A stretch of 64,000 nt of DNA from Meghimatium bilineatum. Its lineage: Eukaryota > Mollusca > Gastropoda > Stylommatophora > Philomycidae. Positions 1 through 64,000 of this stretch are shown piece by piece (within the stretch, counting starts at the first letter, position 1; each line of letters opens with the position of its first letter). The stretch is taken from positions 36,929,129 to 36,993,128 of the forward strand of contig CM067315.1 of the NCBI GenBank assembly GCA_034231615.1, given 5' to 3'. The notes under the pieces are model-generated. The model was not told where the DNA came from and did not search any database. It saw nothing but the letters and a program-made list of their open reading frames with translations. Position numbers and translations under genes: made by a program.

Positions 1-1
1 G

Positions 2-655
2 TCTCATTGTGTAATAAATTTCCTGCACTTGCAGGGAAAATCTGCAAAACAAATACATAATGAGATGTTTGCCATTTATAAGGATGTCTGCCCTTCGTAT
101 GACACTGAAGCATTGTAAAAATCACTCTCATGACACGTCAGCTTTCAAGATGAGTCAAGGAGAGGCAGGTTGTCCATTGCAGATGATGCAAGCAACATTA
201 CAAGAGTGGAGGCCCTAGTCCTCTCAGACAGGCGAATTACCTTTGAGGAAATCATGGTTGAGTTGGGACTAAGTCATGAGACCACATTGAAGATTTTGCA
301 TGAGTAGCTTCACATGTCAAATGTGTCCCGGGTGGATTACCCGTCTTCTCATGCCAATCACGGCTCATGCAGCTTGTGACTCCATTGTCTTTGTCCAGAG
401 TATGAAATCATGCCCCATCTACCTTACTCACCTGACAGCATAGAGTGACTTCTCCCTGTTTCCAAACAAGAAAAATACATTTCGTGGGCATTTTTTTTCT
501 GACAACCAGGAATTTATTACTGAAGTAGAGACATGGTTTAGGCCCAGGAGTAGGTGTTCTACAATCAAGGCATTAGGAAGGTGAAGAAGAGATGGGAGAA
601 GTGCATCATCTTGAAGAGTGAATACACAGAGAGGGACTAAAGTTCACACCAATTT
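2..655 (+). pseudogene. mariner (GVQW3/Mos-type) transposase relic with internal deletion
   Basis: The first part reads VINFLHLQGKSAKQIHNEMF and, further on, RLSIADDASNITRVEALVLS and DRRITFEEIMVELGLSHETT: the two helix-turn-helix units of mariner-family transposases. Several stops and frame changes follow. Around 340-370 the sequence jumps to the C-terminal block (CPEYEIMPHLPYSPD, then FSDNQEFITEVETWFR in another frame), so most of the catalytic centre is missing. It is a dead, internally deleted copy inside the last visible intron of the SLC17A9-like gene or downstream of it. Confidence 0.75.
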
Positions 656-785
656 TCAGGCAAGTGTCCTGATTCCTTCACACTAGAGTGCAAAACTTTT
701 CGACCACCCCTCCTATACTTCTGATTAGTGAACACAATTCACATGAATTTTTATGTTTCTTGTCCTATATAAGATATGCTTCTGT

Positions 786-885
786 TATTAGTGAATTCTG
801 TCTTTCCTTTTTTTCTTTTCACTTTATACCCATCATGCCTTGCAGCATCGGGGATAGAAGAGTTCTCTGGAGATGGCCTATTAGT
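786..885 (-). pseudogene. LINE family C 3' tail fragment
   Basis: On the minus strand the sequence (GGCCATCTCCAGAGAACTCT, then CTATCCCCGATGCTGCAAGG and a run resembling GGGTATAAAGTGAAAAGAAA) is the same tail seen at 15950-16010 (minus) and 22470-22560 (plus). About 100 bp, 5'-truncated. Confidence 0.6.
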
Positions 886-1079
886 GAATAATGGTTCTAA
901 TTATAGACACCAATCAACTGTGGTATGTTTCACGTCACAATTTGTGGGGTTTTTTTCCATGGACAAGTTAGTAGTTTCCTTGTTATTAGAACCTGGCAGT
1001 GTGTTCCCATAAAAAAAACAGTCTTTATATATATAAATATATAAACATTGGTTCCATTGTCACAGTTTCTTTTAGATGA

Positions 1080-1620
1080 AGAAATAAATGCACTTGATTA
1101 GGAAGTGAAACTGCTACAATTGGCAGACTGTGATGGAGAGTGTGGAAAAACATAAAATTAACATTGCAGACAAAGAAACAAATCTATTGGACTTGTGCTC
1201 TAACCACTTTATTATACTGCTTAGAAACATGGACATTACAGTTCAGACATGAGAGAATAAATCAATCCTATGCTGTCTTCACAACATAATCAATATGTAG
1301 TGGTGGACAAAATCACATTTACATAGAGGTGCTGCAGCAGTCAAAATGACCATCAATACTGAGAAAACTCAGTATTAGACAACTAAGATGGCTGGGACAT
1401 GTGCGAAGAATGAATAACAACCACAGCAAATAATGTTTGCCGAACTTTCAGGAGGAAAAAGAGTTAGAAGCAAACCACTCCTGAGATATAGAGATATATG
1501 TGTATGACATCAATAAAATATTTTTCTATTGACTACAATATCTGGGAAAATGTGACCAAAGACACAGGTGCTTGGAAGTCAGTATTGTGCAGTACATTTG
1601 GTTCATAATTCATAACTCAA
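1080..1620 (+). pseudogene. LINE (RTE-like) C-terminal region, decayed
   Basis: Reads, over several frames, LRQLRWLGHVRRMNN followed by GKRVRSKPLLRY and a C-terminal stretch resembling WENVTKDTGAWKS: the conserved region downstream of reverse transcriptase in RTE-like and related LINEs. Stops and frameshifts are frequent. It stops 38 bases short of exon 11, so it lies in the intron close to the exon 11 donor. Confidence 0.6.
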
Positions 1621-1657
1621 CAGTAGTTGAAAGACATGTAATATACAGGACACCTAC

Positions 1658-1687
1658 CTGGAACTGCACCAGCCATATTCATTATGC
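1658..1687 (-). CDS. SLC17A9-like: SLC17A9-like exon 11, 30-bp microexon
   Basis: 30 bp: acceptor GTTTTTTCAG, donor CAG/GTAGGT. With the G from exon 10 it reads GIMNMAGAVPG, corresponding to the GVANTAGALAG turn of TM11. Starts and ends in phase 1. No later exon is recognisable between 1 and 1657, which is filled by LINE and mariner relics, so the gene ends outside the window. Confidence 0.82.
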
Positions 1688-4600
1688 CTGAAAAAACAAA
1701 CCGGAACACAAAATAAGACAATAAAATTGAGAAAAAGGTAGCATCAATTTATTGAAGACATTTATTAATAATAAATTATACAAATGGTCCTTCATGTCAA
1801 TTAGGAGGAACACGCTAGCCTAGTTGATAATGAGCTTGCCTGCTATTACCAGGTTACAGCGTGCTAGGTTCGAAACCACGTCCAGTCACAAAAAATGTCA
1901 GACATGAGTTGAGACATATCTAAACATCATCAGCTATACATTGCCATTCAATGGATACCATCACACTGTGGAATCATAGGTATCGAGAAAGCGAATGCTC
2001 TGTCAAAAACAGGAAATGAAATGGAACAACACAGACAACCACTGTCCTACAGAGAAGCAAAACAATAATCCAGAACACATACACAGCAAAGTGGAAGAAA
2101 CAAATGGAAGTGGAAGTCAAACATGATGCACTACATCACCTCCAATGATATGAACATATCAACAGACCACAATATTTTGCCTTAGAGCAGGCCACTGCAG
2201 ACTGTTGGGTTACCTTTACCGATTGAGGATCTTATACACAGATGAATATCCATGTGGACCTAGAACCCAGACTCCTGAACACATACTTCAGGATTGCCCA
2301 ACATACAAAGAGCAGAGACAGACCTGGCCAGTGGATACAGATTTGAGACAAAGGCTATAGGGCAGCCACTCTCACTTGGAGAAGACAGTGGACTTCACCA
2401 TGACGACAGGCCTGACAATATAACATTACCACAGATGCTGAACGCAGAAGACCTTTAGAGCATGCTATGCAAAATAAAAAGAATGGGCCACTCTTCTCAG
2501 TAACATCCAAAGTATCACATTTTATATAATATTTCATACAACCTTTTGAAGGTCATGAGCCTTGAAATTCATGTTCTACATACATAGATTACATCAGCCT
2601 CTTCTTTATACAATCAAGAATGTAATCTGTTTTGTTGAAAAATATTGCTGGTTCATCACAAAATGTGTCCACATTGTTAACGAAACAACCATACATTATT
2701 TAATGAAACAAACTTTCGCTACGATGCATACACCACAGCATCCATTGATCTGCGCACAACACACTGAGACGACCCCTTGGGAGGGGGGCTCTCAATGTGT
2801 TGCATGCAGATTGAATGATCGGAAGCAGACGTTGCAGGTTTTTTTTATCTCCACATTACGGAAGCTGTATAAAATCAAACCTAAAATTAACAGGTTGAAA
2901 TATGTGAACACATCATTCCGCAATGAACCCCTCTGCTCTACAATACCAAATAAAGCACATATTACCAGCTCAGTCACAATACAATACATACCAAAAACTG
3001 CACCAGCATGTTTTGGTGCGATATCTTGAGGGTTAACTAGAATTCCACTATTGTGAAAGCCACAACAGGATACAGCAAGTGCCATACACAGCAAACATGG
3101 TAAATAGTCACTGACATATGAAATTAAAAACAAAAAGAATGCTGTCCCACATAAAGCTATAGTCTGTGGGAGAAACAAACATAAAAACTAATTAATAAAT
3201 GTTCATTTATATAAATGTTTACTTATATAAATGTTTACTTATATAAATGTTCACTTATATAAATGTTTACTTATATAAATGTTCACTTATATAAATGTTC
3301 ACTTATATAAATGTTCACTTATATAAATGTTCACTTATATAAATGTTCACTTATATAAATGTTCACTTATATAAATGTTTACTTATATAAATGTTCACTT
3401 ATATAAATGTTCACTTATATAAATGTTCACTTATATAAATGTTCACTTATATAAATGTTCACTTATTTAAATGTTCACTTATATAAATGTTCACTTATAT
3501 AAATGTTCACTTATATAAATGTTCACTTATATAAATGTTCACTTATATAAATGTCGTATGATTAGTTCAACAGAATCATATTATGGGCAGTCTCCATAGT
3601 CAATGTTAGTTGCAATGGAATTCTAACTTCTGTCTTCGTCATATATCTCTGACAGGTTGCTGGTTGTCAATTTCTTGATGTCATCCCTAACCGAAAATAT
3701 GATTATATAATATGATTATTCATATATAAGATATGAAAGTGTCTTTTTTTGGGGGGCCCAAAATATCTGCTTTGTCTTCTTTTTACAAGTACCAGCATTT
3801 CATAAAATATTTCATTCTTTTTATACAAGACCTGGCTGTCTGTTTCTCTGTTTGTGAAATACATCAAATTCAACATTTCTAAAGACTCCATTATGTCTTT
3901 TAACTGATTGTTTTGATTCTTCCATGTTTTGATACTATTCAGCACAAAACTAAATATACTTTAGTTAGTTAGTCGTTGGATCATCATCACTGCAAACTGG
4001 ACACGTTCATAGTTGCTCCGAACTCTCACTGAGTGTATCCGTCATTACACTTCTGAGGGATCTCCTTAGCAAAGTGGTTACGCTGTTTGCCTTGTGTTCA
4101 AGAGATCAAGTGTTCGAGTCTGACTCGTGTCGTCTTGTGTACAAGGTGGATATTTTCGGAGATCCCTGTGGATTATCACTTGAAACTACGGAATTACATG
4201 ATATGAGTGGTACTCTTGGCAGGCGACGTGCCGCTTCATTGAGAGTGGCAGAGTATATATGGGAAACCGAGTACAATGAAGTCAATCCTCTACATCTTTT
4301 GAACCCTCTTTTGAACTTCTGCTGACAGTACCTATATATACTGATCTTTTTCAGTCATTTTGTCATATTTCACTTTGCTAGATTTCAACACTGAAGGCAT
4401 ACTAGATTTGGACAGCGAGTCCAAGAGAAGATCCTGCTTGTATCAATTCAGCAACCAATTTGTCATACCATGGTGGCGTGCCAAATTTTATAGTGCTCAA
4501 CTTAACTTATTCTATGATGGATTCTGGTTCACATTCTGTGTATCTATTTTTACTTGTCTGTTTTAACATAAACATGTTGTGCCTTGCAGTTAGAGAATGA

Positions 4601-7600
4601 AGAGATATCTTGAATATATTCGCATGTGTGCCTTGTATGCAGTTGTTTACATTAGTAACAAATTTTTGTGATTCATATTTTGCTATGGTGTCATCTGACT
4701 TGTATCCAGTGTATCTAAACATCATTTTGGATATTTCTACTAACCAACTATTAATGAAAAATGTATAACACAGTAATCAATTCAAGGAACAACGTATACA
4801 GTTAACTAACCTCCATTAATTTCCTCACAAAAGTTACTGTATAACCTGAAAATATTTAGAAATCAGATAAAACAATGATACACAGATTAATCCCACTAAA
4901 GGAAATAGTAACAGATTAGTAAACAGATCAAACATGAACACATACTGGAGTAAATAATAAAATAAAACATTGCAAGAGAAATAGCACTTTTTGTTGTCTG
5001 TTTTGTTTTTCTGATGTTTGTTCATTACAGATTTATTACTATATGTAAGTTTGTTGAGATTGTTCCTTTTCACCAATATATGTGCTATTTGTTTTTCTTT
5101 CTTGATAAAGGCCCAGTTATTGTAACATGTTCAAATCATTTATTTATAAATTTTATATTTATTATTATTCGGGTGACATTCTTTCCAGAGTTCAGTCATC
5201 TTTATGGACACTGAACAGCTCACAATTCTAGGTGAATTGACCTGCTGCATCCAAGGGCATGTTTAAACACTTGAAATGCCTATGTCCACCATCGTCTTGG
5301 GCAGTCCTTTACCCTGTTACTAGCAACTGTGCATCCCAATATTAGTCTGTCCATGCTGCTGTCTTTTTATATCAGTGTTTCCAACATGGGGCTCACACCC
5401 CACAGGGGGGCAATATGATTGTTCGGGGGGGGGGGAATTCGAACAAGTTGTAATTAGGCTTCATTACGGAATAATTAAATTTTTTAATATTAAAAAAATA
5501 AGTATATATTACATAGGAGGGCATCCGAATTTTAGAAAGACAGGTGGGGCACGGTACAAAAAAGGTTGGGAGACACTGCTTTATATGGTCAAAAATCCTT
5601 CTTGTTATGTTTTTAAGAGCTAACCATCTTGCACATGTAATGTTCTTAATACTTAATGATTTATTTTAATAAATATTTATAAGGTGGTTTATTTATGGTA
5701 AGACATATCCATACTTATCCTTGTTAATGTCTATTAGTGTTTCTGTGGCCCTTGTCTTTTGTTGGATATTCTGTGCTTTCTTAGTTATTAAATTAGCTAA
5801 TTTAAAGTTGTAAACACAAATCTATCACAATAGAAACCAAAAGACAAATCATACACTCAATCTTCATACCAATATTGTTTTATCAATGTCAGACATGGGC
5901 ACTAATAAAAGAACAAGAGAGAAAGCTTACTATGTGTGGAAATGAGATGTGTAAGAAAAGCAGCAAACAGAACAAGAAGAGATCATGTAAGGAATGAAGA
6001 GATTACACAAAACTGTAGAAACCATACCTGTAGTCCAATATAACAGAGAGTGAAATGATTCTTCCACTTCATGAGAATGAACCCTTATTGGCCAGCGGAA
6101 GTAGCATACATGAAAATGGAAATACCAGGATATAGAGGTAGACTAAGAAGAAGGTGCAATGAAGAAGTTATAAACATTCTGAGTCGTCACAATATTACTG
6201 CATATCAAGCATCCGGCTCTGTGGTGGAGTGGTACAGAGCCATTGTGACGGCCAAAATACCAAGTTCGATCCCCACCACAGTCAACTGTGCATCAAACCG
6301 TTCAGAAAGAAATTGGAAACTACTGAATGTATTTATATTTTGTAGAAAATCACTACAGCCAAAAAATGCTTGTTTGATGGCTATGTCCTGAATAGGATAC
6401 ACTACCAATTTTTACTCTTTATCAAGTGACCAAACGTGCAATAGCCCGAAAACCGATAATCATTTCATAACAAGATAATTTTACTTATAATTATTTATAA
6501 TCTATATAAAAGTAAAGGAATGTCCCATGGCAGCACCTGCCATTGGGGATGAAGATAACTATTCATGTAGCCTATATAATATATAGTTTTTCTATATATG
6601 CTTTATGTACCCACAGGAAAAAAGCTAACTGAAAGTCCAAAGAACAGTGACAAAAAAACAATGAAAGATGAGACTAAATCAACTAGGCTTGTGGACAAAA
6701 TTGCAGAAGATTAGCCAGATTACACCAGAGTCGGTTGTCTGGCAAAAATATTATGCCAGAGTCAGATGTCTGGCAAAAACATGCAGATACTACAGTCAAG
6801 TAGTAAACCACAACACAATGTAGATTTTTGGTTTTTAAAGTCACTTCACATCATTGAAATGTATAGAGTAATCTATGGTGTTATGTCTGTATTTTTCTAT
6901 AACCATTGGCATACATTTGGATAAAATTAATCAGCACCTTACATGCTGCTTTTATTTTTCTACATATTGTCTATTGTCTTTCCCTAGGTGGTTTGTTCAC
7001 CATTCTTGCTGTTAAGCGTATGGGTGATTGGCACTTGAGCTTGTGTTCCACGGCCAGATGTGTGCGTTTATGCGGCCGTGCTATGATTGCGTTTGTTCAG
7101 GATGTCTCTGACATTTTCTATCTATCTTTTCCGTGGTCTTCCTCTGGCTTTGTACTCTGATCACTACATAAACTGGCTGATTCTGAATCATCTGACTAAG
7201 AAGTCAACAGACAAACCAATGAGCTACGAAGGCTGAAATGTATTCTAATGTCTGGACTAAATTCCATGAACTCAAATAAAATTAAGAATAAATGAAGATG
7301 ACAAAGATAACAACAAAATTCAAATCAATATATTTATTTATCAATGTCAAAAAATCAATTACTCAGGAAATTTTTACCAAGTTTCTATAGGTAATTAAAG
7401 TATATGGTTATCTAAGGTTACAGGAAATTATCTGCTTACCCTTGGTAATCATTTTATCTGCAATCCAGCCACCACCAATTGTGCTCGGTATTGTAACAAG
7501 CCATGGTACGACATTAAACACCCATCCCTGTTTATGAAAAAATGTAAGTATAATTGTCCCATGAAACAAAATCCGACAAATATTAATATTTTTCTCAAGA

Positions 7601-10600
7601 AACTATTAAGTACCTTGCATGCTTCAGAACAAATAAGTGGTGAATTTGAAGATGGAAGCCGAAAAAACATGTATGGGCTTCATTATAAGAATACAATTGG
7701 TTCAAATTAATGTTTTTAGTAATATTTAGAAAGTAAGAGAGAAATGACCCAAAACTATTCTCAATTAACCTTTACGACTCTGCGGGCGAGGTCACGCACC
7801 CGTAGGACACGCCCCCTTGTGCCTGCGGGCGAGGTAACTCACCATACGATATCGCCTGATTCCCGAGTACGGAACTTCACGAAGTAATGTACAGATGACG
7901 TATAAAACCTGCCAAACGAAGCTAGGAATACGTCACAGTTTAAAGGTCAAATACCTTTATTCATTACGATTGTAAGAGAGAGAAAGCCGGTTGAATTTGT
8001 CAACGCATTTCTAGAGCGACTTTAGCCATTTTCGGCCGTATTTTACTATCAAATTGAGTACCGCGTGGCATGAGTACGTGATCGTGACTACATGTTCTAA
8101 TTGTTGTTTTTTGTGTTTAATATGTTGTTATTGGATAAGAATGTTTGTGTATTCATTCAAAAACACAAAAATAATATGTATCAGGGGTGCCACATGTGTG
8201 CATGGACAATAATTACGTTGCGTGTCGGCATAGACCTAGTGTTGACCGGACGGACATTATATGCGATTTCTTCACGTTTTATTAGTTTTTTTTGTTCATA
8301 TTATTTTAGTTTGGATATAAAACAATACATATACAATAAGTATAGGTAAATATGAGTATTTTACCAATGTTGCAACACATTGCTCATGTATTAGGGTCGT
8401 CAAGAAGATATATTTGCGATTTTGCAAATGGCGTTTTCCGTTTTCCCCCCGAATTTTCAACTTCACAACTTGCTCACAACTGTCATATCACACATACAAC
8501 AACAACAAAAACACGATTATATTCACTATTCATTCCTTTATTTACATGTGCAAAAATTATTTAAATATCTTCTAAAACAAAAAGTTATTGCGCTTTCAAA
8601 ACACTCACCATCAACAACGAAAATTTTCCAAAAAGAATCCAGGCCCAGGGGAGAAATTTCTCAATTTAATTCAGGGCTCTAAAGGTTAATAAGTCATATT
8701 ACCTTGGCTGTTGGAAAATTTTCATGAAAGTAAGTTGGCATCCATGATAGTAGAATGTAGAATGCATTGTTTTCACAGAAATGACCAATGAGTAATGACC
8801 TGAGGACAAACGGAATATTACATTAGATTAAGTACTTCTAAACAATCATTTTTTTAACTGCAGATTATCCTTCTTAAGATGATCTATGCCTTACTTTGCA
8901 AAAAAGAAGAATGGGCTGATCCGTCTGACCTGAGAAAGAACACTTATATATTCATTCATTCATTTTCCTTTTGCGCTGAAATTAGCGAATAGGGCAGAGG
9001 TCAGATCTCTCCAATTCTGTCTGTTCAAAGCTATTCTGTGCAGTTCTTTAATAGTATGAATATTGGTTGTTTTACTTTCTTTAAGTATTGTTCTTCTGAG
9101 TGTTTCTTTTGGTCTGCCCCTTTTGCATGTAGGTATCCATTCAAGAGATTGGTGGTGTATTTTGTTGATGTCTGCGCGTATGCCATGCCCGATGTAGAAC
9201 CAACGACGTTTTCTGATAACATCTGTGATGAAATTTTGATGTGTCTCTTCTCTGATTTTATCATTCGATTTGAATTCACTCCAATGGGTGTTAGTTATCC
9301 TACGAAGACATTTGTTCTCAAAACTCAGTAATTTCTTTTCACTTACATATGGCTAACTATAAATAACATAGACCAATCAAATGATTGCTTTAATTTTCAA
9401 AACATACCAGCAATGAAATTGAAGCTACCTTGAAAGTTTACACACTCTGTGATCACTGCTTTAAATATTCTTGTGCATACAAGAACATGTGTTCTCTTCA
9501 GAAACGTCTACTAATTATTCTAAAAATGAAATGTTGTTGAGCGATATTCTGGCAACAACATACAGAGATCACAAATCTCAAAAGAATTGAATAGCCCTAC
9601 CTCTACTGTCAACTTACAATAAAGAATTCAGTATGCCTACCTCTACTGTCAACTTACAATAAAGAATTCAGTATGCCTACCTCTGCTGCCAACTTACAGA
9701 ATTCAGAAGGACTACTTCTGCTGTCAACTTACAGAATTCAGTAGGCCTACCTCTGCTGTCAACTTACAATAAAACAGCTAGTCTAGAAGTGACACTGCAT
9801 CGACTTGGACAACAGTCCATTAGAAAACCCACCAGTGTTTTACACAACAATAAAAACATGGGTGGAGTATATCTGGCTTACATGTTATACTATTACTTAG
9901 ATGAGCACAGGACTTGGAAATAATGGAAAACTGTCACATACAATTATGTTTCATGCATCATGAGATTGGAAACAGCAAGATACAGAGAAAGACCAAGAAG
10001 AAGGTGGATTGGAGGAGTTACAAACATTCTGAGACATCACAATATTAATGCACATGAAGTGACCACATGAGCCATGGCCCAAAAACAGATTTTCATTCAA
10101 TCATGCGACTCCTTACAGCACAAGCAGAAAAAAGACAATAGAATATTTTATCTCCAATGTTGCTAAATGTGCACATCACATTCAGTACAAAGTGCAAATC
10201 ACATTCAGTACAAAGTGCACATCACATTCAGTACAAAGTGCACATCACATTCAGTACAAAGTGCACACGAGTACAAAAGTAAAACCATGATACACATTCA
10301 ACACCAGAGTGGTAGACATGCTCAATGGGGGCTAAAGTCAAGACAATCAAGCCAGATAATTGATGCACATGCAGGAGTGTCATACATCCCTAACAATACA
10401 GAGAAGAATTGTTGTATTAGTAGCAATAAGAAAAAACCAGGAAGAAGAAAGATTTTCTCACAGGAAAAAAGGTGAGTATACCCTTAGTTTGCAAAAATAA
10501 AATGTCAATACTATTAGTGGGATTATAAGATATTACATATACATATATATATATGGTAATATAAGAGAAAGTCAAAGGTGAAAGAACACAAACAGAAAAT

Positions 10601-13600
10601 AGATAAATCATACCCACATATCGGTGAAACAAGACAGAAATGACAGAACATGATATCATCCATACAACTGGAAAGCATTGATCCAAAAGGGCTCAATCGT
10701 GCCAAATTGAAATATATGTGGTTTTCAAGTGCGTGATAGGTCGGGACATCTGAGAAGCACGACTTAATTGCCGCAACCTGAATGTCATAGGCACCCCGAT
10801 GACCATTAAAGTGGTCAGCAACAGTTTGGTATTTCATGCTGTACAGGTGTACACAGGGATCTGACTGACGAAGATATCGAAAATCCATGTCTTGTTCCGA
10901 CATTTATGACATCTTCCAGTTCCTGGTTATCAACTATAAAGTTTGATTTTGTTTTACTTTGTGTTGTCATGATTTTTATTTTCTTCATATTAAAGTACAA
11001 GTTCTAGGCCTCACCGTGTTTCTTTGTTGAGTGTATCAGTTGTTTGAGACTTATAAGGTGGGATAAGTGTTTAACAAAACTGTATTTCTTGGATTTGTTG
11101 TCCTTGTGTTTTAATTGGATTAAAGTCAGTGTGGACCTGGTCATCTCTTACATTTCTCATGATGTTCCCTGCATAGATATTAAACAAATAATATCGGAAG
11201 TCAGAGTATCTTTGCCATACTCCTTTCAGTCCCTGAAACCAATCTGATGTTTCATCATCCCCTTTTACTGCTACTTCATATAATACATGCTGTTTGTTGT
11301 TGTTGTCAATATCCAAATGCTGGTGAATAGTTAGTTGTACTCTTGTAAAAAATAATGCTATTCTTAAAAAAGTACAGGTCTTCTGAAGTTGACTATGTGA
11401 TCTGTACAGAAAGTTAGTGACTGCTAAGGGTGTCTGTAAAATTTTTCATTTCAGTTGAAAAGTAAGGGCAGTCAATAAAGAAGTGTTCCACTGTTTCGTT
11501 GGGATGAGAGAAGTGTCTACAAATGGGTAGTTGCTGGGTGACTGCTTAGAAATGTTCAACAATTAATAAACATACAAGCTAGGTGATCACAAATCAAGTT
11601 CCCAATAACTTTATCTAATAAAGATTTCAAGTCTAGCCCATTCATTACCAAAATGCTGGTTTCATGAAGAGTGTAACCCATGGAACTGTCTTTGTTTCAG
11701 ACTTGACTTTGCTCGTGTCCAATAATGATGTGTCATTTAATGAGACCACAAGTAGTTTGTCTCGTCCTTTGGCTATTAACATGTAACGCATGGTAAGCAT
11801 CCAAAAAACACCACACATTCCTATATTGAAAAAAAGACAACATTGTAAAGGAAACAGGTTAATCAGTGTGAATGATAGTAGTAAATGAATAATATAATAT
11901 ATAGAGGCATCCAGGATTTATTAATAAAGAAAAATCATGCAGCAAACAGGATTTGAACCAGGTTCCCTCAGATGCACCCACTCGCCTCACCACTTGAGTC
12001 GACACGTCTCTATCTCCACCCACACTGCATCTCTAGGGAATATGAAGGTCTTTATCAAACATATTCAAATTTAAGAATACATCTCTCCACCCTAGGGATG
12101 CGGTGTGGTCAAAGACGGTTGACTCAAATTGTGAGGCGGGTGGGTGCAATCTGAGCGGACCTAGTTCAAATCCCATTTGCTGCATGATTTTCTTTGTAGT
12201 CTCACTATACAATCATATCATCTTCTGTAAATATAATGTAGCATGGTGCTTGATCTTGTGACCACTAGTGGTTGCCACCCGACATTCCATATGCTGGCAG
12301 AGATAACAAATTGTCCTATATAACAACAATTTTCAAATTATATTTATCATTTACTGTATGTACTGTACGTAGCAAATTTCTGTTATTACATACACATTTT
12401 ATCGGTCCAGACTAGGCCAAGTTATTATAATGAGATTTCACTGTATAATCATCAAAATTGAATGTGTTTATGATTAACACTTTATTAACTACAGAAGAAA
12501 GATAGAGATGTAAAACAACATTTTTAAATGAATATTCAAGCCCATTTTTGTGCTAACCTAAAGTAATCAGTCCTTTTTGTAGTGTGTAGGACACTTACAT
12601 GGTAGATCCCGCAACAATTGTGGATTTTCTCAAAGTTCTCTATTTCTAAAATGTGTATCCAACTTCTCTAAATGAGTAAACTGTACAATGAATGGAATCA
12701 CGTTTGTAACTGATAATGTGGCATGCTGACTTTTTAAGATGCACAATGACAATCTGTTGCTAACTTCTTATGTTGCCACACCTATAGGGCACTTAAGTGC
12801 ATAGACATCAGTTCTATGAAGCTGTTTTTTAATAGAAAATATGAATGTGACAGGAAATATTTAAAAATGGAAACTGCATACATACCAATAATATAAAATG
12901 GTACACACCAACTATAATGATCCATGAGCAATGAGCCTATACAGCCAGTGAAAAGTGTTCTGAAAGAAAAGAGCAAATAATAGAGAGATAAATACTAAAG
13001 TAGCAGAACTAGCTAGTACATATGTCAACTAGTCTACACTACCCATAATCAGTTAATATTTGTATAATTTCAGATTTGTATGTACAACTTTAATAACTTC
13101 TATTCGTGTTCAGTTTTACAAAAAATACAAAAGGTTTTGGGTTAGGATAGTTGTGTTTTACATAACTAACCCTAACTCCAACCCTAAATAAATATATATT
13201 TCAATTATTAAATGACGAACATGAAATTTACAAACAGACAAGGGAAATAATTAAACATGTGGTGGCATCTACTTGTACTGTACCATTAAATATTATATTT
13301 ACACCATATTCATTTAAGTGATTACAGGCTATAGAAACCATCAGCAAACATGCTCTTAATCTCCTGCATTGGATCAAAGGGCTCAGGCATGAGACCATGG
13401 ACTGCTGGATCAGGAACCAGCCAACCATCTACTGCTGAAAGAAACAGGAACTTCTATGGGGATATCATCAGTTCAGAAAATTATTAATCATTCAGGTGAC
13501 ATATTTTTTTCAGGAAACATTCTTCTTCACAGATGTTCTGAGCTCCACACAATTATGAGAAATTGACCTGCTGCAGTCAAAGCTATGTTCAAATGCTCAG

Positions 13601-16600
13601 TGATGTCTCTTTTCCATATACATCTTGGATGGCAAAAAAAAGGAATGGAAAGCATGGTTGCTGATTATTACCAGCAACCATGCTCTTCATTACTTTTTTA
13701 CATGCTATTATGTATTTTTTATAAGGCAAAAAATGTTTTCTTGTTATAATGTTATTTAGAAGCCAACGTTTCTGTTTTGGGGTTTTTCACAAAAAGAAAC
13801 TCACTATACAGTTGCATCATCTTCTAGAAATATAATATGGCATAGTGGTTTGTCTCGTGGCCACTAGTTGTTACCATTCGGCATTCCATATGTTGGTAGC
13901 AGGGCCTGGCCAGTCTTAGTTTCCAGCCTCTGGTGTCCGGACTAAGCCTTAACCCCACAGCAAGAAGCTGGTCTCAATGGGGGATAAAGAGCATAATAGC
14001 ATGCAATTTCTGGAATCAAAACAAAAAACAAAGAAAATAGCTGAGTTAACTCACCCTACATAAGACCCTGATGATACAATACTGTAAGTGAATGACCGCT
14101 GATGTTCTAAGACTTTCCGTGATATAATGCTGGTCATTCCTGGATAATGAAAGCCTGAAAGAACAGACACAACGTACCCTTTAAAATTAACATATTATTT
14201 CATTAACATATTTTGTTTAAACACAAATGCAGCTTATTTTAGTGCCTTTTACAGAAAACTGTAGAAAAAATTGATATGCTGGTGCTAAGAAATTTTGGGA
14301 AATCATGGCAGTACAAGTAGACGCCATGACATAGTTGAATTATTTCCCTTGTCTTTATGTAATTTTCATGTTCATCATTTAATAATTAAAACATTTATTT
14401 ATTCAGGGTTGGGGGTGGGGTTAGTTATGTAAAACACAACTATCCTAACTCTAACCCAAATCCTAAAATAAATTAATATTTAAAGTATTAAATGATGAAC
14501 ATGAAATTTACAAACATAGACAAGAGATGTGGATTCAACTATGTGGTGATGTCTACTTGAACTGTACCGGAGATGTGGATTCAACTATGTGGTGATGTCT
14601 ACTTGAACTGTACCGAAATTGTATAAGAGAATAGAAATGTTATCAATGTAAAACAAAGTGTGACCTAAACAATCATTGTGACTTCTATGTGCTCCTGTTA
14701 CAAGAAACTAAAATGGCAGATAACCAATATCTCAGCTGTCTGTCTGGGTTATACATGTTATACTGATCCTGATGGGTCTAGCCAACAAGAATTAATGATT
14801 TATATCTACAATGGTTTGCCTCGCACATTGATCAATGTTGACCAGTATAACAATGAAGGGCTGTAATTGCAAAACATTGAGTGGAAGTTTGACCAGTAGA
14901 TGTGGAGAATATATAACATACTTTTTCTTCTTCATCGCTCTTCAGTTAGATATCAAGTTATAGCGCCAATAGTTTCAATGAACTGTGTGATTCGCTTCAG
15001 GTCATCAATGGAACCCCTCAGGTATGGAAGTTGCGCCGTCTCAGTAGGCCAAAATTTCTCCCTCTCTTCTTGGTAGAGTTAACAGGCATGAAGAATGTGT
15101 TCTGCATTCTCTGAGCTCAGTCCACAGTTGCACAGGTCTGTCTTGTCAATCTTCATCTTTTGGAACATGTGACTTCTCCGTTTGTTGTGGCTAGTTCATA
15201 ATCTGAAGATGATGGCTTGTTCCTTGTGTCACATTTTATGGTTGGGGTCATTTGGTTCTGCAGTTGGGTGCATCTTTTTTCTTATATTCTGCACATAACA
15301 TATGAGCATATGCCCATTTGGAAGAATCAATGTGGAGTTATTTTTAAATGTACTGTCAGATGAACCAAGAGCAAAATGCCTTATAATGGGGGATTTCAAT
15401 TCATCTTGAAAGAGTAGGGAAATGTCATTTAAAATCTGCAGGGTGTTGCTCTCATCCAGGTGCTAATTAGCACAGAACCCTGCCATCCCAAGTGATGGCC
15501 ATCTCACTCGTATAGTGTCAGATCAGGCAATATAGTTGGAGTGATTGACTTGGCACAAATATTTGGTGCTGCCATCTCCTCTGTGAGTTGGAATGTGCTG
15601 GGTCCACAAGATATCATCTCCCTTGTACAGTCCTGATAGAAAAATGGAAGACCATCCAGGACAAACCCAAAAGAGTATTCAAGTATTTAACCAAAACTAA
15701 TGACCCAGCAATACTCTATAGATTGAAGTAATCTGTCTATCTATCTATCTGTCTATATGGTATTTTCTCTACTTTTGCAGTAAGGCGTAGTAGGATTGAA
15801 TGATGATTGGTTTTTGGGCTACGGCACGTGCGGTCGCTTGATATGCAGTAATATTATTGTATAACAGACCTTGCTAATGATGGATTACAGAAATAAAATA
15901 GTCAATGAAAACAAACATATATAAAGTACACAAAAAAGCCATCTCCAGAGATTTCTTCTATCCGATGCTGCAAGGAATAAAGGAGTATAAAGTGAAAAGA
16001 AAGACAAAATGTTGGTAACTCCTTCAATCCACCTTCTTCTTGGTTTTCCTCTGCATCTTGCCATTTTCATTTTGTATGCTCTTGCCACTGGCCAATAAGG
16101 ATTCATTCTCATTAAGTGGCTGAACCATTTCAGTCTCTGTTGTTCATCATATTTGACCACAGATATTGTTCCAACGGCTCCTGTATTCATTCCTCACATG
16201 ATCTCTTCTTGTTCTGTTTGTTGCCTTTCTTAGACATCTAATTTCACACATAGTAAGCTTTATCTCTTGTTCTTTAGTTAATATCCATGTCTGACATTTG
16301 TAACACAATGTTGGTATGAAGATTGGATTTATGATTTGCCTTTTGGTTTCTATCAGGAAAGATTGTTTAATAATAAATTCAACTTTTTCTGGTTCTTTAT
16401 TGTTGATGCCATAGATGTTCCATGTACCTGTTTTAACTTTCATTATGTTGTTTGATGGTGGATCAGTACTTGTAATGTCAAACCAAAAATTATAAGTGTT
16501 TCATTTATACAAACAACTTAGTGAAATATAGAAAAGGAAAGCAGCATCAGAAACATGACATTTGGCAAGAAAGAAGAGATGTTTTAAATGTAGAGGTATC

Positions 16601-19600
16601 AGAAAGAAGAGTACAGCCACAGTTGTAGATAATATTTGGTCATTATTTCTATGCTGTAATGTTTTAGGACAGGTTGCAGTCTAGCAGAGTGCACCACCAA
16701 GACAAGAGACAGGAGATGTTGGAGATACGTTGCAGCCAACCTTCGTTGCGGAGACGGCACTTGATGATGATGATGATGTAATGTTTTCATATGAGCTTTC
16801 TGATGCTGATGCGTACACTTGAATAATATTTATCTTAACCTTTAGCAAGCCAGATTAAAAAATACGAAACGTCTCCCTGCCACCGGATTCTTTTTTGAAA
16901 ATTTGCGTTATTGATGGTGACTGTTTTGAAAATGTGATAATTTTTTGATTGTTAGAGATATTTAAATAATATTTGCACATATAAATAAAGAATTGAATTA
17001 TGCATATATTGGTGTAATTTATGTACGTGTGTGTGTGATACCAGACGTATGAGAAAGTGGTAAAGACGTTTTTCACAAAAAACATATTTTATAAAAAATA
17101 AAGAGGAAAAAATAAGTAAAAAAATATAACTTACCTTACATATCGAATTCCTTGGCAACACTGTAAACTAAATCACGCAAATCTGTTGTATTTATGTTCT
17201 TTCACTGTGAAATTATCAAAATATAGCCGGGGGAACTGTATAAAACATGTAGATTTGCAGTAAAATAGTTCTTTGAGCTTAGGCCTAGAGTTATTTTTTC
17301 TGCCACTTCAAAATATTCGATATCAAACGTACAAGTCCCAAAACCAACACAGCATTCTGTATATTCACTGCTGTGAAACTAAATAACCTAATAATTCATG
17401 ATTCAAGCCACGATTCAATGTTATTTTATTCGAAATACGATGAAATAAAGGTATAAAAAACCGATCCACCATCATGGCATCGTACCGGTGTGCAGATGTG
17501 GTCAGATTAATTGCTCTTAAACTTTTACGAATAGCTAGCCATTCTCAAAAACGATCATTTCGGAAGTGGGGGATGTACCGGCTTCGTTTGCGCATGTCCC
17601 CAGCTATGTGCACGGACTGTGGTACGTGTAAATCTCACGATATTCTCGTTGGATGGGACGGGCCGCCAACAGCGCGCGCCGCCATTTTGTTTTCCGGCGG
17701 CCGGGGTTGATATAGGCTTGGTGAAGGTTAAAGAACTGCCCCTTAGTATAACTGATATATTTCAGAAGGCCTTTACAAATCATGCTCCCTTATTGTATAA
17801 AATTAATGCTACATCTGTTCTATATTAATGTATGCCTCAGAAATATGGACAATGAAAAAACAACTAAAAGACAAAATTAATGTCTTTGAGATGTGGAAAT
17901 ATAGAACAATAGGGAGAACACCATGGAAAGAGAAGAAAATGACCAAAGAGTTTTTAACACTTCAGATGGAAAAAAAAGATATTTAAAGAAAATAAAGATC
18001 AAACAAATGAAGTATTTTGGACATATTAGAAGACATGACACCTTGTTGAAGATCTTACTTGTGGGTAAAGTTGAGGGGAGTCGAGCAAGAGGTAGGCAGA
18101 GATACAAGTGGGTGGCAGAGTAACAATACATGATGGACAGGTTAGTCTAGCAGAGTGCACCACCAAAGAAAGAGACAAGGGATGTTAGAGGTTAGTTGCA
18201 GCCAACCTCGTTGCGGAGATGGGACTTCATGATGATTATCTAAAATTATGCCTACTCCATTTCTATGTTGGTATCCACCTGAGTAGATTATTTTGATACT
18301 AAACTACCTGCTCCAAACCATCTCATCTCATGAAATCCTAGAATGCTGATCTCCATTCACTACATATCCTGTTCAACATTTTCTAATTTACCTAAATGTG
18401 TCAGGGTTCTCACTTTCCACATTGCTACCTTGATGTGATTCTTGCGTACAGTGACCGGAATGTGGCCTGTGTTGTCTGGAAACATGATACACTAGGGATG
18501 GAGCAGCTGTGGTTTCCCACTAAAACTATGGAAATAATATTTTTTGGGTTTTGTTTGCTACATTCTGTAGACCATGTATGTTTTGTGGAACTTTGACTAA
18601 CATGTAACTGACTTGACCATCCATACATCATGCAATGGAAAAGATAGTGATTATGGAAATTCTATATCATAGGATATAGGGATTTAGAGGTTTTTTGACA
18701 GGTATATGTCCTCAAAAAAAGCATAGAGATTTAGAAGTGTTGTGACAGGAAAATGTCCTCAAAACTGTATAATTTAGGTGTTTTGATAGGAAAATGTCCT
18801 CAAAACTGTATAATTTAGGTGTTTTGACAGGAAAATATTCTCAAAACTGTATAATTTAGGTGTTTTGACAGATAAATGTCCTCAAAACTGTATAATTTAG
18901 GTGTTTTGAAAGATAAATGTCCTCAAAATGCATATTTAGGTCTTTTTACTGTCCTCAAAACTGCAAAGAGATTTAGAGATTTAGAACTGAGTTGTGATCT
19001 TTCCTTTGAGTGAGAATCAAGTCCAGCTGGTGTCAATGTCCTGATTTGGGATGACTCCATGAGATTTTGTGAATTGGCTCAGTGGCAAAGATTATTTTTG
19101 TTACGCAGAGGTGGTTTGAGTTGCAGAATTCAAGTAGTCTCTGCCCATTTTCGTTTATGTTACCAGTACCATGATGACCTAAGTTGGCCGGCCAAGAGCA
19201 ATTGTCAGTACCCACTCTGGCGTTTAGATCACCCAGTATAAACGGTTGTTCTTTTGCCGAGTTTGAGAGTTCTTAAGAGTCATAGAATTTAACCTTAATA
19301 ATAAGAACAATAGTAATAAGAACAATAGTAATACCTAGGAATGTTATAACAAACTTCACTATGACCTTGTGATAAGAACAATAGTAATACCTAGGAATGT
19401 TATAACAAACTTCACTATACCTTGGCAGATACCTAAGCAAACTCTGGATAATACAATGATGTAAAGTGATGTATGTTTATCAGTTGACAGAAAGGCGAAC
19501 TGTGGTGTCCAGAATGTGATAAGTGACCACATGCAAGCTGCTATTGGCAGCACCACTTCACCTCCAATCCTATCACTCAAATAGCCGCCCAGAAACTGGG

Positions 19601-22600
19601 TCATTGTGTAACCCCAGAAAAAAGCAGAGAGAACTGATCCCTGAAAAAAATACCAATGAAATAGACACACAATGCATCTAATTAGTTTATGAATGAACAC
19701 TAATATTCATTTTTAAGATGAATGAAAACATTTAGCTGGAATAAAGAGTGAATAATCTTATATTAATTTGCCGCCCGTGTGTTCCCGGGCCCGAATGGGA
19801 GCAAAGAATAGCAACACTGTTTACCTTCCACGCATGTCATAAAAGGCGACTAAGGAGGTTATGGGATGGAGTTGGCTGTCCCATCCCATATAGGGTCAGT
19901 GACCCAAAGCCATGCTGAAGTCGGATGTGTCAGGCCGAAAGGCGCGGATATCACAGCAATGCTGTAAACCATGACACAACGCATTCCTTTCTCTGGACTA
20001 CATCCTGCTAATCTGCAGGAGTTTGAGAATGAACGCAGAAGAAGAAGAAGATATTAATTTGCAATGTTCACTGTGTCAATTTCTGTGAATGTTTACTAGA
20101 AATTTAGAACATCGGCATAAGATTACTTTCCAAATGACAACGGTAACATAATTCATAATTATAACTGATTTATTTATTAATTTATAACCAATCCTAACAC
20201 AACACCCCCCCCCCCCCCCCCGAATCTAATGACGAATGGCAAATTAATATTACATAATTATAGCTAATTTATTTTAATAATTTATAACCAATTCTAACCC
20301 TTACTCCACCTCCCCCCACCCCCCGCATCTAAATGCTAATGCCAAATTAATATTACGTTTCAATGAACACACTTTAATTTTAATTACACATTCTATTAAA
20401 CGTACTCCACGGTAGCTTGCTAAAAGGTTAATCACACTGCAACGGTCAGGTAATACCTTGAAACTAGAGCAAAGGTCACATTGAAGACTTATACAGTAGT
20501 TGCGCCATAATTCTTACAGATGAATTGAACCAGGTCCATTCTAGCAGCACCGAATCACTTCACAACACATGTAAACAGTTTTCTACATGCAACACATGTA
20601 AACAGTTTTCTACATGCAACACATGTAAACAGTTTTCTACATGCAACACATGTAAACAGTTTTCTACATGCAACACATGTAAACAGTTTTCTACATGCAA
20701 CACATGTAAACAGTTTTCTACATGCAACACATGTAAACAGTTTTCTACATGCAACACATGTAAACAGTTTTCTACATGCAACACATGTAAACAGTTTTCT
20801 ACATGCAACACATGTAAACAGTTTTCTACATGCAACACATGTAAACAGTTTTCTACATGCATATAGGCCCATTGTCTATACGCAGGTGAATGATGGTTCA
20901 TAGTATCCACACTTGCCATTAAGCGTAGTGGTGAGAGCTCCAGCTGTCATTCCAAGGCGTGATGTGGCGCTATGGTTACACTAAGTCCATGTTTGTTCAA
21001 AGTTATCTTGATGTTTTCTATCCGATTTCTCAGTCTACCTTTGGCTTTATGTCCAGATATTCTTTTGTTATATTCTCTAATTGGTACTTGGTTTGCATTC
21101 ATTTTTATAAGGTGACTGAACCATTTTATTTGATGTCCACAATGTTCTGTAGAGAGACATAGAATTTAACCTTAAGGATCCTATTCTAATTTAACCTTAA
21201 TTTAATATATTTTAAACCTAATTTAACCTTAAGGATCCTATTCTCTCTGCCACTGTTTTATTAGGTTTCAATATAATCAGTGTTATTGATAAATAAAAGT
21301 TATTGAGATCTGAACATTTTGTGATTTAGTGATTTAAAATTCATAGAAAGATAATTCCATCCAAACGAGAAAAATAATTTCACAGTAAGAGAATTAACCT
21401 TAGATATCATCGCTGATTGGTCACAAATATTTGGAGCAAAGTACTGATTTTGATCAGTACCGAAAATACAGGACACTCCACTCTTTGCTGTTTTTGGAAT
21501 GGTAATAAGGGGTTGGTCTGTTTTGAGAACAATCGATACACTGTCATTTGTTTCATTTTCTGACACTACCTAAATGTTTTGCATTTAAAGCAAGTCTTTG
21601 TCAAATCTTGACTTTGATACCTATAACTATTAGTTTATTAGTTTAGCTTTATATATGCTTTTTGATGCCATTCCTGAGAACATTTTCCTCAGAATAAAAT
21701 ATTTATTAATTAAAATCTCTTAGAAAACAAAACTCAAGAAGAACCTCCTGTGGTCCAGTGTATATTATACCACAGTCCAGCACCTGGCTGCAGCCAGGCA
21801 ATTGAGAAGCACTGGTCTAGAGCAGTGGTTCTCAACATGAGTCATATGGCCCACCTGGGGGGGGCCATGGAGACCTGCAGGGGGGTGGGGGCATGGAAAC
21901 ATTTCGAAATTGGAGGCAGGAAGGTACTTGAATGATAAACAACAAGAATTATAATATTAAAGCTGAAAAAGCTTTGGTGACTTGTAAAGAAGGTCAGTGA
22001 CATTTTAAGGCATGGGGGAGGGGCACAAATGAATATTCGTCCCAGAAGGGAGTCACAGGTCAAAAATGTGAACCACTAGTCCAGAGAATAGAGATGCTTT
22101 ATGTCATTTTTTTTTTGGACAACCTGACACATCTGAACTTCTTTGTATATATGTGGTTATTGATTACTAAAAGCTAAAAGAAAATATGTTACAACAGAAA
22201 TGACTTATCTACATGGAATTCTCAGAATAACAATAAGAGACAGAACAAGAAATGAAAACATCAGAAGATTAACAGATGCAATGCCAATCCCAGATTACAA
22301 AAGAAGACAACAGATTAAGTGGTTTTCACATGTTTCCAGACTACCATCAGACAGTGCGGCTGAAAAAGCATTACTATACAGACACAACAGATATAAAGCC
22401 AGGGGCAGATGATGCAAAAGATGGATTACAGGAACAAAAGAATCAACAAAAACAAACATATATGAAGCACACAAAAAGATAATTTCCAGAGAACTCTTCT
22501 ACTCTTGACACTGCAAAGAATAAAGGGGTATACAGCAGGGGGAAAAGAAAGAAAGATTACTAAAATGATATAGTGCTAGTCTCCCATTCTAGTTAATAAA

Positions 22601-25600
22601 GATACTTAAGATGATGGTTTCTGTAGCTTACTACAATTCTCACAGAACTCTACGTGAACCCTTGACATATGCATGCACTGTTCATTTCAAAGACCCTTAT
22701 TTGTAGTATAAAGGAGTGTAATCCTTCAATAGGTTTTGGTCACTAAGCTAATGCAATATGTGTCCTCTTCAATCACAAACATTATCAATAGTAGCAGTAC
22801 AAAATTACAAGCCTTTGATTAACGCTAATGACAAAATACTGTCCTTACTGATTCGGTCTTGTCCCATCCCATCTCGCTTGCTACAGAGACAATACACAAT
22901 GGCATAATTGTTCTTGCTGAATACAACATGGCTGTACCAACAGTCAGACCTATCACCCATTTTGTTTTTTCACTCCTGGCAGAAACATACAAAATATTCA
23001 GAAAAATATTAAGCACATTTTAAACAATAATAACACTAATAAACAACATAAATGTATATTCAGAAACCTTGAAAAAATATGGAAGTCAAAAATCCTACAT
23101 ACATGAATAATTGGTCTTGTTATGCCAATTATACCGCTTTTATATTATATTATCGTATGCTTAAGCCTTTGGTCTCAATAAAGTTCATCACTATATATAA
23201 ATGTTTTCTGCCTGTTTCCAACCTCCACTACTATTTAGTTCTCATTTCCTATATTTTTTAAATAATTGTTGAACAAAATGTTTTGTGTGCCATGATTTAT
23301 AGTTTTGATGCATTACCTACACAATTCAACCAGACACATTTGACAGCATTTCTCTTATGACTTTGCTCCATAGCAAACTTTGTGGAAACATGGCTACCAG
23401 CATGAAGATGTTGCTATGGAGACAGTTGTGCATCAGTTGCATTTGGATGCGAGAGGTGATGAATACACGTCAACATCCATTAACAGTAGGCAGGACGTCC
23501 ATCCCAGATATTACATGTAGTCTTCCCAGACACATATGACATTATTGCTTCTCTTCTATCACTTCTGCATTCGCCCTCAAACAAACAGCATGATAATCAT
23601 GTGCTTTGAGCCAGAGGACTTGAAGTACATTATGCTGCTAACTTTACAGCAGAGCTTCATTATTTACGCCTGCGGCCCGGCACATCCATTTTCCATATCC
23701 TCTTACTATGACTATCTTTATCTCTTATTCACGTGTTAACCAGTACAAATTGTTCATGCCGAAATTTACTTACCCGGTAACTTTTATATTGTTTAGTTAT
23801 TTCAGTTTCTTTATTAATATTTATACAAAATTATTATTTATTACATATTATATCGAACAATTTGTTCAGCAAAACTATATATATGTTATAAACTATTTCC
23901 TCAAAATACCCATTGGTTATTATTTACAAATCTTTTAAAAAATATATAAAACTTTACTATTATAAAAATATATAGGCTCTGCTTCAAATTTAAATTAACA
24001 AGACTAATAACCTTGTATATAAGACACGTAATGTTATTTTAGACAATTTCACTTTGTTAACTGGGCATTCTCCTGTATAGATTTTCCTATCTGATTATCT
24101 TACTTAACTTCTAAAAGAATTACAGTAAAATATTGATTGTCTGAACTAATTAGAATCAGAATTGGCTCAGTTAATTAGTATCTTTTTATATTAAAGCTAA
24201 AACTAGGCTACAGATTAATGTCAGTAAACACATAAGGTATAAGATAGGTTTAGGCAATGATCTACAGTTTTGACTTTCTAATGACTCCTCATGCCCCTGT
24301 ATCCACAGCGGCCAGATAGCCTGACAATTTGTCACCTGTGGAAAAAAATCATTATCACATTTTGTCTCAGTTTCTTATTTTTTGTCTTCTATCAAATAAT
24401 CCCAGTGGATATCAAATGCAGTCCAGTGAACATTGCACTTTTGTGGCAGACTCCTAGGTGCTAGATGTGTCATCCCATGGATGGGTCAACAAATCTGACA
24501 AGAACGATAGTTGACCCAGGTGTGTGCTGGGAAACTGGCAGGATGTGGTCATCCTGAGATAATAGCCATCCATTACAGACAATGATAGCAACAGTCTCAG
24601 ACTTGTGTTGTTGCATCTCTCTGGTGTGTACAGAGATGACTGAAAAGTTCAATCCTGGCATAGAATCTCCTGCCCCATTGTATGATCAGAATTGGGTGTT
24701 TGTGTGTTTGTTGTTCTGACTTTTCAGGCAGCACGTTTTCTCCACGCCTTTGAGATTTGATGTTTCTCAGCAATGCAAGCACCTTTGCTGGTGTTGCTGT
24801 GTCACATGGGTGAATCTGAGAGTCAGACTCCCCTGGAAGTAGTGTCAATGTTGAAACTGAGAGAGTGCTAGAAGCATCTCTTCTGTTCACCTGCCAGTCA
24901 TTTCCTTTGAGGAGCTTACCATATATCAGCTATTTTGGGATATGTTTGTCAGGGATAGCACAACATGTCCATGTCCAGCGTATCTCAGCTAAGCCTTCTT
25001 CAGCATTGCATGAATTCTTGGTATGTTGAATCTAGTAAAGAACTTCAGTATCAGGTACTTTATATTGCCACTTTATCCTGAGAAGTTTACGGATACAGTA
25101 TGTATGAAAGTGACTTACAGCACTCTGGCAGGTTTGCTGTACACTGTCCAGGTCTCACAAGATATAGGAAAATAATATTTGCTAATTTGTGTCACACCTA
25201 TGAACCTGGCTGATTATTGGTCTTATTATTATTTTTATTAGTAGTATTATTATTATATATCAAGTGACATATTCTTTCCAGAACGTTGTCTTCATCGTGG
25301 ATACTCTGTTCTGGACAAGCAGATCTGCATTGGCCAGAGACGTGCATACATTCTTCAACGACGCTAGTTCATCATCTTCTTGGTCTTCCTCTTCTTCTCT
25401 TACCTGGCACTCTGCCCTCTAGAATCAGCTTTTCGATACCATCATGTCGCTTTAAGTGTCAAAGATACTGTAGCTTCCTTCTTATGATGGTATTTAGAAG
25501 CCACCTTTCATTTAGTTATTATCATTATTATTATTATGTCTATTTTCTATAACGTTTAAGAGGTAATTTAAGAGTTCTTTAAATTATTCTTCCCACCTTT

Positions 25601-28600
25601 CTCAGACCTACCTCATATATAGGTATGGCCCACCTGTTATTTAGGTACATATTCTGTTGGTTGGAAAGGGTCATCCTGTATTCTCATTTTTGCTATGGCT
25701 TTATAGACCTATGTACTGGACTCATATGCAAATGTGTGGCGTAGAAATGGCATTAACCTACAGGCTAAACTGAAATTTTAGAAAGCAGTGGTACTTCCAG
25801 TGTTGTTATACGCTAGTGAAACATGGACTGTATATAGATGACATATGAGGACACTCAATCACTTTCACACAACTTGTCTCAGAAAAGTTATCAACATCTG
25901 ATAACAAGAAAAGATTCTGGATACCACTGTCTTTGACCAATCTGGTATTCCTAACATTGATACATTGATAACATTGTCTTCTGGTGCAGACACAGATTCA
26001 TTGGGCAGGTCATCTGGTAGGTATGCCAGATCATCGTCTGCCAAAGATACTTCTCTATGGTGAGTTGCAGAAGGGCATACAATCTCAAGGTAGCCAAAAG
26101 AAGCATTACAAGGACTCCTTAAAGACCTAACTGAAAACCTTTGTAATAGACCAAGATACATGGGAAGAACTTGCACAAAATATAGCTACATGGCGCTCTA
26201 TGGTCAAACACATTGCTACACTTGTGCCTATGTCACCCAGATCCGGTCTGTCACATTCCCTAAAGCCACCTTCACCATTGAGAAAAGCTTCACATGTGTG
26301 TCCCGCAACGTCATCTATGCCATCATATGCAAGCGTTGCGCCATGACAAATATAGGTGAAACTGGAAGGAGGCTCACAGACCGATTCTGCGAACATCTGT
26401 ACAGCATAAAAAACCATTTGGGTTTGCCTGTTGATGTCCACTTTAATGGCACAGGTCATCGGGTCACCCAGGACATTCAGGTTACGGCCATTCAGTCGTG
26501 CTTCTCTGATGACTAGGCCCGTCTGGAGCTTGAGAACCGCTACATTTATCAATATGGCACTCTGAAACCCGACGGCATTAATGAGCGCCTGTCTCTTGTA
26601 TGACTTTAGTCGATCCATAGTTTCTGTTTGTTTCATGTCATATGTTTGGTATCATTTTTGTATTTTCCTTGTCTGGTGTCATTTCGCCTCTTCCGGTCAA
26701 TCCATATTACTCATATTAATGTGACCATCAATGTTATTACTTTCGCTTTCTGTTATATGTTTTAATTTTGTTTTAATTGTCTGTCTTGATAAAGGCCTTT
26801 TGGTCGAAACGTCGATTTGTGTGTGTCATTATGTGTGTTATTCAGTATTAGCTAAACTTATTACCCTATTCCTGGATCATCCTGTTGGATTTCAGTTTTG
26901 CACAGTAAGTACAATTTATCGATTTAACCTTCACCACGCCTATATCAACTCCGGCCGCCGAAAAACAAAATGGCGTCTAGCGCCTTTGGCGACATACCCC
27001 ATCCAATGAGATATCGTTATAATACACGCCCCACAGCCTGGTTGGTTACTCGGGAACATGCGCTATTGAAGCCGGTTCATTCCTACGTCCGACATGATCG
27101 TTGTAACAATGGCTAGCCAGAAGATACAAATTTTATAGCAATTAATCTGACCACATCTGCACACCGGTACGATGCCATGATGTGACCGGTTTTATAGACC
27201 TATCTTTCATCGTATTTTGAATAAAATAACATTGAATCATGGCTTGAATCATGAATTATTGAGTTATTTAGTTTCACAGCAGTGAATATACAGAATGCCA
27301 TGTTGGTTTGGAGACATGTAGACGTTTGATATCGAATATGTTGAAGTGGAACCAAAAATGACCAGACCTAAGCTCAAAGAAGGATTTTACTGCAAATCTA
27401 CATGTTTTATACAGTTCCTCCGGCTATATTTTGATAATTTCGCAGTGAAAGAACATAAATACAACAGATTTGCGTGATTTAGTTTACAGTGTTGCCAAGG
27501 AATTTGATAAATAAGGTAAGTTATTTTTTTATTTTTTTTCTTCCTCTTTATTTGTTATAAAATATATGTTTTTTTGTGAAAAACGTCTTTACCACTTTCT
27601 CATATCTGGTATCACACACACACGTACATAAATTACACCAATATATGCATAATTCAATTCTTTATTTATATGTGCAAATATTATTTAAATATCTCTAACA
27701 ACCAAAAAATTATCACATTTTCAAAACAGTCACCATCAATAACGCAAATTTTCAAAAAAGAATCCGGTGGCAGGGAGACGTTTCGTATTTTTTAATCTGA
27801 CTTGCTAAAGGTTAACTATTTCTTGATTAGAAACCAGCAAAAATACAAAGGACATTCCCATAAGTGCTCTGCTCTTCATTCTAGCAGTCATCAAAAAGTA
27901 CAATTTTTTTATATTTTCCTATAGGCCTATGTTTCATGTAAATTATTTTGGTGAAAGTAAAGATTAGTTCTCCACTGCACTATAAATAGCACACTGTTGA
28001 CAATTTTAACTATCCAACGTCATGGATTCCTGTGTAACACCAATCAAAATAATGGCTGCCGTGACGTCACATCCGACAATCACTTGAGTTCAAATCTAGA
28101 CACAGATGAACTTATGCATAATCTGTTTGTTTTCCAATTTACACATTTCCTATTATTTGTGGTGAGTGATCAGTATTTTAACTATTTATGCCCGCTACAC
28201 ACGGAGCGAGGTGCGCACACAGCAAGGTGTGCGCGAATATTATTTCTAATCCTAACCTTACTCTAAGTACTTACCCGTAAGCTTGCCAAATCACACAACA
28301 GAGGTCAGGTAACACCTCGACACTAGAGCAAAGGTCACAGCGGAGAACTATAATTTACTTCAGCCATTATTTTGATGTCAAATTAATTCGGAAAAATTCA
28401 TAAGACTGATAAGACTAAGTTATTAACTTTTTTCAGGATTGACGTACAGACTTGTTTGAGGTATCGTTGAATTGCAATTTTCAGGGCTATCCAACTATAA
28501 GATTTGTAATTATGTAGCATTATTTCGAAAATTTTGTCAGTAAAAAGTTAGTAACACTAGTTTAAGTTTCAGAAACTTTTGAGAAACTAATAAATAATAT

Positions 28601-28815
28601 AATTCATGAGAGAGTTAGTAACTCTGCACGTTCAGAGCTACGGTTTAAGTGATAGAGATTAATAGAACCGCAAACTCAATTAAAACTTCTCTAACATCAG
28701 AATAATATTGTGCTTACTTTGTCCAAAATCTTCCATCAAAATCTACTATGCCTCTGTCCTTTATTGAAATAAGTTTACATTCTTTGAGATAGTCGTCAGC
28801 TGTAGCACTCGCCAT
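1658..28815 (-). CDS. SLC17A9-like: SLC17A9-like vesicular nucleotide transporter, 11 coding exons, 3' end outside window
   Basis: Gene-level entry; exons are listed separately. SLC17A9 (VNUT) proteins are 12-helix major-facilitator carriers that load ATP and other nucleotides into secretory vesicles or lysosome-related organelles, driven by membrane potential. The spliced product reads 404 codons plus one base and follows the family from the N-terminus through the hallmarks FFWGY, LSDRIGGE, LSRVCLGICQG, the GWVFNVVPWL helix and the HNSGILVNPQDIAP helix. Vertebrate members are about 430-440 residues, so only roughly the last 30-45 residues are missing, to the left of base 1. All ten junctions use GT-AG sites and keep phase, and no in-frame stop was seen, so this looks like a functional gene. 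Family identity comes from remembered alignment to SLC17A9; a related SLC17 member (sialin or VGLUT-like) is less likely because of the N-terminal and TM1 match. Transport substrate is inferred. Confidence 0.9.
1805..1898 (+). repeat. tRNA-derived SINE head
   Basis: Contains an A-box-like TAGCCTAGTTGATAATGAGC and a perfect B-box GGTTCGAAACC about 45 bp later, spaced as in a tRNA gene. The same head (GGTTACAGTGTGCCAGGTTC) occurs on the minus strand at 61500-61575. It lacks a full tRNA fold, so it is a SINE rather than a tRNA gene. Confidence 0.6.
1935..2480 (+). pseudogene. I-clade LINE C-terminus: RNase H end plus zinc-knuckle tail
   Basis: Reads IQWIPSHCGIIGIEKANALS (the C-terminal W-x-P-x-H-x-G-x-x-x-N-E-x-A motif of RNase H) and then, after frame changes, RLRAGHCRLLGYLYRLRILY and a C-x(n)-C-x(n)-EHILQDCP block ending in a TGLTI-like terminus. 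This RNase H plus C/H-rich tail layout marks I-clade LINEs. 5'-truncated and broken. Confidence 0.7.
2481..2985. other. unassigned intronic sequence
   Basis: No recognisable coding or repeat signal. The forward open frame crossing 2562-3029 is the antisense shadow of exon 10 plus intron. Confidence 0.5.
2992..3163 (-). CDS. SLC17A9-like: SLC17A9-like exon 10 (TM9-TM10)
   Basis: 172 bp, acceptor TTTCTCCCACAG, donor G/GTATGT. Encodes TIALCGTAFFLFLISYVSDY, then LPCLLCMALAVSCCGFHNSG and ILVNPQDIAPKHAGAVF. The F-x-x-S-G-I-x-V-N-x-Q-D-I-A-P-x-x-A-G motif is diagnostic of SLC17A9/SLC17. A 16-bp minisatellite begins about 30 bases upstream of the acceptor. Confidence 0.96.
3193..3553. repeat. 16-bp minisatellite, about 22 copies
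   Basis: Unit TTCACTTATATAAATG with C/T variation at one site (TTTACTT versus TTCACTT). Very homogeneous, with only a few substitutions (for example ATTTAA at about 3467). It starts about 30 bases from the exon 10 acceptor on the minus strand, so it occupies the branch-point side of that intron. Confidence 0.95.
3554..4050. other. unassigned intronic sequence
   Basis: AT-rich intron 9 sequence with no clear open frame or repeat family. Confidence 0.45.
4055..4135 (+). repeat. tRNA-derived SINE head
   Basis: A-box-like TTAGCAAAGTGGTTACGC and B-box-like GTGTTCGAGTC spaced about 35 bp apart, as in tRNA genes. Surrounding sequence gives no tRNA acceptor stem. Sits in the intron between exons 9 and 10. 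Family membership beyond the promoter boxes is not established. Confidence 0.5.
4136..4800. other. unassigned intronic sequence
   Basis: Intronic DNA between a SINE head and microexon 9. Several short open frames, none resembling a known protein. Confidence 0.4.
4811..4845 (-). CDS. SLC17A9-like: SLC17A9-like exon 9, 35-bp microexon
   Basis: Only 35 bp: acceptor ATATTTTCAG, donor GAG/GTTAGT. With the G carried from exon 8 it reads GYTVTFVRKLME, matching the GYRAITVRKLMQ stretch of SLC17A9 (loop before TM9). Starts in phase 1 and ends in phase 0, as exon 10 requires. Confidence 0.88.
5165..5335 (-). pseudogene. LINE family H 3' tail
   Basis: Minus strand reads LPKTMVDIGISSV, then TCPWMQQVNSPRIVSC and ELWKECHP. 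The terminal W-K/E-x-x-x-H-P/L and D-x-x-x-S/I-D arrangement recurs at 13490-13640 and 25262-25505, all minus strand, defining a shared 5'-truncated LINE family. Confidence 0.55.
5373..5578. mobile_element. hAT-like MITE
   Basis: About 206 bp with imperfect terminal inverted repeats: left CAGTGTTTCCAACATGGGG, right (reverse complement) CAGTGTCTCCCAACCTTTTT, typical of non-autonomous hAT elements. Flanked by an imperfect 8-bp duplication (TTTTATAT / CTTTATAT). Interior holds G and C tracts and no coding capacity. Confidence 0.75.
5845..6205 (+). pseudogene. LINE family B C-terminal region
   Basis: Fragments read CQTWALIKEQ..LTMCGNEM, HENEPLLA-like sequence, and GRLRRRCNEEVINILSRHNI. The same set (CYKCQTWILTKEQEIKLTMC, then GKPRRRWIEGVTNIL) occurs on the minus strand at 15770-16445, and the tail alone at 9955-10085. 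Multiple frameshifts. Confidence 0.65.
6208..6290 (+). repeat. tRNA-derived SINE head following LINE tail
   Basis: GGCTCTGTGGTGGAGTGGTA carries an A-box-like TGGTGGAGTGG and AGTTCGATCCC is a near-perfect B-box 36 bp downstream; the ends (TGTGGTGG / CCACCACAG) can pair like an acceptor stem. It begins right where the LINE B tail ends. A degenerate tRNA pseudogene is the alternative. Confidence 0.55.
6291..7000. other. unassigned intronic sequence
   Basis: No supported gene. A short direct duplication around ATTACACCAGAGTCGG / TTATGCCAGAGTCAG with GTCTGGCAAAAA lies at about 6718-6782. Confidence 0.4.
7005..7150 (-). pseudogene. possible LINE family D tail
   Basis: Resembles the minus-strand D tails at 20915-21165 and 54412-54690 (TTAAGCG..., GTTTGTTCA...GATGT, TTTTCTATC). 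Short and diverged; a weak call. Confidence 0.3.
7440..7527 (-). CDS. SLC17A9-like: SLC17A9-like exon 8 (TM8)
   Basis: 88 bp, acceptor CATAAACAG, donor G/GTAAGC. Encodes GWVFNVVPWLVTIPSTIGGG then WIADKMITK. Matches the GWIFNVVPWLVAIP helix and following gate loop (G-x-x-x-D) of SLC17A9. Starts in phase 0 and ends in phase 1. Confidence 0.95.
7765..8689. mobile_element. piggyBac-like MITE, subfamily 1, TTAA-flanked
   Basis: 925 bp bounded by TTAA on both sides. Left terminus TTAACCTTTACGACTCTG; right terminus read inward TTAACCTTTAGAGCCCTG. TTAA duplication with C-start inverted repeats is the piggyBac insertion hallmark. The right 200 bp is homologous to the MITEs at 16835 and 26924 (shared TTTATTTACATGTGCAAA-like and CAAAACACTCACCATCAACA-like blocks). 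No transposase coding. GC-rich left end. Lies wholly in intron 7 of the SLC17A9-like gene. Confidence 0.78.
8703..8799 (-). CDS. SLC17A9-like: SLC17A9-like exon 7 (TM7)
   Basis: 97 bp, acceptor TTGTCCTCAG, donor AAG/GTAATA. Encodes SLLIGHFCENNAFYILLSWM then PTYFHENFPTAK. The F-Y-I-L-L-S-W-M-P-T-Y-F motif is the TM7 hallmark of SLC17 carriers. Ends in phase 0. A piggyBac-like MITE ends 14 bases downstream of this exon. Confidence 0.95.
8955..9340 (-). pseudogene. LINE family F C-terminal region
   Basis: Minus strand reads NKCLRRITNTHWSEFKSNDK, IREETHQNFITDVIRKRRWF, YIGHGIRADINKIHHQSLEW, IPTCKRGRPKETLRRTILKE, then LNRQNWRDLTSALFANFSAK. This is the region after the reverse transcriptase in RTE/CR1-type LINEs, with a single short frame break near 9280. 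A second tail copy is at 61590-61735. Confidence 0.8.
9585..9775. repeat. 40-bp tandem repeat, about 5 copies
   Basis: Unit begins GCCTACCTCTACTGTCAACT and continues TACAATAAAGAATTCAGTAT; later copies lose AATAAA or carry CTGCTGCC variants. Confidence 0.85.
9955..10085 (+). pseudogene. LINE family B 3' tail
   Basis: Reads RYRERPRRRWIGGVTNILRH then HNINAHE; same tail as the family B copies at 6150 and 16020. Short, 5'-truncated. Confidence 0.6.
10170..10268. repeat. 23-bp tandem repeat, about 4 copies
   Basis: Unit TGCACATCACATTCAGTACAAAG, four copies with one A/C variant. Confidence 0.9.
10620..10915 (-). pseudogene. Penelope-like element: GIY-YIG endonuclease fragment
   Basis: Minus strand reads DFRYLRQSDPCVHLYSMKYQ, TVADHFNGHRGAYDIQVAAI and KSCFSDVPTYHALENHIYFN, LARLSPFG. 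The HFNG-x-x-G...DIQV-x-A-I-x-SCFSD block matches the better preserved copy at 26205-26600. It represents the C-terminal half of the GIY-YIG domain of Penelope-like retroelements; the catalytic start is missing. Confidence 0.7.
10916..11335 (-). pseudogene. LINE reverse transcriptase fragment
   Basis: Minus strand reads VKGDDETSDWFQGLKGVWQR then YSDFRYYLFNIYAGNIMR, a decayed G-V-R-Q-G-x-x-x-S-P-x-L-F-N-I-Y RT block, followed by NMKKIKIMTTQSKTKSNFIV and DNQELEDVIN, the post-YADD N-x-K-K-T-K segment. Confidence 0.65.
11340..11545 (-). pseudogene. I-clade LINE zinc-knuckle C-terminus fragment
   Basis: Minus strand reads QQLPICRHFSHPNETVEHFF then IDCPYFSTEMKNFTDTL: the C-x(n)-ETVEHFL-x-DCP motif typical of LINE ORF2 C-termini. 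Confidence 0.6.
11649..11820 (-). CDS. SLC17A9-like: SLC17A9-like exon 6 (TM6 and central cytosolic loop)
   Basis: 172 bp. Acceptor TTCAATATAG is purine-interrupted and weak; donor G/GTAATG is acceptable. Encodes MCGVFWMLTMRYMLIAKGRD, a variable loop, then TVPWVTLFMKPAFW. The P-W-x-x-L-F-x-K-P-A-x-W block is a strong match to the start of TM7 in SLC17A9. Starts in phase 1 and ends in phase 2 (TG/G). Confidence 0.9.
11932..12195. repeat. foldback element of two head-to-head tRNA-like SINE units
   Basis: The left edge AAAATCATGCAGCAAACAGG and the right edge CCATTTGCTGCATGATTTT are inverted copies. Each arm (about 90 bp) contains, outward, a Y-shaped tRNA promoter pair: GGTGTGGTCAAAGACGG and AGTTCAAATCCC in the right arm, matched in the left arm on the minus strand by GTCGACTCAAGTGGTGAGGC and GGTTCAAATCC. 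Spacer about 70 bp. In the intron between exons 5 and 6. Confidence 0.7.
12196..12300. repeat. dispersed repeat K fragment
   Basis: Sequence around TCTCACTATACAATCATATC, GTGACCACTAGTGGTTGCCA and ATTCCATATGCTGGCAG is repeated with about 15 percent divergence at 13798-13895. Adjoins the foldback element. Family unknown. Confidence 0.6.
12310..12445. mobile_element. pogo/Tigger-like MITE, partial
   Basis: Reverse complement of the right end, TACAGTGAAATCTCATTATA then ATAACTTGGCCTAGTCTGGA, matches the left end of the element at 31197. Shares GTATGTAATAACAGAAATTT with it. Inverted-repeat ends of this type (CAGTnrAAYCYCnTTATAAC) are seen in pogo/Tigger MITEs. Confidence 0.6.
12886..12959 (-). CDS. 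SLC17A9-like: SLC17A9-like exon 5 (TM5)
   Basis: 74 bp, acceptor TTTCTTTCAG, donor G/GTATGT. Encodes TLFTGCIGSLLMDHYSWCVP then FYII. Corresponds to TM5 and the next turn of SLC17A9 (TLLTGAVGSLLL in vertebrates). Begins in phase 2 and ends in phase 1. Confidence 0.93.
13137..13290. mobile_element. half copy of palindromic MITE
   Basis: Matches the right half of the palindrome at 14308-14614: GTTAGGATAGTTGTGTTTTA, AAATGACGAACATGAAATTT and the terminal GTGGCATCTACTTGTACTGT. Left half absent. Confidence 0.65.
13329..13438 (-). other. 36-codon open segment of unknown origin
   Basis: Minus strand after TTTCTTTCAG reads AVDGWLVPDPAVHGLMPEPF then DPMQEIKSMFADGFYSL and a stop. Composition looks protein-like, but the frame does not fit the phase-2 end of SLC17A9-like exon 4, so it cannot be a cassette or alternative last exon of that gene in this frame. 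Could be a TE relic or a chance frame. Confidence 0.25.
13490..13640 (-). pseudogene. LINE family H 3' tail
   Basis: Minus strand resembles copies at 5165 and 25262: DITEHLNIALTAAGQFL then EHL..RMFPEKNMSPE. Decayed. Confidence 0.45.
13798..13995 (-). repeat. dispersed repeat K
   Basis: Minus-strand CCCCATTGAGACCAGCTTCT and CAGAGGCTGGAAACTAAGA recur on the plus strand at 46213-46280 (CCCCATCGAGGCCAACTCCT; CAGAGGCTGGAAACTAAGA). The other half matches 12196-12300. Probably the 5' end of a LINE or another dispersed element; not identified. Confidence 0.55.
14055..14154 (-). CDS. SLC17A9-like: SLC17A9-like exon 4 (TM4-TM5 loop)
   Basis: 100 bp, acceptor GTTCTTTCAG, donor GTGAGT. Encodes G-FHYPGMTSIISRKVLEHQRS then FTYSIVSSGSYV. 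The pattern Y-P-x-x-T-S-x-x-S-x-K-V-x-E-x-x-R-x-F-x-Y is the SLC17 cytosolic segment between TM4 and TM5. Starts in phase 1 and ends in phase 2, fitting exons 3 and 5. No single frame is open beyond the exon, so a scan for long open frames misses it. Confidence 0.92.
14308..14614. mobile_element. palindromic MITE with duplicated terminal repeat
   Basis: Left arm CAGTACAAGTAGACGCCATG ... TCATGTTCATCATTTAAT is inverted in the right arm ATTAAATGATGAACATGA ... GTCTACTTGAACTGTACC, around a core of GGGTTAGTTATGTAAAACAC and ATCCTAACTCTAACCC. The last 46 bp (GAGATGTGGATTCAACTATG onward) is tandemly duplicated. Superfamily not certain. Confidence 0.7.
14930..15310 (-). pseudogene. I-clade LINE zinc-knuckle C-terminus
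   Basis: Minus strand reads AIIFRL-TSHNKRRSHMFQK, MKIDKTDLCNCGLSSENAEH, ILHAC and FWPTETAQLPYLRGSIDDLK, RITQFIETIGAI. C-N-C-x(7)-AEHILHAC is the conserved C/H motif, and the D-L-x-x-x-x-x-F-I terminus matches those at 2360-2480 and 46430-46499. Confidence 0.75.
15311..15740. other. unassigned, possibly more of the I-clade LINE
   Basis: Minus strand has a short PTHRGDGSTKYLCQ-like stretch but no secure domain. Confidence 0.3.
15770..16445 (-). pseudogene. LINE family B C-terminal region with GATA-type tail
   Basis: Minus strand reads IFIPTLCYKCQTWILTKEQE, IKLTMCEIRCLRKATNRTRR, DHVRNEYRSRWNN, then RLKWFSHLMRMNPYWPVARA and GKPRRRWIEGVTNIL. A stretch at 15900-16010 matches the family C tail instead, suggesting recombination or nested insertion. 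The 3' end is followed by (GATA)n-like sequence at 15738-15765. Confidence 0.7.
16655..16785 (+). pseudogene. LINE family A 3' tail
   Basis: Plus-strand CAGTCTAGCAGAGTGCACCA, then GGAGATACGTTGCAGCCAAC and CGGAGACGGCACTTGATGAT with (GAT)n, identical in layout to the tails at 36295 and 40860 (minus). Encodes the C-terminal SLAECTTKTRDRRCWRYVAA, then GDGT. 130 bp, 5'-truncated, adjacent to the MITE at 16835. Confidence 0.75.
16835..17731. mobile_element. piggyBac-like MITE, subfamily 2, copy 1
   Basis: 897 bp flanked by TTAA. Left end TTAACCTTTAGCAAGCCAG; right end inward TTAACCTTCACCAAGCCTAT. Inverted relative to the copy at 26924-27815. Interior holds GTAAGT-type donor-like sites and, near the right end, a CpG-rich GCCGCCATTTTG block. 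The 78-codon frame starting MASYRCADVVRLIALK is interrupted in the other copy, so it is not a conserved gene. Confidence 0.85.
17810..18235 (+). pseudogene. LINE family A C-terminal region
   Basis: Broken frames read VFEMWKYRTIGRTPWKEKK-like, KIKQMKYFGHIRRHDTLLK, LLVGKVEGSRARGRQRYKWV and SLAECTTKERDKGC. Same family as the longer copy at 40857-41790. Confidence 0.75.
18675..18970. repeat. 41-bp tandem repeat, about 7 copies
   Basis: Unit AATTTAGGTGTTTTGACAGG followed by AAAATGTCCTCAAAACTGTAT; outer copies are truncated or diverged (first has an A-run, last lacks part). Confidence 0.9.
18985..19275 (-). pseudogene. LINE endonuclease domain fragment
   Basis: Minus strand reads PFILGDLNARVGTDNCSWPA, NLGHHGTGNINENGQRLLEF, CNSNHLCVTKIIFATEPIHK, ISWSHPKSGHWHQLDLIL. 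This is the G-D-x-N-A-R-V-G and S-W-x-H-P-x-S-x-x-x-x-Q-L-D-x-I-L core of the APE-type endonuclease of LINEs; one stop near the N-terminal side. The rest of the LINE is not adjacent. Confidence 0.85.
19305..19421. repeat. tandem duplication of exon 3 donor-proximal intron
   Basis: AAGAACAATAGTAATACCTA, GGAATGTTATAACAAACTTC and ACTAT occur twice (about 19315-19362 and 19375-19419). The copy touching exon 3 supplies the splice donor; the distal copy continues into GACCTTG, a partial echo of the exon edge (ACCTTGG). A 16-bp GATAAGAACAATAGTA is repeated a third time. Confidence 0.85.
19421..19640 (-). CDS. SLC17A9-like: SLC17A9-like exon 3 (TM2-TM4)
   Basis: 220 bp, the longest exon. Acceptor TTTTTTTCAG, donor G/GTATAG. 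Encodes GSVLSAFFWGYTMTQFLGGY followed by LSDRIGGEVVLP: the MFS loop 2-3 signature (G-x-L-x-D-R-x-G-G) that gates the carrier, then TM3 and TM4 ending LSRVCLGICQG, which carries the conserved TM4 arginine of SLC17 proteins. Ends in phase 1. A duplication of the donor-proximal intron sequence lies just downstream. Confidence 0.96.
19790..20053 (+). repeat. dispersed GAA-tailed repeat (SINE-like), full-looking copy
   Basis: About 260 bp: begins near GGGAGCAAAGAATAGCAACA, contains GGCGACTAAGGAGGTTATGG and TGCTGAAGTCGGATGTGTCA, ends GCAGGAGTTTGAGAATGAAC then GCAGAAGAAGAAGAAG. Related copies: 38715-39058 (plus), 40030-40280 (minus), 35300-35800 (minus, interrupted). No RNA polymerase III box is clear, so it may be a LINE-derived short element. 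Confidence 0.75.
20115..20335. repeat. two-copy tandem repeat with poly-C tracts
   Basis: About 125-bp unit (AATTATAACTGATTTATTTA, TTTATAACCAATCCTAACAC, C-run, CAAATTAATATTAC) present twice. The C-runs are up to 18 bases long. Confidence 0.75.
20385..20480. repeat. dispersed repeat shared with 28270-28350
   Basis: GTCAGGTAATACCTTGAAAC and TAGAGCAAAGGTCACA match GTCAGGTAACACCTCGACAC and TAGAGCAAAGGTCACA at about 28304. Family not identified. Confidence 0.6.
20564..20860. repeat. 27-bp minisatellite, 11 copies
   Basis: Unit AACACATGTAAACAGTTTTC then TACATGC, virtually perfect in 11 copies (297 bp). Because 27 is a multiple of three, several frames are open on both strands; the forward frame repeats NTCKQFSTC and the reverse frames repeat nine-residue units. 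No start context, domain or exon structure supports a protein. Confidence 0.95.
20915..21165 (-). pseudogene. LINE family D 3' region
   Basis: Minus strand carries fragments such as NGSVTL, KRMQTKYQLENIAKEYLDIK and the tail AATGACAGCTGGAGCTCTCA / CCACTACGCTTAATGGCAAG, matching ends at 29880, 43950 (plus) and 54412 (minus). Confidence 0.6.
21163..21243. repeat. short direct repeat pair
   Basis: AATTTAACCTTAAGGATCCT then ATTCT occurs at 21163 and 21219, separated by further TTTAACC/TTTAAACC echoes. Confidence 0.7.
21823..22078. mobile_element. hAT-like MITE with 8-bp duplication
   Basis: Left end CAGTGGTTCTCAACATGAG; right end inward TAGTGGTTCACATTTTTGAC. Flanks GTCTAGAG (21815-21822) and GTCCAGAG (22079-22086) form a 7/8 target-site duplication, as expected for hAT. 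Lies in intron 2. Confidence 0.8.
22195..22560 (+). pseudogene. LINE family C 3' region
   Basis: Plus strand reads LGITIRDRTRNENIRRLTDA-like, MPIPDYKRRQQIKWFSHVSR, LPSDSAAEKALLYRHNRYKA and, after a frameshift, RWITGTKESTKTNIYEAHKK. Parallel copy at 30035-30405. Confidence 0.75.
22849..22975 (-). CDS. SLC17A9-like: SLC17A9-like exon 2 (TM1)
   Basis: 127 bp, acceptor TTCTGCCAG and donor GTAAGG. Encodes SEKTKWVIGLTVGTAMLYSA, then RTIMPLCIVSVASEMGWDKT and ES: the first transmembrane helix and the following luminal segment of SLC17 carriers. The 3' junction is phase 0 and joins to exon 3 as KTES-GSVLSAFFWGY, matching the family exactly in spacing. Confidence 0.92.
23017..24430. other. unassigned AT-rich intronic sequence
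   Basis: Intron 1 sequence with no recognisable repeat or coding segment; several short chance frames in AT-rich DNA. Confidence 0.5.
24440..25200 (-). pseudogene. LINE family E C-terminal region with C2H2-like end
   Basis: Minus strand reads ETWTVY-like, RFNIPRIHAMLKKA, LRYAGHGHVV and, further 3', VNRRDASSTLSVSTLTLLPG, then GRRFYARIELFSHLCTHQRD. The final C/G-R-x-F-x-A-R-I-x-L-x-S-H-x-x-x-H is the single zinc-finger terminus of this LINE type. Frame broken repeatedly. Confidence 0.7.
25262..25505 (-). pseudogene. LINE family H 3' region
   Basis: Minus strand reads LQYL-HLKRHDGIEKLILEG, RVPGKRRRGRPRR, then SVVEECMHVSGQCRSACPEQ, SIHDEDNVLERICHLI. The G-R-x-x-G-x-R-x-R-G-R-P-R block is the typical LINE region downstream of RT. 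Confidence 0.65.
25720..26225 (+). pseudogene. LINE family E C-terminal region
   Basis: Plus strand reads AVVLPVLLYASETWTVY, MRTLNHFHTTCLRKVINI and near the end DTWEELAQNIATWRSMVKHI. Corresponds to the region at 63100-63580. It runs directly into the Penelope-like sequence that follows. Confidence 0.7.
26205..26923 (+). mobile_element. Penelope-like element 3' part with GIY-YIG endonuclease
   Basis: Reads VTFPKATFTIEKSFTCVSRN, VIYAIICKRCAMTNIGETGR, RLTDRFCEHLYSIKNHLGLP, VHFNGTGHR, then after a stop at 26515 LELENRYIYQYGTLKPDGIN. The V-I-Y-x-I-x-C-x-x-C...Y/N-I-G-E-T-G-R-R-L-x-D-R-F-x-E-H-L block is the GIY-YIG nuclease of Penelope-like retroelements; here the YIG tyrosine is Asn. The downstream TTGATAAAGGCCTTTTGGTC then GAAACGTCGA is the usual 3' region of such elements. 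RT is missing; 5'-truncated. Confidence 0.85.
26924..27815. mobile_element. piggyBac-like MITE, subfamily 2, copy 2 (inverted)
   Basis: 892 bp flanked by TTAA; reverse complement of the copy at 16835-17731 over its whole length. Right end inward reads TTAACCTTTAGCAAGTCAG and GAAACGTCTCCCTGCCACCG, as in copy 1. The 280 bp next to the left end is more diverged (GGCGCTAGACGCC in place of the GCGCGCC block). No transposase. Confidence 0.88.
27816..28700. other. unassigned sequence with one shared repeat
   Basis: Contains the repeat shared with 20385-20480 near 28270-28350 and a GC-rich stretch GCTACACACGGAGCGAGGTG. Otherwise no feature recognised before exon 1. Confidence 0.4.
28718..28815 (-). 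CDS. SLC17A9-like: SLC17A9-like exon 1 (start codon)
   Basis: Begins MASATADDYLKECKLISIKD and ends FDGRFWT plus two bases (AA) before the donor GTAAGC. Exon 2 starts with G, completing AAG, so the junction reads RFWTKSEKTKW, which lines up with the cytosolic N-terminus before TM1 in SLC17A9. The start context is ACCAAAATGG, a good Kozak site. This is a soluble N-terminal tail of about 32 residues with no signal peptide. The exon is separated from exon 2 by a 5.7-kb intron holding LINE, Penelope and MITE copies. Identification rests on phase, splice consensus and N-terminal alignment. Confidence 0.82.
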
Positions 28816-28825
28816 TTTGGTCTCT
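28806..28825 (-). promoter_or_regulatory. YY1-like motif overlapping the start codon
   Basis: On the minus strand the start codon lies in CAAAATGGCGAG, close to the AAnATGGCG core bound by YY1 and often found at translation or transcription starts of animal genes. No TATA box is evident in the 100 bases upstream, consistent with a TATA-less promoter near 28.82-28.95 kb. Promoter activity is inferred. Confidence 0.35.
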
Positions 28826-29109
28826 ATCGTCTACGGTGTTTGCTTTCCACAGTGCACGTAAAAGATTCTCATGTCTTGTCAGGAGAGATATTTTCTGAAT
28901 TGCTATTTGTTGGTGATCAATGCTTTATTTACGAGGGGAATACCAGTTACAAAATCATATTAATGCACTCACGACAACATGCACTGAGTATAACATGAAA
29001 ATAAATACGCAGAAAACATAAGTAATGAAATCAGCAAGTCCAGTGTACATAATAATCAAATGAATTTTTTTTAAACTCGTAACCGTTCAGGGTCGTAGGG
29101 GTACCACAT

Positions 29110-29330
29110 CGGATGTTTCAGCAGAGTCCTCCAGCGATTTTACGATGCGGATGAGAGGAAAAATCTTTTCCGGTCATGCCCATGTTGTCCGTCCGTGCCT
29201 TTATTTTCCTTCCTCTGCTTCGTCCCCATTCGACAGTTCCCATCAGTATTGTTTTTGACAAGGAATCGTGTCTGCATACAAGTCCAAACATGCTAGTGAC
29301 ATAACAATAAACAAAACGAAAGTGAAACAA
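29110..29330 (-). pseudogene. LINE 3' tail (RHDSLSKTIL type)
   Basis: Minus strand reads VCRHDSLSKTILMGTVEWGR, SRGRKIKARTDNMGMTGKDF. This R-H-D-S-L-x-K-x-I-L-x-G-x-x-E-G-x-R-x-R-G-R block precedes the W-x-D-N segment in CR1/RTE-like LINEs. The copy at 33610 has a related end. Confidence 0.6.
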
Positions 29331-29344
29331 ACCTCTAAATTCAC

Positions 29345-29900
29345 AAATAATGGAAAATTAGAGAGATTGAGACAAGATGCCAGAAAGCAAACATAATGAC
29401 ATACCAGCTATCACTTTTACTGCTCAACCAAAAGATCAAGATGAAAGTCAAGAAACAGATGATAAACAATATTTGTATGTCAACACTCTGCTATCAATGC
29501 CAGTCATGGGCGCTGACAGCAGCCCAGCAGAGAAAACTTACATGTGAGATGAAATGCCCGAGAAAAGACGCAAGAGTGACCAAACTCGACAAAATGAGAA
29601 ATGACGAAATCAGAAGAACCTGCATAAAACCATGCATAGAATACGTCAATAAGGAACAAATAAAATGGTTTGGACACATGAGAATGAATCATAACCAGCA
29701 ACCGACAAGAAAATAGCCTATGACAGGAGAAGATCCGGATACAAGGCAAGGGGAAGAACTAGAAAAAGATGGATAGATAATATAAAGACAACCCTGAACA
29801 AATACAGATCCAACGCAGACATACATCTGGCCTTGGATAGACAACTAAAGATCTCAGTCACCACCTCTACGCTTAATGTCAAGCGTGGATATTCTGACCA
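29345..29900 (+). pseudogene. LINE family D C-terminal region
   Basis: Plus strand reads MSTLCYQCQSWALTAAQQRK, LTCEMKCPRKDARVTKLDKM, RNDEIRRTCIKPCIEYVNKE, QIKWFGHMRMNHNQQPTRK, then in another frame GYKARGRTRKRWIDNIKTTL. A moderately preserved copy with one clear frameshift near 29715. Confidence 0.8.
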
Positions 29901-30034
29901 TCATCCACCTGGGCATAGGCCTACGCAATATAGATATTTTCACATAACGATGTAACCAGTCGTTTGGCATTATACCAACGCTGTGTTACTAAAGCCAATC
30001 ATGGACAACGACAGCACAAGATAAACGTAAAATT

Positions 30035-30405
30035 GTGACAGCTGAAATGGTATGCTTGCCCAGAATCCTAGGAATATCGCTAAGAGACAGGGTGAGAAAT
30101 GAAGACATTAGTCAAAGAACCGGTACCAATTCGATCTTGGAATATATTAAGAGATAACATATCAAATGGCTTGCACACACCAGCAGACTACCATCAGACA
30201 GCATACCACAGAAAGCTATGCTACACAGATACAGTGAAGGCAGATCTAGAGGCCGACCACGAAAAATATGGACCACCGAAATAGAAGTGGCGACAAACTC
30301 CACAATATGCTCAACACACACGAGGACCATCTTCAGAAAACTCTTCTACCCCCGACTCTGAAAGGCAACAAAGGGTTTAGCAAATAGATAGATAGATAGA
30401 TAGAT
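30035..30405 (+). pseudogene. LINE family C 3' region with (GATA)n tail
   Basis: Reads ISLRDRVRNEDIS, HIKWLAHTSRLPSDSIPQKA, MLHRYSEGRSRGRPRKIWTT, then STHTRTIFRKLFYP. Ends in GCAAATAGATAGATAGATAG, suggesting the microsatellite tail is part of the element's priming end. Confidence 0.75.
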
Positions 30406-31190
30406 GTAACCAGTCTATATGTGCGAGTATTTTAGTTAAGTAAAATGTACCTTTTATAGCGAGGTACGGTGCACAACTTTCAACCGCGGATGTTAAATTT
30501 AGTTATATCTGGGCTTTACAACAATAACAAATGCTGGAGGTCGCAGTACTAGACCTACATGCTTTTCCAAATGTTTCTAATTGTAATAATTTAACTATTG
30601 TATGTCCCAGGGAGAATGATGACTGATCGTATTTACACTTGCCGTTAACTCTTTCAGGCTTGATTATTTTTAAGTTTGGACCAAATTAATTTTCAGGAGT
30701 AGAAAAATTTCCTTACATGTGTTTTTCATTGTATCACTTGACATACTAATATTGATAAATAGTGTATGTGTAATATATCATTGAAAAGGGAAATGGATAC
30801 ATAATATGAATATATAAGTACATTGATGATATTTGATTACTTCACAAGGTTAGAGTTAGTAAGACACAAAACAAGAAAATGAAAATGTTAATTTAGATTT
30901 ATTGACTTAACAGTTCTGTGACAAGATTTTTTCAGTCATGTCATATTTAGAACTCACTGTAAGAATGACCATCAATGTGACGATGTTGGCATGTTTTTGT
31001 TTGTTTTCTTAATGATCGTCTGCAAGATACAAAAAGCCATTCAGTAAATTCAAAATAATACAGAAAGTTAGGCTATATTTTTATACAGAAAATTAGCTGC
31101 TTGTGTTACAGTGATTCAATGGTGGAGCAAAGATGAATAATACTACAATCTGTCATGTATGCTATGAGAGGCAACTAAGAAGGTGTAGGG
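30406..31190. other. unassigned AT-rich sequence
   Basis: No coding or repeat signal recognised apart from a short stretch at about 31145-31190 that resembles the GAA-tailed repeat (GAGGCAACTAAGAAGGT). Confidence 0.45.
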
Positions 31191-31196
31191 TTTATT

Positions 31197-31376
31197 ATAG
31201 TGGAATCCCCTTATAACAACTTGGTCCAGACCAACAAAACATGTATGTAATAACAGAAATTTACCATGGTCTGTACAAACAATAAAGAATAAATATAATT
31301 GGGGATTTTAAAATGTGTTGCTATATAGGGAAATTTGTTATAAGAGGATTCTCTATAGAGGAATTCCACTTTACCA
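31197..31376. mobile_element. pogo/Tigger-like MITE
   Basis: About 180 bp; left TATAGTGGAATCCCCTTATA and right inward AGTGGAATTCCTCTATAGAG, then GGATTCTCTTATAACA-like ends. TA-flanked. Shares TTGGTCCAGACC and GTATGTAATAACAGAAATTT with 12310-12445. Confidence 0.7.
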
Positions 31377-31494
31377 ATCCTCATGATTTTTTTCTGCAAT
31401 GACTTCTGGTAGGGAATCAACCATTTTTACCTAACAGTTTGTCTCAAAAATGCAGGATGGTCACAGCAAAGACCTCTCTAAAGTAAAAGACTTC

Positions 31495-32038
31495 CCAGAT
31501 CCTAGCATTGCTCCCTACAGTTACATTTAACCATTCATCTGGGACGTGATCCCTACAGTTAGATTTAACTAGTCATTTTGGACTTGCTCCCTACAGTTAC
31601 ATCTAACCAGTCATCGTCATCTGGGGCGTGATCCCTACAGTTACATTTAACCAGTCATCTTGGACTTGCTCCCTACAGTTACATTTAACCAGTCATCTTG
31701 GACTTTCTCCCTATAGTTACATTTAACCAGTCATCTTGGACTTTCTCCCTAGTTACATTTACTGGTAACCAGTCATCTGGGAATTGAACCCTACAGTTTC
31801 ATTTAACCAGTCATGTTGGACTTTTTCCTTATAGTTACATTTAACCAGTCATCTTGGACTTTCTCCCTATAGTTACATTTAACCAGTCATCTTGGACTTT
31901 CTCCCTAGTTACATTTACTGGTAACCAGTCATCTGGGACTTGAACCCTACAGTTACATTTAACCAGTCATGTTGGATTTTCTCCCTACACTTACATTTAA
32001 CCAGTCATCTTGGACTTTCTTCCTACAGTTACATTTAA
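31495..32038. repeat. 38-bp minisatellite, about 14 copies
   Basis: Unit TCCCTACAGTTACATTTAAC then CAGTCATCTTGGACTTTC with frequent variants (GGGACGTGAT, insertion of TGGTAACC). A two-unit block containing TAGTTACATTTACTGGTAAC is itself repeated at about 31750 and 31908. Confidence 0.9.
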
Positions 32039-32194
32039 ACAAATGGCCAGGTAGCATCAAGTAATAATGTACCATATTGTGAAACACGAAACATTTATAG
32101 TTTTCACATTGTGCTAGCAAGGAGACCAAAATAAACGTTGAATAAAATACGATCTTGGTTAACAGCAAAGGTACAGAAGCACAAACCAACAACA

Positions 32195-33468
32195 TGATTT
32201 TTTCTCATCAAAAAAGTCATCAGTTTTCTCATTAAAAAAAGTCATCAGTTTTCGCATACAAAAAGTCATCACCTTTCACATCAAATAAGTCATCAGCTTT
32301 CTCATCAAAAAATGTACCAGCTTGCTCTTCAAAAAATTTATCAGTTTTCTCATCAAAAAAGTCATCAGCTTTCTCATAAAAAAGTCATCAGTTTTAGCAT
32401 AAAAAGTTATGTTTTAGCATAAAAAAAGACATCCGTTTTCACATTCAAAAAGTCATCACTTCTCATAAAAAAGTCATCACCTTTCTCATCAAACAAGTCA
32501 TCAGTTTTCACATCAAAAAAGTCATCTGATTTCGCATCAAACATGTTATCTCCTTTCTCATCAAAATAGTCATACCCTTTCTCATCAAAAATGTCATCAG
32601 CTTTCTTATCAAAAAAGTCATCATCTTTCGCATCAAATAAGTCGTCAGCTTTCTCATCAAAAATGTCATCAGTTTTCTCATCAAAAAGTCATCAGACTTC
32701 TCATCAAAAGTCATCAGCTTTCTCATAAAAAATGTCATCAGCTTTCTTATCAAAAAAGTCATCACCTTTCGCATCAAATAAGTCATCAGCTTTCTCATCA
32801 AAAATGTCATCAGCGTTCATATAAAAAAGTCATCACCTTTCGCATCAAATGTCATCAGCTTTCTCATCAAAAATGTCATCAGCTTTCTTATCAAAAAAGT
32901 CATCACCTTTCACATTAAATAAGTCATCAGCTTTCTCATTTTAAAAAAGTGATCAGCTTTCACATAAAAAAAGTCATCAGTTTTCACATTAAAAAGTCAT
33001 CTGTTTTCACATCAAAAAAGTTATCTCCTTTCTCATCAAAACAGTCATACCCTTTCTTATCAAAAATGTCCTCAGCTTTCTTATAAAAAAGTCAACATTT
33101 TTCTCATAAAAAGTCATCAGCTTTCTCATAAAAAAGTCATCAGTTTTCTCATTTAAAAAAGTCATCATCTTTCACATCAAAAAAGTCATCAGATTTCTCA
33201 TCCAAAAAGTTATCAGTTTTTGCATACAAAAAGTCATCACCTTTCACATCAAAAAAGTCCTCACCTTTCTCATTAAAAAGTCATCAGTTTCAGCATTTAA
33301 AAAGTCATCAGTTTTAGCATTAAAACAGTCATCCGTTTTCACATAAAATGTCATCACCTTTCTCATCAAACAAGTCATCAGTTTTCGCATCACAAAAGTC
33401 ATCTGTTTTCACATCAAAAAAGTTATCAGCTTTCTCATCAACAAAGTCATCAGCTTTCGCATTAAAAA
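32195..33468. repeat. 24-bp minisatellite, about 53 imperfect copies
   Basis: Unit TCATCAAAAAAGTCATCAGC then TTTC. A-run length varies from 4 to 8, so frames are mixed; the minus-strand stretch 32508-32810 happens to stay open and repeats MTFLMRKL. Composite variants (TTTCGCATC, TTTTAGCAT) point to old, diverged copies compared with the 27-bp array. Confidence 0.92.
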
Positions 33469-33604
33469 AAGGAATTACAAAAATGGACGAATGCCTATTT
33501 CAAATTATTTTATAGGTAAATCCCCTCCCTCAATGAAAACTTATCTACGGCCTTGATGGTTTATTTGGACGTGTGCTGATATGATTATTCGTTATAAACT
33601 ATAC

Positions 33605-33775
33605 TACAGGGAACAGTAGAGCCTGGAAGAAGCAGAGGAAGACTAAGAAAATCATGGACAGGCAGCATCAAGGGCTGGATAGGTCAAGGTATTTTCACAC
33701 TCATCTGCGTCGCTGAAAAAAGAATTCGCTGGAGAATATGTGCTATTTCATCCAATGTGGTACACCTGTGAACAT
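33605..33775 (+). pseudogene. LINE 3' tail
   Basis: Reads GTVEPGRSRGRLRKSWTGSI, KGWIGQG, then AEKRIRWRICAISSNVV. This is the G-R-x-R-G-R-x-R-K-x-W-x-x-x-I-x-x-W block of LINE C-termini. Confidence 0.65.
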
Positions 33776-33789
33776 GGCAGTGTATAGCA

Positions 33790-34136
33790 GTTTTACCCAA
33801 CCTTTTCTTTAAACCTTTCCCCACCCTCAATCTTTCAAAAACTCTGATGCCACCCCCCCCCAGTCCTACATTTTTTATATGTCTATTAAAAAAAATGACT
33901 TATGCCATAAATGAAACCTAATTATAACTTGTTCATGACACAAGACTTGGGTTTTAGGAAGAAAACACTAAAAAATTATTAGAAGAAAAAAAAACAGTTT
34001 AGTAGGCTAAATTTTTAAAATATATAATGGACAACTAAATCTCAAGTACAAAATTATGTTGCTTTTTAAGTGTCCCCCTAAACAATGAAATTCTCCCCCC
34101 CCCCCCGTACACCTGTGGGGCGTGTGCCACAACATT
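33790..34136. mobile_element. possible degenerate hAT-like MITE
   Basis: Begins TATAGCAGTTTTACCCAACC and ends CACAACATTATAG with internal C-runs and AT-rich core, resembling other hAT MITEs here. The right inverted repeat is poor. Confidence 0.35.
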
Positions 34137-34579
34137 ATAGTATGGTGTGATCGCAGGGAGACGAACATGGGGTAAATGGGAACTGTTGCTGACGTTTCGT
34201 GCGAAGACGGTACCTCATCTGTAATGAATAGGCTATTGTAATGTTAAACTTCTGTCATGTTTACGAGGAAATGTCACTTTTAAAAAAAAAAAGGAACAGT
34301 CCAACTCTGATTAAGAACCTCGAATAAATAGGTCAGACTTAGGCCTGTTCAATCAATCGTCTCATTTTATCCACACGGTAACCCTCCCCCCCCCCCCCAC
34401 CACAAAAACCCAACAACCGAGAAATACAGGAATACTCAAAAACGTATACACTGTAAACTAATAACGATGTACACAGGAGACACAATCACGTGACATTTAC
34501 AGTGTATGAATAAATGTCTCCTTAGATGATATTGGTCAATAAGGGACTACAACCTTTTGGTTAAGGTATGTTGACATCA

Positions 34580-34912
34580 TGGACTTAGAATACCATGGCC
34601 TGTCAGAAAAACTAATGTGGAAGTGTTGAAAGAGTCAAATGCGAAACGGACCTTAATAAATAATATAAGAAAAAGACAATCTTCATATTTTTGGCCACTT
34701 CATGAGAGAAGGAGGTTTGGAGAACATAGTCACAACAGGCAAGATTGAAGGCAACATAGACAAATGGCTACAACGTGAAAATATATTAGACAGTTTGACA
34801 ACATGGCACGGCAGGGAAACAACAACGAGATTGATACATAATACTGGAGACAGAGAGATATGGAGAGCCATGGCCGCCTACGCCAGCCGGCATGGCACCT
34901 GATGATGATGTT
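34580..34912 (+). pseudogene. LINE family G 3' region
   Basis: Fragments parallel the copy at 58640-58950: RKRQSSYFWPL, REGGLENIVTTGKIEGNIDK, WLQRENILDSLTTWHGRETT, TRLIHNTGDREIWRAMAAYA and SRHGT before a (TGA)n tail. One frame break near 34695. Confidence 0.85.
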
Positions 34913-35299
34913 GATGTCTTAGCGTAAATAGGCTTCAATTTCTAGCAAGTGTACTTGCTTTACAGAAAACACACACATCGTTAAGCTGTTTGTTGTTTGG
35001 TGAAGGCTCCACTGGTTTCGTGAACTGTTCTTCCACGTGATCTGGTGGTAAAAGCCCATTCGAGCCATTGATTCTGGATTATTTTGATCGTCTGTGTCTC
35101 ACAACATCCGTATCATGAAAATGTTCGGAGATGAACTCCGTGAACACAGCATTCCTTCACATTCATATGTTTATCACTGAACTATCTAGTGATTGCAAAG
35201 ATAGTCTTGAAAAGATAATCCATTCTTCACCAAGATCGATGCCTTCTGGTGTACACATCTGTTCAAGATCAATGCCTTCTGGTGTAAACATCTATTCAA

Positions 35300-35800
35300 C
35301 TTCTTGTTTCATCTTCTGTATCCATTTTCAAGCTCCTGCAGGTCAGCAGGATATAGTCCAGATAAAAGTTGTGCATAATTGACAGCTTAACTGACAAATC
35401 GAACTTCAGCATATACTCTAGGTCAATTTGACACTGTGGGGTGAGACCAGTGTTATAAATATGTTATAAAGTAGGGGAGGGGGAGGAGTAATTCCCTTAA
35501 AAAAGTCATTCGTGTGTTTTCGTGTATCAGATCTTCTTCATGTGATGTTCCTTTTGTGAAAATCTCTACGGGGGGGGGGGGGAGACTTTTTACCCGCATT
35601 TTGGCCTTATTTCTAATGCTAAAAGGCATAGACCTATTCTGATTTGCTGAAGGGCGGGAAATTGAATATCTCAACCCTACAACCTCCTTATCTACGGGCC
35701 TTTATGGGACAACAAACTCCACCTTAAATTCCTCTTAGTTGCTGCTTACGATATGCTTGACAGGTAACAGTTTAGCTCCCCATGCTCCCCTTTCAGACCC
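35300..35800 (-). repeat. GAA-tailed dispersed repeat, interrupted and diverged copy
   Basis: CAAGCTCCTGCAGGTCAGCA and GGATATAGTCCAGA (minus orientation) match the 3' half of the 19790 copy, and CCTCTTAGTTGCTGCTTACG near 35730 matches its middle. Sequence at about 35450-35690, including a 12-bp G run, interrupts it. Confidence 0.5.
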
Positions 35801-36291
35801 GCCAACCAAGGACGATTTCTATTGGAAATTAAGTTTATCTAACTATCACTACGTTCAGATTTTTGTTTAATAGAAACAGATTCTTGAAGAGATTCTTTCT
35901 TTTTAATTATATCAAAGAACATAGGTCAGCTGTAAATGGAAATTTAATTTATTTATTGGATAATCTCCGTGACAGAAGACACATGGCAATCACATAATAC
36001 TGTGAATTAATTAATACTTCTACAGATAATACCTTATGACCACTGATCTATGTATAAATAAATCAAAGTCTTCACGCTCTACCGCATTTAGGATTACCAA
36101 GCGTGTTTGTTCGCTTGAACAAAGCGAGACCAAGTGTGTTGATTTGAACACGTAACACATTTGTTGTATTTGTAAACTGTTATAGAAACTGGGACATAGG
36201 CAAAACAGGGCGAGATATAAGTCAGTGTTATAAAACCAAGACAATCTTGGTGAGACCTGGACACATCTTTGCACTCAATACATACAATTAC

Positions 36292-36672
36292 AATCATCAT
36301 CATCATCAAGTGCCGTCTCCGCAACGAAGGTTGGCTGCAACGTATCTCCAACATCTCCTGTCTCGATCTTGGTGGTGCACTCTGCTAGACTGTAACCTGT
36401 CCATCGTGTAATGTTACTCTCCCACTTGTATCTCTGCCTACCTCTTGCTCGCTTCCCTTTGACTTTACCCTCAAGTAAGGTCTTCAATAGGGTGTCATGT
36501 CTTTTAATGTGTCCAAAGTATTTTATTTGCTTGATCTTTATTTCTCTTAGTAGTTCTTTCTTCATATTAAGTGTCTTTAGCACCTCTTTATTTGTTTTCT
36601 TCTCTTTCCATGATGTTCTCCCTATTCTTCTATATACCCACATCTCAAAGGCATCAATTTTGTCTTCTAATT
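36292..36672 (-). pseudogene. LINE family A 3' region
   Basis: One open frame: MWVYRRIGRTSWKEKKTNKE, VLKTLNMKKELLREIKIKQI, KYFGHIKRHDTLLKTLLEGK, VKGKRARGRQRYKWESNITR, WTGYSLAECTTK, with a shift near the end and a (GAT)n tail. Almost identical to the 3' part of 40857-41790, so both are recent insertions. Confidence 0.9.
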
Positions 36673-36699
36673 ACAATTACAATACATACGTGCCATTAA

Positions 36700-38660
36700 C
36701 ATAAACAAATGTATATTACCGCAATTTTAGTAAGCAATGTATCGCAATTTTAGTAAGCAATGTATCAAGTCAAAATATTTTGAGTTTACATTTTTTTAAA
36801 ACTCAGCTGACACAGGTGGATGTCGTTATATTGTGGAATTGCGTTATTGTTGAAAGTAAATTTTCTCTCAAAAATGGAGCGTTTTAAAACTCACAAATTG
36901 CAATCCCATTTTTTTTTATTCTTGTGAATACTAAATTTATTTTCTTGTGTTAACGAAATTATAATTAGATCTTTTAAATTACGAATTAAGAACTATGGCC
37001 ATAAAAACTGTAAGACTATATTATTACTTTGTATCAAAATTGTTTATTCAATAAATAACAGTATCAAAAATACGTTTAAGAGTAAGGTTAACCGTGTAAA
37101 TACAAATAATACTAAAATTTAGATAATTTCATGACAAAAAAGTCGAGTGAAGCACTTTCTAAGCAGCTCTCCTATACCCCCGTAATCCTCTTTCGAGGCG
37201 GTATGACATAGCAGGCGCCGACTTTCGAAAGCCACTCGGACGCTGAGTATAGCTCACCACTCAGCTGAGCACGTTTATGCTGTTAACATTCCGTACGACC
37301 GAAAACTTCACCCCGGTGACTTCGTCCTGTCTTAACATGTCATATGGGGAGGAACCAGCCTAGATCCCAAGCGGTACTGTGACGAGCGAGCTGACTCGAC
37401 ACTGGCTGAACCTTGACCCCGCGGTGGAGTCTAAGACATGTGAACGGACAACTGACACTAGTTCCCATACAAAGTCAAGAGCCAACTTTTGTAAAGTTCC
37501 GCGGGGAACTTGAACCTTATACGGACATTATCCCTTAACATCCAAAAGTTTATGTGCCACACTTTTGTTCACCATGTCAACAGTTCGGACAGAATGTCGT
37601 GCATATTGCTTTCAAAAAAACGTTTTTATAAATAGTAGAACTGGAAAAGTTACATAAAATCACTCAAAATAAATGAGAGTTGTTTATTTAAATGATATTA
37701 CCACATGATCAGATCAAAATATTTGTGTTCTTATGATTTATTAATATATTTGCACATATTAATACATTTCACATGTATTACATCCCCTTATCTGAGAGTA
37801 TCGGATTGGTTATGACCCTTAATGAATAATGGAAATGTCCACTATCTATAACCCTGCTATCCTAGACAGAGCCTCAAAATGTATTTCAAAAAATTATTTT
37901 TCCATACAGAGCCTCAGTTTTTATCCCATTTTTGCATTGCAATCCCATTTTTATGTTCTTAAAACTTCAAGTTGCAAAAAGAGTCATGTTTTTATGTTGT
38001 GAGTTTAATAAAGAGTCATGTTTTAATGTTGTGAGTTTAATTCAAGTACAATTAGTTTTCGTAAAAACAAAACACATGACATTTGTTTGGACAATCATTC
38101 AATCATGACTATTACATTTTTGTTTGTAAATGTTTTGTAAGGTGTATTTTGCTAGGTCATATCGACTTACTGTACCGTGTCTCTCGTCAAATACAGTCAT
38201 GTGAACTCATTCTTCTAAATGACTTTACTTGACGTTGATTTGTCATTGGCTGTCGACACAATGTATACAAAAGTGACCAATGAAAATCACTGTAATGATT
38301 AAATAATGTGACTTCAGATGGATTATTTTCAAATAGTCCACATAACTAATTGAGAGACACGATTATACAGTATAGTAAACAATGTGTAATGGAGAAATTT
38401 TGATACCACACCGGTATTTCTATTTGTTCTGTGTCGTTCAGCAGACAGGGGTTACATGCGATCTGTTGCATTCTTTATCTTTATAATAACTAATGAAACC
38501 AGTATTCTGGTTTTCACACTTTTCTTTTATTAATATATGATATGCAAGTTGTTTGGGAAAATTAGCAGTATAGTGCCCTGAATGATTGATGCACAAAATA
38601 ACCATCTTTTAATACGTATTGTGTTTCGGCAAGTGCCACAACTCGTTCCGTCAAAAGCAC
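36700..38660. other. intergenic sequence with GC-rich core, unassigned
   Basis: AT-rich flanks enclose a 420-bp GC/CpG-richer block at 37140-37560. TTGCAATCCCATTTTT occurs at about 36898 and 37937, roughly 1 kb apart, hinting that the block belongs to one element. Small tandem duplications: a 23-bp unit near 36720-36765 and a 32-bp unit near 37980-38043. No reading frame is convincing. Confidence 0.4.
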
Positions 38661-38714
38661 TAGACAACACAAATTGTTTTTAAAAAGTCACACACCATTA
38701 GTTTTTTTAAAAGT

Positions 38715-39058
38715 CTCGAGAGGGGAACAAATAATAGCAATACTGTTTGCCTTCCATGTATATTTTAAGAAGAGACTAAGGAGGTTATATGGTGGAGTTG
38801 ACTGCCCCATCCTATATAAGATCAAAATGATCCAGTGCCATTATAAAGTCGAATGTTTTAGGTCAAAAGCGAAGATCTCGCATCAATGTTGTGAACCATG
38901 ACTTCTTCTTCTTCTTCTTTCTTTCACTTGAAACATGTCTATATCTGTAATTCTGTCTCCTTAATAAAACTCACTGTCTTTTGTAGGTGAACCATGACAA
39001 AACGCATTACGAACTACATCTTGCTACTGTGCAGGAGTTTGAGAACAAACACGTAAAC
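38715..39058 (+). repeat. GAA-tailed dispersed repeat, copy with nested insertion
   Basis: AACAAATAATAGCAATACTG, GACTAAGGAGGTTATATGGT, then after an 84-bp interruption AACGCATTACGAACTACATC and GCAGGAGTTTGAGAACAAAC. Diverged about 20 percent from the 19790 copy. Confidence 0.75.
38903..38986 (-). mobile_element. 84-bp LINE family J 3' end inserted in the GAA-tailed repeat
   Basis: Flanked by a perfect 12-bp duplication GTGAACCATGAC (38891-38902 and 38987-38998). Minus strand ends in (GAA)n. The sequence (ACTTGAAACATGTCTATATC, TGTAATTCTGTCTCCTTAAT, AAAACTCACTGTC) matches 57968-58018, the 3' end of LINE J. An extremely short 5'-truncated retrotransposition. Confidence 0.85.
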
Positions 39059-39089
39059 TCAATTATCCAGAGTGAGAACTAAGATGGAA

Positions 39090-39480
39090 AACATCTATGC
39101 CTTGTTGACCAGATCTCAATGTCCTTTTTGTCTCTTGTTACCAGGGTTGATCACATCGTCCGTAATCTCTCTCCCTTAATATCCACTTGTGCTTCACTTC
39201 TTTCTCTCCCACTTTCATCATCCCTTGCCTCCCATTTCGTCATATGTGTGTTTCTATTCATTGTTAATCAGCTATCGTTTGTCCTGATGATGGTTTATTA
39301 TTCAAAACGTCGTATGTCTTTGCGTCTATTCGTTAGTATGTCGTGTGTATACATATTAATAACATTTGTATCTAAATCCGTTTTTCCTTATATTGCACTG
39401 TGTTGCCCCAGCCCTCGCATTTCCAATCGATGTGTTGTTCCCGGCACTAGAGATTAATTCCTATAGACCAGAAAACAGTT
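39090..39480. pseudogene. LINE E scrap and possible Penelope-like 3' region
   Basis: CTATGCCTTGTTGACCAGAT matches the LINE E copy at 63330. Downstream TCCTGATGATGGTTTATTAT then TCAAAACGTCGTATG resembles the GAAACGTCG 3' region of Penelope-like elements. Weak. Confidence 0.35.
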
Positions 39481-39616
39481 TGTCATCTTTCCTCAAGGAT
39501 TACTACTATCGTATATCTTATGCATCGCATAATTCTTTTCTCCTTTTTCCTCGTTTTCCAGAAGGTCAGATGCTGATATGGATTTCATCAAAGAAATGAA
39601 CTGTTCAAAGAACAGC

Positions 39617-39786
39617 TCCAGTGCAGCAGTTAGACAATGCAGCAGTTATACAGTGCAATAGTTAGACAGTGCAATAGTTAGACAGTGCAATAGTTAGACA
39701 GTGCAGCAGTTAGACAGTGCAATAGTTAGACAGTGCAGCAGTTAGACAGTGCAATAGTTAGACATTGCAGCAGTTAGACAGTGTAG
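39617..39786. repeat. 16-bp tandem repeat, about 10 copies
   Basis: Alternating CAGTGCAATAGTTAGA and CAGTGCAGCAGTTAGA units. Confidence 0.9.
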
Positions 39787-39904
39787 TAGAGCTTTCCGCC
39801 AGAGCTGTTTCAGATATCCATCGTTTCCCCTTTGTGCTGTGATATAGTGGGCAGTTTTGTAAAATAATATCATCATTCAAAAACAGATTTTTATGTCACA
39901 GATA

Positions 39905-40008
39905 TGGAAGAATCTGCGTCATAGTTACATTTTTTTTGTTGGTGTAATTATTCCCCTCACTTCAAATATATACCCCCAAACGTGGACCTAATTACATTTT
40001 GAGAACCA
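39905..40008. mobile_element. possible hAT-like MITE end
   Basis: Ends TTTGAGAACCACTG, the reverse complement of the hAT end CAGTGGTTCTCAAA. Left end not located. Confidence 0.4.
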
Positions 40009-40029
40009 CTGATCTTTATCTGCTTCTTC

Positions 40030-40280
40030 TTTTTATGCGTTCGTCCTTAAACTCCTGTATGTTATCAGGACGTAATCCTGAGAATGGAATGCGGTGTGTC
40101 ATGATTTACATCGTGGCTGCGATATCTGCGCCTTTCAATCTGACACACCCAACTTCAGCATGACTTCTGGATAACATGATCCTCTATTGAATAGGAGAGC
40201 CAACTCAACTCCCCTCCCCCCAAAAAAACACCTTCTTAGTCACATTTTACGCTGTGCATGGTAGGCAACTATAACAGTAC
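40030..40280 (-). repeat. GAA-tailed dispersed repeat, minus copy
   Basis: TTCGTCCTTAAACTCCTGTA, GGCTGCGATATCTGCGCCTT and CTTCTTAGTCACATTTTACG are the reverse of the 19790 copy; starts with TTCTTCT, the inverted (GAA)n tail. Confidence 0.7.
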
Positions 40281-40850
40281 CACTAACTTTGCTTGATTTT
40301 ACACACCACATTGGCACCACTGATCTAAACCACATAGCACAGTCCACACCACGCATTGTTTGTGTTTTGGTTTTTCTTACTATTCCTAATGTTGACATTT
40401 TAAGAGCAATCTTACTTTCGTGAACTGTGTTCATGAGATAGAAATAGGGCTCTGTTTACTGGAAGAAAACTTGACTAATGTGTCTTAGATAGTCACACTG
40501 ACTAAACATAATGCTTCATTAATAAAACATAATTTAGTCACAGTAAACAGAGAACTTGCCACTTTATAGAAGGTGGTTTTCACTTTATAGAAGGTGGTTT
40601 TACGTTTGCAATGAAGGGGAGATAATATGAACAGTTGTTAACAGATTTGTTTTAATTAATTATTGTGTCAAAACAAAGTTGAGAAATCTATTCCTGATCT
40701 ACTTTCACTTTAAACTTGCATTTACCAATTAGTGTGTTCTTTTTTTAATTGTATGTATCTGTCTAAAATATTTTTTTTTTAAATATTATGAAACTCTCAC
40801 ACGTAGGCTGACACACTAAGTGTTTTCTATATACAAAAACGAGAAATTTG
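40281..40850. other. unassigned sequence
   Basis: A 21-bp unit CACTTTATAGAAGGTGGTTTT is duplicated at 40559-40600. Nothing else recognised. Confidence 0.45.
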
Positions 40851-40856
40851 GATGAT

Positions 40857-41790
40857 ATCATCATCATCATCAAGTGCCGTCTCCGCAACGAAGGTTTGCT
40901 GCAACGTATCTCCAACATCTCCTGTCTCTTGTCTTGGTGGTGCACTCTGCTAGACTGTAACCTGTCCATCGTGTAATGTTACTCTCCCACTTGTATCTCT
41001 GCCTACCTCTTGCTCGCTTCCCTTTGACTTTACCCTCAAGTAAGGTCTTCAAAAGGGTGTCATGTCTTTTAATGTGTCCAAAGTATTTTATTTGCCTGAT
41101 CTTTATTTCTCTTAGTAGTTCTTTCTTCATATTAAGTGTTTTTAGCACCTCTTTATTTGTTTTCTTCTCTTTCCATGATGTTCTCCCTATTCTTCTATAT
41201 ACCCACATCTCAAAGGCATCAATTTTGTCTTCTAATTGTTTATTTAGTGTCCATGTTTCTGAGCCATACATTAACATGGAATAGATGTAGCATTTTATAA
41301 TTCTCATTTTTAACTTGTTTGTAATTTGTTTAGATATTAATAATTTCCTCATGTCATTGAAGGTACTTTTAGCCATTCCTATTCTCCTTTTAACTTCTGT
41401 TTCACATCTGCCATCATTTGTGACTATGTGTCCAAGATATTGATAATGTTTTACTTGTTGTAGTTTCTCTCCCTGTATGTTTATATTTACCTCCTGTTCT
41501 TCTGTGTCTTTGCTGATTATCATGGTTTTTGTTTTTTGAATGTTTATATCCAGTCCATATTCATTACTTGATTTATTGACTTGATCTATTAGTCTTTGTA
41601 GTTCATGTTCACTTTCTGCTAAAAGAACAGTGTCATCTGCATATCTAATGTTGTTTATTATTTTCCCATTGATCTTGAGTCCTGGTATTTCTTCTATATT
41701 TTTAAAGATATTCTCTGTGTAGATATTAAATAGGCTTGGTGATAAAATGCAAATGGATGATATCAATAACTTATTATTGATGGGGTCTTT
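40857..41790 (-). pseudogene. LINE family A, reverse transcriptase C-terminal half, nearly intact frame
   Basis: A 298-codon open frame: SLFNIYTENIFKNIEEIPGL, then IRYADDTVLLAESEHELQRL with the catalytic YADD, NIQKTKTMIISKDTEE, YQYLGHIVTNDGRCETEVKR, SETWTLNKQLEDKIDAFEMW and the C-terminus WRYVAANLRCGDGT followed by (GAT)n. This is an RTE/CR1-like ORF2 truncated just upstream of RT motif B (preceding MISSICILSP is the breakpoint). No stops remain, so the insertion is young. About two thirds of the element, including the endonuclease, is missing. Confidence 0.92.
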
Positions 41791-42030
41791 GTTACCTCTA
41801 ATATTTTATGGTAGTGTGTCCTGATATAACCTAATTGGACTTTGTCCGCTGGTTGAAAGGGGCACGCCTCTCCAAAAGAGAGGCAAACTCATTAACTACC
41901 GGATGAGATCCCCATGTTCTATCAATTTAAATAAAAATCATAGGTTACTGTTTCACGGGCTTAATTTCATCACATTACATATGTCCATTAGTGTTACTTT
42001 CATATTCTATACTGTAAACGCCACAAATAT
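41791..42030. other. unassigned sequence
   Basis: Contains the inverted pair GCCTCTCCAAAAGAGAGGC. No known family. Confidence 0.4.
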
Positions 42031-42034
42031 ATCG

Positions 42035-42345
42035 TCGTGCCTATATACATATATATGTGAATAAATATGTATAGGTATATACACTGTTATTGAGAAGAAA
42101 AACAAAATACCGGAACAAAATAATCAACACCAAAAAAATAAAAAAATGGGAAAAAATATCCTACATGAAAGCCAGGATCCCACTATGCGCATATATGTAC
42201 ACGTGTGTATGTTTATATGTATATATATATATGTATGTGGGTATGTTTTGTGTGTGTATGTATGTGTATATGTGTGCCCGTGTGTAAGTATGTATGTATA
42301 TATGCAATGTATATATGCAATGTATGTATGTGTGTGTAAATGCAT
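42035..42345. repeat. (TATG/TGTA)n-rich microsatellite
   Basis: Compound ATGT/ATAT/GTGT repeat; open frames on both strands here are due to the repeat. Confidence 0.85.
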
Positions 42346-42639
42346 TTTTGCTTGGATAGTATGCGTGCAAGGATGAAAAAATAATAAATCTTTATATATT
42401 ATTTTTATCATTACACTCTCATCACAAATTTTCATGAATGTTGTTTAATCCATCTCATAACAAAATGCACACTGCATATTTCAAATGTATTTGGTTTTGT
42501 AAATGTTTTTTGTTGTAAATAAAGATGGAAAAAAAAAGTTACTCATACTGTAATTACTGTTACTCATTGGAGCACCTGCCAGCTGATGTTAAAATGGCGC
42601 CTAGATACTTGACTTAATCCCCATAATTTAATGTTGAAT

Positions 42640-43030
42640 CATAGATAGTAATGCTGCATTTTGGCGATGTGTTTTTCTTGAAACAACCATTTCTTCTAGT
42701 TTAGACTGAGAGCTTTGTTTTCACTTTTTTACTACCATGTCTAACAAAGTTTACTTTTCTTGCTCTCTCCCTTCAATCAGAAATGTATCGTCAGCATGTC
42801 TTCAGATTTTGTAACCTCCAACTGCTATTCCTAGCATGTTTTCTAAGTTTCACATAATATCCTCTGTATACAGAAAGAAAAGATCTGGTGACATTACACA
42901 TCCTTGTCTGATGCCCATCTCTATCTTTTGAAATTCTCCTACATTACCGTCAACCCTCGACACAGCTGTTTGTTTCCAATACATGTTTCTTACTATCTTT
43001 AGATCTTTTCCATCAACATAGCTGTCATCT
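42640..43030 (-). pseudogene. LINE reverse transcriptase core fragment
   Basis: Minus strand reads GKDLKIVRNMYWKQTAVSRV, GEFQKIEMGIRQGCVMSPDL, FFLYTEDIM, and after a stop NLENMLGIAVGGYKI and HADDTFLIEG (the Y of YADD changed to H). This is RT motifs B-C. Family uncertain, similar to A/G. Confidence 0.75.
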
Positions 43031-43049
43031 TATTTTTACATAGTCATAT

Positions 43050-43985
43050 GTAGTAGAATTTATATGCGTATTCTTATACAACTTCTGATTTATGAAACAA
43101 CAGAGAATGAACAACGTAAAAACAAACTCAATAAACTGCTATTCGCTGACGATACAAACATCATGTATGATGACGAAGAAAAACTGCAAACTCACATCAA
43201 CTCACTATCAATAATATGCAATAAATACAACAAGCGGATCAATAGACAAAATGCAGAAACTATGCAAATAACGAGATCAACAGATCATTTAAACATCCAA
43301 ATAGAGAACACACAAATGATACAAGTCAAAGAGTTCAAGTACCTACGAAGTATCTTCACAGAAGACGGACGAGTCAATTGAGAGATAGAAACAAGATGTC
43401 AAAATGAAAATATTGTGATATACCAGATGTCACTTTTGCTATTACACCCAAAAAACAACACGGAAGTAAAGAAATATATAAGTAAGAGCATCGTTGTGCC
43501 AACACTATGCTACCAATGTCAGACTCGGCAACTAACACCTACACATAAGTAAGATCATCTTTGTGCCAACACTATGCTACCAATGCCATACTTGGCAACT
43601 AACATCTACATATAAGAGAAAGATCGAAACTTGCGAATGTCTAAGTAAGGCTATTTGAGTCACCAGATTCGACAATGTGCGCAATTAGAACATCAGACGG
43701 ATATTAAGTATAACATAGTGCATCAAGTATATAGAGAAACAAGATAAAAGTGTTTGGACGTCTTATGAGGATGAACGGTCCCATAAGAGCTTATAACAAG
43801 ATTTAAATAATGATACAAAGCCAAGGGCAGACCTAGGAAAAGATAGATAGACAACATCAAGACCATCCTGAATAAACATGACTCCACTACAACCATAGCA
43901 ACACACCTGACTCTGGAACACAGACTACATCTTCTGTACAAACCTCTACGCTCAGCGGCAAGTGTGGACGTTATGACAATAGACA
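43050..43985 (+). pseudogene. LINE family D, RT C-terminus to 3' end
   Basis: Reads KNKLNKLLFADDTNIMYDDE (F-A-D-D catalytic motif), EKLQTHINSLSIICNKYNKR, QIENTQMIQVKEFKYLRSIF, then IVVPTLCYQCQT. A 67-bp internal duplication (AGTAAGAGCATCGTTGTGCC...) lies at 43484-43614. The 3' end has CTACGCTCAGCGGCAAGTGT. Stops and frameshifts throughout the second half. Confidence 0.82.
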
Positions 43986-44840
43986 ATTCTTATAAAAACG
44001 TCCGTATTAGTAATAGTTACTGAAATTTAAACCCCCTCCCTCCATTGTCCAAACTATTTTATCTGTTGTTTCTATATATATTCTATGCATGATGTTTTAT
44101 CTATTATCTTTCTGATGTTTTCATTGCACATTTTGGTTGAGTATGGTGATTCCAATGGCCTTCTTCAGGCATTGCATTTTGCAAGTTTTGATCTTAAATA
44201 AATCAAAAATCCTGTACACCATTCAACATAACTGCAGAATGTTCACAGTGCTCAATAATTACATACTTGGGTTATACATTGTTCACGTTCTCCACCTTGG
44301 ATTCACTGGACATTTATGGATCACATTTATGCATTTAGAAGTTATTCATCTGACATTGGACTATTCAACAATCTCAAAAACATTAATCTATTGTTTCTTT
44401 TGAACTCTGTTCTCGCTTTTATTGCGGCATTCTTTGCCAGAGAAACTTCTACCATTTATTAATTTTAACACATGTGGGAGAGTTGTAAGGAATATAATTT
44501 TAACAGTGTGTTGTCTAGTATTAATATGTATAAGGGTTAGTCATGGTCGCTGTAATTGATTGAGTAATGGATGATAAGTTTGAGTTTTCTGTAACCTGAT
44601 ACACAGGACAAATTATCACTTTCATTTACTCCAAAGACAGTAAGTGAGAAAAGGAAGCGTGGATGTTAGAGTGTGAGGTCTATGGCACCATCTTTGTCCT
44701 GATGTGGTATGCTAGTCATGTTAAGCACCTGCGATTCAAAGTACACAAATTGAGTAAACTGTAGCTTATAGGGACACCATATATATTGTTAGTTTCTTTG
44801 TCATTCCTGCAATACGAAAAATATATATATACATATGTTA
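43986..44840. other. unassigned sequence
   Basis: No convincing coding or repeat content; ends in an (AT/AC)n stretch near 44818-44840. Confidence 0.45.
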
Positions 44841-44845
44841 TGTTA

Positions 44846-45990
44846 TGTTCCTCCAGGGCCATAGGCGGCGCATAGGGCAGAAACCATAGCTTTCCATTTC
44901 TGTCTTTGTGTTGCCAGGTCTTTCAATTGTTGCGTGTTGTTTAGGTTCATTGACATGCCTTCTCTATTAATGGTTCTTCGTAGAGTTTCTCTAGGTCTCC
45001 CTCTTCTTCTTACTCCAGGTGGCACCCAATATAGTGATTGCTGGGGAATTCTTAGGCTGTTCATTCTGAGAACATGGCCGATGTAAGTCCAACGCCTTTG
45101 TCTAATGAAGGAAGATATATAGGTTTGTTTGCTTTCCTCTCTTATAGTAGTGTTAGATTTAAAGTCACTCCACTTAACGTTCAGAATGGTACGTAGGCAT
45201 TTGTTTAAAAGGAGTCGAGTCTTTTATCTGTGGCTTTTGTGGCTTTCCAACTTTCGCACCCATATGATAGAATAGGGATGATGTTGGAGTTAAACAACTT
45301 GAGTTTTGTGGTGTTTCTTAGTGTGTTTGACGTCCATATGTTGCGTAGTTTATTGAAAGCACCCGCTGCAAGGGCAATACGGTGTAAAATTTCTTTTGAT
45401 GGGTCTCCATCCAATGCTAGATTGGTGCCTAAATATGTAAAATTGTTGACTTTTAATAATGGAACATTTTGAATTTCTATGTTGTCGTTGGATCTCGTAA
45501 AATCTAGTATATGAGTTTTTGATGTGTTGATTTTCAACCCTATCTGATTTGAGTAGTGTTGGAGATTGTCAAGCTTAGATTGAGCATCTGTGTGGTTTGC
45601 GCTCAAAATGGCCAGGTCATCTGCGTAGTCAAGATCTTCGAGAACGGTATTATTAATCCATTTTATTCCTGTCATCTCATTTTCAGTGCTCTTTCTCATG
45701 ACCCAATCAATAGCGACGCAGAAAAGTAATGGGGACATGATGCATCCCTGTTTAACGCCCGTAACAACTTGGAACCATTCTGACTTCTCAGTGTTTGTTT
45801 GAACACAGCAATGTGAGTTGGTGTAGAATGCCTTTATAACATTGATTATTTTAGTAGGAAAACCGTATTGCTGTAGAATATTCCATAACGTAGGCCGATG
45901 AAGACTATCAAATTCTTTTTCAAAGTCAACAAAGTTGATTATGAGCGGGGATTGAAATTCGAGTGATTCTTCAATGATGATGCGAAGAGA
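44846..45990 (-). pseudogene. LINE family L, reverse transcriptase to C-terminus, one frameshift
   Basis: Minus strand reads INFVDFEKEFDSLHRPTLWN (RT motif A; the usual D-F-x-K-A-F-D has E for A), VVTGVKQGCIMSPLLFCVAI (motif B), LEDLDYADDLAILSANHTDA (YADD), SKTHILDFTR, FTYLGTNLALDG, SYGCESWKATK. The frame shifts at about 45205-45210, then RQRRWTYIGHVLRMNSLRIP, QQSLYWVPPGVRRRGRPRET, LRRTINREGMSMN and ALCAAYGPGGT close the protein. 5'-truncated within RT; otherwise well kept. Tail is (AT)n-like. Confidence 0.9.
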
Positions 45991-46189
45991 AAATATATAC
46001 ATATACATATATATATATATACATACAGTGGGGTTTTTTTTTCTAGGAAAAAGGTTGGTATACGGAGTTTACAGAAGTGTATAGTCATGCCTTACATGTT
46101 ACTTCACTTACACACAAATATGCCTATGAGACAACCTTACATGTTACTTCAGTTACACAACTGAATGGAACCTGTGCTTTTATTTGAAA

Positions 46190-46380
46190 CATTTGATGTC
46201 AAGAGGCTGCCCCATCGAGGCCAACTCCTTGACGTGGAGATGGGGCTTAGTCCAGCCAACAGAGGCTGGAAACTAAGATGCACAATCCTGCCCAAGCAAG
46301 CACAGGTGCTGAAGTCAGAGATGCCAGGCCGAGAGGCGCACCAGCAACATGGTATCATGCAACCCGAATAGTTGACACTA
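46190..46380 (+). repeat. dispersed repeat K, plus copy
   Basis: CCCCATCGAGGCCAACTCCT, GGGGCTTAGTCCAGCC and CAGAGGCTGGAAACTAAGA match the minus-strand repeat at 13895-13995. An open frame of 68 codons here is not supported as a gene. Confidence 0.5.
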
Positions 46381-46409
46381 CACCAGTTAAGGGAAGAACA
46401 CTGGTCCAC

Positions 46410-46500
46410 AGAGATGGATTTCCACAGAAAGATGTATAGGAGCACTGATGAGCTTTCACAAACAGCAGCATTTATTAAGAAAACAGGACTTGCTGTATAG
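46410..46500 (+). pseudogene. I-clade LINE extreme C-terminus
   Basis: Reads MDFHRKMYRSTDELSQTAAF then IKKTGLAV and a stop. Matches the D-L-x-x-T-x-x-F-I-x-x-T-G-L terminus at 2380-2470 and 14950. It ends 41 bp before the 21-bp minisatellite. Confidence 0.65.
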
Positions 46501-46540
46501 ACATGTTAAACTGTGAACGAGAAGAAGAGACATGGGTATT

Positions 46541-49500
46541 TTCTGTCTCACAATGCGTGTTCTCTGTCTCACAATGCGTGTTCTCTGTCTCACAATGTGT
46601 GTTCTCTGTCTCACAATGTATATTCTCTGTCTCACAATGCGTGTTCTGTCTCACAATGCGTGTTCTCTGTCTCACAATGCGTGTTCTCTGTCTCACAATG
46701 TATGTTCTCTGTTTCACAATGTATATTCTCTGTCTCACAATGTATATTCTCTGTCTCACAATGTGTGTTCTCTGTCTCACAATGCGTGTTCTCTGTCTCA
46801 CAATGTATGTTCTCTGTTTCACAATGTGTATTCTCTGTCTCACAATGTATATTCTCTGTCTCACAATGTATGTTCTCTGTCTCACAATGTATGTTCTCTG
46901 TCTCACAATGTATATTCTCTGTCTCACAATGCGTGTTCTGTCTCACAATGCGTGCTCTCTGTCTCACAATGTATATTTTCTGTCCCCTAATGCGTGTTCT
47001 GTCTGACAATGCGTGCTCTCTGTCTCACAATGTATATTTTCTGTCCCCTAATGCGTGTTCTGTCTGACAATGCGTGTTCTCTGTCTCACAATGTATATTC
47101 TCTGTCTCACAATGCGTGTTCTGTCTCACAATGCGTGCTCTCTGTCTCACAATGTATATTCTCTGTCTCACAATGCATGTTCTCTGTCTCACAATGTATA
47201 TTCTCTGTCTCACAATGCATGTTCTCTGTCTCACAATGTATATTCTCTGTCTCACAATGTATATTCTCTGTCTCACAATGCATGTTCTCTGTCTCACAAT
47301 GTATATTCTCTGTCTCACAATGCGTGTTCTGTCTCACAATGTATATTCTCTGTCTCACAATGCATGTTCTCTGTCTCACAATGTATATTCTCTGTCTCAC
47401 AATGCATGTTCTCTGTCTCACAATGTATATTCTCTGTCTCACAATGCGTGTTCTGTCTCACAATGCGTGCTCTCTGTCTCACAATGTATATTCTCTGTCT
47501 CACAATGCATGTTCTCTGTCTCAAAATGTATATTCTCTGTCTCACAATGCGTGTTCTGTCTCACAATGCGTGTTCTCTGTCTCACAATGCGTGTTCTCTG
47601 TCTCACAATGTGTGTTCTCTGTCTCACAATGTATATTCTCTGTCTCACAATGCGTGTTCTGTCTCACAATGCGTGTTCTCTGTCTCACAATGCGTGTTCT
47701 CTGTCTCACAATGTGTGTTCTCTGTGTCACAATGTGTGTTCTCTGTCTCACAATGTATATTCTCTGTCTCACAATGTATATTATCTGTCTCACAATGTAT
47801 ATTCTCTGTCTCACAATGCGTGTTCTGTCTCACAATGCGTGTTCTCTGTCTCACAATGCGTGTTCTCTGTCTCACAATGTGTGTTCTCTGTGTCACAATG
47901 TGTGTTCTCTGTCTCACAATGTATATTCTCTGTCTCAGAATGTGTGTTCTCTGTCTCACAATGTATATTATCTGTCTCACAATGTATATTCTCTGTCTCA
48001 CAATGCGTGTTCTCTGTCTCACAATGCGTGTTCTCTGTCTCACAATGTGTGTTCTCTGTTCACAATGCGTGTTCTGTCTCACAATGTATATTCACTGTCT
48101 CACAATACGTGTTATCTGTCTCACAATGCGTGTTCTCTGTCTCACAATGCGTGTTCTCTGTCTCACAATGCGTGTTCTGTCTGACAATGCGTGCTCTCTG
48201 TCTCACAATGTATATTTTCTGTCCCCTAATGCGTGTTCTGTCTGACAATGCGTGTTCTCTGTCTCACAATGTATATTCTCTGTCTCACAATGCGTGTTCT
48301 GTCTCACAATGCGTGCTCTCTGTCTCACAATGTATATTCTCTGTCTCACAATGCATGTTCTCTGTCTCACAATGTATATTCTCTGTCTCACAATGCATGT
48401 TCTCTGTCTCACAATGTATATTCTCTGTCTCACAATGTATATTCTCTGTCTCACAATGCATGTTCTCTGTCTCACAATGTATATTCTCTGTCTCACAATG
48501 CGTGTTCTGTCTCACAATGTATATTCTCTGTCTCACAATGCATGTTCTCTGTCTCACAATGTATATTCTCTGTCTCACAATGCATGTTCTCTGTCTCACA
48601 ATGTATATTCTCTGTCTCACAATGCGTGTTCTGTCTCACAATGCGTGCTCTCTGTCTCACAATGTATATTCTCTGTCTCACAATGCATGTTCTCTGTCTC
48701 AAAATGTATATTCTCTGTCTCACAATGCGTGTTCTGTCTCACAATGCGTGTTCTCTGTCTCACAATGCGTGTTCTCTGTCTCACAATGTGTGTTCTCTGT
48801 CTCACAATGTATATTCTCTGTCTCACAATGCGTGTTCTGTCTCACAATGCGTGTTCTCTGTCTCACAATGCGTGTTCTCTGTCTCACAATGTGTGTTCTC
48901 TGTGTCACAATGTGTGTTCTCTGTCTCACAATGTATATTCTCTGTCTCACAATGTATATTATCTGTCTCACAATGTATATTCTCTGTCTCACAATGCGTG
49001 TTCTGTCTCACAATGCGTGTTCTCTGTCTCACAATGCGTGTTCTCTGTCTCACAATGTGTGTTCTCTGTGTCACAATGTGTGTTCTCTGTCTCACAATGT
49101 ATATTCTCTGTCTCAGAATGTGTGTTCTCTGTCTCACAATGTATATTATCTGTCTCACAATGTATATTCTCTGTCTCACAATGCGTGTTCTCTGTCTCAC
49201 AATGCGTGTTCTCTGTCTCACAATGTGTGTTCTCTGTTCACAATGCGTGTTCTGTCTCACAATGTATATTCACTGTCTCACAATACGTGTTATCTGTCTC
49301 ACAATGCGTGTTCTCTGTCTCACAATGCGTGTTCTCTGTCTCACAATGCGTGTTCTCTGTCTCACACTGCGTGTTCTCTGTCTCACAATGTATATTCTGT
49401 CTCACAATGTATATTTTCTGTCTCACAATGTGTGTTCTCTGTCTCACAATGTATATTCTCTGTCTCACAGTGTATATTCTCTGTCTTACAATGCGTGTTC

Positions 49501-51788
49501 TCTGTCTCACAGTGCGTGTTCTCTGTCTCACAATGTATATTCTCTGTCTCACAATGTATATTCTCTATCTCACAATGCGTGTTCTCTGTCTCACAATGTA
49601 TATTCTCTGTCTCACAATGCATGTTCTCTGTCTCACAATGTATATTCTCTGTCTCACAATGTATATTCTCTGTCTCACAATGCATGTTCTCTGTCTCACA
49701 ATGTATATTCTCTGTCTCACAATGTATATTATCTGTCTCACAATGTATATTCTCTGCCTCACAATGCGTGTTCTGTCTCACAATGCGTGTTCTCTGTCTC
49801 ACAATGCGTGTTCTCTGTCTCACAATGTGTGTTCTCTGTGTCACAATGTGTGTTCTCTGTCTCACAATGTATATTCTCTGTCTCACAATGTATATTCTCT
49901 GTCTCACAATGCGTGTTCTCTGTCTCACAATGTATATTCTCTGTCTCACAATGTATATTCTCTGTCTCACAATGTATATTCTCTGTCTCACAATGCGTGT
50001 TCTCTGTCTCACAATGCGTGTTCTGTCTCACAATGCGTGTTCTCTGTCTCACAATGTATATTCTCTGTCTCACAATGCGTGTTCTCTGTCTCACAATGCG
50101 TGTTCTCTGTCTCACAATGTGTGTTCTCTGTGTCACAATGTGTGTTCTCTGTCTCACAATGTATATTCTCTGTCTCACAATGTATATTATCTGTCTCACA
50201 ATGTATATTCTCTGTCTCACAATGCGTGTTCTGTCTCACAATGCGTGTTCTCTGTCTCACAATGCGTGTTCTCTGTCTCACAATGTGTGTTCTCTGTGTC
50301 ACAATGTGTGTTCTCTGTCTCACAATGTATATTCTCTGTCTCACAATGTATATTCTCTGTCTCACAATGCGTGTTCTCTGTCTCACAATGTATATTCTCT
50401 GTCTCACAATGTATATTCTCTGTCTCACAATGTATATTCTCTGTCTCACAATGCGTGTTCTCTGTCTCACAATGCGTGTTCTCTGTCTCACAATGCGTGT
50501 TCTGTCTCACAATGTATATTCACTGTCTCACAATACGTGTTATCTGTCTCACAATGCGTGTTCTCTGTCTCACAATGCGTGTTCTCTGTCTCACAATGCG
50601 TGTTCTCTGTCTCACACTGCGTGTTCTCTGTCTCACAATGTATATTCTGTCTCACAATGTATATTCTCTGTCTCACAATGTGTGTTCTCTGTCTCACAAT
50701 GTATATTCTCTGTCTCACAGTGTATATTCTCTGTCTTACAATGCGTGTTCTCTGTCTCACAGTGCGTGTTCTCTGTCTCACAATGTATATTCTCTGTCTC
50801 ACAATGTATATTCTCTATCTCACAATGCGTGTTCTCTGTCTCACAATGTATATTCTGTCTCACAATGTATATTCTCTGTCTCACAATGTGTGTTCTCTGT
50901 CTCACAATGTATATTCTCTGTCTCACAATGTATATTCTCTGTCTCACAATGCGTGTTCTCTGTCTCACAGTGCGTGTTCTCTGTCTCACAATGTATATTA
51001 TCTGTCTCACAATGTATATTCTCTGTCTCACAATGCGTGTTCTCTGTCTCACAATGTATATTCTCTGTCTCACAATGTATATTCTCTGTCTCACAATGTG
51101 TGTTCTCTGTCTCACAATGTATATTATCTGTCTCACAATGTATATTCTCTGTCTCACAATGCGTGTTCTCTGTCTCACAGTGCGTATTCTCTGTCTCACA
51201 ATGTATATTCTCTGTCTCACAATGTATATTCTCTCTCACAATGTATATTCTCTGTCTCACAATGCGTGTTCTCTGTCTCACAGTGCGTGTTCTCTGTCTC
51301 ACAATGTATATTCTCTGTCTCACAATGTATATTCTCTGTCTCACAATGTATATTCTCTGTCTCACAATGCGTGTTCTGTCTCACAATGTATATTCTCTGT
51401 CTCACAATGTGTGTTCTCTGTCTCACAATGTATATTCTCTGTCTCACAATGTGTGTTCTCTGTCGCACAATGTATATTATCTGTCTCACAATGTATATTC
51501 TCTGCCTCACAATGTGTGTTTTCTGTCTCACAATGCGTGTTCTCTGTCTCACAATGTATATTCTCTGTCTCACAATGTATATTCTCTGTCTCACAATGTA
51601 TATTCTCTGTCTCACAATGTATATTCTCTGTCTCACAATGTATATTCTCTGTCTCACAATGCGTGTTCTCTGTCTCACAATGCGTGTTCTCTGTCTCACA
51701 ATGTGTGTTCTCTGTGTCACAATGTGTGTTCTATGTCTTACAATGTGTATTCTCTGTGTCACAATGTGTGTTCTGTCTCACAATGTGT
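46541..51788. repeat. 5.25-kb minisatellite, about 250 copies of a 21-bp unit
   Basis: Core CTCTGTCTCACAATGTATAT then T. The suffix varies among TATATT, CGTGTT, TGTGTT, CATGTT and CGTGCT. A 19-bp form lacking CT (CTGTCTCACAATGCGTGTT) recurs at intervals and shifts frame. All three forward frames and two of three reverse frames are free of stops, which creates apparent proteins up to 1,593 codons; these repeat MYILCLT, NVYSLSH or QCIFSVS and are not genes. Flanked by I-clade LINE pieces on both sides. Confidence 0.97.
46990..49345. repeat. higher-order 1,178-bp tandem duplication within the minisatellite
   Basis: Rare variants recur at a fixed 1,178-bp offset: TTTTCTGTCCCCTAATGCGT at 47036 and 48214; TCTCAAAATGTATATT at about 47520 and 48698; CTGTCTCAGAATGTGTGT at about 47933 and 49111. 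Reverse-frame translations of 69-145 codons are identical between the two blocks. Confidence 0.92.
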
Positions 51789-51814
51789 AAGTTCACAGAA
51801 AAGACTGTTCACTA

Positions 51815-52200
51815 GATACAAGTATATATCGATGGATCAGCAACTACTGCAGTGAAGAATGGAGATGCTGGAGTGTATGGATAAAATATCCATAAGAAGA
51901 CAATAAAACCATATGTTTACCAACTGGAATCTTCTGCTCCAACTACTCTGCAGATGTACATTTCCTAAAAATTGCTGTGGAAAAAATTAAGAACATAACA
52001 AGCCAATGTCAACAGGTGATGTGTCTTACTGGTGCGATGTCTGTAATACAAGTCCTTGACAGCAATACGAGAAGTGTGCATTCAAAGAAGATTAGTACAA
52101 TGGATATCATCCCACTTTGACATACCATGAAATGAAAAGGCAGATACTCAGGCAAAAGATAGAGCAACACAGTAACAGAAAAAAGAGGCCCTACAAAGAG
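51815..52200 (+). pseudogene. I-clade LINE RNase H domain fragment
   Basis: Reads VYIDGSATTAVKNGDAGVYG (the Y-x-D-G-S catalytic start of RNase H), KTIKPYVYQLESSAPTTLQM, and after breaks ALTAIREVCIQRRLVQWISS, HFDIP-NEKADTQAKD, the W-x-x-x-H...G-N-E-K-A-D/A end. Begins 27 bp after the minisatellite ends. Stops present, dead. Confidence 0.8.
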
Positions 52201-52204
52201 ATGA

Positions 52205-52350
52205 GGACCACTTCAAAGAAACTATGAAGAGGTAGGCAGCGATACAACTGGGAGAGAAACACCACGAGATGAAGAGGTTACAGTCTAGCAGAGCGGACCA
52301 CCAAAATAAAGAGGCAGATGATGTTGGAAGTCCGTTGAAACCACCCTTCA
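52205..52350 (+). pseudogene. LINE family A 3' tail, diverged
   Basis: GGTAGGCAGCGATACAACTG, GGTTACAGTCTAGCAGAGCG and TGTTGGAAGTCCGTTGAAAC match the family A tail (compare 36290-36440 minus). Confidence 0.65.
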
Positions 52351-52679
52351 CTGCTCATACGGTTGTTCTGTGTTAATACAATGGAACATAAAACCCAATC
52401 AATAGTAGCATCCAGAGAGAAATTAATGTTCATTTCAGAAAACTACAATATTATCACCGTACTACACATGACAGTCTAGAAAAAAACAACCGTAATGAAG
52501 AGGATAATGTCCGAGAAAGGAGAAAACAGGCATGAAATCACAATGACAGAAAGATTATCTAAAGATGAGCAGGAGTTTTTAAAGGCTGTGATGTACATTT
52601 TGACATGCTACCTCATCATGCTACCTGCTGATGGCGGCTAGAGTATAGTATGAGAGTATAGTTTGAGAATATCAATGAT

Positions 52680-53093
52680 CGTGATAATATTCAATCAATC
52701 AAGTGTCATGATAAGTGGCGTAGGTGATGATGCTTCTCCACAACTGTCTCTTGTATTGTTAAAAAGTTCAATTGGTAACTTCTTTTTGAGCCACAGTAGC
52801 AACCCACCCAGAAAATTATCTCTTTGTGTTCCTCACTCTATTCTCCCCTTGATCTTTCTGGTGGTTACTAAATGTTTAAGTTTTACTTTTCTCGTCACGG
52901 ACACTTAAAATTGTGATTGTCTGTTTCTTATTTTCGCTATAATTTGTCGCTTTACTCCAGCATCTTTGGGAACTTCTACATTTGTTTTCTTGTCTGTTTA
53001 TTGAATATTCATCATTCGTCTTAAAAACCACATATCAGTTGACTCCATCTTATCTTGGGTACGTTTGTTTATTGTCCATACTTCGCTTCCATT
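52680..53093 (-). pseudogene. LINE family G 3' region interrupting the piggyBac
   Basis: Minus strand reads GSEVWTINKRTQDKMESTDM, WFLRRMMNIQ, TDKKTNVEVPKDAGVKRQII, NRQSQF and later GRIECGTQRDNFLGGLLLWL. Same family as 58330-58961. It joins the piggyBac transposase frame abruptly at about 53093. Confidence 0.8.
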
Positions 53094-54411
53094 TTGACAG
53101 CTTGGGTAGACTTTATGTCAGTTCCCAGCCTGTATGTTGTGTCAGCACCAAAATATAACAGCAGGTTGAAAACATATCCGGTGATGGAGTCGCAGAGTCT
53201 GTATGACTTTATATGGTATTTTTGGGTTGTTTGCATTATATTGCTTGTGCCTAAATCTTCCCTTGTGATCTATAAACATCTCATCTATACAGATGTTTTT
53301 AGAAGGATAGAATGCATTCTGAAAGCACGCAACTAATTCATTTATGAACGGCTATATTTTACATTTACCCTGTGCATCAGCTCCAGCCGCATGAAGCATT
53401 GATTGGTAAATCAATAGGAATTTGGTCCTGCTGAAAATTGATCCAAACCAGGGGCTACTTCTGTGGGTTTTTGTATACTAAAAATCCTTTATAGAATGTT
53501 TGGAATACAAACCCATGTTTATCAGGGTGGCGAGAAACTTCATAAAAATATTTCGATCGAGCGGAATCCATTTCGAATAAGTAGAATATTTCCTTCGAGG
53601 TGTATTCATTTTCAATTTCTGTTGGGCATAAGAATTTACATTGGCTATTAGATTGTCAATTACTGGTTCTGCCATCAAGGATAGCAAATACTGGAGAGGT
53701 GAGGCATTGTCAGGAAGGCCAAGTTTGCAGCCATAATGTATCTGTATGAAATGAGACACTCCTATACTCTCTCCTTCTAGGGCTTCACGCCACACAACAT
53801 CAGTCCTAGGCCTACCTTGTTGATTTGTGGAAGTTTGATGCATAGGCTTACTTGTAGCATTAGTAGGCCTAAAAGTACTAGCTAAATCCTCTGAATCAGT
53901 AGATTCAAAACTACTATTAGACGCTTCTTCAGAGGAACTAACATTCCTTGATCTGATGCAATCAGTTGCTAAATTTGTAATAAAACCTACACCAGTTTGC
54001 TTTGGTTTCTTACTTTTCGGCAAGTCAACACTATGCCTATAAACACTATCGGAATCATCATTATCCGATTAACTAATTAGCAAGCTCTGAAACATAACCA
54101 TAGCTTGTTCTGCACTGTATCTAGAAGAAGTGGGCGTTGCCATTTTTTCAGAATTTCAGAAATAACAAACACAGAGTATGGCGGTCAAAGACATGGTTCC
54201 TTTTACATCCACGCGAGTCGTCTTCAGTTTTCTAAAGGAAGCGAAGTTTCCTAGATGTTCAGAGGTTAACATAAAAACTTGAACTGGGCAAAACGAAATG
54301 TAAATGATCAATATATGATCGATCTAAAATCAAATCCGTTAAAGTGGCGAAAGGTCCTGTAGACCCATACTATAAAACCGTTATAGTGGCGATATGTCCC
54401 CAATGAGTTAA
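53094..54411 (-). pseudogene. piggyBac transposase, N-terminal 60 percent, broken
   Basis: A likely ATG is at 54143 (MATPTSSRYSAEQAMVMFQS) with an in-frame stop about 25 codons on. An acidic/serine-rich N-terminus is followed by the DDE_Tnp_1_7 (PGBD) start: FIQIHYGCKLGLPDNASPLQ, YLLSLMAEPVIDNLIANVNS, FMKFLATLINMGLYSKHSIK. A TAG at 53478-53480 replaces the usual W, then SSPWFGSIFSRTKFLLIYQS, and after another stop NICIDEMFIDHKGRFRHKQY holding the first catalytic Asp. A frameshift near 53220 leads to YHIKSYRLCDSITGYVFNLL. The rest, with the other catalytic acids, is cut off by LINE G. The 5' terminus is at TTAA 54408-54411 followed inward by CTCATTGGGGACATATCGCC. Confidence 0.9.
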
Positions 54412-54690
54412 GCGTAGCGGTGGGAGTTTTAGCTGTCGTTCCAAAGTCAGATGTGTCGCCGTGGTTGCATTTAGTCCATGTTTGTTCAAGGCTATCTTGA
54501 TGTTTTCGTGGTCTACCATTGCCTTTACACCCGGATAGTCTTTAGTTATATGTTCTTATTGGTATTTGGTTTGGGTTCATTCTCATAAAGTGACTGAACC
54601 ATTTTACTTGCTGTCTTTCAATATGTTCAATACATGATATTATACCAATTCTTTTTTATAATTTCTTCATTTCTTATTTTATCTAGTTTA
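54412..54690 (-). pseudogene. LINE family D 3' region, possible target of the piggyBac
   Basis: Minus strand end GCCACTACGCTTAA... and GAATGAACCCAAACCAAATA match D copies at 20915 and 43950. The piggyBac TTAA coincides with the D sequence (TTAAGCGTAGCGGTGGGAG), suggesting insertion into this LINE. Confidence 0.6.
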
Positions 54691-54714
54691 GTAACCATTG
54701 CATAACAATGAAGA

Positions 54715-55675
54715 TCCAAGTATATTAAAGGCGGAGGTACATAAAGCTATACAGCACTTGAAAAACAACTAATCATCGGGTCCGGATAAGATTACAAAAG
54801 AAGAATTAGAAGCTCTGGGAAGTTATGGCATTGAAGTTATCACCAAAATTTTAAATTACATCTACAACAGTGGCTATATTCTATCTGATTTGCTGCAATC
54901 AACTTTCATAACCCTACCAAAGAAATCTGATGCAGTAGACTGTGAAGACCACAGAACAATCAGCCTTATGAGTCAGATGACCACAGAACAATCAGCCTTA
55001 TGAGTCAGATGACCACAGAACAATCAGCCTTATGAGTCAGATGACCACAGAACAATCAGCCTTATGAGTCAGATGACCACAGAACAATCAACCTTATGAG
55101 TCAGATGACCACAGAACAATCAGCCTTATGAGTCAGATGACCACAGAACAATCAGCCTTATGAGTCAGATGACCACAGAACAATCAACCTTATGAGTCAG
55201 ATGACCACAGAACAATCAGCCTTATGAGTCAGATGACCACAGAACAATCAGCCTTATGAGTCAGATGACCACAGAACAATCAACCTTATGAGTCAGATGA
55301 CCACAGAACAATCAACCTTATGAGTCAGATGACCACAGAACAATCAGCCTTATGAGTCAGATGACCACAGAACAATCAACCTTATGAGTCAGATGACCAC
55401 AGAACAATCAGCCTTATGAGTCAGATGACCAAGATTCTACTGCGCATAATAATGAGGCGTATAAGATGAAAAATAAATCAGAGATAGCATAAGAACAATG
55501 CGGATTCGTAGAAGGAAAAGGCGCACGAAATGTCCTATATATATAATAAGAACATTAATGGAGAGAGAGAGAGATATATAGAAGTACAAGACCTTTATCT
55601 GTGCTTCATAGACTACAGCAAAACATTTGACAAGGTGAAGCATTCTAAGATTATAAAACTGCTGCAAGGCGGTTA
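54715..55675 (+). pseudogene. LINE reverse transcriptase N-terminus carrying a minisatellite
   Basis: Reads EVHKAIQHLKNN, SSGPDKITKEELEALGSYGI, EVITKILNYIYNSGYILSDL, LQSTFITLPKKSDAVDCEDH, RTISLMSQMT, and beyond the array KILLRIIMRRIR and VQDLYLCFIDYSKTFDKVKH (motif A F-x-D-Y-x-K-x-F-D-x-V). This is the segment before RT motif A of an RTE/CR1-like LINE, continuous on both sides of the tandem array. Confidence 0.85.
54947..55426. repeat. 32-bp minisatellite, exactly 15 copies, inside an RT frame
   Basis: Unit GACCACAGAACAATCAGCCT then TATGAGTCAGAT; the only variation is CAGCC/CAACC. One unit equals the RT codons for D-H-R-T-I-S-L-M-S-Q-M. The length is not a multiple of three, so expansion occurred after coding constraint was lost. 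Confidence 0.95.
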
Positions 55676-55679
55676 AAGA

Positions 55680-55850
55680 CCATGTTTGACATTGGTAGCA
55701 GAGTGTTGGTATAAAAATTGCAAATATTATCTTTTTTTTAAAATTGCTATCTTGGTCTTTGGGTGAAGAAGTAATGGTTTACGTTGATAGGTCACTGTGT
55801 TTGCTTTCTGGCACTTGTTTCTATTTCTATGTCTGGTCTTCCATTTTCAG
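55680..55850 (-). pseudogene. LINE family D fragment
   Basis: CATTGGTAGCAGAGTGTTGG, CTTGGTCTTTGGGTGAAGAA and TTGCTTTCTGGCACTTGTTT are the reverse of the D copy at 29350-29500. Confidence 0.6.
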
Positions 55851-57120
55851 AACAATTTAACTAGTCCATAAAAAGGTGACATTATTGATGTCACCCCCCC
55901 CCCTCCACACTTGACAACAACTCAAACTTTTTAAGATATCCCTCCCCAATCGTTAGTGTAATTTACGGGACCGCACAACTTAATTCAAATTTTTATCAAT
56001 AGTCCGTATTGTGTGGTAATCATGTCTGTCGAAAGAAAATATGGCTGTCTCGTGTGCTGTCAGTTTTTGTCTCGTTCACAGTTGAACATGTTTACACAAG
56101 TCCGGTTTTCTTGATAAATGTGATGTATTTCAAAAGTTTTTCAAGACTAGCATAAAGTCTATGTTGATTTTAGTTATCTTCACGGGTTGCATAGTACCAT
56201 AGCCGATGCTGAACCTCATGACCTGGTATCTCTGATGTCAGTACATGTACTTGATTGGGGTGGGGGAGGGATAGGACAGGGGCGTGTAAGGAATAGTGTA
56301 CTTCATTGAATGGCAGCCAGATTCCATCGGGAAGGCCAGAATCCTATTTGGTTCCCCCACTCCATTCTAGCTCGTATACAGCAGCGTGTACGCCACCCCC
56401 ACCCTCTTTTCCGGGCAACGACTTTTGCTATTCGGCTGGGTTACGAGAAGCTTCTCTTTAAGGAGACGTTCTGCTCTAATGTACACACAACTGGTGTACT
56501 ATTATCGACAACGGCTTCGAAGACGAGATCAGAAAGGCCCCTGTATTGTGCTGAGGACGCATCACTGACGATAACCATTAAGCAACTCAGAAACCAATGG
56601 CAAACTACTGAGCCGTATACAATGCCAAGAAACTCATGATGACCACAAATAGGCTTCAAGGGACAGACCAAAAGAAAACGAAAGCAGTGCTAATACTCGT
56701 AAACTTGATGATGGTCAAAGGTCCGACTGTGCTAACAATGAAAACACTGACAATTGTGAAAGATGAAAAGAACTGTAGTAGTTGACGTTTGAAACATATT
56801 CTTGGTAAAATGACGTATGTATACACAAGTATTGTCATAGATACACTCACCCAAAAATATGGGGAATGAGAACGAAATAAGACAACCATTCCTGAAAACA
56901 GCGTGAACGACAACACAACAACGTTTCCACGTGCTACCCTTAAAAATCTAAATGAATGAATGATCGGTAAATAATTATAATAATAAGACCCATAACCAGT
57001 CACAGTACCCACTGAAGACAGCTCAAAAAGCCCTCCAAATATCTATATCCTCAATCATTTGGAGGAGTGGGAAGTTCTTGTGAAATATGGAATAAATAGT
57101 TCACTATTATACTTTGTAAG
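55851..57120. other. mostly unassigned sequence
   Basis: Contains a C-run near 55893 and a GC-balanced 350-bp stretch at 56290-56640 with an unrelated-looking open frame of 109 codons (MAARFHREGQNPIWFPHSIL...). Neither strand there matches a family I recognise. Confidence 0.35.
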
Positions 57121-57127
57121 GGTCATA

Positions 57128-57330
57128 GGTGGGTTGGAGAACATCGTGACAACTGGAAAGATCGAGGATAAGAGAGACAGAGGAAGACAACGTGAGGTTG
57201 GATGGCTTGAAAGCCTGGCATGAGGCAGAATCATCAGAAACTATATTTAAATGTATAACAAACAGAGGACTGTGGAGAGACAAGATCGCCTACGCCTGAA
57301 GGCATGATACCATTGAATTAATGAAGGGTC
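57128..57330 (+). pseudogene. LINE family G 3' tail
   Basis: GGTTGGAGAACATCGTGACA, ACTGGAAAGATCGAGG, AGAGACAGAGGAAGACAACG and GAGGACTGTGGAGAGACAAG are parallel to 58760-58940. Diverged, frame lost. Confidence 0.7.
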
Positions 57331-57394
57331 ATATATAAAGACATTATAAGCGATTTTAGGAGAAGAGACAAACTCACATGATTTTCACGCCCAT

Positions 57395-57580
57395 GTTTTG
57401 ACCCATGTCAATGCCCATGTCTGGCATTGACAGCACAGTATTGGCATAAAAATACGGTTTATCATCTGTCTCCTGACTTCCATCTTGATCTTTGGGTTGA
57501 GCAGTAATGGTGATAGCTGCTATGTTACTATGCTTTCTGGCATCTTGTCTCAATCTCTGTCTAATTTTCCATTGACTGTG
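57395..57580 (-). pseudogene. LINE family D fragment
   Basis: CATGTCTGGCATTGACAGCA, TTGATCTTTGGGTTGAGCAG and GCTTTCTGGCATCTTGTCTC are the reverse of 29350-29520. Confidence 0.65.
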
Positions 57581-57904
57581 AATATACTTCTCAGATAATT
57601 AATTCAGAGGTTTGTTTCAATTTAGTTTTGTTTATTATTTTTTGATCACTGGACTAAAAAAATCTCTTCAAATATTCCAGCTACCAGGTGTGTCCTAAAT
57701 CTCAGTTTAACTAATGTAAATTTGCCCTGCATATCAACAGAAGACTGAAGAGAGTTTATTTCAGCGCCCTTTAATGATTGACATGAAAGGTTACAAAAGC
57801 TTTCACTTTGATCTAAGGAGAATACTTTTTTATGACTAGATTTAAAATGCTTTTTAAATATCATTGATTAGGAACAAGCGTCACCGCACTGGGGGGGGGG
57901 GGGG

Positions 57905-60900
57905 GGGCATTTCCATGTATGTTCTGCTTTGCAGTTTCGTCAGCCATCTTCGTCTAATTTCGTTCACTTGAAAACATGTCTGTAATTCTGTCTCCTGAAT
58001 AAAACTCACTGTTCTTTGTAGTTCATACAGTGTCCATAGAGCTTTGATTCCAGTGTTGTTTCCTCCGGCCAATATGTCTGCATCAGGGTTTCATACTCAG
58101 AACACTCTTGAAGTATATGTTTGGCACTCTGTGCTGCCTGTCCACATGGCCGTGTTGCCATTCTTGAACTTTGTGTACATGTGATTGCAGAGTCGGTTGT
58201 GTCCCGTTCTGAGGCGTAGAATTACAAATTGTTCCGATGTGTTCATATTGTGATAGTCATCTTGTGTTGGTGTTTGTGGCTTTCTTATTGACCTGATCAT
58301 CTGTTTTTTTCTGATGGTAGGTGATTGGTTGCAAGATCATAGTGAATGATACAGTATTAAAACAGGTCCACCAATTCAAATATCTAGGTACAATTATTAC
58401 AGCAGATGGAAGAAGTTCAACAGAAATAAGATGCAGAATAGGACAGGCAAAAACAACATTCATAAAAATGAAAAATATACTGTGTAATATGACCTTGTCA
58501 TTAGAGGTGAGAAAGAGAGTTCTGCAGTGCTATATAACCCCTATACTAACATATGGGTGCGAGTCTTGGACAATAAACAAACTGGAAAGTTGGAGATTGG
58601 AGGCAACAGAGATGTGGTTCTACAGAAGAATGCTGAGAATACCATGGACTGCCAGAAAAACTAACGTAGAGGTGTTAAAAGAGTTAAATGCGAAACAGAC
58701 CTTAATTAACAATATAAGAAAAGGGCAATCTTCTTTTTTTGGCCACCTCATGAGACAGGCAGGTTTAGAGAACATAATCACAACAGGCAAGATTGAAGGC
58801 ACCAGAGACAGAGGGCGACAACGTGAGAAAATATTATACAGTTTGACAACCTGGCACGGCAAAGAAACAACAACGACTTTGATACATAATACTGTGGACA
58901 GAGAGCTGTGGAGAGCCATGACAGCCTACGCCACCCGGCATGGCACCTGATGATGATGATAAGGTGATTGGTACATCTGGTTGGTCTTCGGCAGCACCTT
59001 CTTTAGCCGGTTGGTCTGCTTTTTCATTACCTGGTATTCCACCAGTTTATTAAGTAGTTTTTATAAGTCTGTTAGTTTACCAAACTGGAAACTTGAAGCA
59101 TTGACTTTGCATCTGTCAGGAATACCACAGGCTGTGGTTGGAGTTCAGCAATTTTTTAGTTGCCACCCTAATTGCCTGGATTTCTGCATCATAATTATTG
59201 CAGAATTTCCCTGTTCGTGTTCTTATCATATTTCTAGGCTTGTGTAGATATTCTATTTATACACCTACTTCTCCATTCCTCGGTGCATTCTGTGCTGACC
59301 CATCTGTGTATACTCTGACCCATATGTGTTGTGGATATTCCTCCTCTGGGAAACTGAGGGTGACTGCCCTTCGCTGCACACTGTTTGTCCTCATTTAATA
59401 TTCCTTTCACGTGGATATGAATGCATATTGGTATTTCATGCCTTTCATTTCAAGGGGTTTGTTCTGGTACAGAGTTTAAGGGGCTGTCAACTTAGGTGGG
59501 GCTGTCAACTTCAGGTAAGTCTGTAAGTTGTCTACGGAGTTGTTTAGCTTGGTGGATAAAGTTGCATCTTTTCAGTTACCCCATTGGAAGATTTTGGAAT
59601 CTTTCCTTCATTGGATGACTTGGCATACATTCAAACTTTTCTGCTTGTATTAGTCCCTATGTGTCTGAGTTCGCCAAGCATTTGCATTCTTCCCATTTTC
59701 TGCATCTCTGCTATGGGTGTTGATTTCATTGCTCCCAACATTATTCTAAGTGCCTGGTTTTGCACTTTATCTAGATCTTGTAATGTAGTGTTTGATGCAG
59801 GACACCATGTAGCTGAACCATATTCCAGGTGTGGTCTTATGCCGTGCTGGTAAACTTTACTGAGTATATTCCCACTGGCTCCCCATGTGGTTCCACTTAG
59901 TTTTCTCAGGATAGCTAACTTCCTCCTGGCTTTTGTTGTTGCTTTGTTTATGTGCTGCTTCCATGTCAGTTTATCATCAGAAGTAACTCTGAGGTATGTG
60001 GGTTGTTTGTCTTCTTTCAAGGGCTCTCCATCTATCTTGATATGACCAGCTTTTTGTTTTGGTGAGAGGGTAAAGAGTATAGTGTTGCACTTATCTGTGT
60101 TAATGCTGACGCACCATCTATTTGCCCATAAGGTTAGGGCATCGATAGCTCTTTGTATTTGTTTAGTGGCCACTGTCGCATGCTTTTCTGTGCATCAGAT
60201 CAACAGGTCGTCAGCATACATTGCCACTTTGATCCCATGTGGTTGTTTGACAACAAGGTCATTGATGTAAACCAAGAAAAGTGTAGGGACAGGACTCCTC
60301 TCTGGGGGACTCCATGACACAGTAGGACTTTCTTGCTCTTGCGACCATCTAATTGTACCCTGGCTCTTCTATTATGCAGGTAGGCTTTTACCCATTTGTA
60401 CATTTTTTACTTGACCCTGCAATTTCACAATTTCTTTAAGAGTCCTTCTTTCCAAACCTTGTCAAATGCTTTCCAGAGAACTATCCATGCTGCTAGTACC
60501 AGTTTTTTAAAATCTTGGAACACGTTCTCAATCTTTTGGGAGAAGTAGGTGGCCTGATCTTCAGTAGAGTAGCACTGTCTGAAGCATGCTTGCTGCAATA
60601 CCAGAAGGTTTTTACTTTCAAGGTAACACTGCACCTAATATTGATAATGTGTTCCATTGTCTTGCATAGACAACTTGTGAGGCTGATGGGCCTGTAATTG
60701 GAGACTGTATTGCCATCTTTTCCTGATTTGAGGAGTGGTATTATAATTGCTTCCCTCCATGCCTGCAGAACATTACCTGTGGTCCAGCTTGTGTTGAAGA
60801 TCTGCAGTAGCTTTGCTCTTGCTGCAGTTCTCAGGTTTTGTAATCATTTCATTGGACACTGCATCAGCTCTGAGGACTTTTTCATTTTCAATTTGGAAAT

Positions 60901-61215
60901 TGCATGCTCCAGTTCTTTCATTGTGATTGGTGCCTCCATGACTTCAGGTATAGATTCATCTTGTCCAAAGTTTTGCTCGTTCTCTCAAACCTCCTGTTGT
61001 TTGTCTGGGCTAATTTTGATGTTGTCTTCTGCAAATAAATCTGCAAAATAATCAGTTGTACCATTCTCTGAATATGTACATTGTCTCGTTCAACATCCTC
61101 CTCATCTTCTCGTAGGGTATCCATGACTGCTCTAATCAACTCAATCCTGTCTCTTCTTATCTTAGAGCCGTTCACTAAGGCTTTAATATTCCAGAAACCA
61201 GGTGTCACAACCATC
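57905..61215 (-). pseudogene. I-clade LINE (family J): RT, RNase H and zinc-knuckle, interrupted
   Basis: On the minus strand, in order over several frames: PITMKELEHAISKLK-like start, WREAIIIPLLKSGKDGNTVS and NYRPISLTSCLCKTMEHIIN (RT motif 1-2), W-V/I-LWKAFDKVWKEGLLKKL (motif A), ARVQLDGRKSKKVLLCHGVP (B), KQIQRAIDALTLWANRWCVS and INTDKCNTILFT, LEYGSATWCPASNTTLQDLD, RNase H pieces (EYTQMGQHRMHRG; LVEYQVMKKQTN), and LRLRTGHNRLCNHMYTKFKN with the final C/H-rich tail, ending FQVNEIRRRWLTKL. Many stops and frameshifts. The 5' untranslated region and ORF1 are missing. Split by an insertion at 58330-58961. Confidence 0.88.
58319..58972 (+). mobile_element. LINE family G, 5'-truncated insertion with 11-bp duplication
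   Basis: Flanked by AGGTGATTGGT at 58319-58329 and 58962-58972. The interior is one open frame: GCKIIVNDTVLKQVHQFKYL, GTIITADGRSSTEIRCRIGQ, TPILTYGCESWTINKLESWR, EMWFYRRMLRIPWTARKTNV, SFFGHLMRQAGLENIITTGK, TTWHGKETTTTLIHNTVDRE and AYATRHGT then a stop and (TGA)n tail. It lacks everything before the region downstream of RT. No stop codons remain, so it is younger than LINE J, which it splits. Confidence 0.93.
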
Positions 61216-61318
61216 TCAGTTTGACTAACCTACATTTGGTCAGCCAGTCCAAATAAGGGTCGCCAGCTCTGTTTTAGAACAACAAAACATTATAAATAAT
61301 TCACTCTTAGGTAAAGGT

Positions 61319-61575
61319 ATGTCCTGTGCCAGCAACCTTCCGTTGGACATGAAGATTAACTCTTCATGTACTAAGCCGCAACAGCGATTAGGTGGGGTGG
61401 CAAATTCCCTTCCTCAGTACCCATTTACAGCTGGGACGACTGAAGGATCGGTCGTGTCAGGTGATCACAGCCTAGATTATTTTTTATTTGTCCAGATGTC
61501 GTTTTGAACCTGGCACACTGTAACCCTGTGATATGAGTTAGCGGGTTCATGATCAACTAGACTACAGTGCCCAAT
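61319..61575 (-). repeat. tRNA-derived SINE, long copy
   Basis: Minus strand begins GGCACTGTAGTCTAGTTGAT (A-box region) and GGTTACAGTGTGCCAGGTTC (B-box GGTTCAAAAC), followed by a body containing GTCGTCCCAGCTGTAAATGG and GGGTACTGAGGAAGGGAATT. The head matches the copy at 1805-1898. Body sequences of this kind are widespread in marine invertebrate SINEs, from memory. Confidence 0.7.
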
Positions 61576-61589
61576 TCACTCTTCATAAT

Positions 61590-61735
61590 CATCATCATCA
61601 ATTTCCTTTTGCGCTGAAGTTAGCGCATAGGGCAGAGGTCAGATCTCTCCAATTCTGTTTGTTTAAAGCTATTCTGTGTAGTTCTTGAATAGTATGAATA
61701 TTGGTTGTTTTACAACCTCTAAGTATTGTTCAATT
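61590..61735 (-). pseudogene. LINE family F 3' tail
   Basis: TTCCTTTTGCGCTGAAGTTA, GCAGAGGTCAGATCTCTCCA and ATTCTGTGTAGTTCTTGAAT match 8960-9080 almost base for base; truncated upstream. Confidence 0.85.
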
Positions 61736-61739
61736 CACT

Positions 61740-62480
61740 CTTATCAACTAAAAAAATCTGATTTTTCTTGAATAAATTTGAGGGATATGAAAATGAAATA
61801 ATATTTGTATGGTTTGCTTTACATTCAGAAGTGGCTGAACCTCATCCATTCAGCTGATATTCACCATTTTATGTGAAATCTTCACTCAGTTTTTGATATT
61901 ACTTATTGCTGATGTGTTGTGTCATTGTTTTGTAGTCCTCTTCCTATTTCTTTCATGACTCTCAAACACATTTCTTCTTTGAATGGTAAGGCAACACACT
62001 GAACCCCTACAGACAAGCCCACAGATCCTTTCGAACTCTTGGAAGAAAAAAAACCATACTAATTAGAATACTGTGATAAGGCAATTGTACAGTAAACATG
62101 AAAACAACAAGTACTACATAAATATATCATTTTACAAATTCCAGAATTAGAGTAGTACCAACTTTATCTCATTTCATGGCCAACATAGTCTTCTCTGAGT
62201 TGTCATGGCTGTCACTTAAAGTGAATTTTTCTCTCCTATAGTTGACTACTTGCAGGAAGATTGAATCCCAATTTTTTGTATGTTCTCTTACAGAAGTAGT
62301 TACAATGTATGTTACATCACAAATTATGCCGCTACCTTTAATTGCCTGCTATAATGTGCTAGTTACTGTGCAGTGTTTTCATTCTTTTCTTCCTAAATAG
62401 AATCTATACTGAGAAACATGCCTACTACTCCTTTTTCCATATTTTCTTCTGTTAGTCATCAGGTGAGATGCTCACTATTC
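61740..62480. other. unassigned sequence
   Basis: AT-rich, no recognised coding or repeat family. Confidence 0.45.
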
Positions 62481-62489
62481 TAGTATAAA

Positions 62490-62690
62490 TCATTCATTCA
62501 ATCCAGTGCCATGCCAGGTGGCATGGGCAATCCAGCTTCTCCACAACTCTCTGTCTTTTGAGTTGTTAATAAGTTCAGTTAATGACTTATTTTTGTGCTA
62601 CAGTGACAACCTAGAAATTTCACTGTTACCGGGTAGTCTTTCTCTGTAGCTTCTTCCCTTGATCTTTCCGGTGTTTGCTATTATTAAACC
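62490..62690 (-). pseudogene. LINE family G 3' tail
   Basis: TTCAATCCAGTGCCATGCCA, CCAGCTTCTCCACAACTCTC and CCCTTGATCTTTCCGGTGTT match 52690-52870 (also minus). Confidence 0.75.
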
Positions 62691-62694
62691 CAGT

Positions 62695-62995
62695 GTTAAT
62701 TACTAGCCTGTACACTGATCATGTGTATGGATTTACACAACTAACAGCGGCCCCAAAAATACCTCCATCTTGAAAACAGATAATTTAAAATCTCACAATA
62801 TGTCTAGTCAATGTTTTAGGGATTGAACACTGTTCTTCTGATGTTTGATGTGGAGGGAGTTCTAAAAATGCTGCAAATATACTCATTTGAGTATGTGTAC
62901 ATGGTGTGATTTGACTAATGTTGCCCATGATTGCTATCTCTGTATTGACGATACCTGTACATAACAACCAGAGCAGTTACCACTCTGAATGACTA
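62695..62995. other. unassigned sequence
   Basis: Nothing recognised. Confidence 0.4.
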
Positions 62996-62999
62996 TATC

Positions 63000-63760
63000 C
63001 TGTTCATCTCAAATGTCCTTATATATCGCAAACTGCGACAAATGACGAGGATGCTGCCCTGCGTATTGCTTTTACCAGAGTGGAATTCGGGAGCCTTCGT
63101 GCCCACGTCTGGATCAGGCATAGTCTCAGTTTGACAAGTAAGTTAGAGATCTGCTGCACAGTGGTTCTACCAACACTGCTTTATGCTGTGTCATCCTGGA
63201 CTGTCTATGTGATACACGCTCGACAGCTGAACTCTTTCCATCTTCGGTGCCTAAGAAACCTCATGGGAATACGTTGGCAGGATTGAGTACCAGACACGGA
63301 AATCCTTCAAAGGTTCCGTATGCAAAGCATCCATGCCCTGCTGACTAGATCCCAACTCCACTGGACTGGCCACATCATCCGTATGCAAGAAAAGCGCTTT
63401 CCAAGGAAATTATTCTATGGGGAACTGTGCGATGGTAAATGTTCAAGCAGAGAGCAGAAAAAGCGTTTCAACAATCACCTAAAGAACTCTCTCCAGCACT
63501 GCAGCATCGATCCTAGATCCTGGGAGACTACAGCCCTTGATGGCTCAGCTTGGCATACACAGATAATGCACTCCTGCATGCACTGAAATAGAACTTTCCT
63601 GCCATGAATCAGACTCATTGGGCATCTATGAACTCACAAATCCAAACCAAATTAGACGATCAGAACATTTTTTGTTTTTTTCTACTTGTTCACCACATTT
63701 TTATTGTGTTACATGCCATGCTCATCTTCGCTTGCAAAGGAGGAATATCATCATGTTCTT
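63000..63760 (+). pseudogene. LINE family E C-terminal region
   Basis: Reads ALRIAFTRVEFGSLRAHVWI-like, LPTLLYAVSSWTVYVIHARQ, LNSFHLRCLRNLMGIRWQD, stop, then LTRSQLHWTGHIIRMQEKRF, PRKLFYGELCDGKCSSREQK, DPRSWETTALDGSAWHTQIM. Only one in-frame stop (near 63285) breaks it, so it is the best-preserved E copy. Followed by CATCTTCGCTTGCAAAGGAG and ATCATCAT. Confidence 0.85.
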
Positions 63761-64000
63761 CCCACTTGTATCTCTACCTTTTGCTTACCGTCCTTCAAAT
63801 AAGCTTACAGTTCTTAACATGTTTGCATGTCAATAGAAGCAGAAAAAAATTAGACTAAGCAATGTTAATATTGGCTATTGAAACTGTACTGGTTCTTTTC
63901 AGCAGTACTCAGATATGGATTGTTTAGTATACAATTTTAACACCATGCTTCTGTAAGAGTGCAAACCAAATAATGATCATTCTAAGGCTTCGTGATCTAT

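What the first reader, a model, noticed from the sequence alone, without database searches (positions are those of the whole stretch)
1658..28815. Complete hand-built model of an SLC17A9-like gene, 11 exons, all phases consistent
Only fragments are visible as open frames, but splice and phase reading connects 11 exons into 404 codons matching SLC17A9 from the N-terminus to TM11. Exons 1, 4, 6, 7, 8, 9 and 11 have no usable long open frame, so simple frame scans miss them. The model shows this TE-choked locus carries a live transporter gene.
Basis: partly seen in the sequence, partly recalled or inferred. Interest (0 to 1): 0.7.

Follow-up and report, generated by a model that had tools for sequence, protein, structure and literature searches.

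The report
An ordinary intact SLC17A9 transporter gene
The window holds all but the last exon of a normal, unbroken gene for a transporter of the SLC17A9 type, which in other animals loads ATP into secretory vesicles; its introns are long and rich in repeats, but the gene itself is ordinary.

Summary
The hand-built model holds. Recalled human SLC17A9 scores 934; 20 shuffled queries reach at most 281. Sialin letters from the PDB return exons 3-12 with the same internal boundaries. The missing last exon lies just left of the window (L009:9443-9582, minus) and completes a 450-residue protein. The product is 42.5% identical to SLC17A9, 28-30% to VGLUT2 and sialin, and joins SLC17A9 in a five-sequence tree (100% of 200 bootstraps). 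Exon 1 is least certain: the aligner prefers another place, no homology supports it, but of 329 candidates it alone meets thresholds that I set after seeing it. Corrections: exons 6 and 8 do lie in open frames of 90 and 64 codons; three intronic frames scanned for transposon domains had no match. Expression, copy number and substrate were not tested; the genome search did not complete. Verdict: real, ordinary, a new member of a known family.

The parts
28718..28815 (-). exon 1 (98 bases), ATG at 28815; 5' untranslated sequence upstream not delimited
Evidence: No homology support, and the aligner chose another place.
22849..22975 (-). exon 2 (127 bases)
   Evidence: Spliced alignment with recalled SLC17A9
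19421..19640 (-). exon 3 (220 bases)
   Evidence: Spliced alignment with SLC17A9 and with sialin at the two lower intron costs; at the highest cost the sialin alignment starts at 19661
14055..14154 (-). exon 4 (100 bases)
   Evidence: Spliced alignment with SLC17A9 and with sialin
12886..12959 (-). exon 5 (74 bases)
   Evidence: Spliced alignment with SLC17A9, sialin and VGLUT2
11649..11820 (-). exon 6 (172 bases)
   Evidence: Spliced alignment with SLC17A9, sialin and VGLUT2
8703..8799 (-). exon 7 (97 bases)
   Evidence: Spliced alignment with SLC17A9, sialin and VGLUT2
7440..7527 (-). exon 8 (88 bases)
   Evidence: Spliced alignment with SLC17A9 and sialin; with VGLUT2 the donor shifts to 7422
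4811..4845 (-). exon 9 (35 bases)
   Evidence: Spliced alignment with SLC17A9 and sialin; with VGLUT2 the acceptor shifts to 4836
2992..3163 (-). exon 10 (172 bases)
   Evidence: Spliced alignment with SLC17A9, sialin and VGLUT2
1658..1687 (-). exon 11 (30 bases); the last exon, 12 (140 bases with stop), lies outside the window at L009:9443-9582 minus
   Evidence: Spliced alignment with SLC17A9 and sialin; exon 12:

Best explanation
This is an unbroken animal gene of the SLC17A9 (vesicular nucleotide transporter, VNUT) clade of the SLC17 transporter family: 12 coding exons over 29.4 kb on the minus strand, 450 codons, separated by ordinary repeat-rich introns. Shown: the exons, the reading frame and the closeness to SLC17A9. 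Likely but not shown: exon 1. Inferred from the family: the protein is a 12-helix membrane carrier of secretory vesicles or lysosomes that uses the membrane potential made by the V-ATPase to load ATP and other nucleotides, for release by exocytosis.
For: Spliced alignment with two queries from separate sources gives the same exons; shuffled queries score far lower; 12 exons and 450 codons with no stop and no forced tiny intron, the shortest of the 11 introns being 1,065 bases; no base of the 12 exons has a second copy in the surrounding 104 kb, while 29% of the gene span does; MFS_1 is the one Pfam hit on the exon 2-3 fragment; the best PDB matches are sialin and VGLUT2, E 1.7e-43 and 1.3e-36; identity and tree place it with SLC17A9; the arginine that is R119 in the recalled human sequence and R184 in VGLUT2 is kept as R141, R184 being named a luminal chloride site in a passage of PMC12240346. 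A passage of PMC13368725 says that VNUT carries MgATP into vesicles with the potential made by the V-ATPase.
Against: No transcript; the search of the genome for other copies did not complete (13 tries); exon 1 has no homology support and the aligner preferred another place; the human SLC17A9 query is from recall; the aligner allows only GT-AG introns, allows no frameshift and fines stops, so it leans towards an intact model; the tree has five sequences, none from a named invertebrate, so the neighbouring Slc17a10 clade of nematodes (PMC2824716) could not be tested. A simple hydropathy scan gave 14 overlapping segments and did not resolve 12 helices.
Confidence: 0.93

Rival explanations
1. A recently silenced or duplicated SLC17A9 copy (pseudogene) that has not yet gathered a disabling change.
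For: The locus is rich in repeats; expression untested; the copy-number search did not complete.
Against: 450 codons without a stop and one exon for each homologous block; of the residues compared, the TM4 arginine and many SLC17A9-type residues are kept; PMC2824716 (Mining section) reports one SLC17A9 in each animal species studied except the three teleosts.
Confidence: 0.05
2. A member of a neighbouring SLC17 clade (Slc17a10 or an invertebrate-only group) with a different substrate.
For: Slc17a10 is reported as the clade nearest to SLC17A9 (PMC2824716) and was not in the tree.
Against: 42.5% identity to human SLC17A9 over 421 positions; 33 columns where it shares the SLC17A9 residue against a residue common to sialin and VGLUT2, 18 the other way round, among the 33 Q148 where both others have glutamate.
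Confidence: 0.06
3. A chance chain of open fragments, or transposon-derived coding sequence.
For: Reverse-transcriptase and transposase fragments lie elsewhere in the window, at 40.9-54.1 kb.
Against: 934 against at most 281 for 20 shuffled queries; no exon base repeated within 104 kb; recovered by a second query.
Confidence: 0.005

Closest known systems
SLC17A9 / VNUT (vesicular nucleotide transporter)
   Same: 42.5% identity, 179 of 421 aligned positions (human sequence from recall); shared SLC17A9-type residues; tree
   Different: N-terminus about 19 residues longer than the recalled human protein in the alignment, resting on exon 1
Sialin (SLC17A5), PDB 8dwi
   Same: Same family, 29.7% identity, E 1.7e-43
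   Different: TM4 has glutamate where this protein and SLC17A9 have glutamine
VGLUT2/VGLUT3 (SLC17A6/A8), PDB 8sbe, 9wix
   Same: Same family, 28.2% identity to VGLUT2, shared TM4 arginine
   Different: E191 of VGLUT2 is glutamine here

Membership tests
SLC17 (major facilitator superfamily) | Full-length sequence similarity to SLC17 proteins | tested here: met
   PDB sialin and VGLUT2 matched over residues 67-447 and 62-448 of 450; Pfam MFS_1 at 53.8 bits against a cut-off of 33.4 on an exon 2-3 fragment, but 16.3 bits, below it, on an exon 10 fragment
SLC17A9 / VNUT | Closer to SLC17A9 than to other SLC17 members | tested here: met
   Identity 42.5% against 29.7% and 28.2%; five-sequence tree, 100% of 200 bootstraps. 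Small sampling, human reference from recall
SLC17A9 / VNUT | Separate from the nematode Slc17a10 clade | not tested
   No such sequence on hand
SLC17A9 / VNUT | TM4 arginine (R119 in human) kept | tested here: met
   R141; it is also kept in sialin and VGLUT2, so it does not single out SLC17A9. Its role in VNUT is recalled; the matching R184 of VGLUT2 is in a passage of PMC12240346
SLC17A9 / VNUT | ATP transport driven by membrane potential | not testable with these tools
   Needs expression and proteoliposome uptake
SLC17A9 / VNUT | Usually one gene per genome | not tested
   The genome search for copies did not complete in 13 tries
functional protein-coding gene | Start, stop, consistent phases, no disruption | tested here: met
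   the start rests on exon 1, which is likely rather than shown
functional protein-coding gene | Transcribed | not testable with these tools
   No RNA data

The most novel reading that the evidence does not exclude
A lineage-specific SLC17A9-like carrier with a changed N-terminus and perhaps a shifted substrate range, kept intact in a repeat-swollen locus.
Probability: 0.06. Interest if true: 0.3.

Novelty: new member of a known kind. Interest (0 to 1): 0.12.

Why it matters
Scientifically the gene is ordinary.

Tried and rejected
Exon 1 at 25435-25404 (the aligner's choice with SLC17A9): rejected, since the frame has a stop a few codons upstream and no ATG after it (by eye), and the stretch resembles the C-terminal part of a retroelement frame at 40870-41805 (by eye, not scanned). 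With sialin the aligner added a 12-base leader at 25415-25404 at the two lower intron costs, taken as spurious. A VGLUT2 query at the lowest intron cost gave a ragged model with many tiny exons; at the higher costs it gave the gene with shifted boundaries in exons 8 and 9. The 16 NCBIfam matches were all far below their cut-offs. Rfam: no match in the window at the gathering threshold. The first 10,000 of 19,471 bases of contig C32 were read as a possible mitochondrial genome, to name the animal; no tRNA was found and no mitochondrial gene was recognised by eye. Papers for R119 of VNUT: the searches (15 of 882 and 8 of 215 papers listed) showed no occurrence of Arg119 or R119A in the listed papers; passages asked for in PMC13368725, PMC12718155 and PMC6533569 gave only a title in a reference list. 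A search for SLC17A9 with mollusc and horseshoe-crab terms listed 10 of 4,508 papers, none with SLC17A9. No structure was predicted: the spliced protein is not a direct translation of window DNA, which the tool asks for.

Full report
Its size and this gene suggest an animal (inference); the species was not identified.

Observation. I wrote a spliced protein-to-DNA aligner (GT-AG introns only, all three phases, BLOSUM62, stops fined, no frameshifts, simple splice-site weights from recall) and ran it on the minus strand of window 1-34000 plus 40 kb fetched to the left. With human SLC17A9 (typed from recall) it returned 12 exons, score 934, 184 identities in 414 aligned residues. Exons 2-11 fall at 22975-22849, 19640-19421, 14154-14055, 12959-12886, 11820-11649, 8799-8703, 7527-7440, 4845-4811, 3163-2992 and 1687-1658. 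The same boundaries return at two higher intron costs (on window 1-30000 plus 2 kb). Controls: 20 shuffled queries reached at most 281, the opposite strand 272, and 30 kb of other window DNA 176 and 146 on its two strands; at the two higher intron costs the real scores are 879 and 813 against at most 136 and 80 in 15 shuffles each.

Second query. Sialin letters from PDB 8dwi (printed, so not recalled) return exons 3-12 with identical internal boundaries at the two lower intron costs, preceded by a spurious 12-base leader at 25415-25404; at the highest cost the leader goes and the start of exon 3 moves to 19661. VGLUT2 letters return exons 3-12 at the two higher costs with two boundaries shifted (exon 8 donor 7422, exon 9 acceptor 4836), a part of exon 2 at the middle cost and an exon 3 start of 19661 at the highest; at the lowest cost the model is ragged.

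The missing end. The last exon lies at coordinates -418 to -557, counting the base next to the window as 0 (L009:9443-9582 minus, C18:36928571-36928710). It completes a 450-residue protein ended by TGA. The whole gene spans 29,373 bases; the 11 introns run from 1,065 to 5,742 bases. Donors rank between the 86th and 99.8th percentile of 4,345 GT sites and acceptors between the 96th and 99.9th of 4,706 AG sites on that strand; this uses the same weights as the aligner and is not independent.

Exon 1. The aligner prefers 25435-25404, but that frame has a stop and no start codon just upstream (by eye), and the stretch resembles a retroelement frame elsewhere in the window by eye. Among 329 phase-2 first-exon candidates between 22976 and 45000 on the minus strand its donor ranks third; 6 candidates have a donor score of at least 2 and 10 or more codons, and of these it alone has both start-context features. 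The thresholds were set after seeing the exon, following a filter that had been too strict. I take it as likely, not shown.

Open frames. Their stop-to-stop frames are 38, 47, 90, 42, 64, 17 and 43 codons, so the statement fails for exons 6 and 8, which are also in the list.

Identity. Pairwise identity is 179 of 421 to recalled human SLC17A9, 109 of 367 to sialin, 106 of 376 to VGLUT2. A maximum-likelihood tree of five sequences (LG+G4, 200 bootstraps) separates this protein and SLC17A9 from sialin, VGLUT2 and VGLUT3 with 100% support. At 33 columns it shares the SLC17A9 residue against one common to sialin and VGLUT2; at 18 it shares theirs against SLC17A9. One of the 33 is Q148, where VGLUT2 has E191 (number). 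The TM4 arginine is kept (R141), as it is in sialin and VGLUT2. PMC2824716 (abstract, Mining and Discussion sections seen) reports four SLC17 clades, SLC17A9 with one member in most species, and a nearest clade found only in C. elegans, which I could not test.

Intactness and repeats. 29% of the gene span has a second copy of at least 60 bases within the 104 kb held, but no base of any of the 12 exons does. The window holds many minisatellites. Of seven open frames scanned against Pfam, three had a match (two RVT_1, one DDE_Tnp_1_7), all at 40.9-54.1 kb, outside the gene; the three frames from within the gene's introns and one at 59.6 kb had none. So the repeat load of the introns is shown, their transposon content is not. 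Repeats in introns are usual in large genomes (general knowledge).

Mechanism. From the family, the protein is expected to load nucleotides into vesicles with the membrane potential of the V-ATPase; [quoted passage not shown] None of this was tested for this protein. Expression, copy number in the genome, and whether the animal has P2X receptors stay open; the genome searches for the last two did not complete.

Verdict. The finding is correct and careful; the gene is an ordinary new member of a known family.

Noticed in passing
window 46542-51788: Minisatellite of 21 bases, about 253 copies over 5.2 kb; it makes a spurious 1595-codon open frame on the plus strand.
   Followed up: no
window 3195-3554: 16-base minisatellite, 22.5 copies at 97% match, ends 31 bases before exon 10, so next to the branch-point region.
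   Followed up: no
window 19316-19424: Tandem duplication of about 55 bases (2 copies, 98% match) that takes in the last few bases of exon 3 and its donor and sets a second AAG|GT, weaker by eye, about 55 bases into the intron.
   Followed up: partly
L009, just after the stop at 9443 (minus strand): A run of about five copies of a roughly 44-base repeat starts some 65-70 bases after the stop codon, in the presumed 3' untranslated region (by eye).
   Followed up: no
window 32201-33469 and 54947-55431: Further minisatellites: 24-base unit, 53.6 copies at 79% match; 32-base unit, 15 copies at 98%.
   Followed up: no
window 40870-41805, 45205-46068, 53478-54068: Two reverse-transcriptase fragments (RVT_1) and one DDE_Tnp_1_7 transposase fragment, all minus strand.
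   Followed up: partly
window 10523-10903 (minus) and 26094-26516 (plus): Two frames share a stretch that recalls the GIY-YIG end of Penelope-like elements (recalled, by eye); Pfam gave no match for the one scanned (26094-26516).
   Followed up: partly
L001-L008 (contigs C7, C23, C24): The genome holds MFS transporters in single open frames of 452-830 codons: of the 8 loci given, 5 on C23, 2 on C24, 1 on C7; only 8 of 289 candidates were scored.
   Followed up: no
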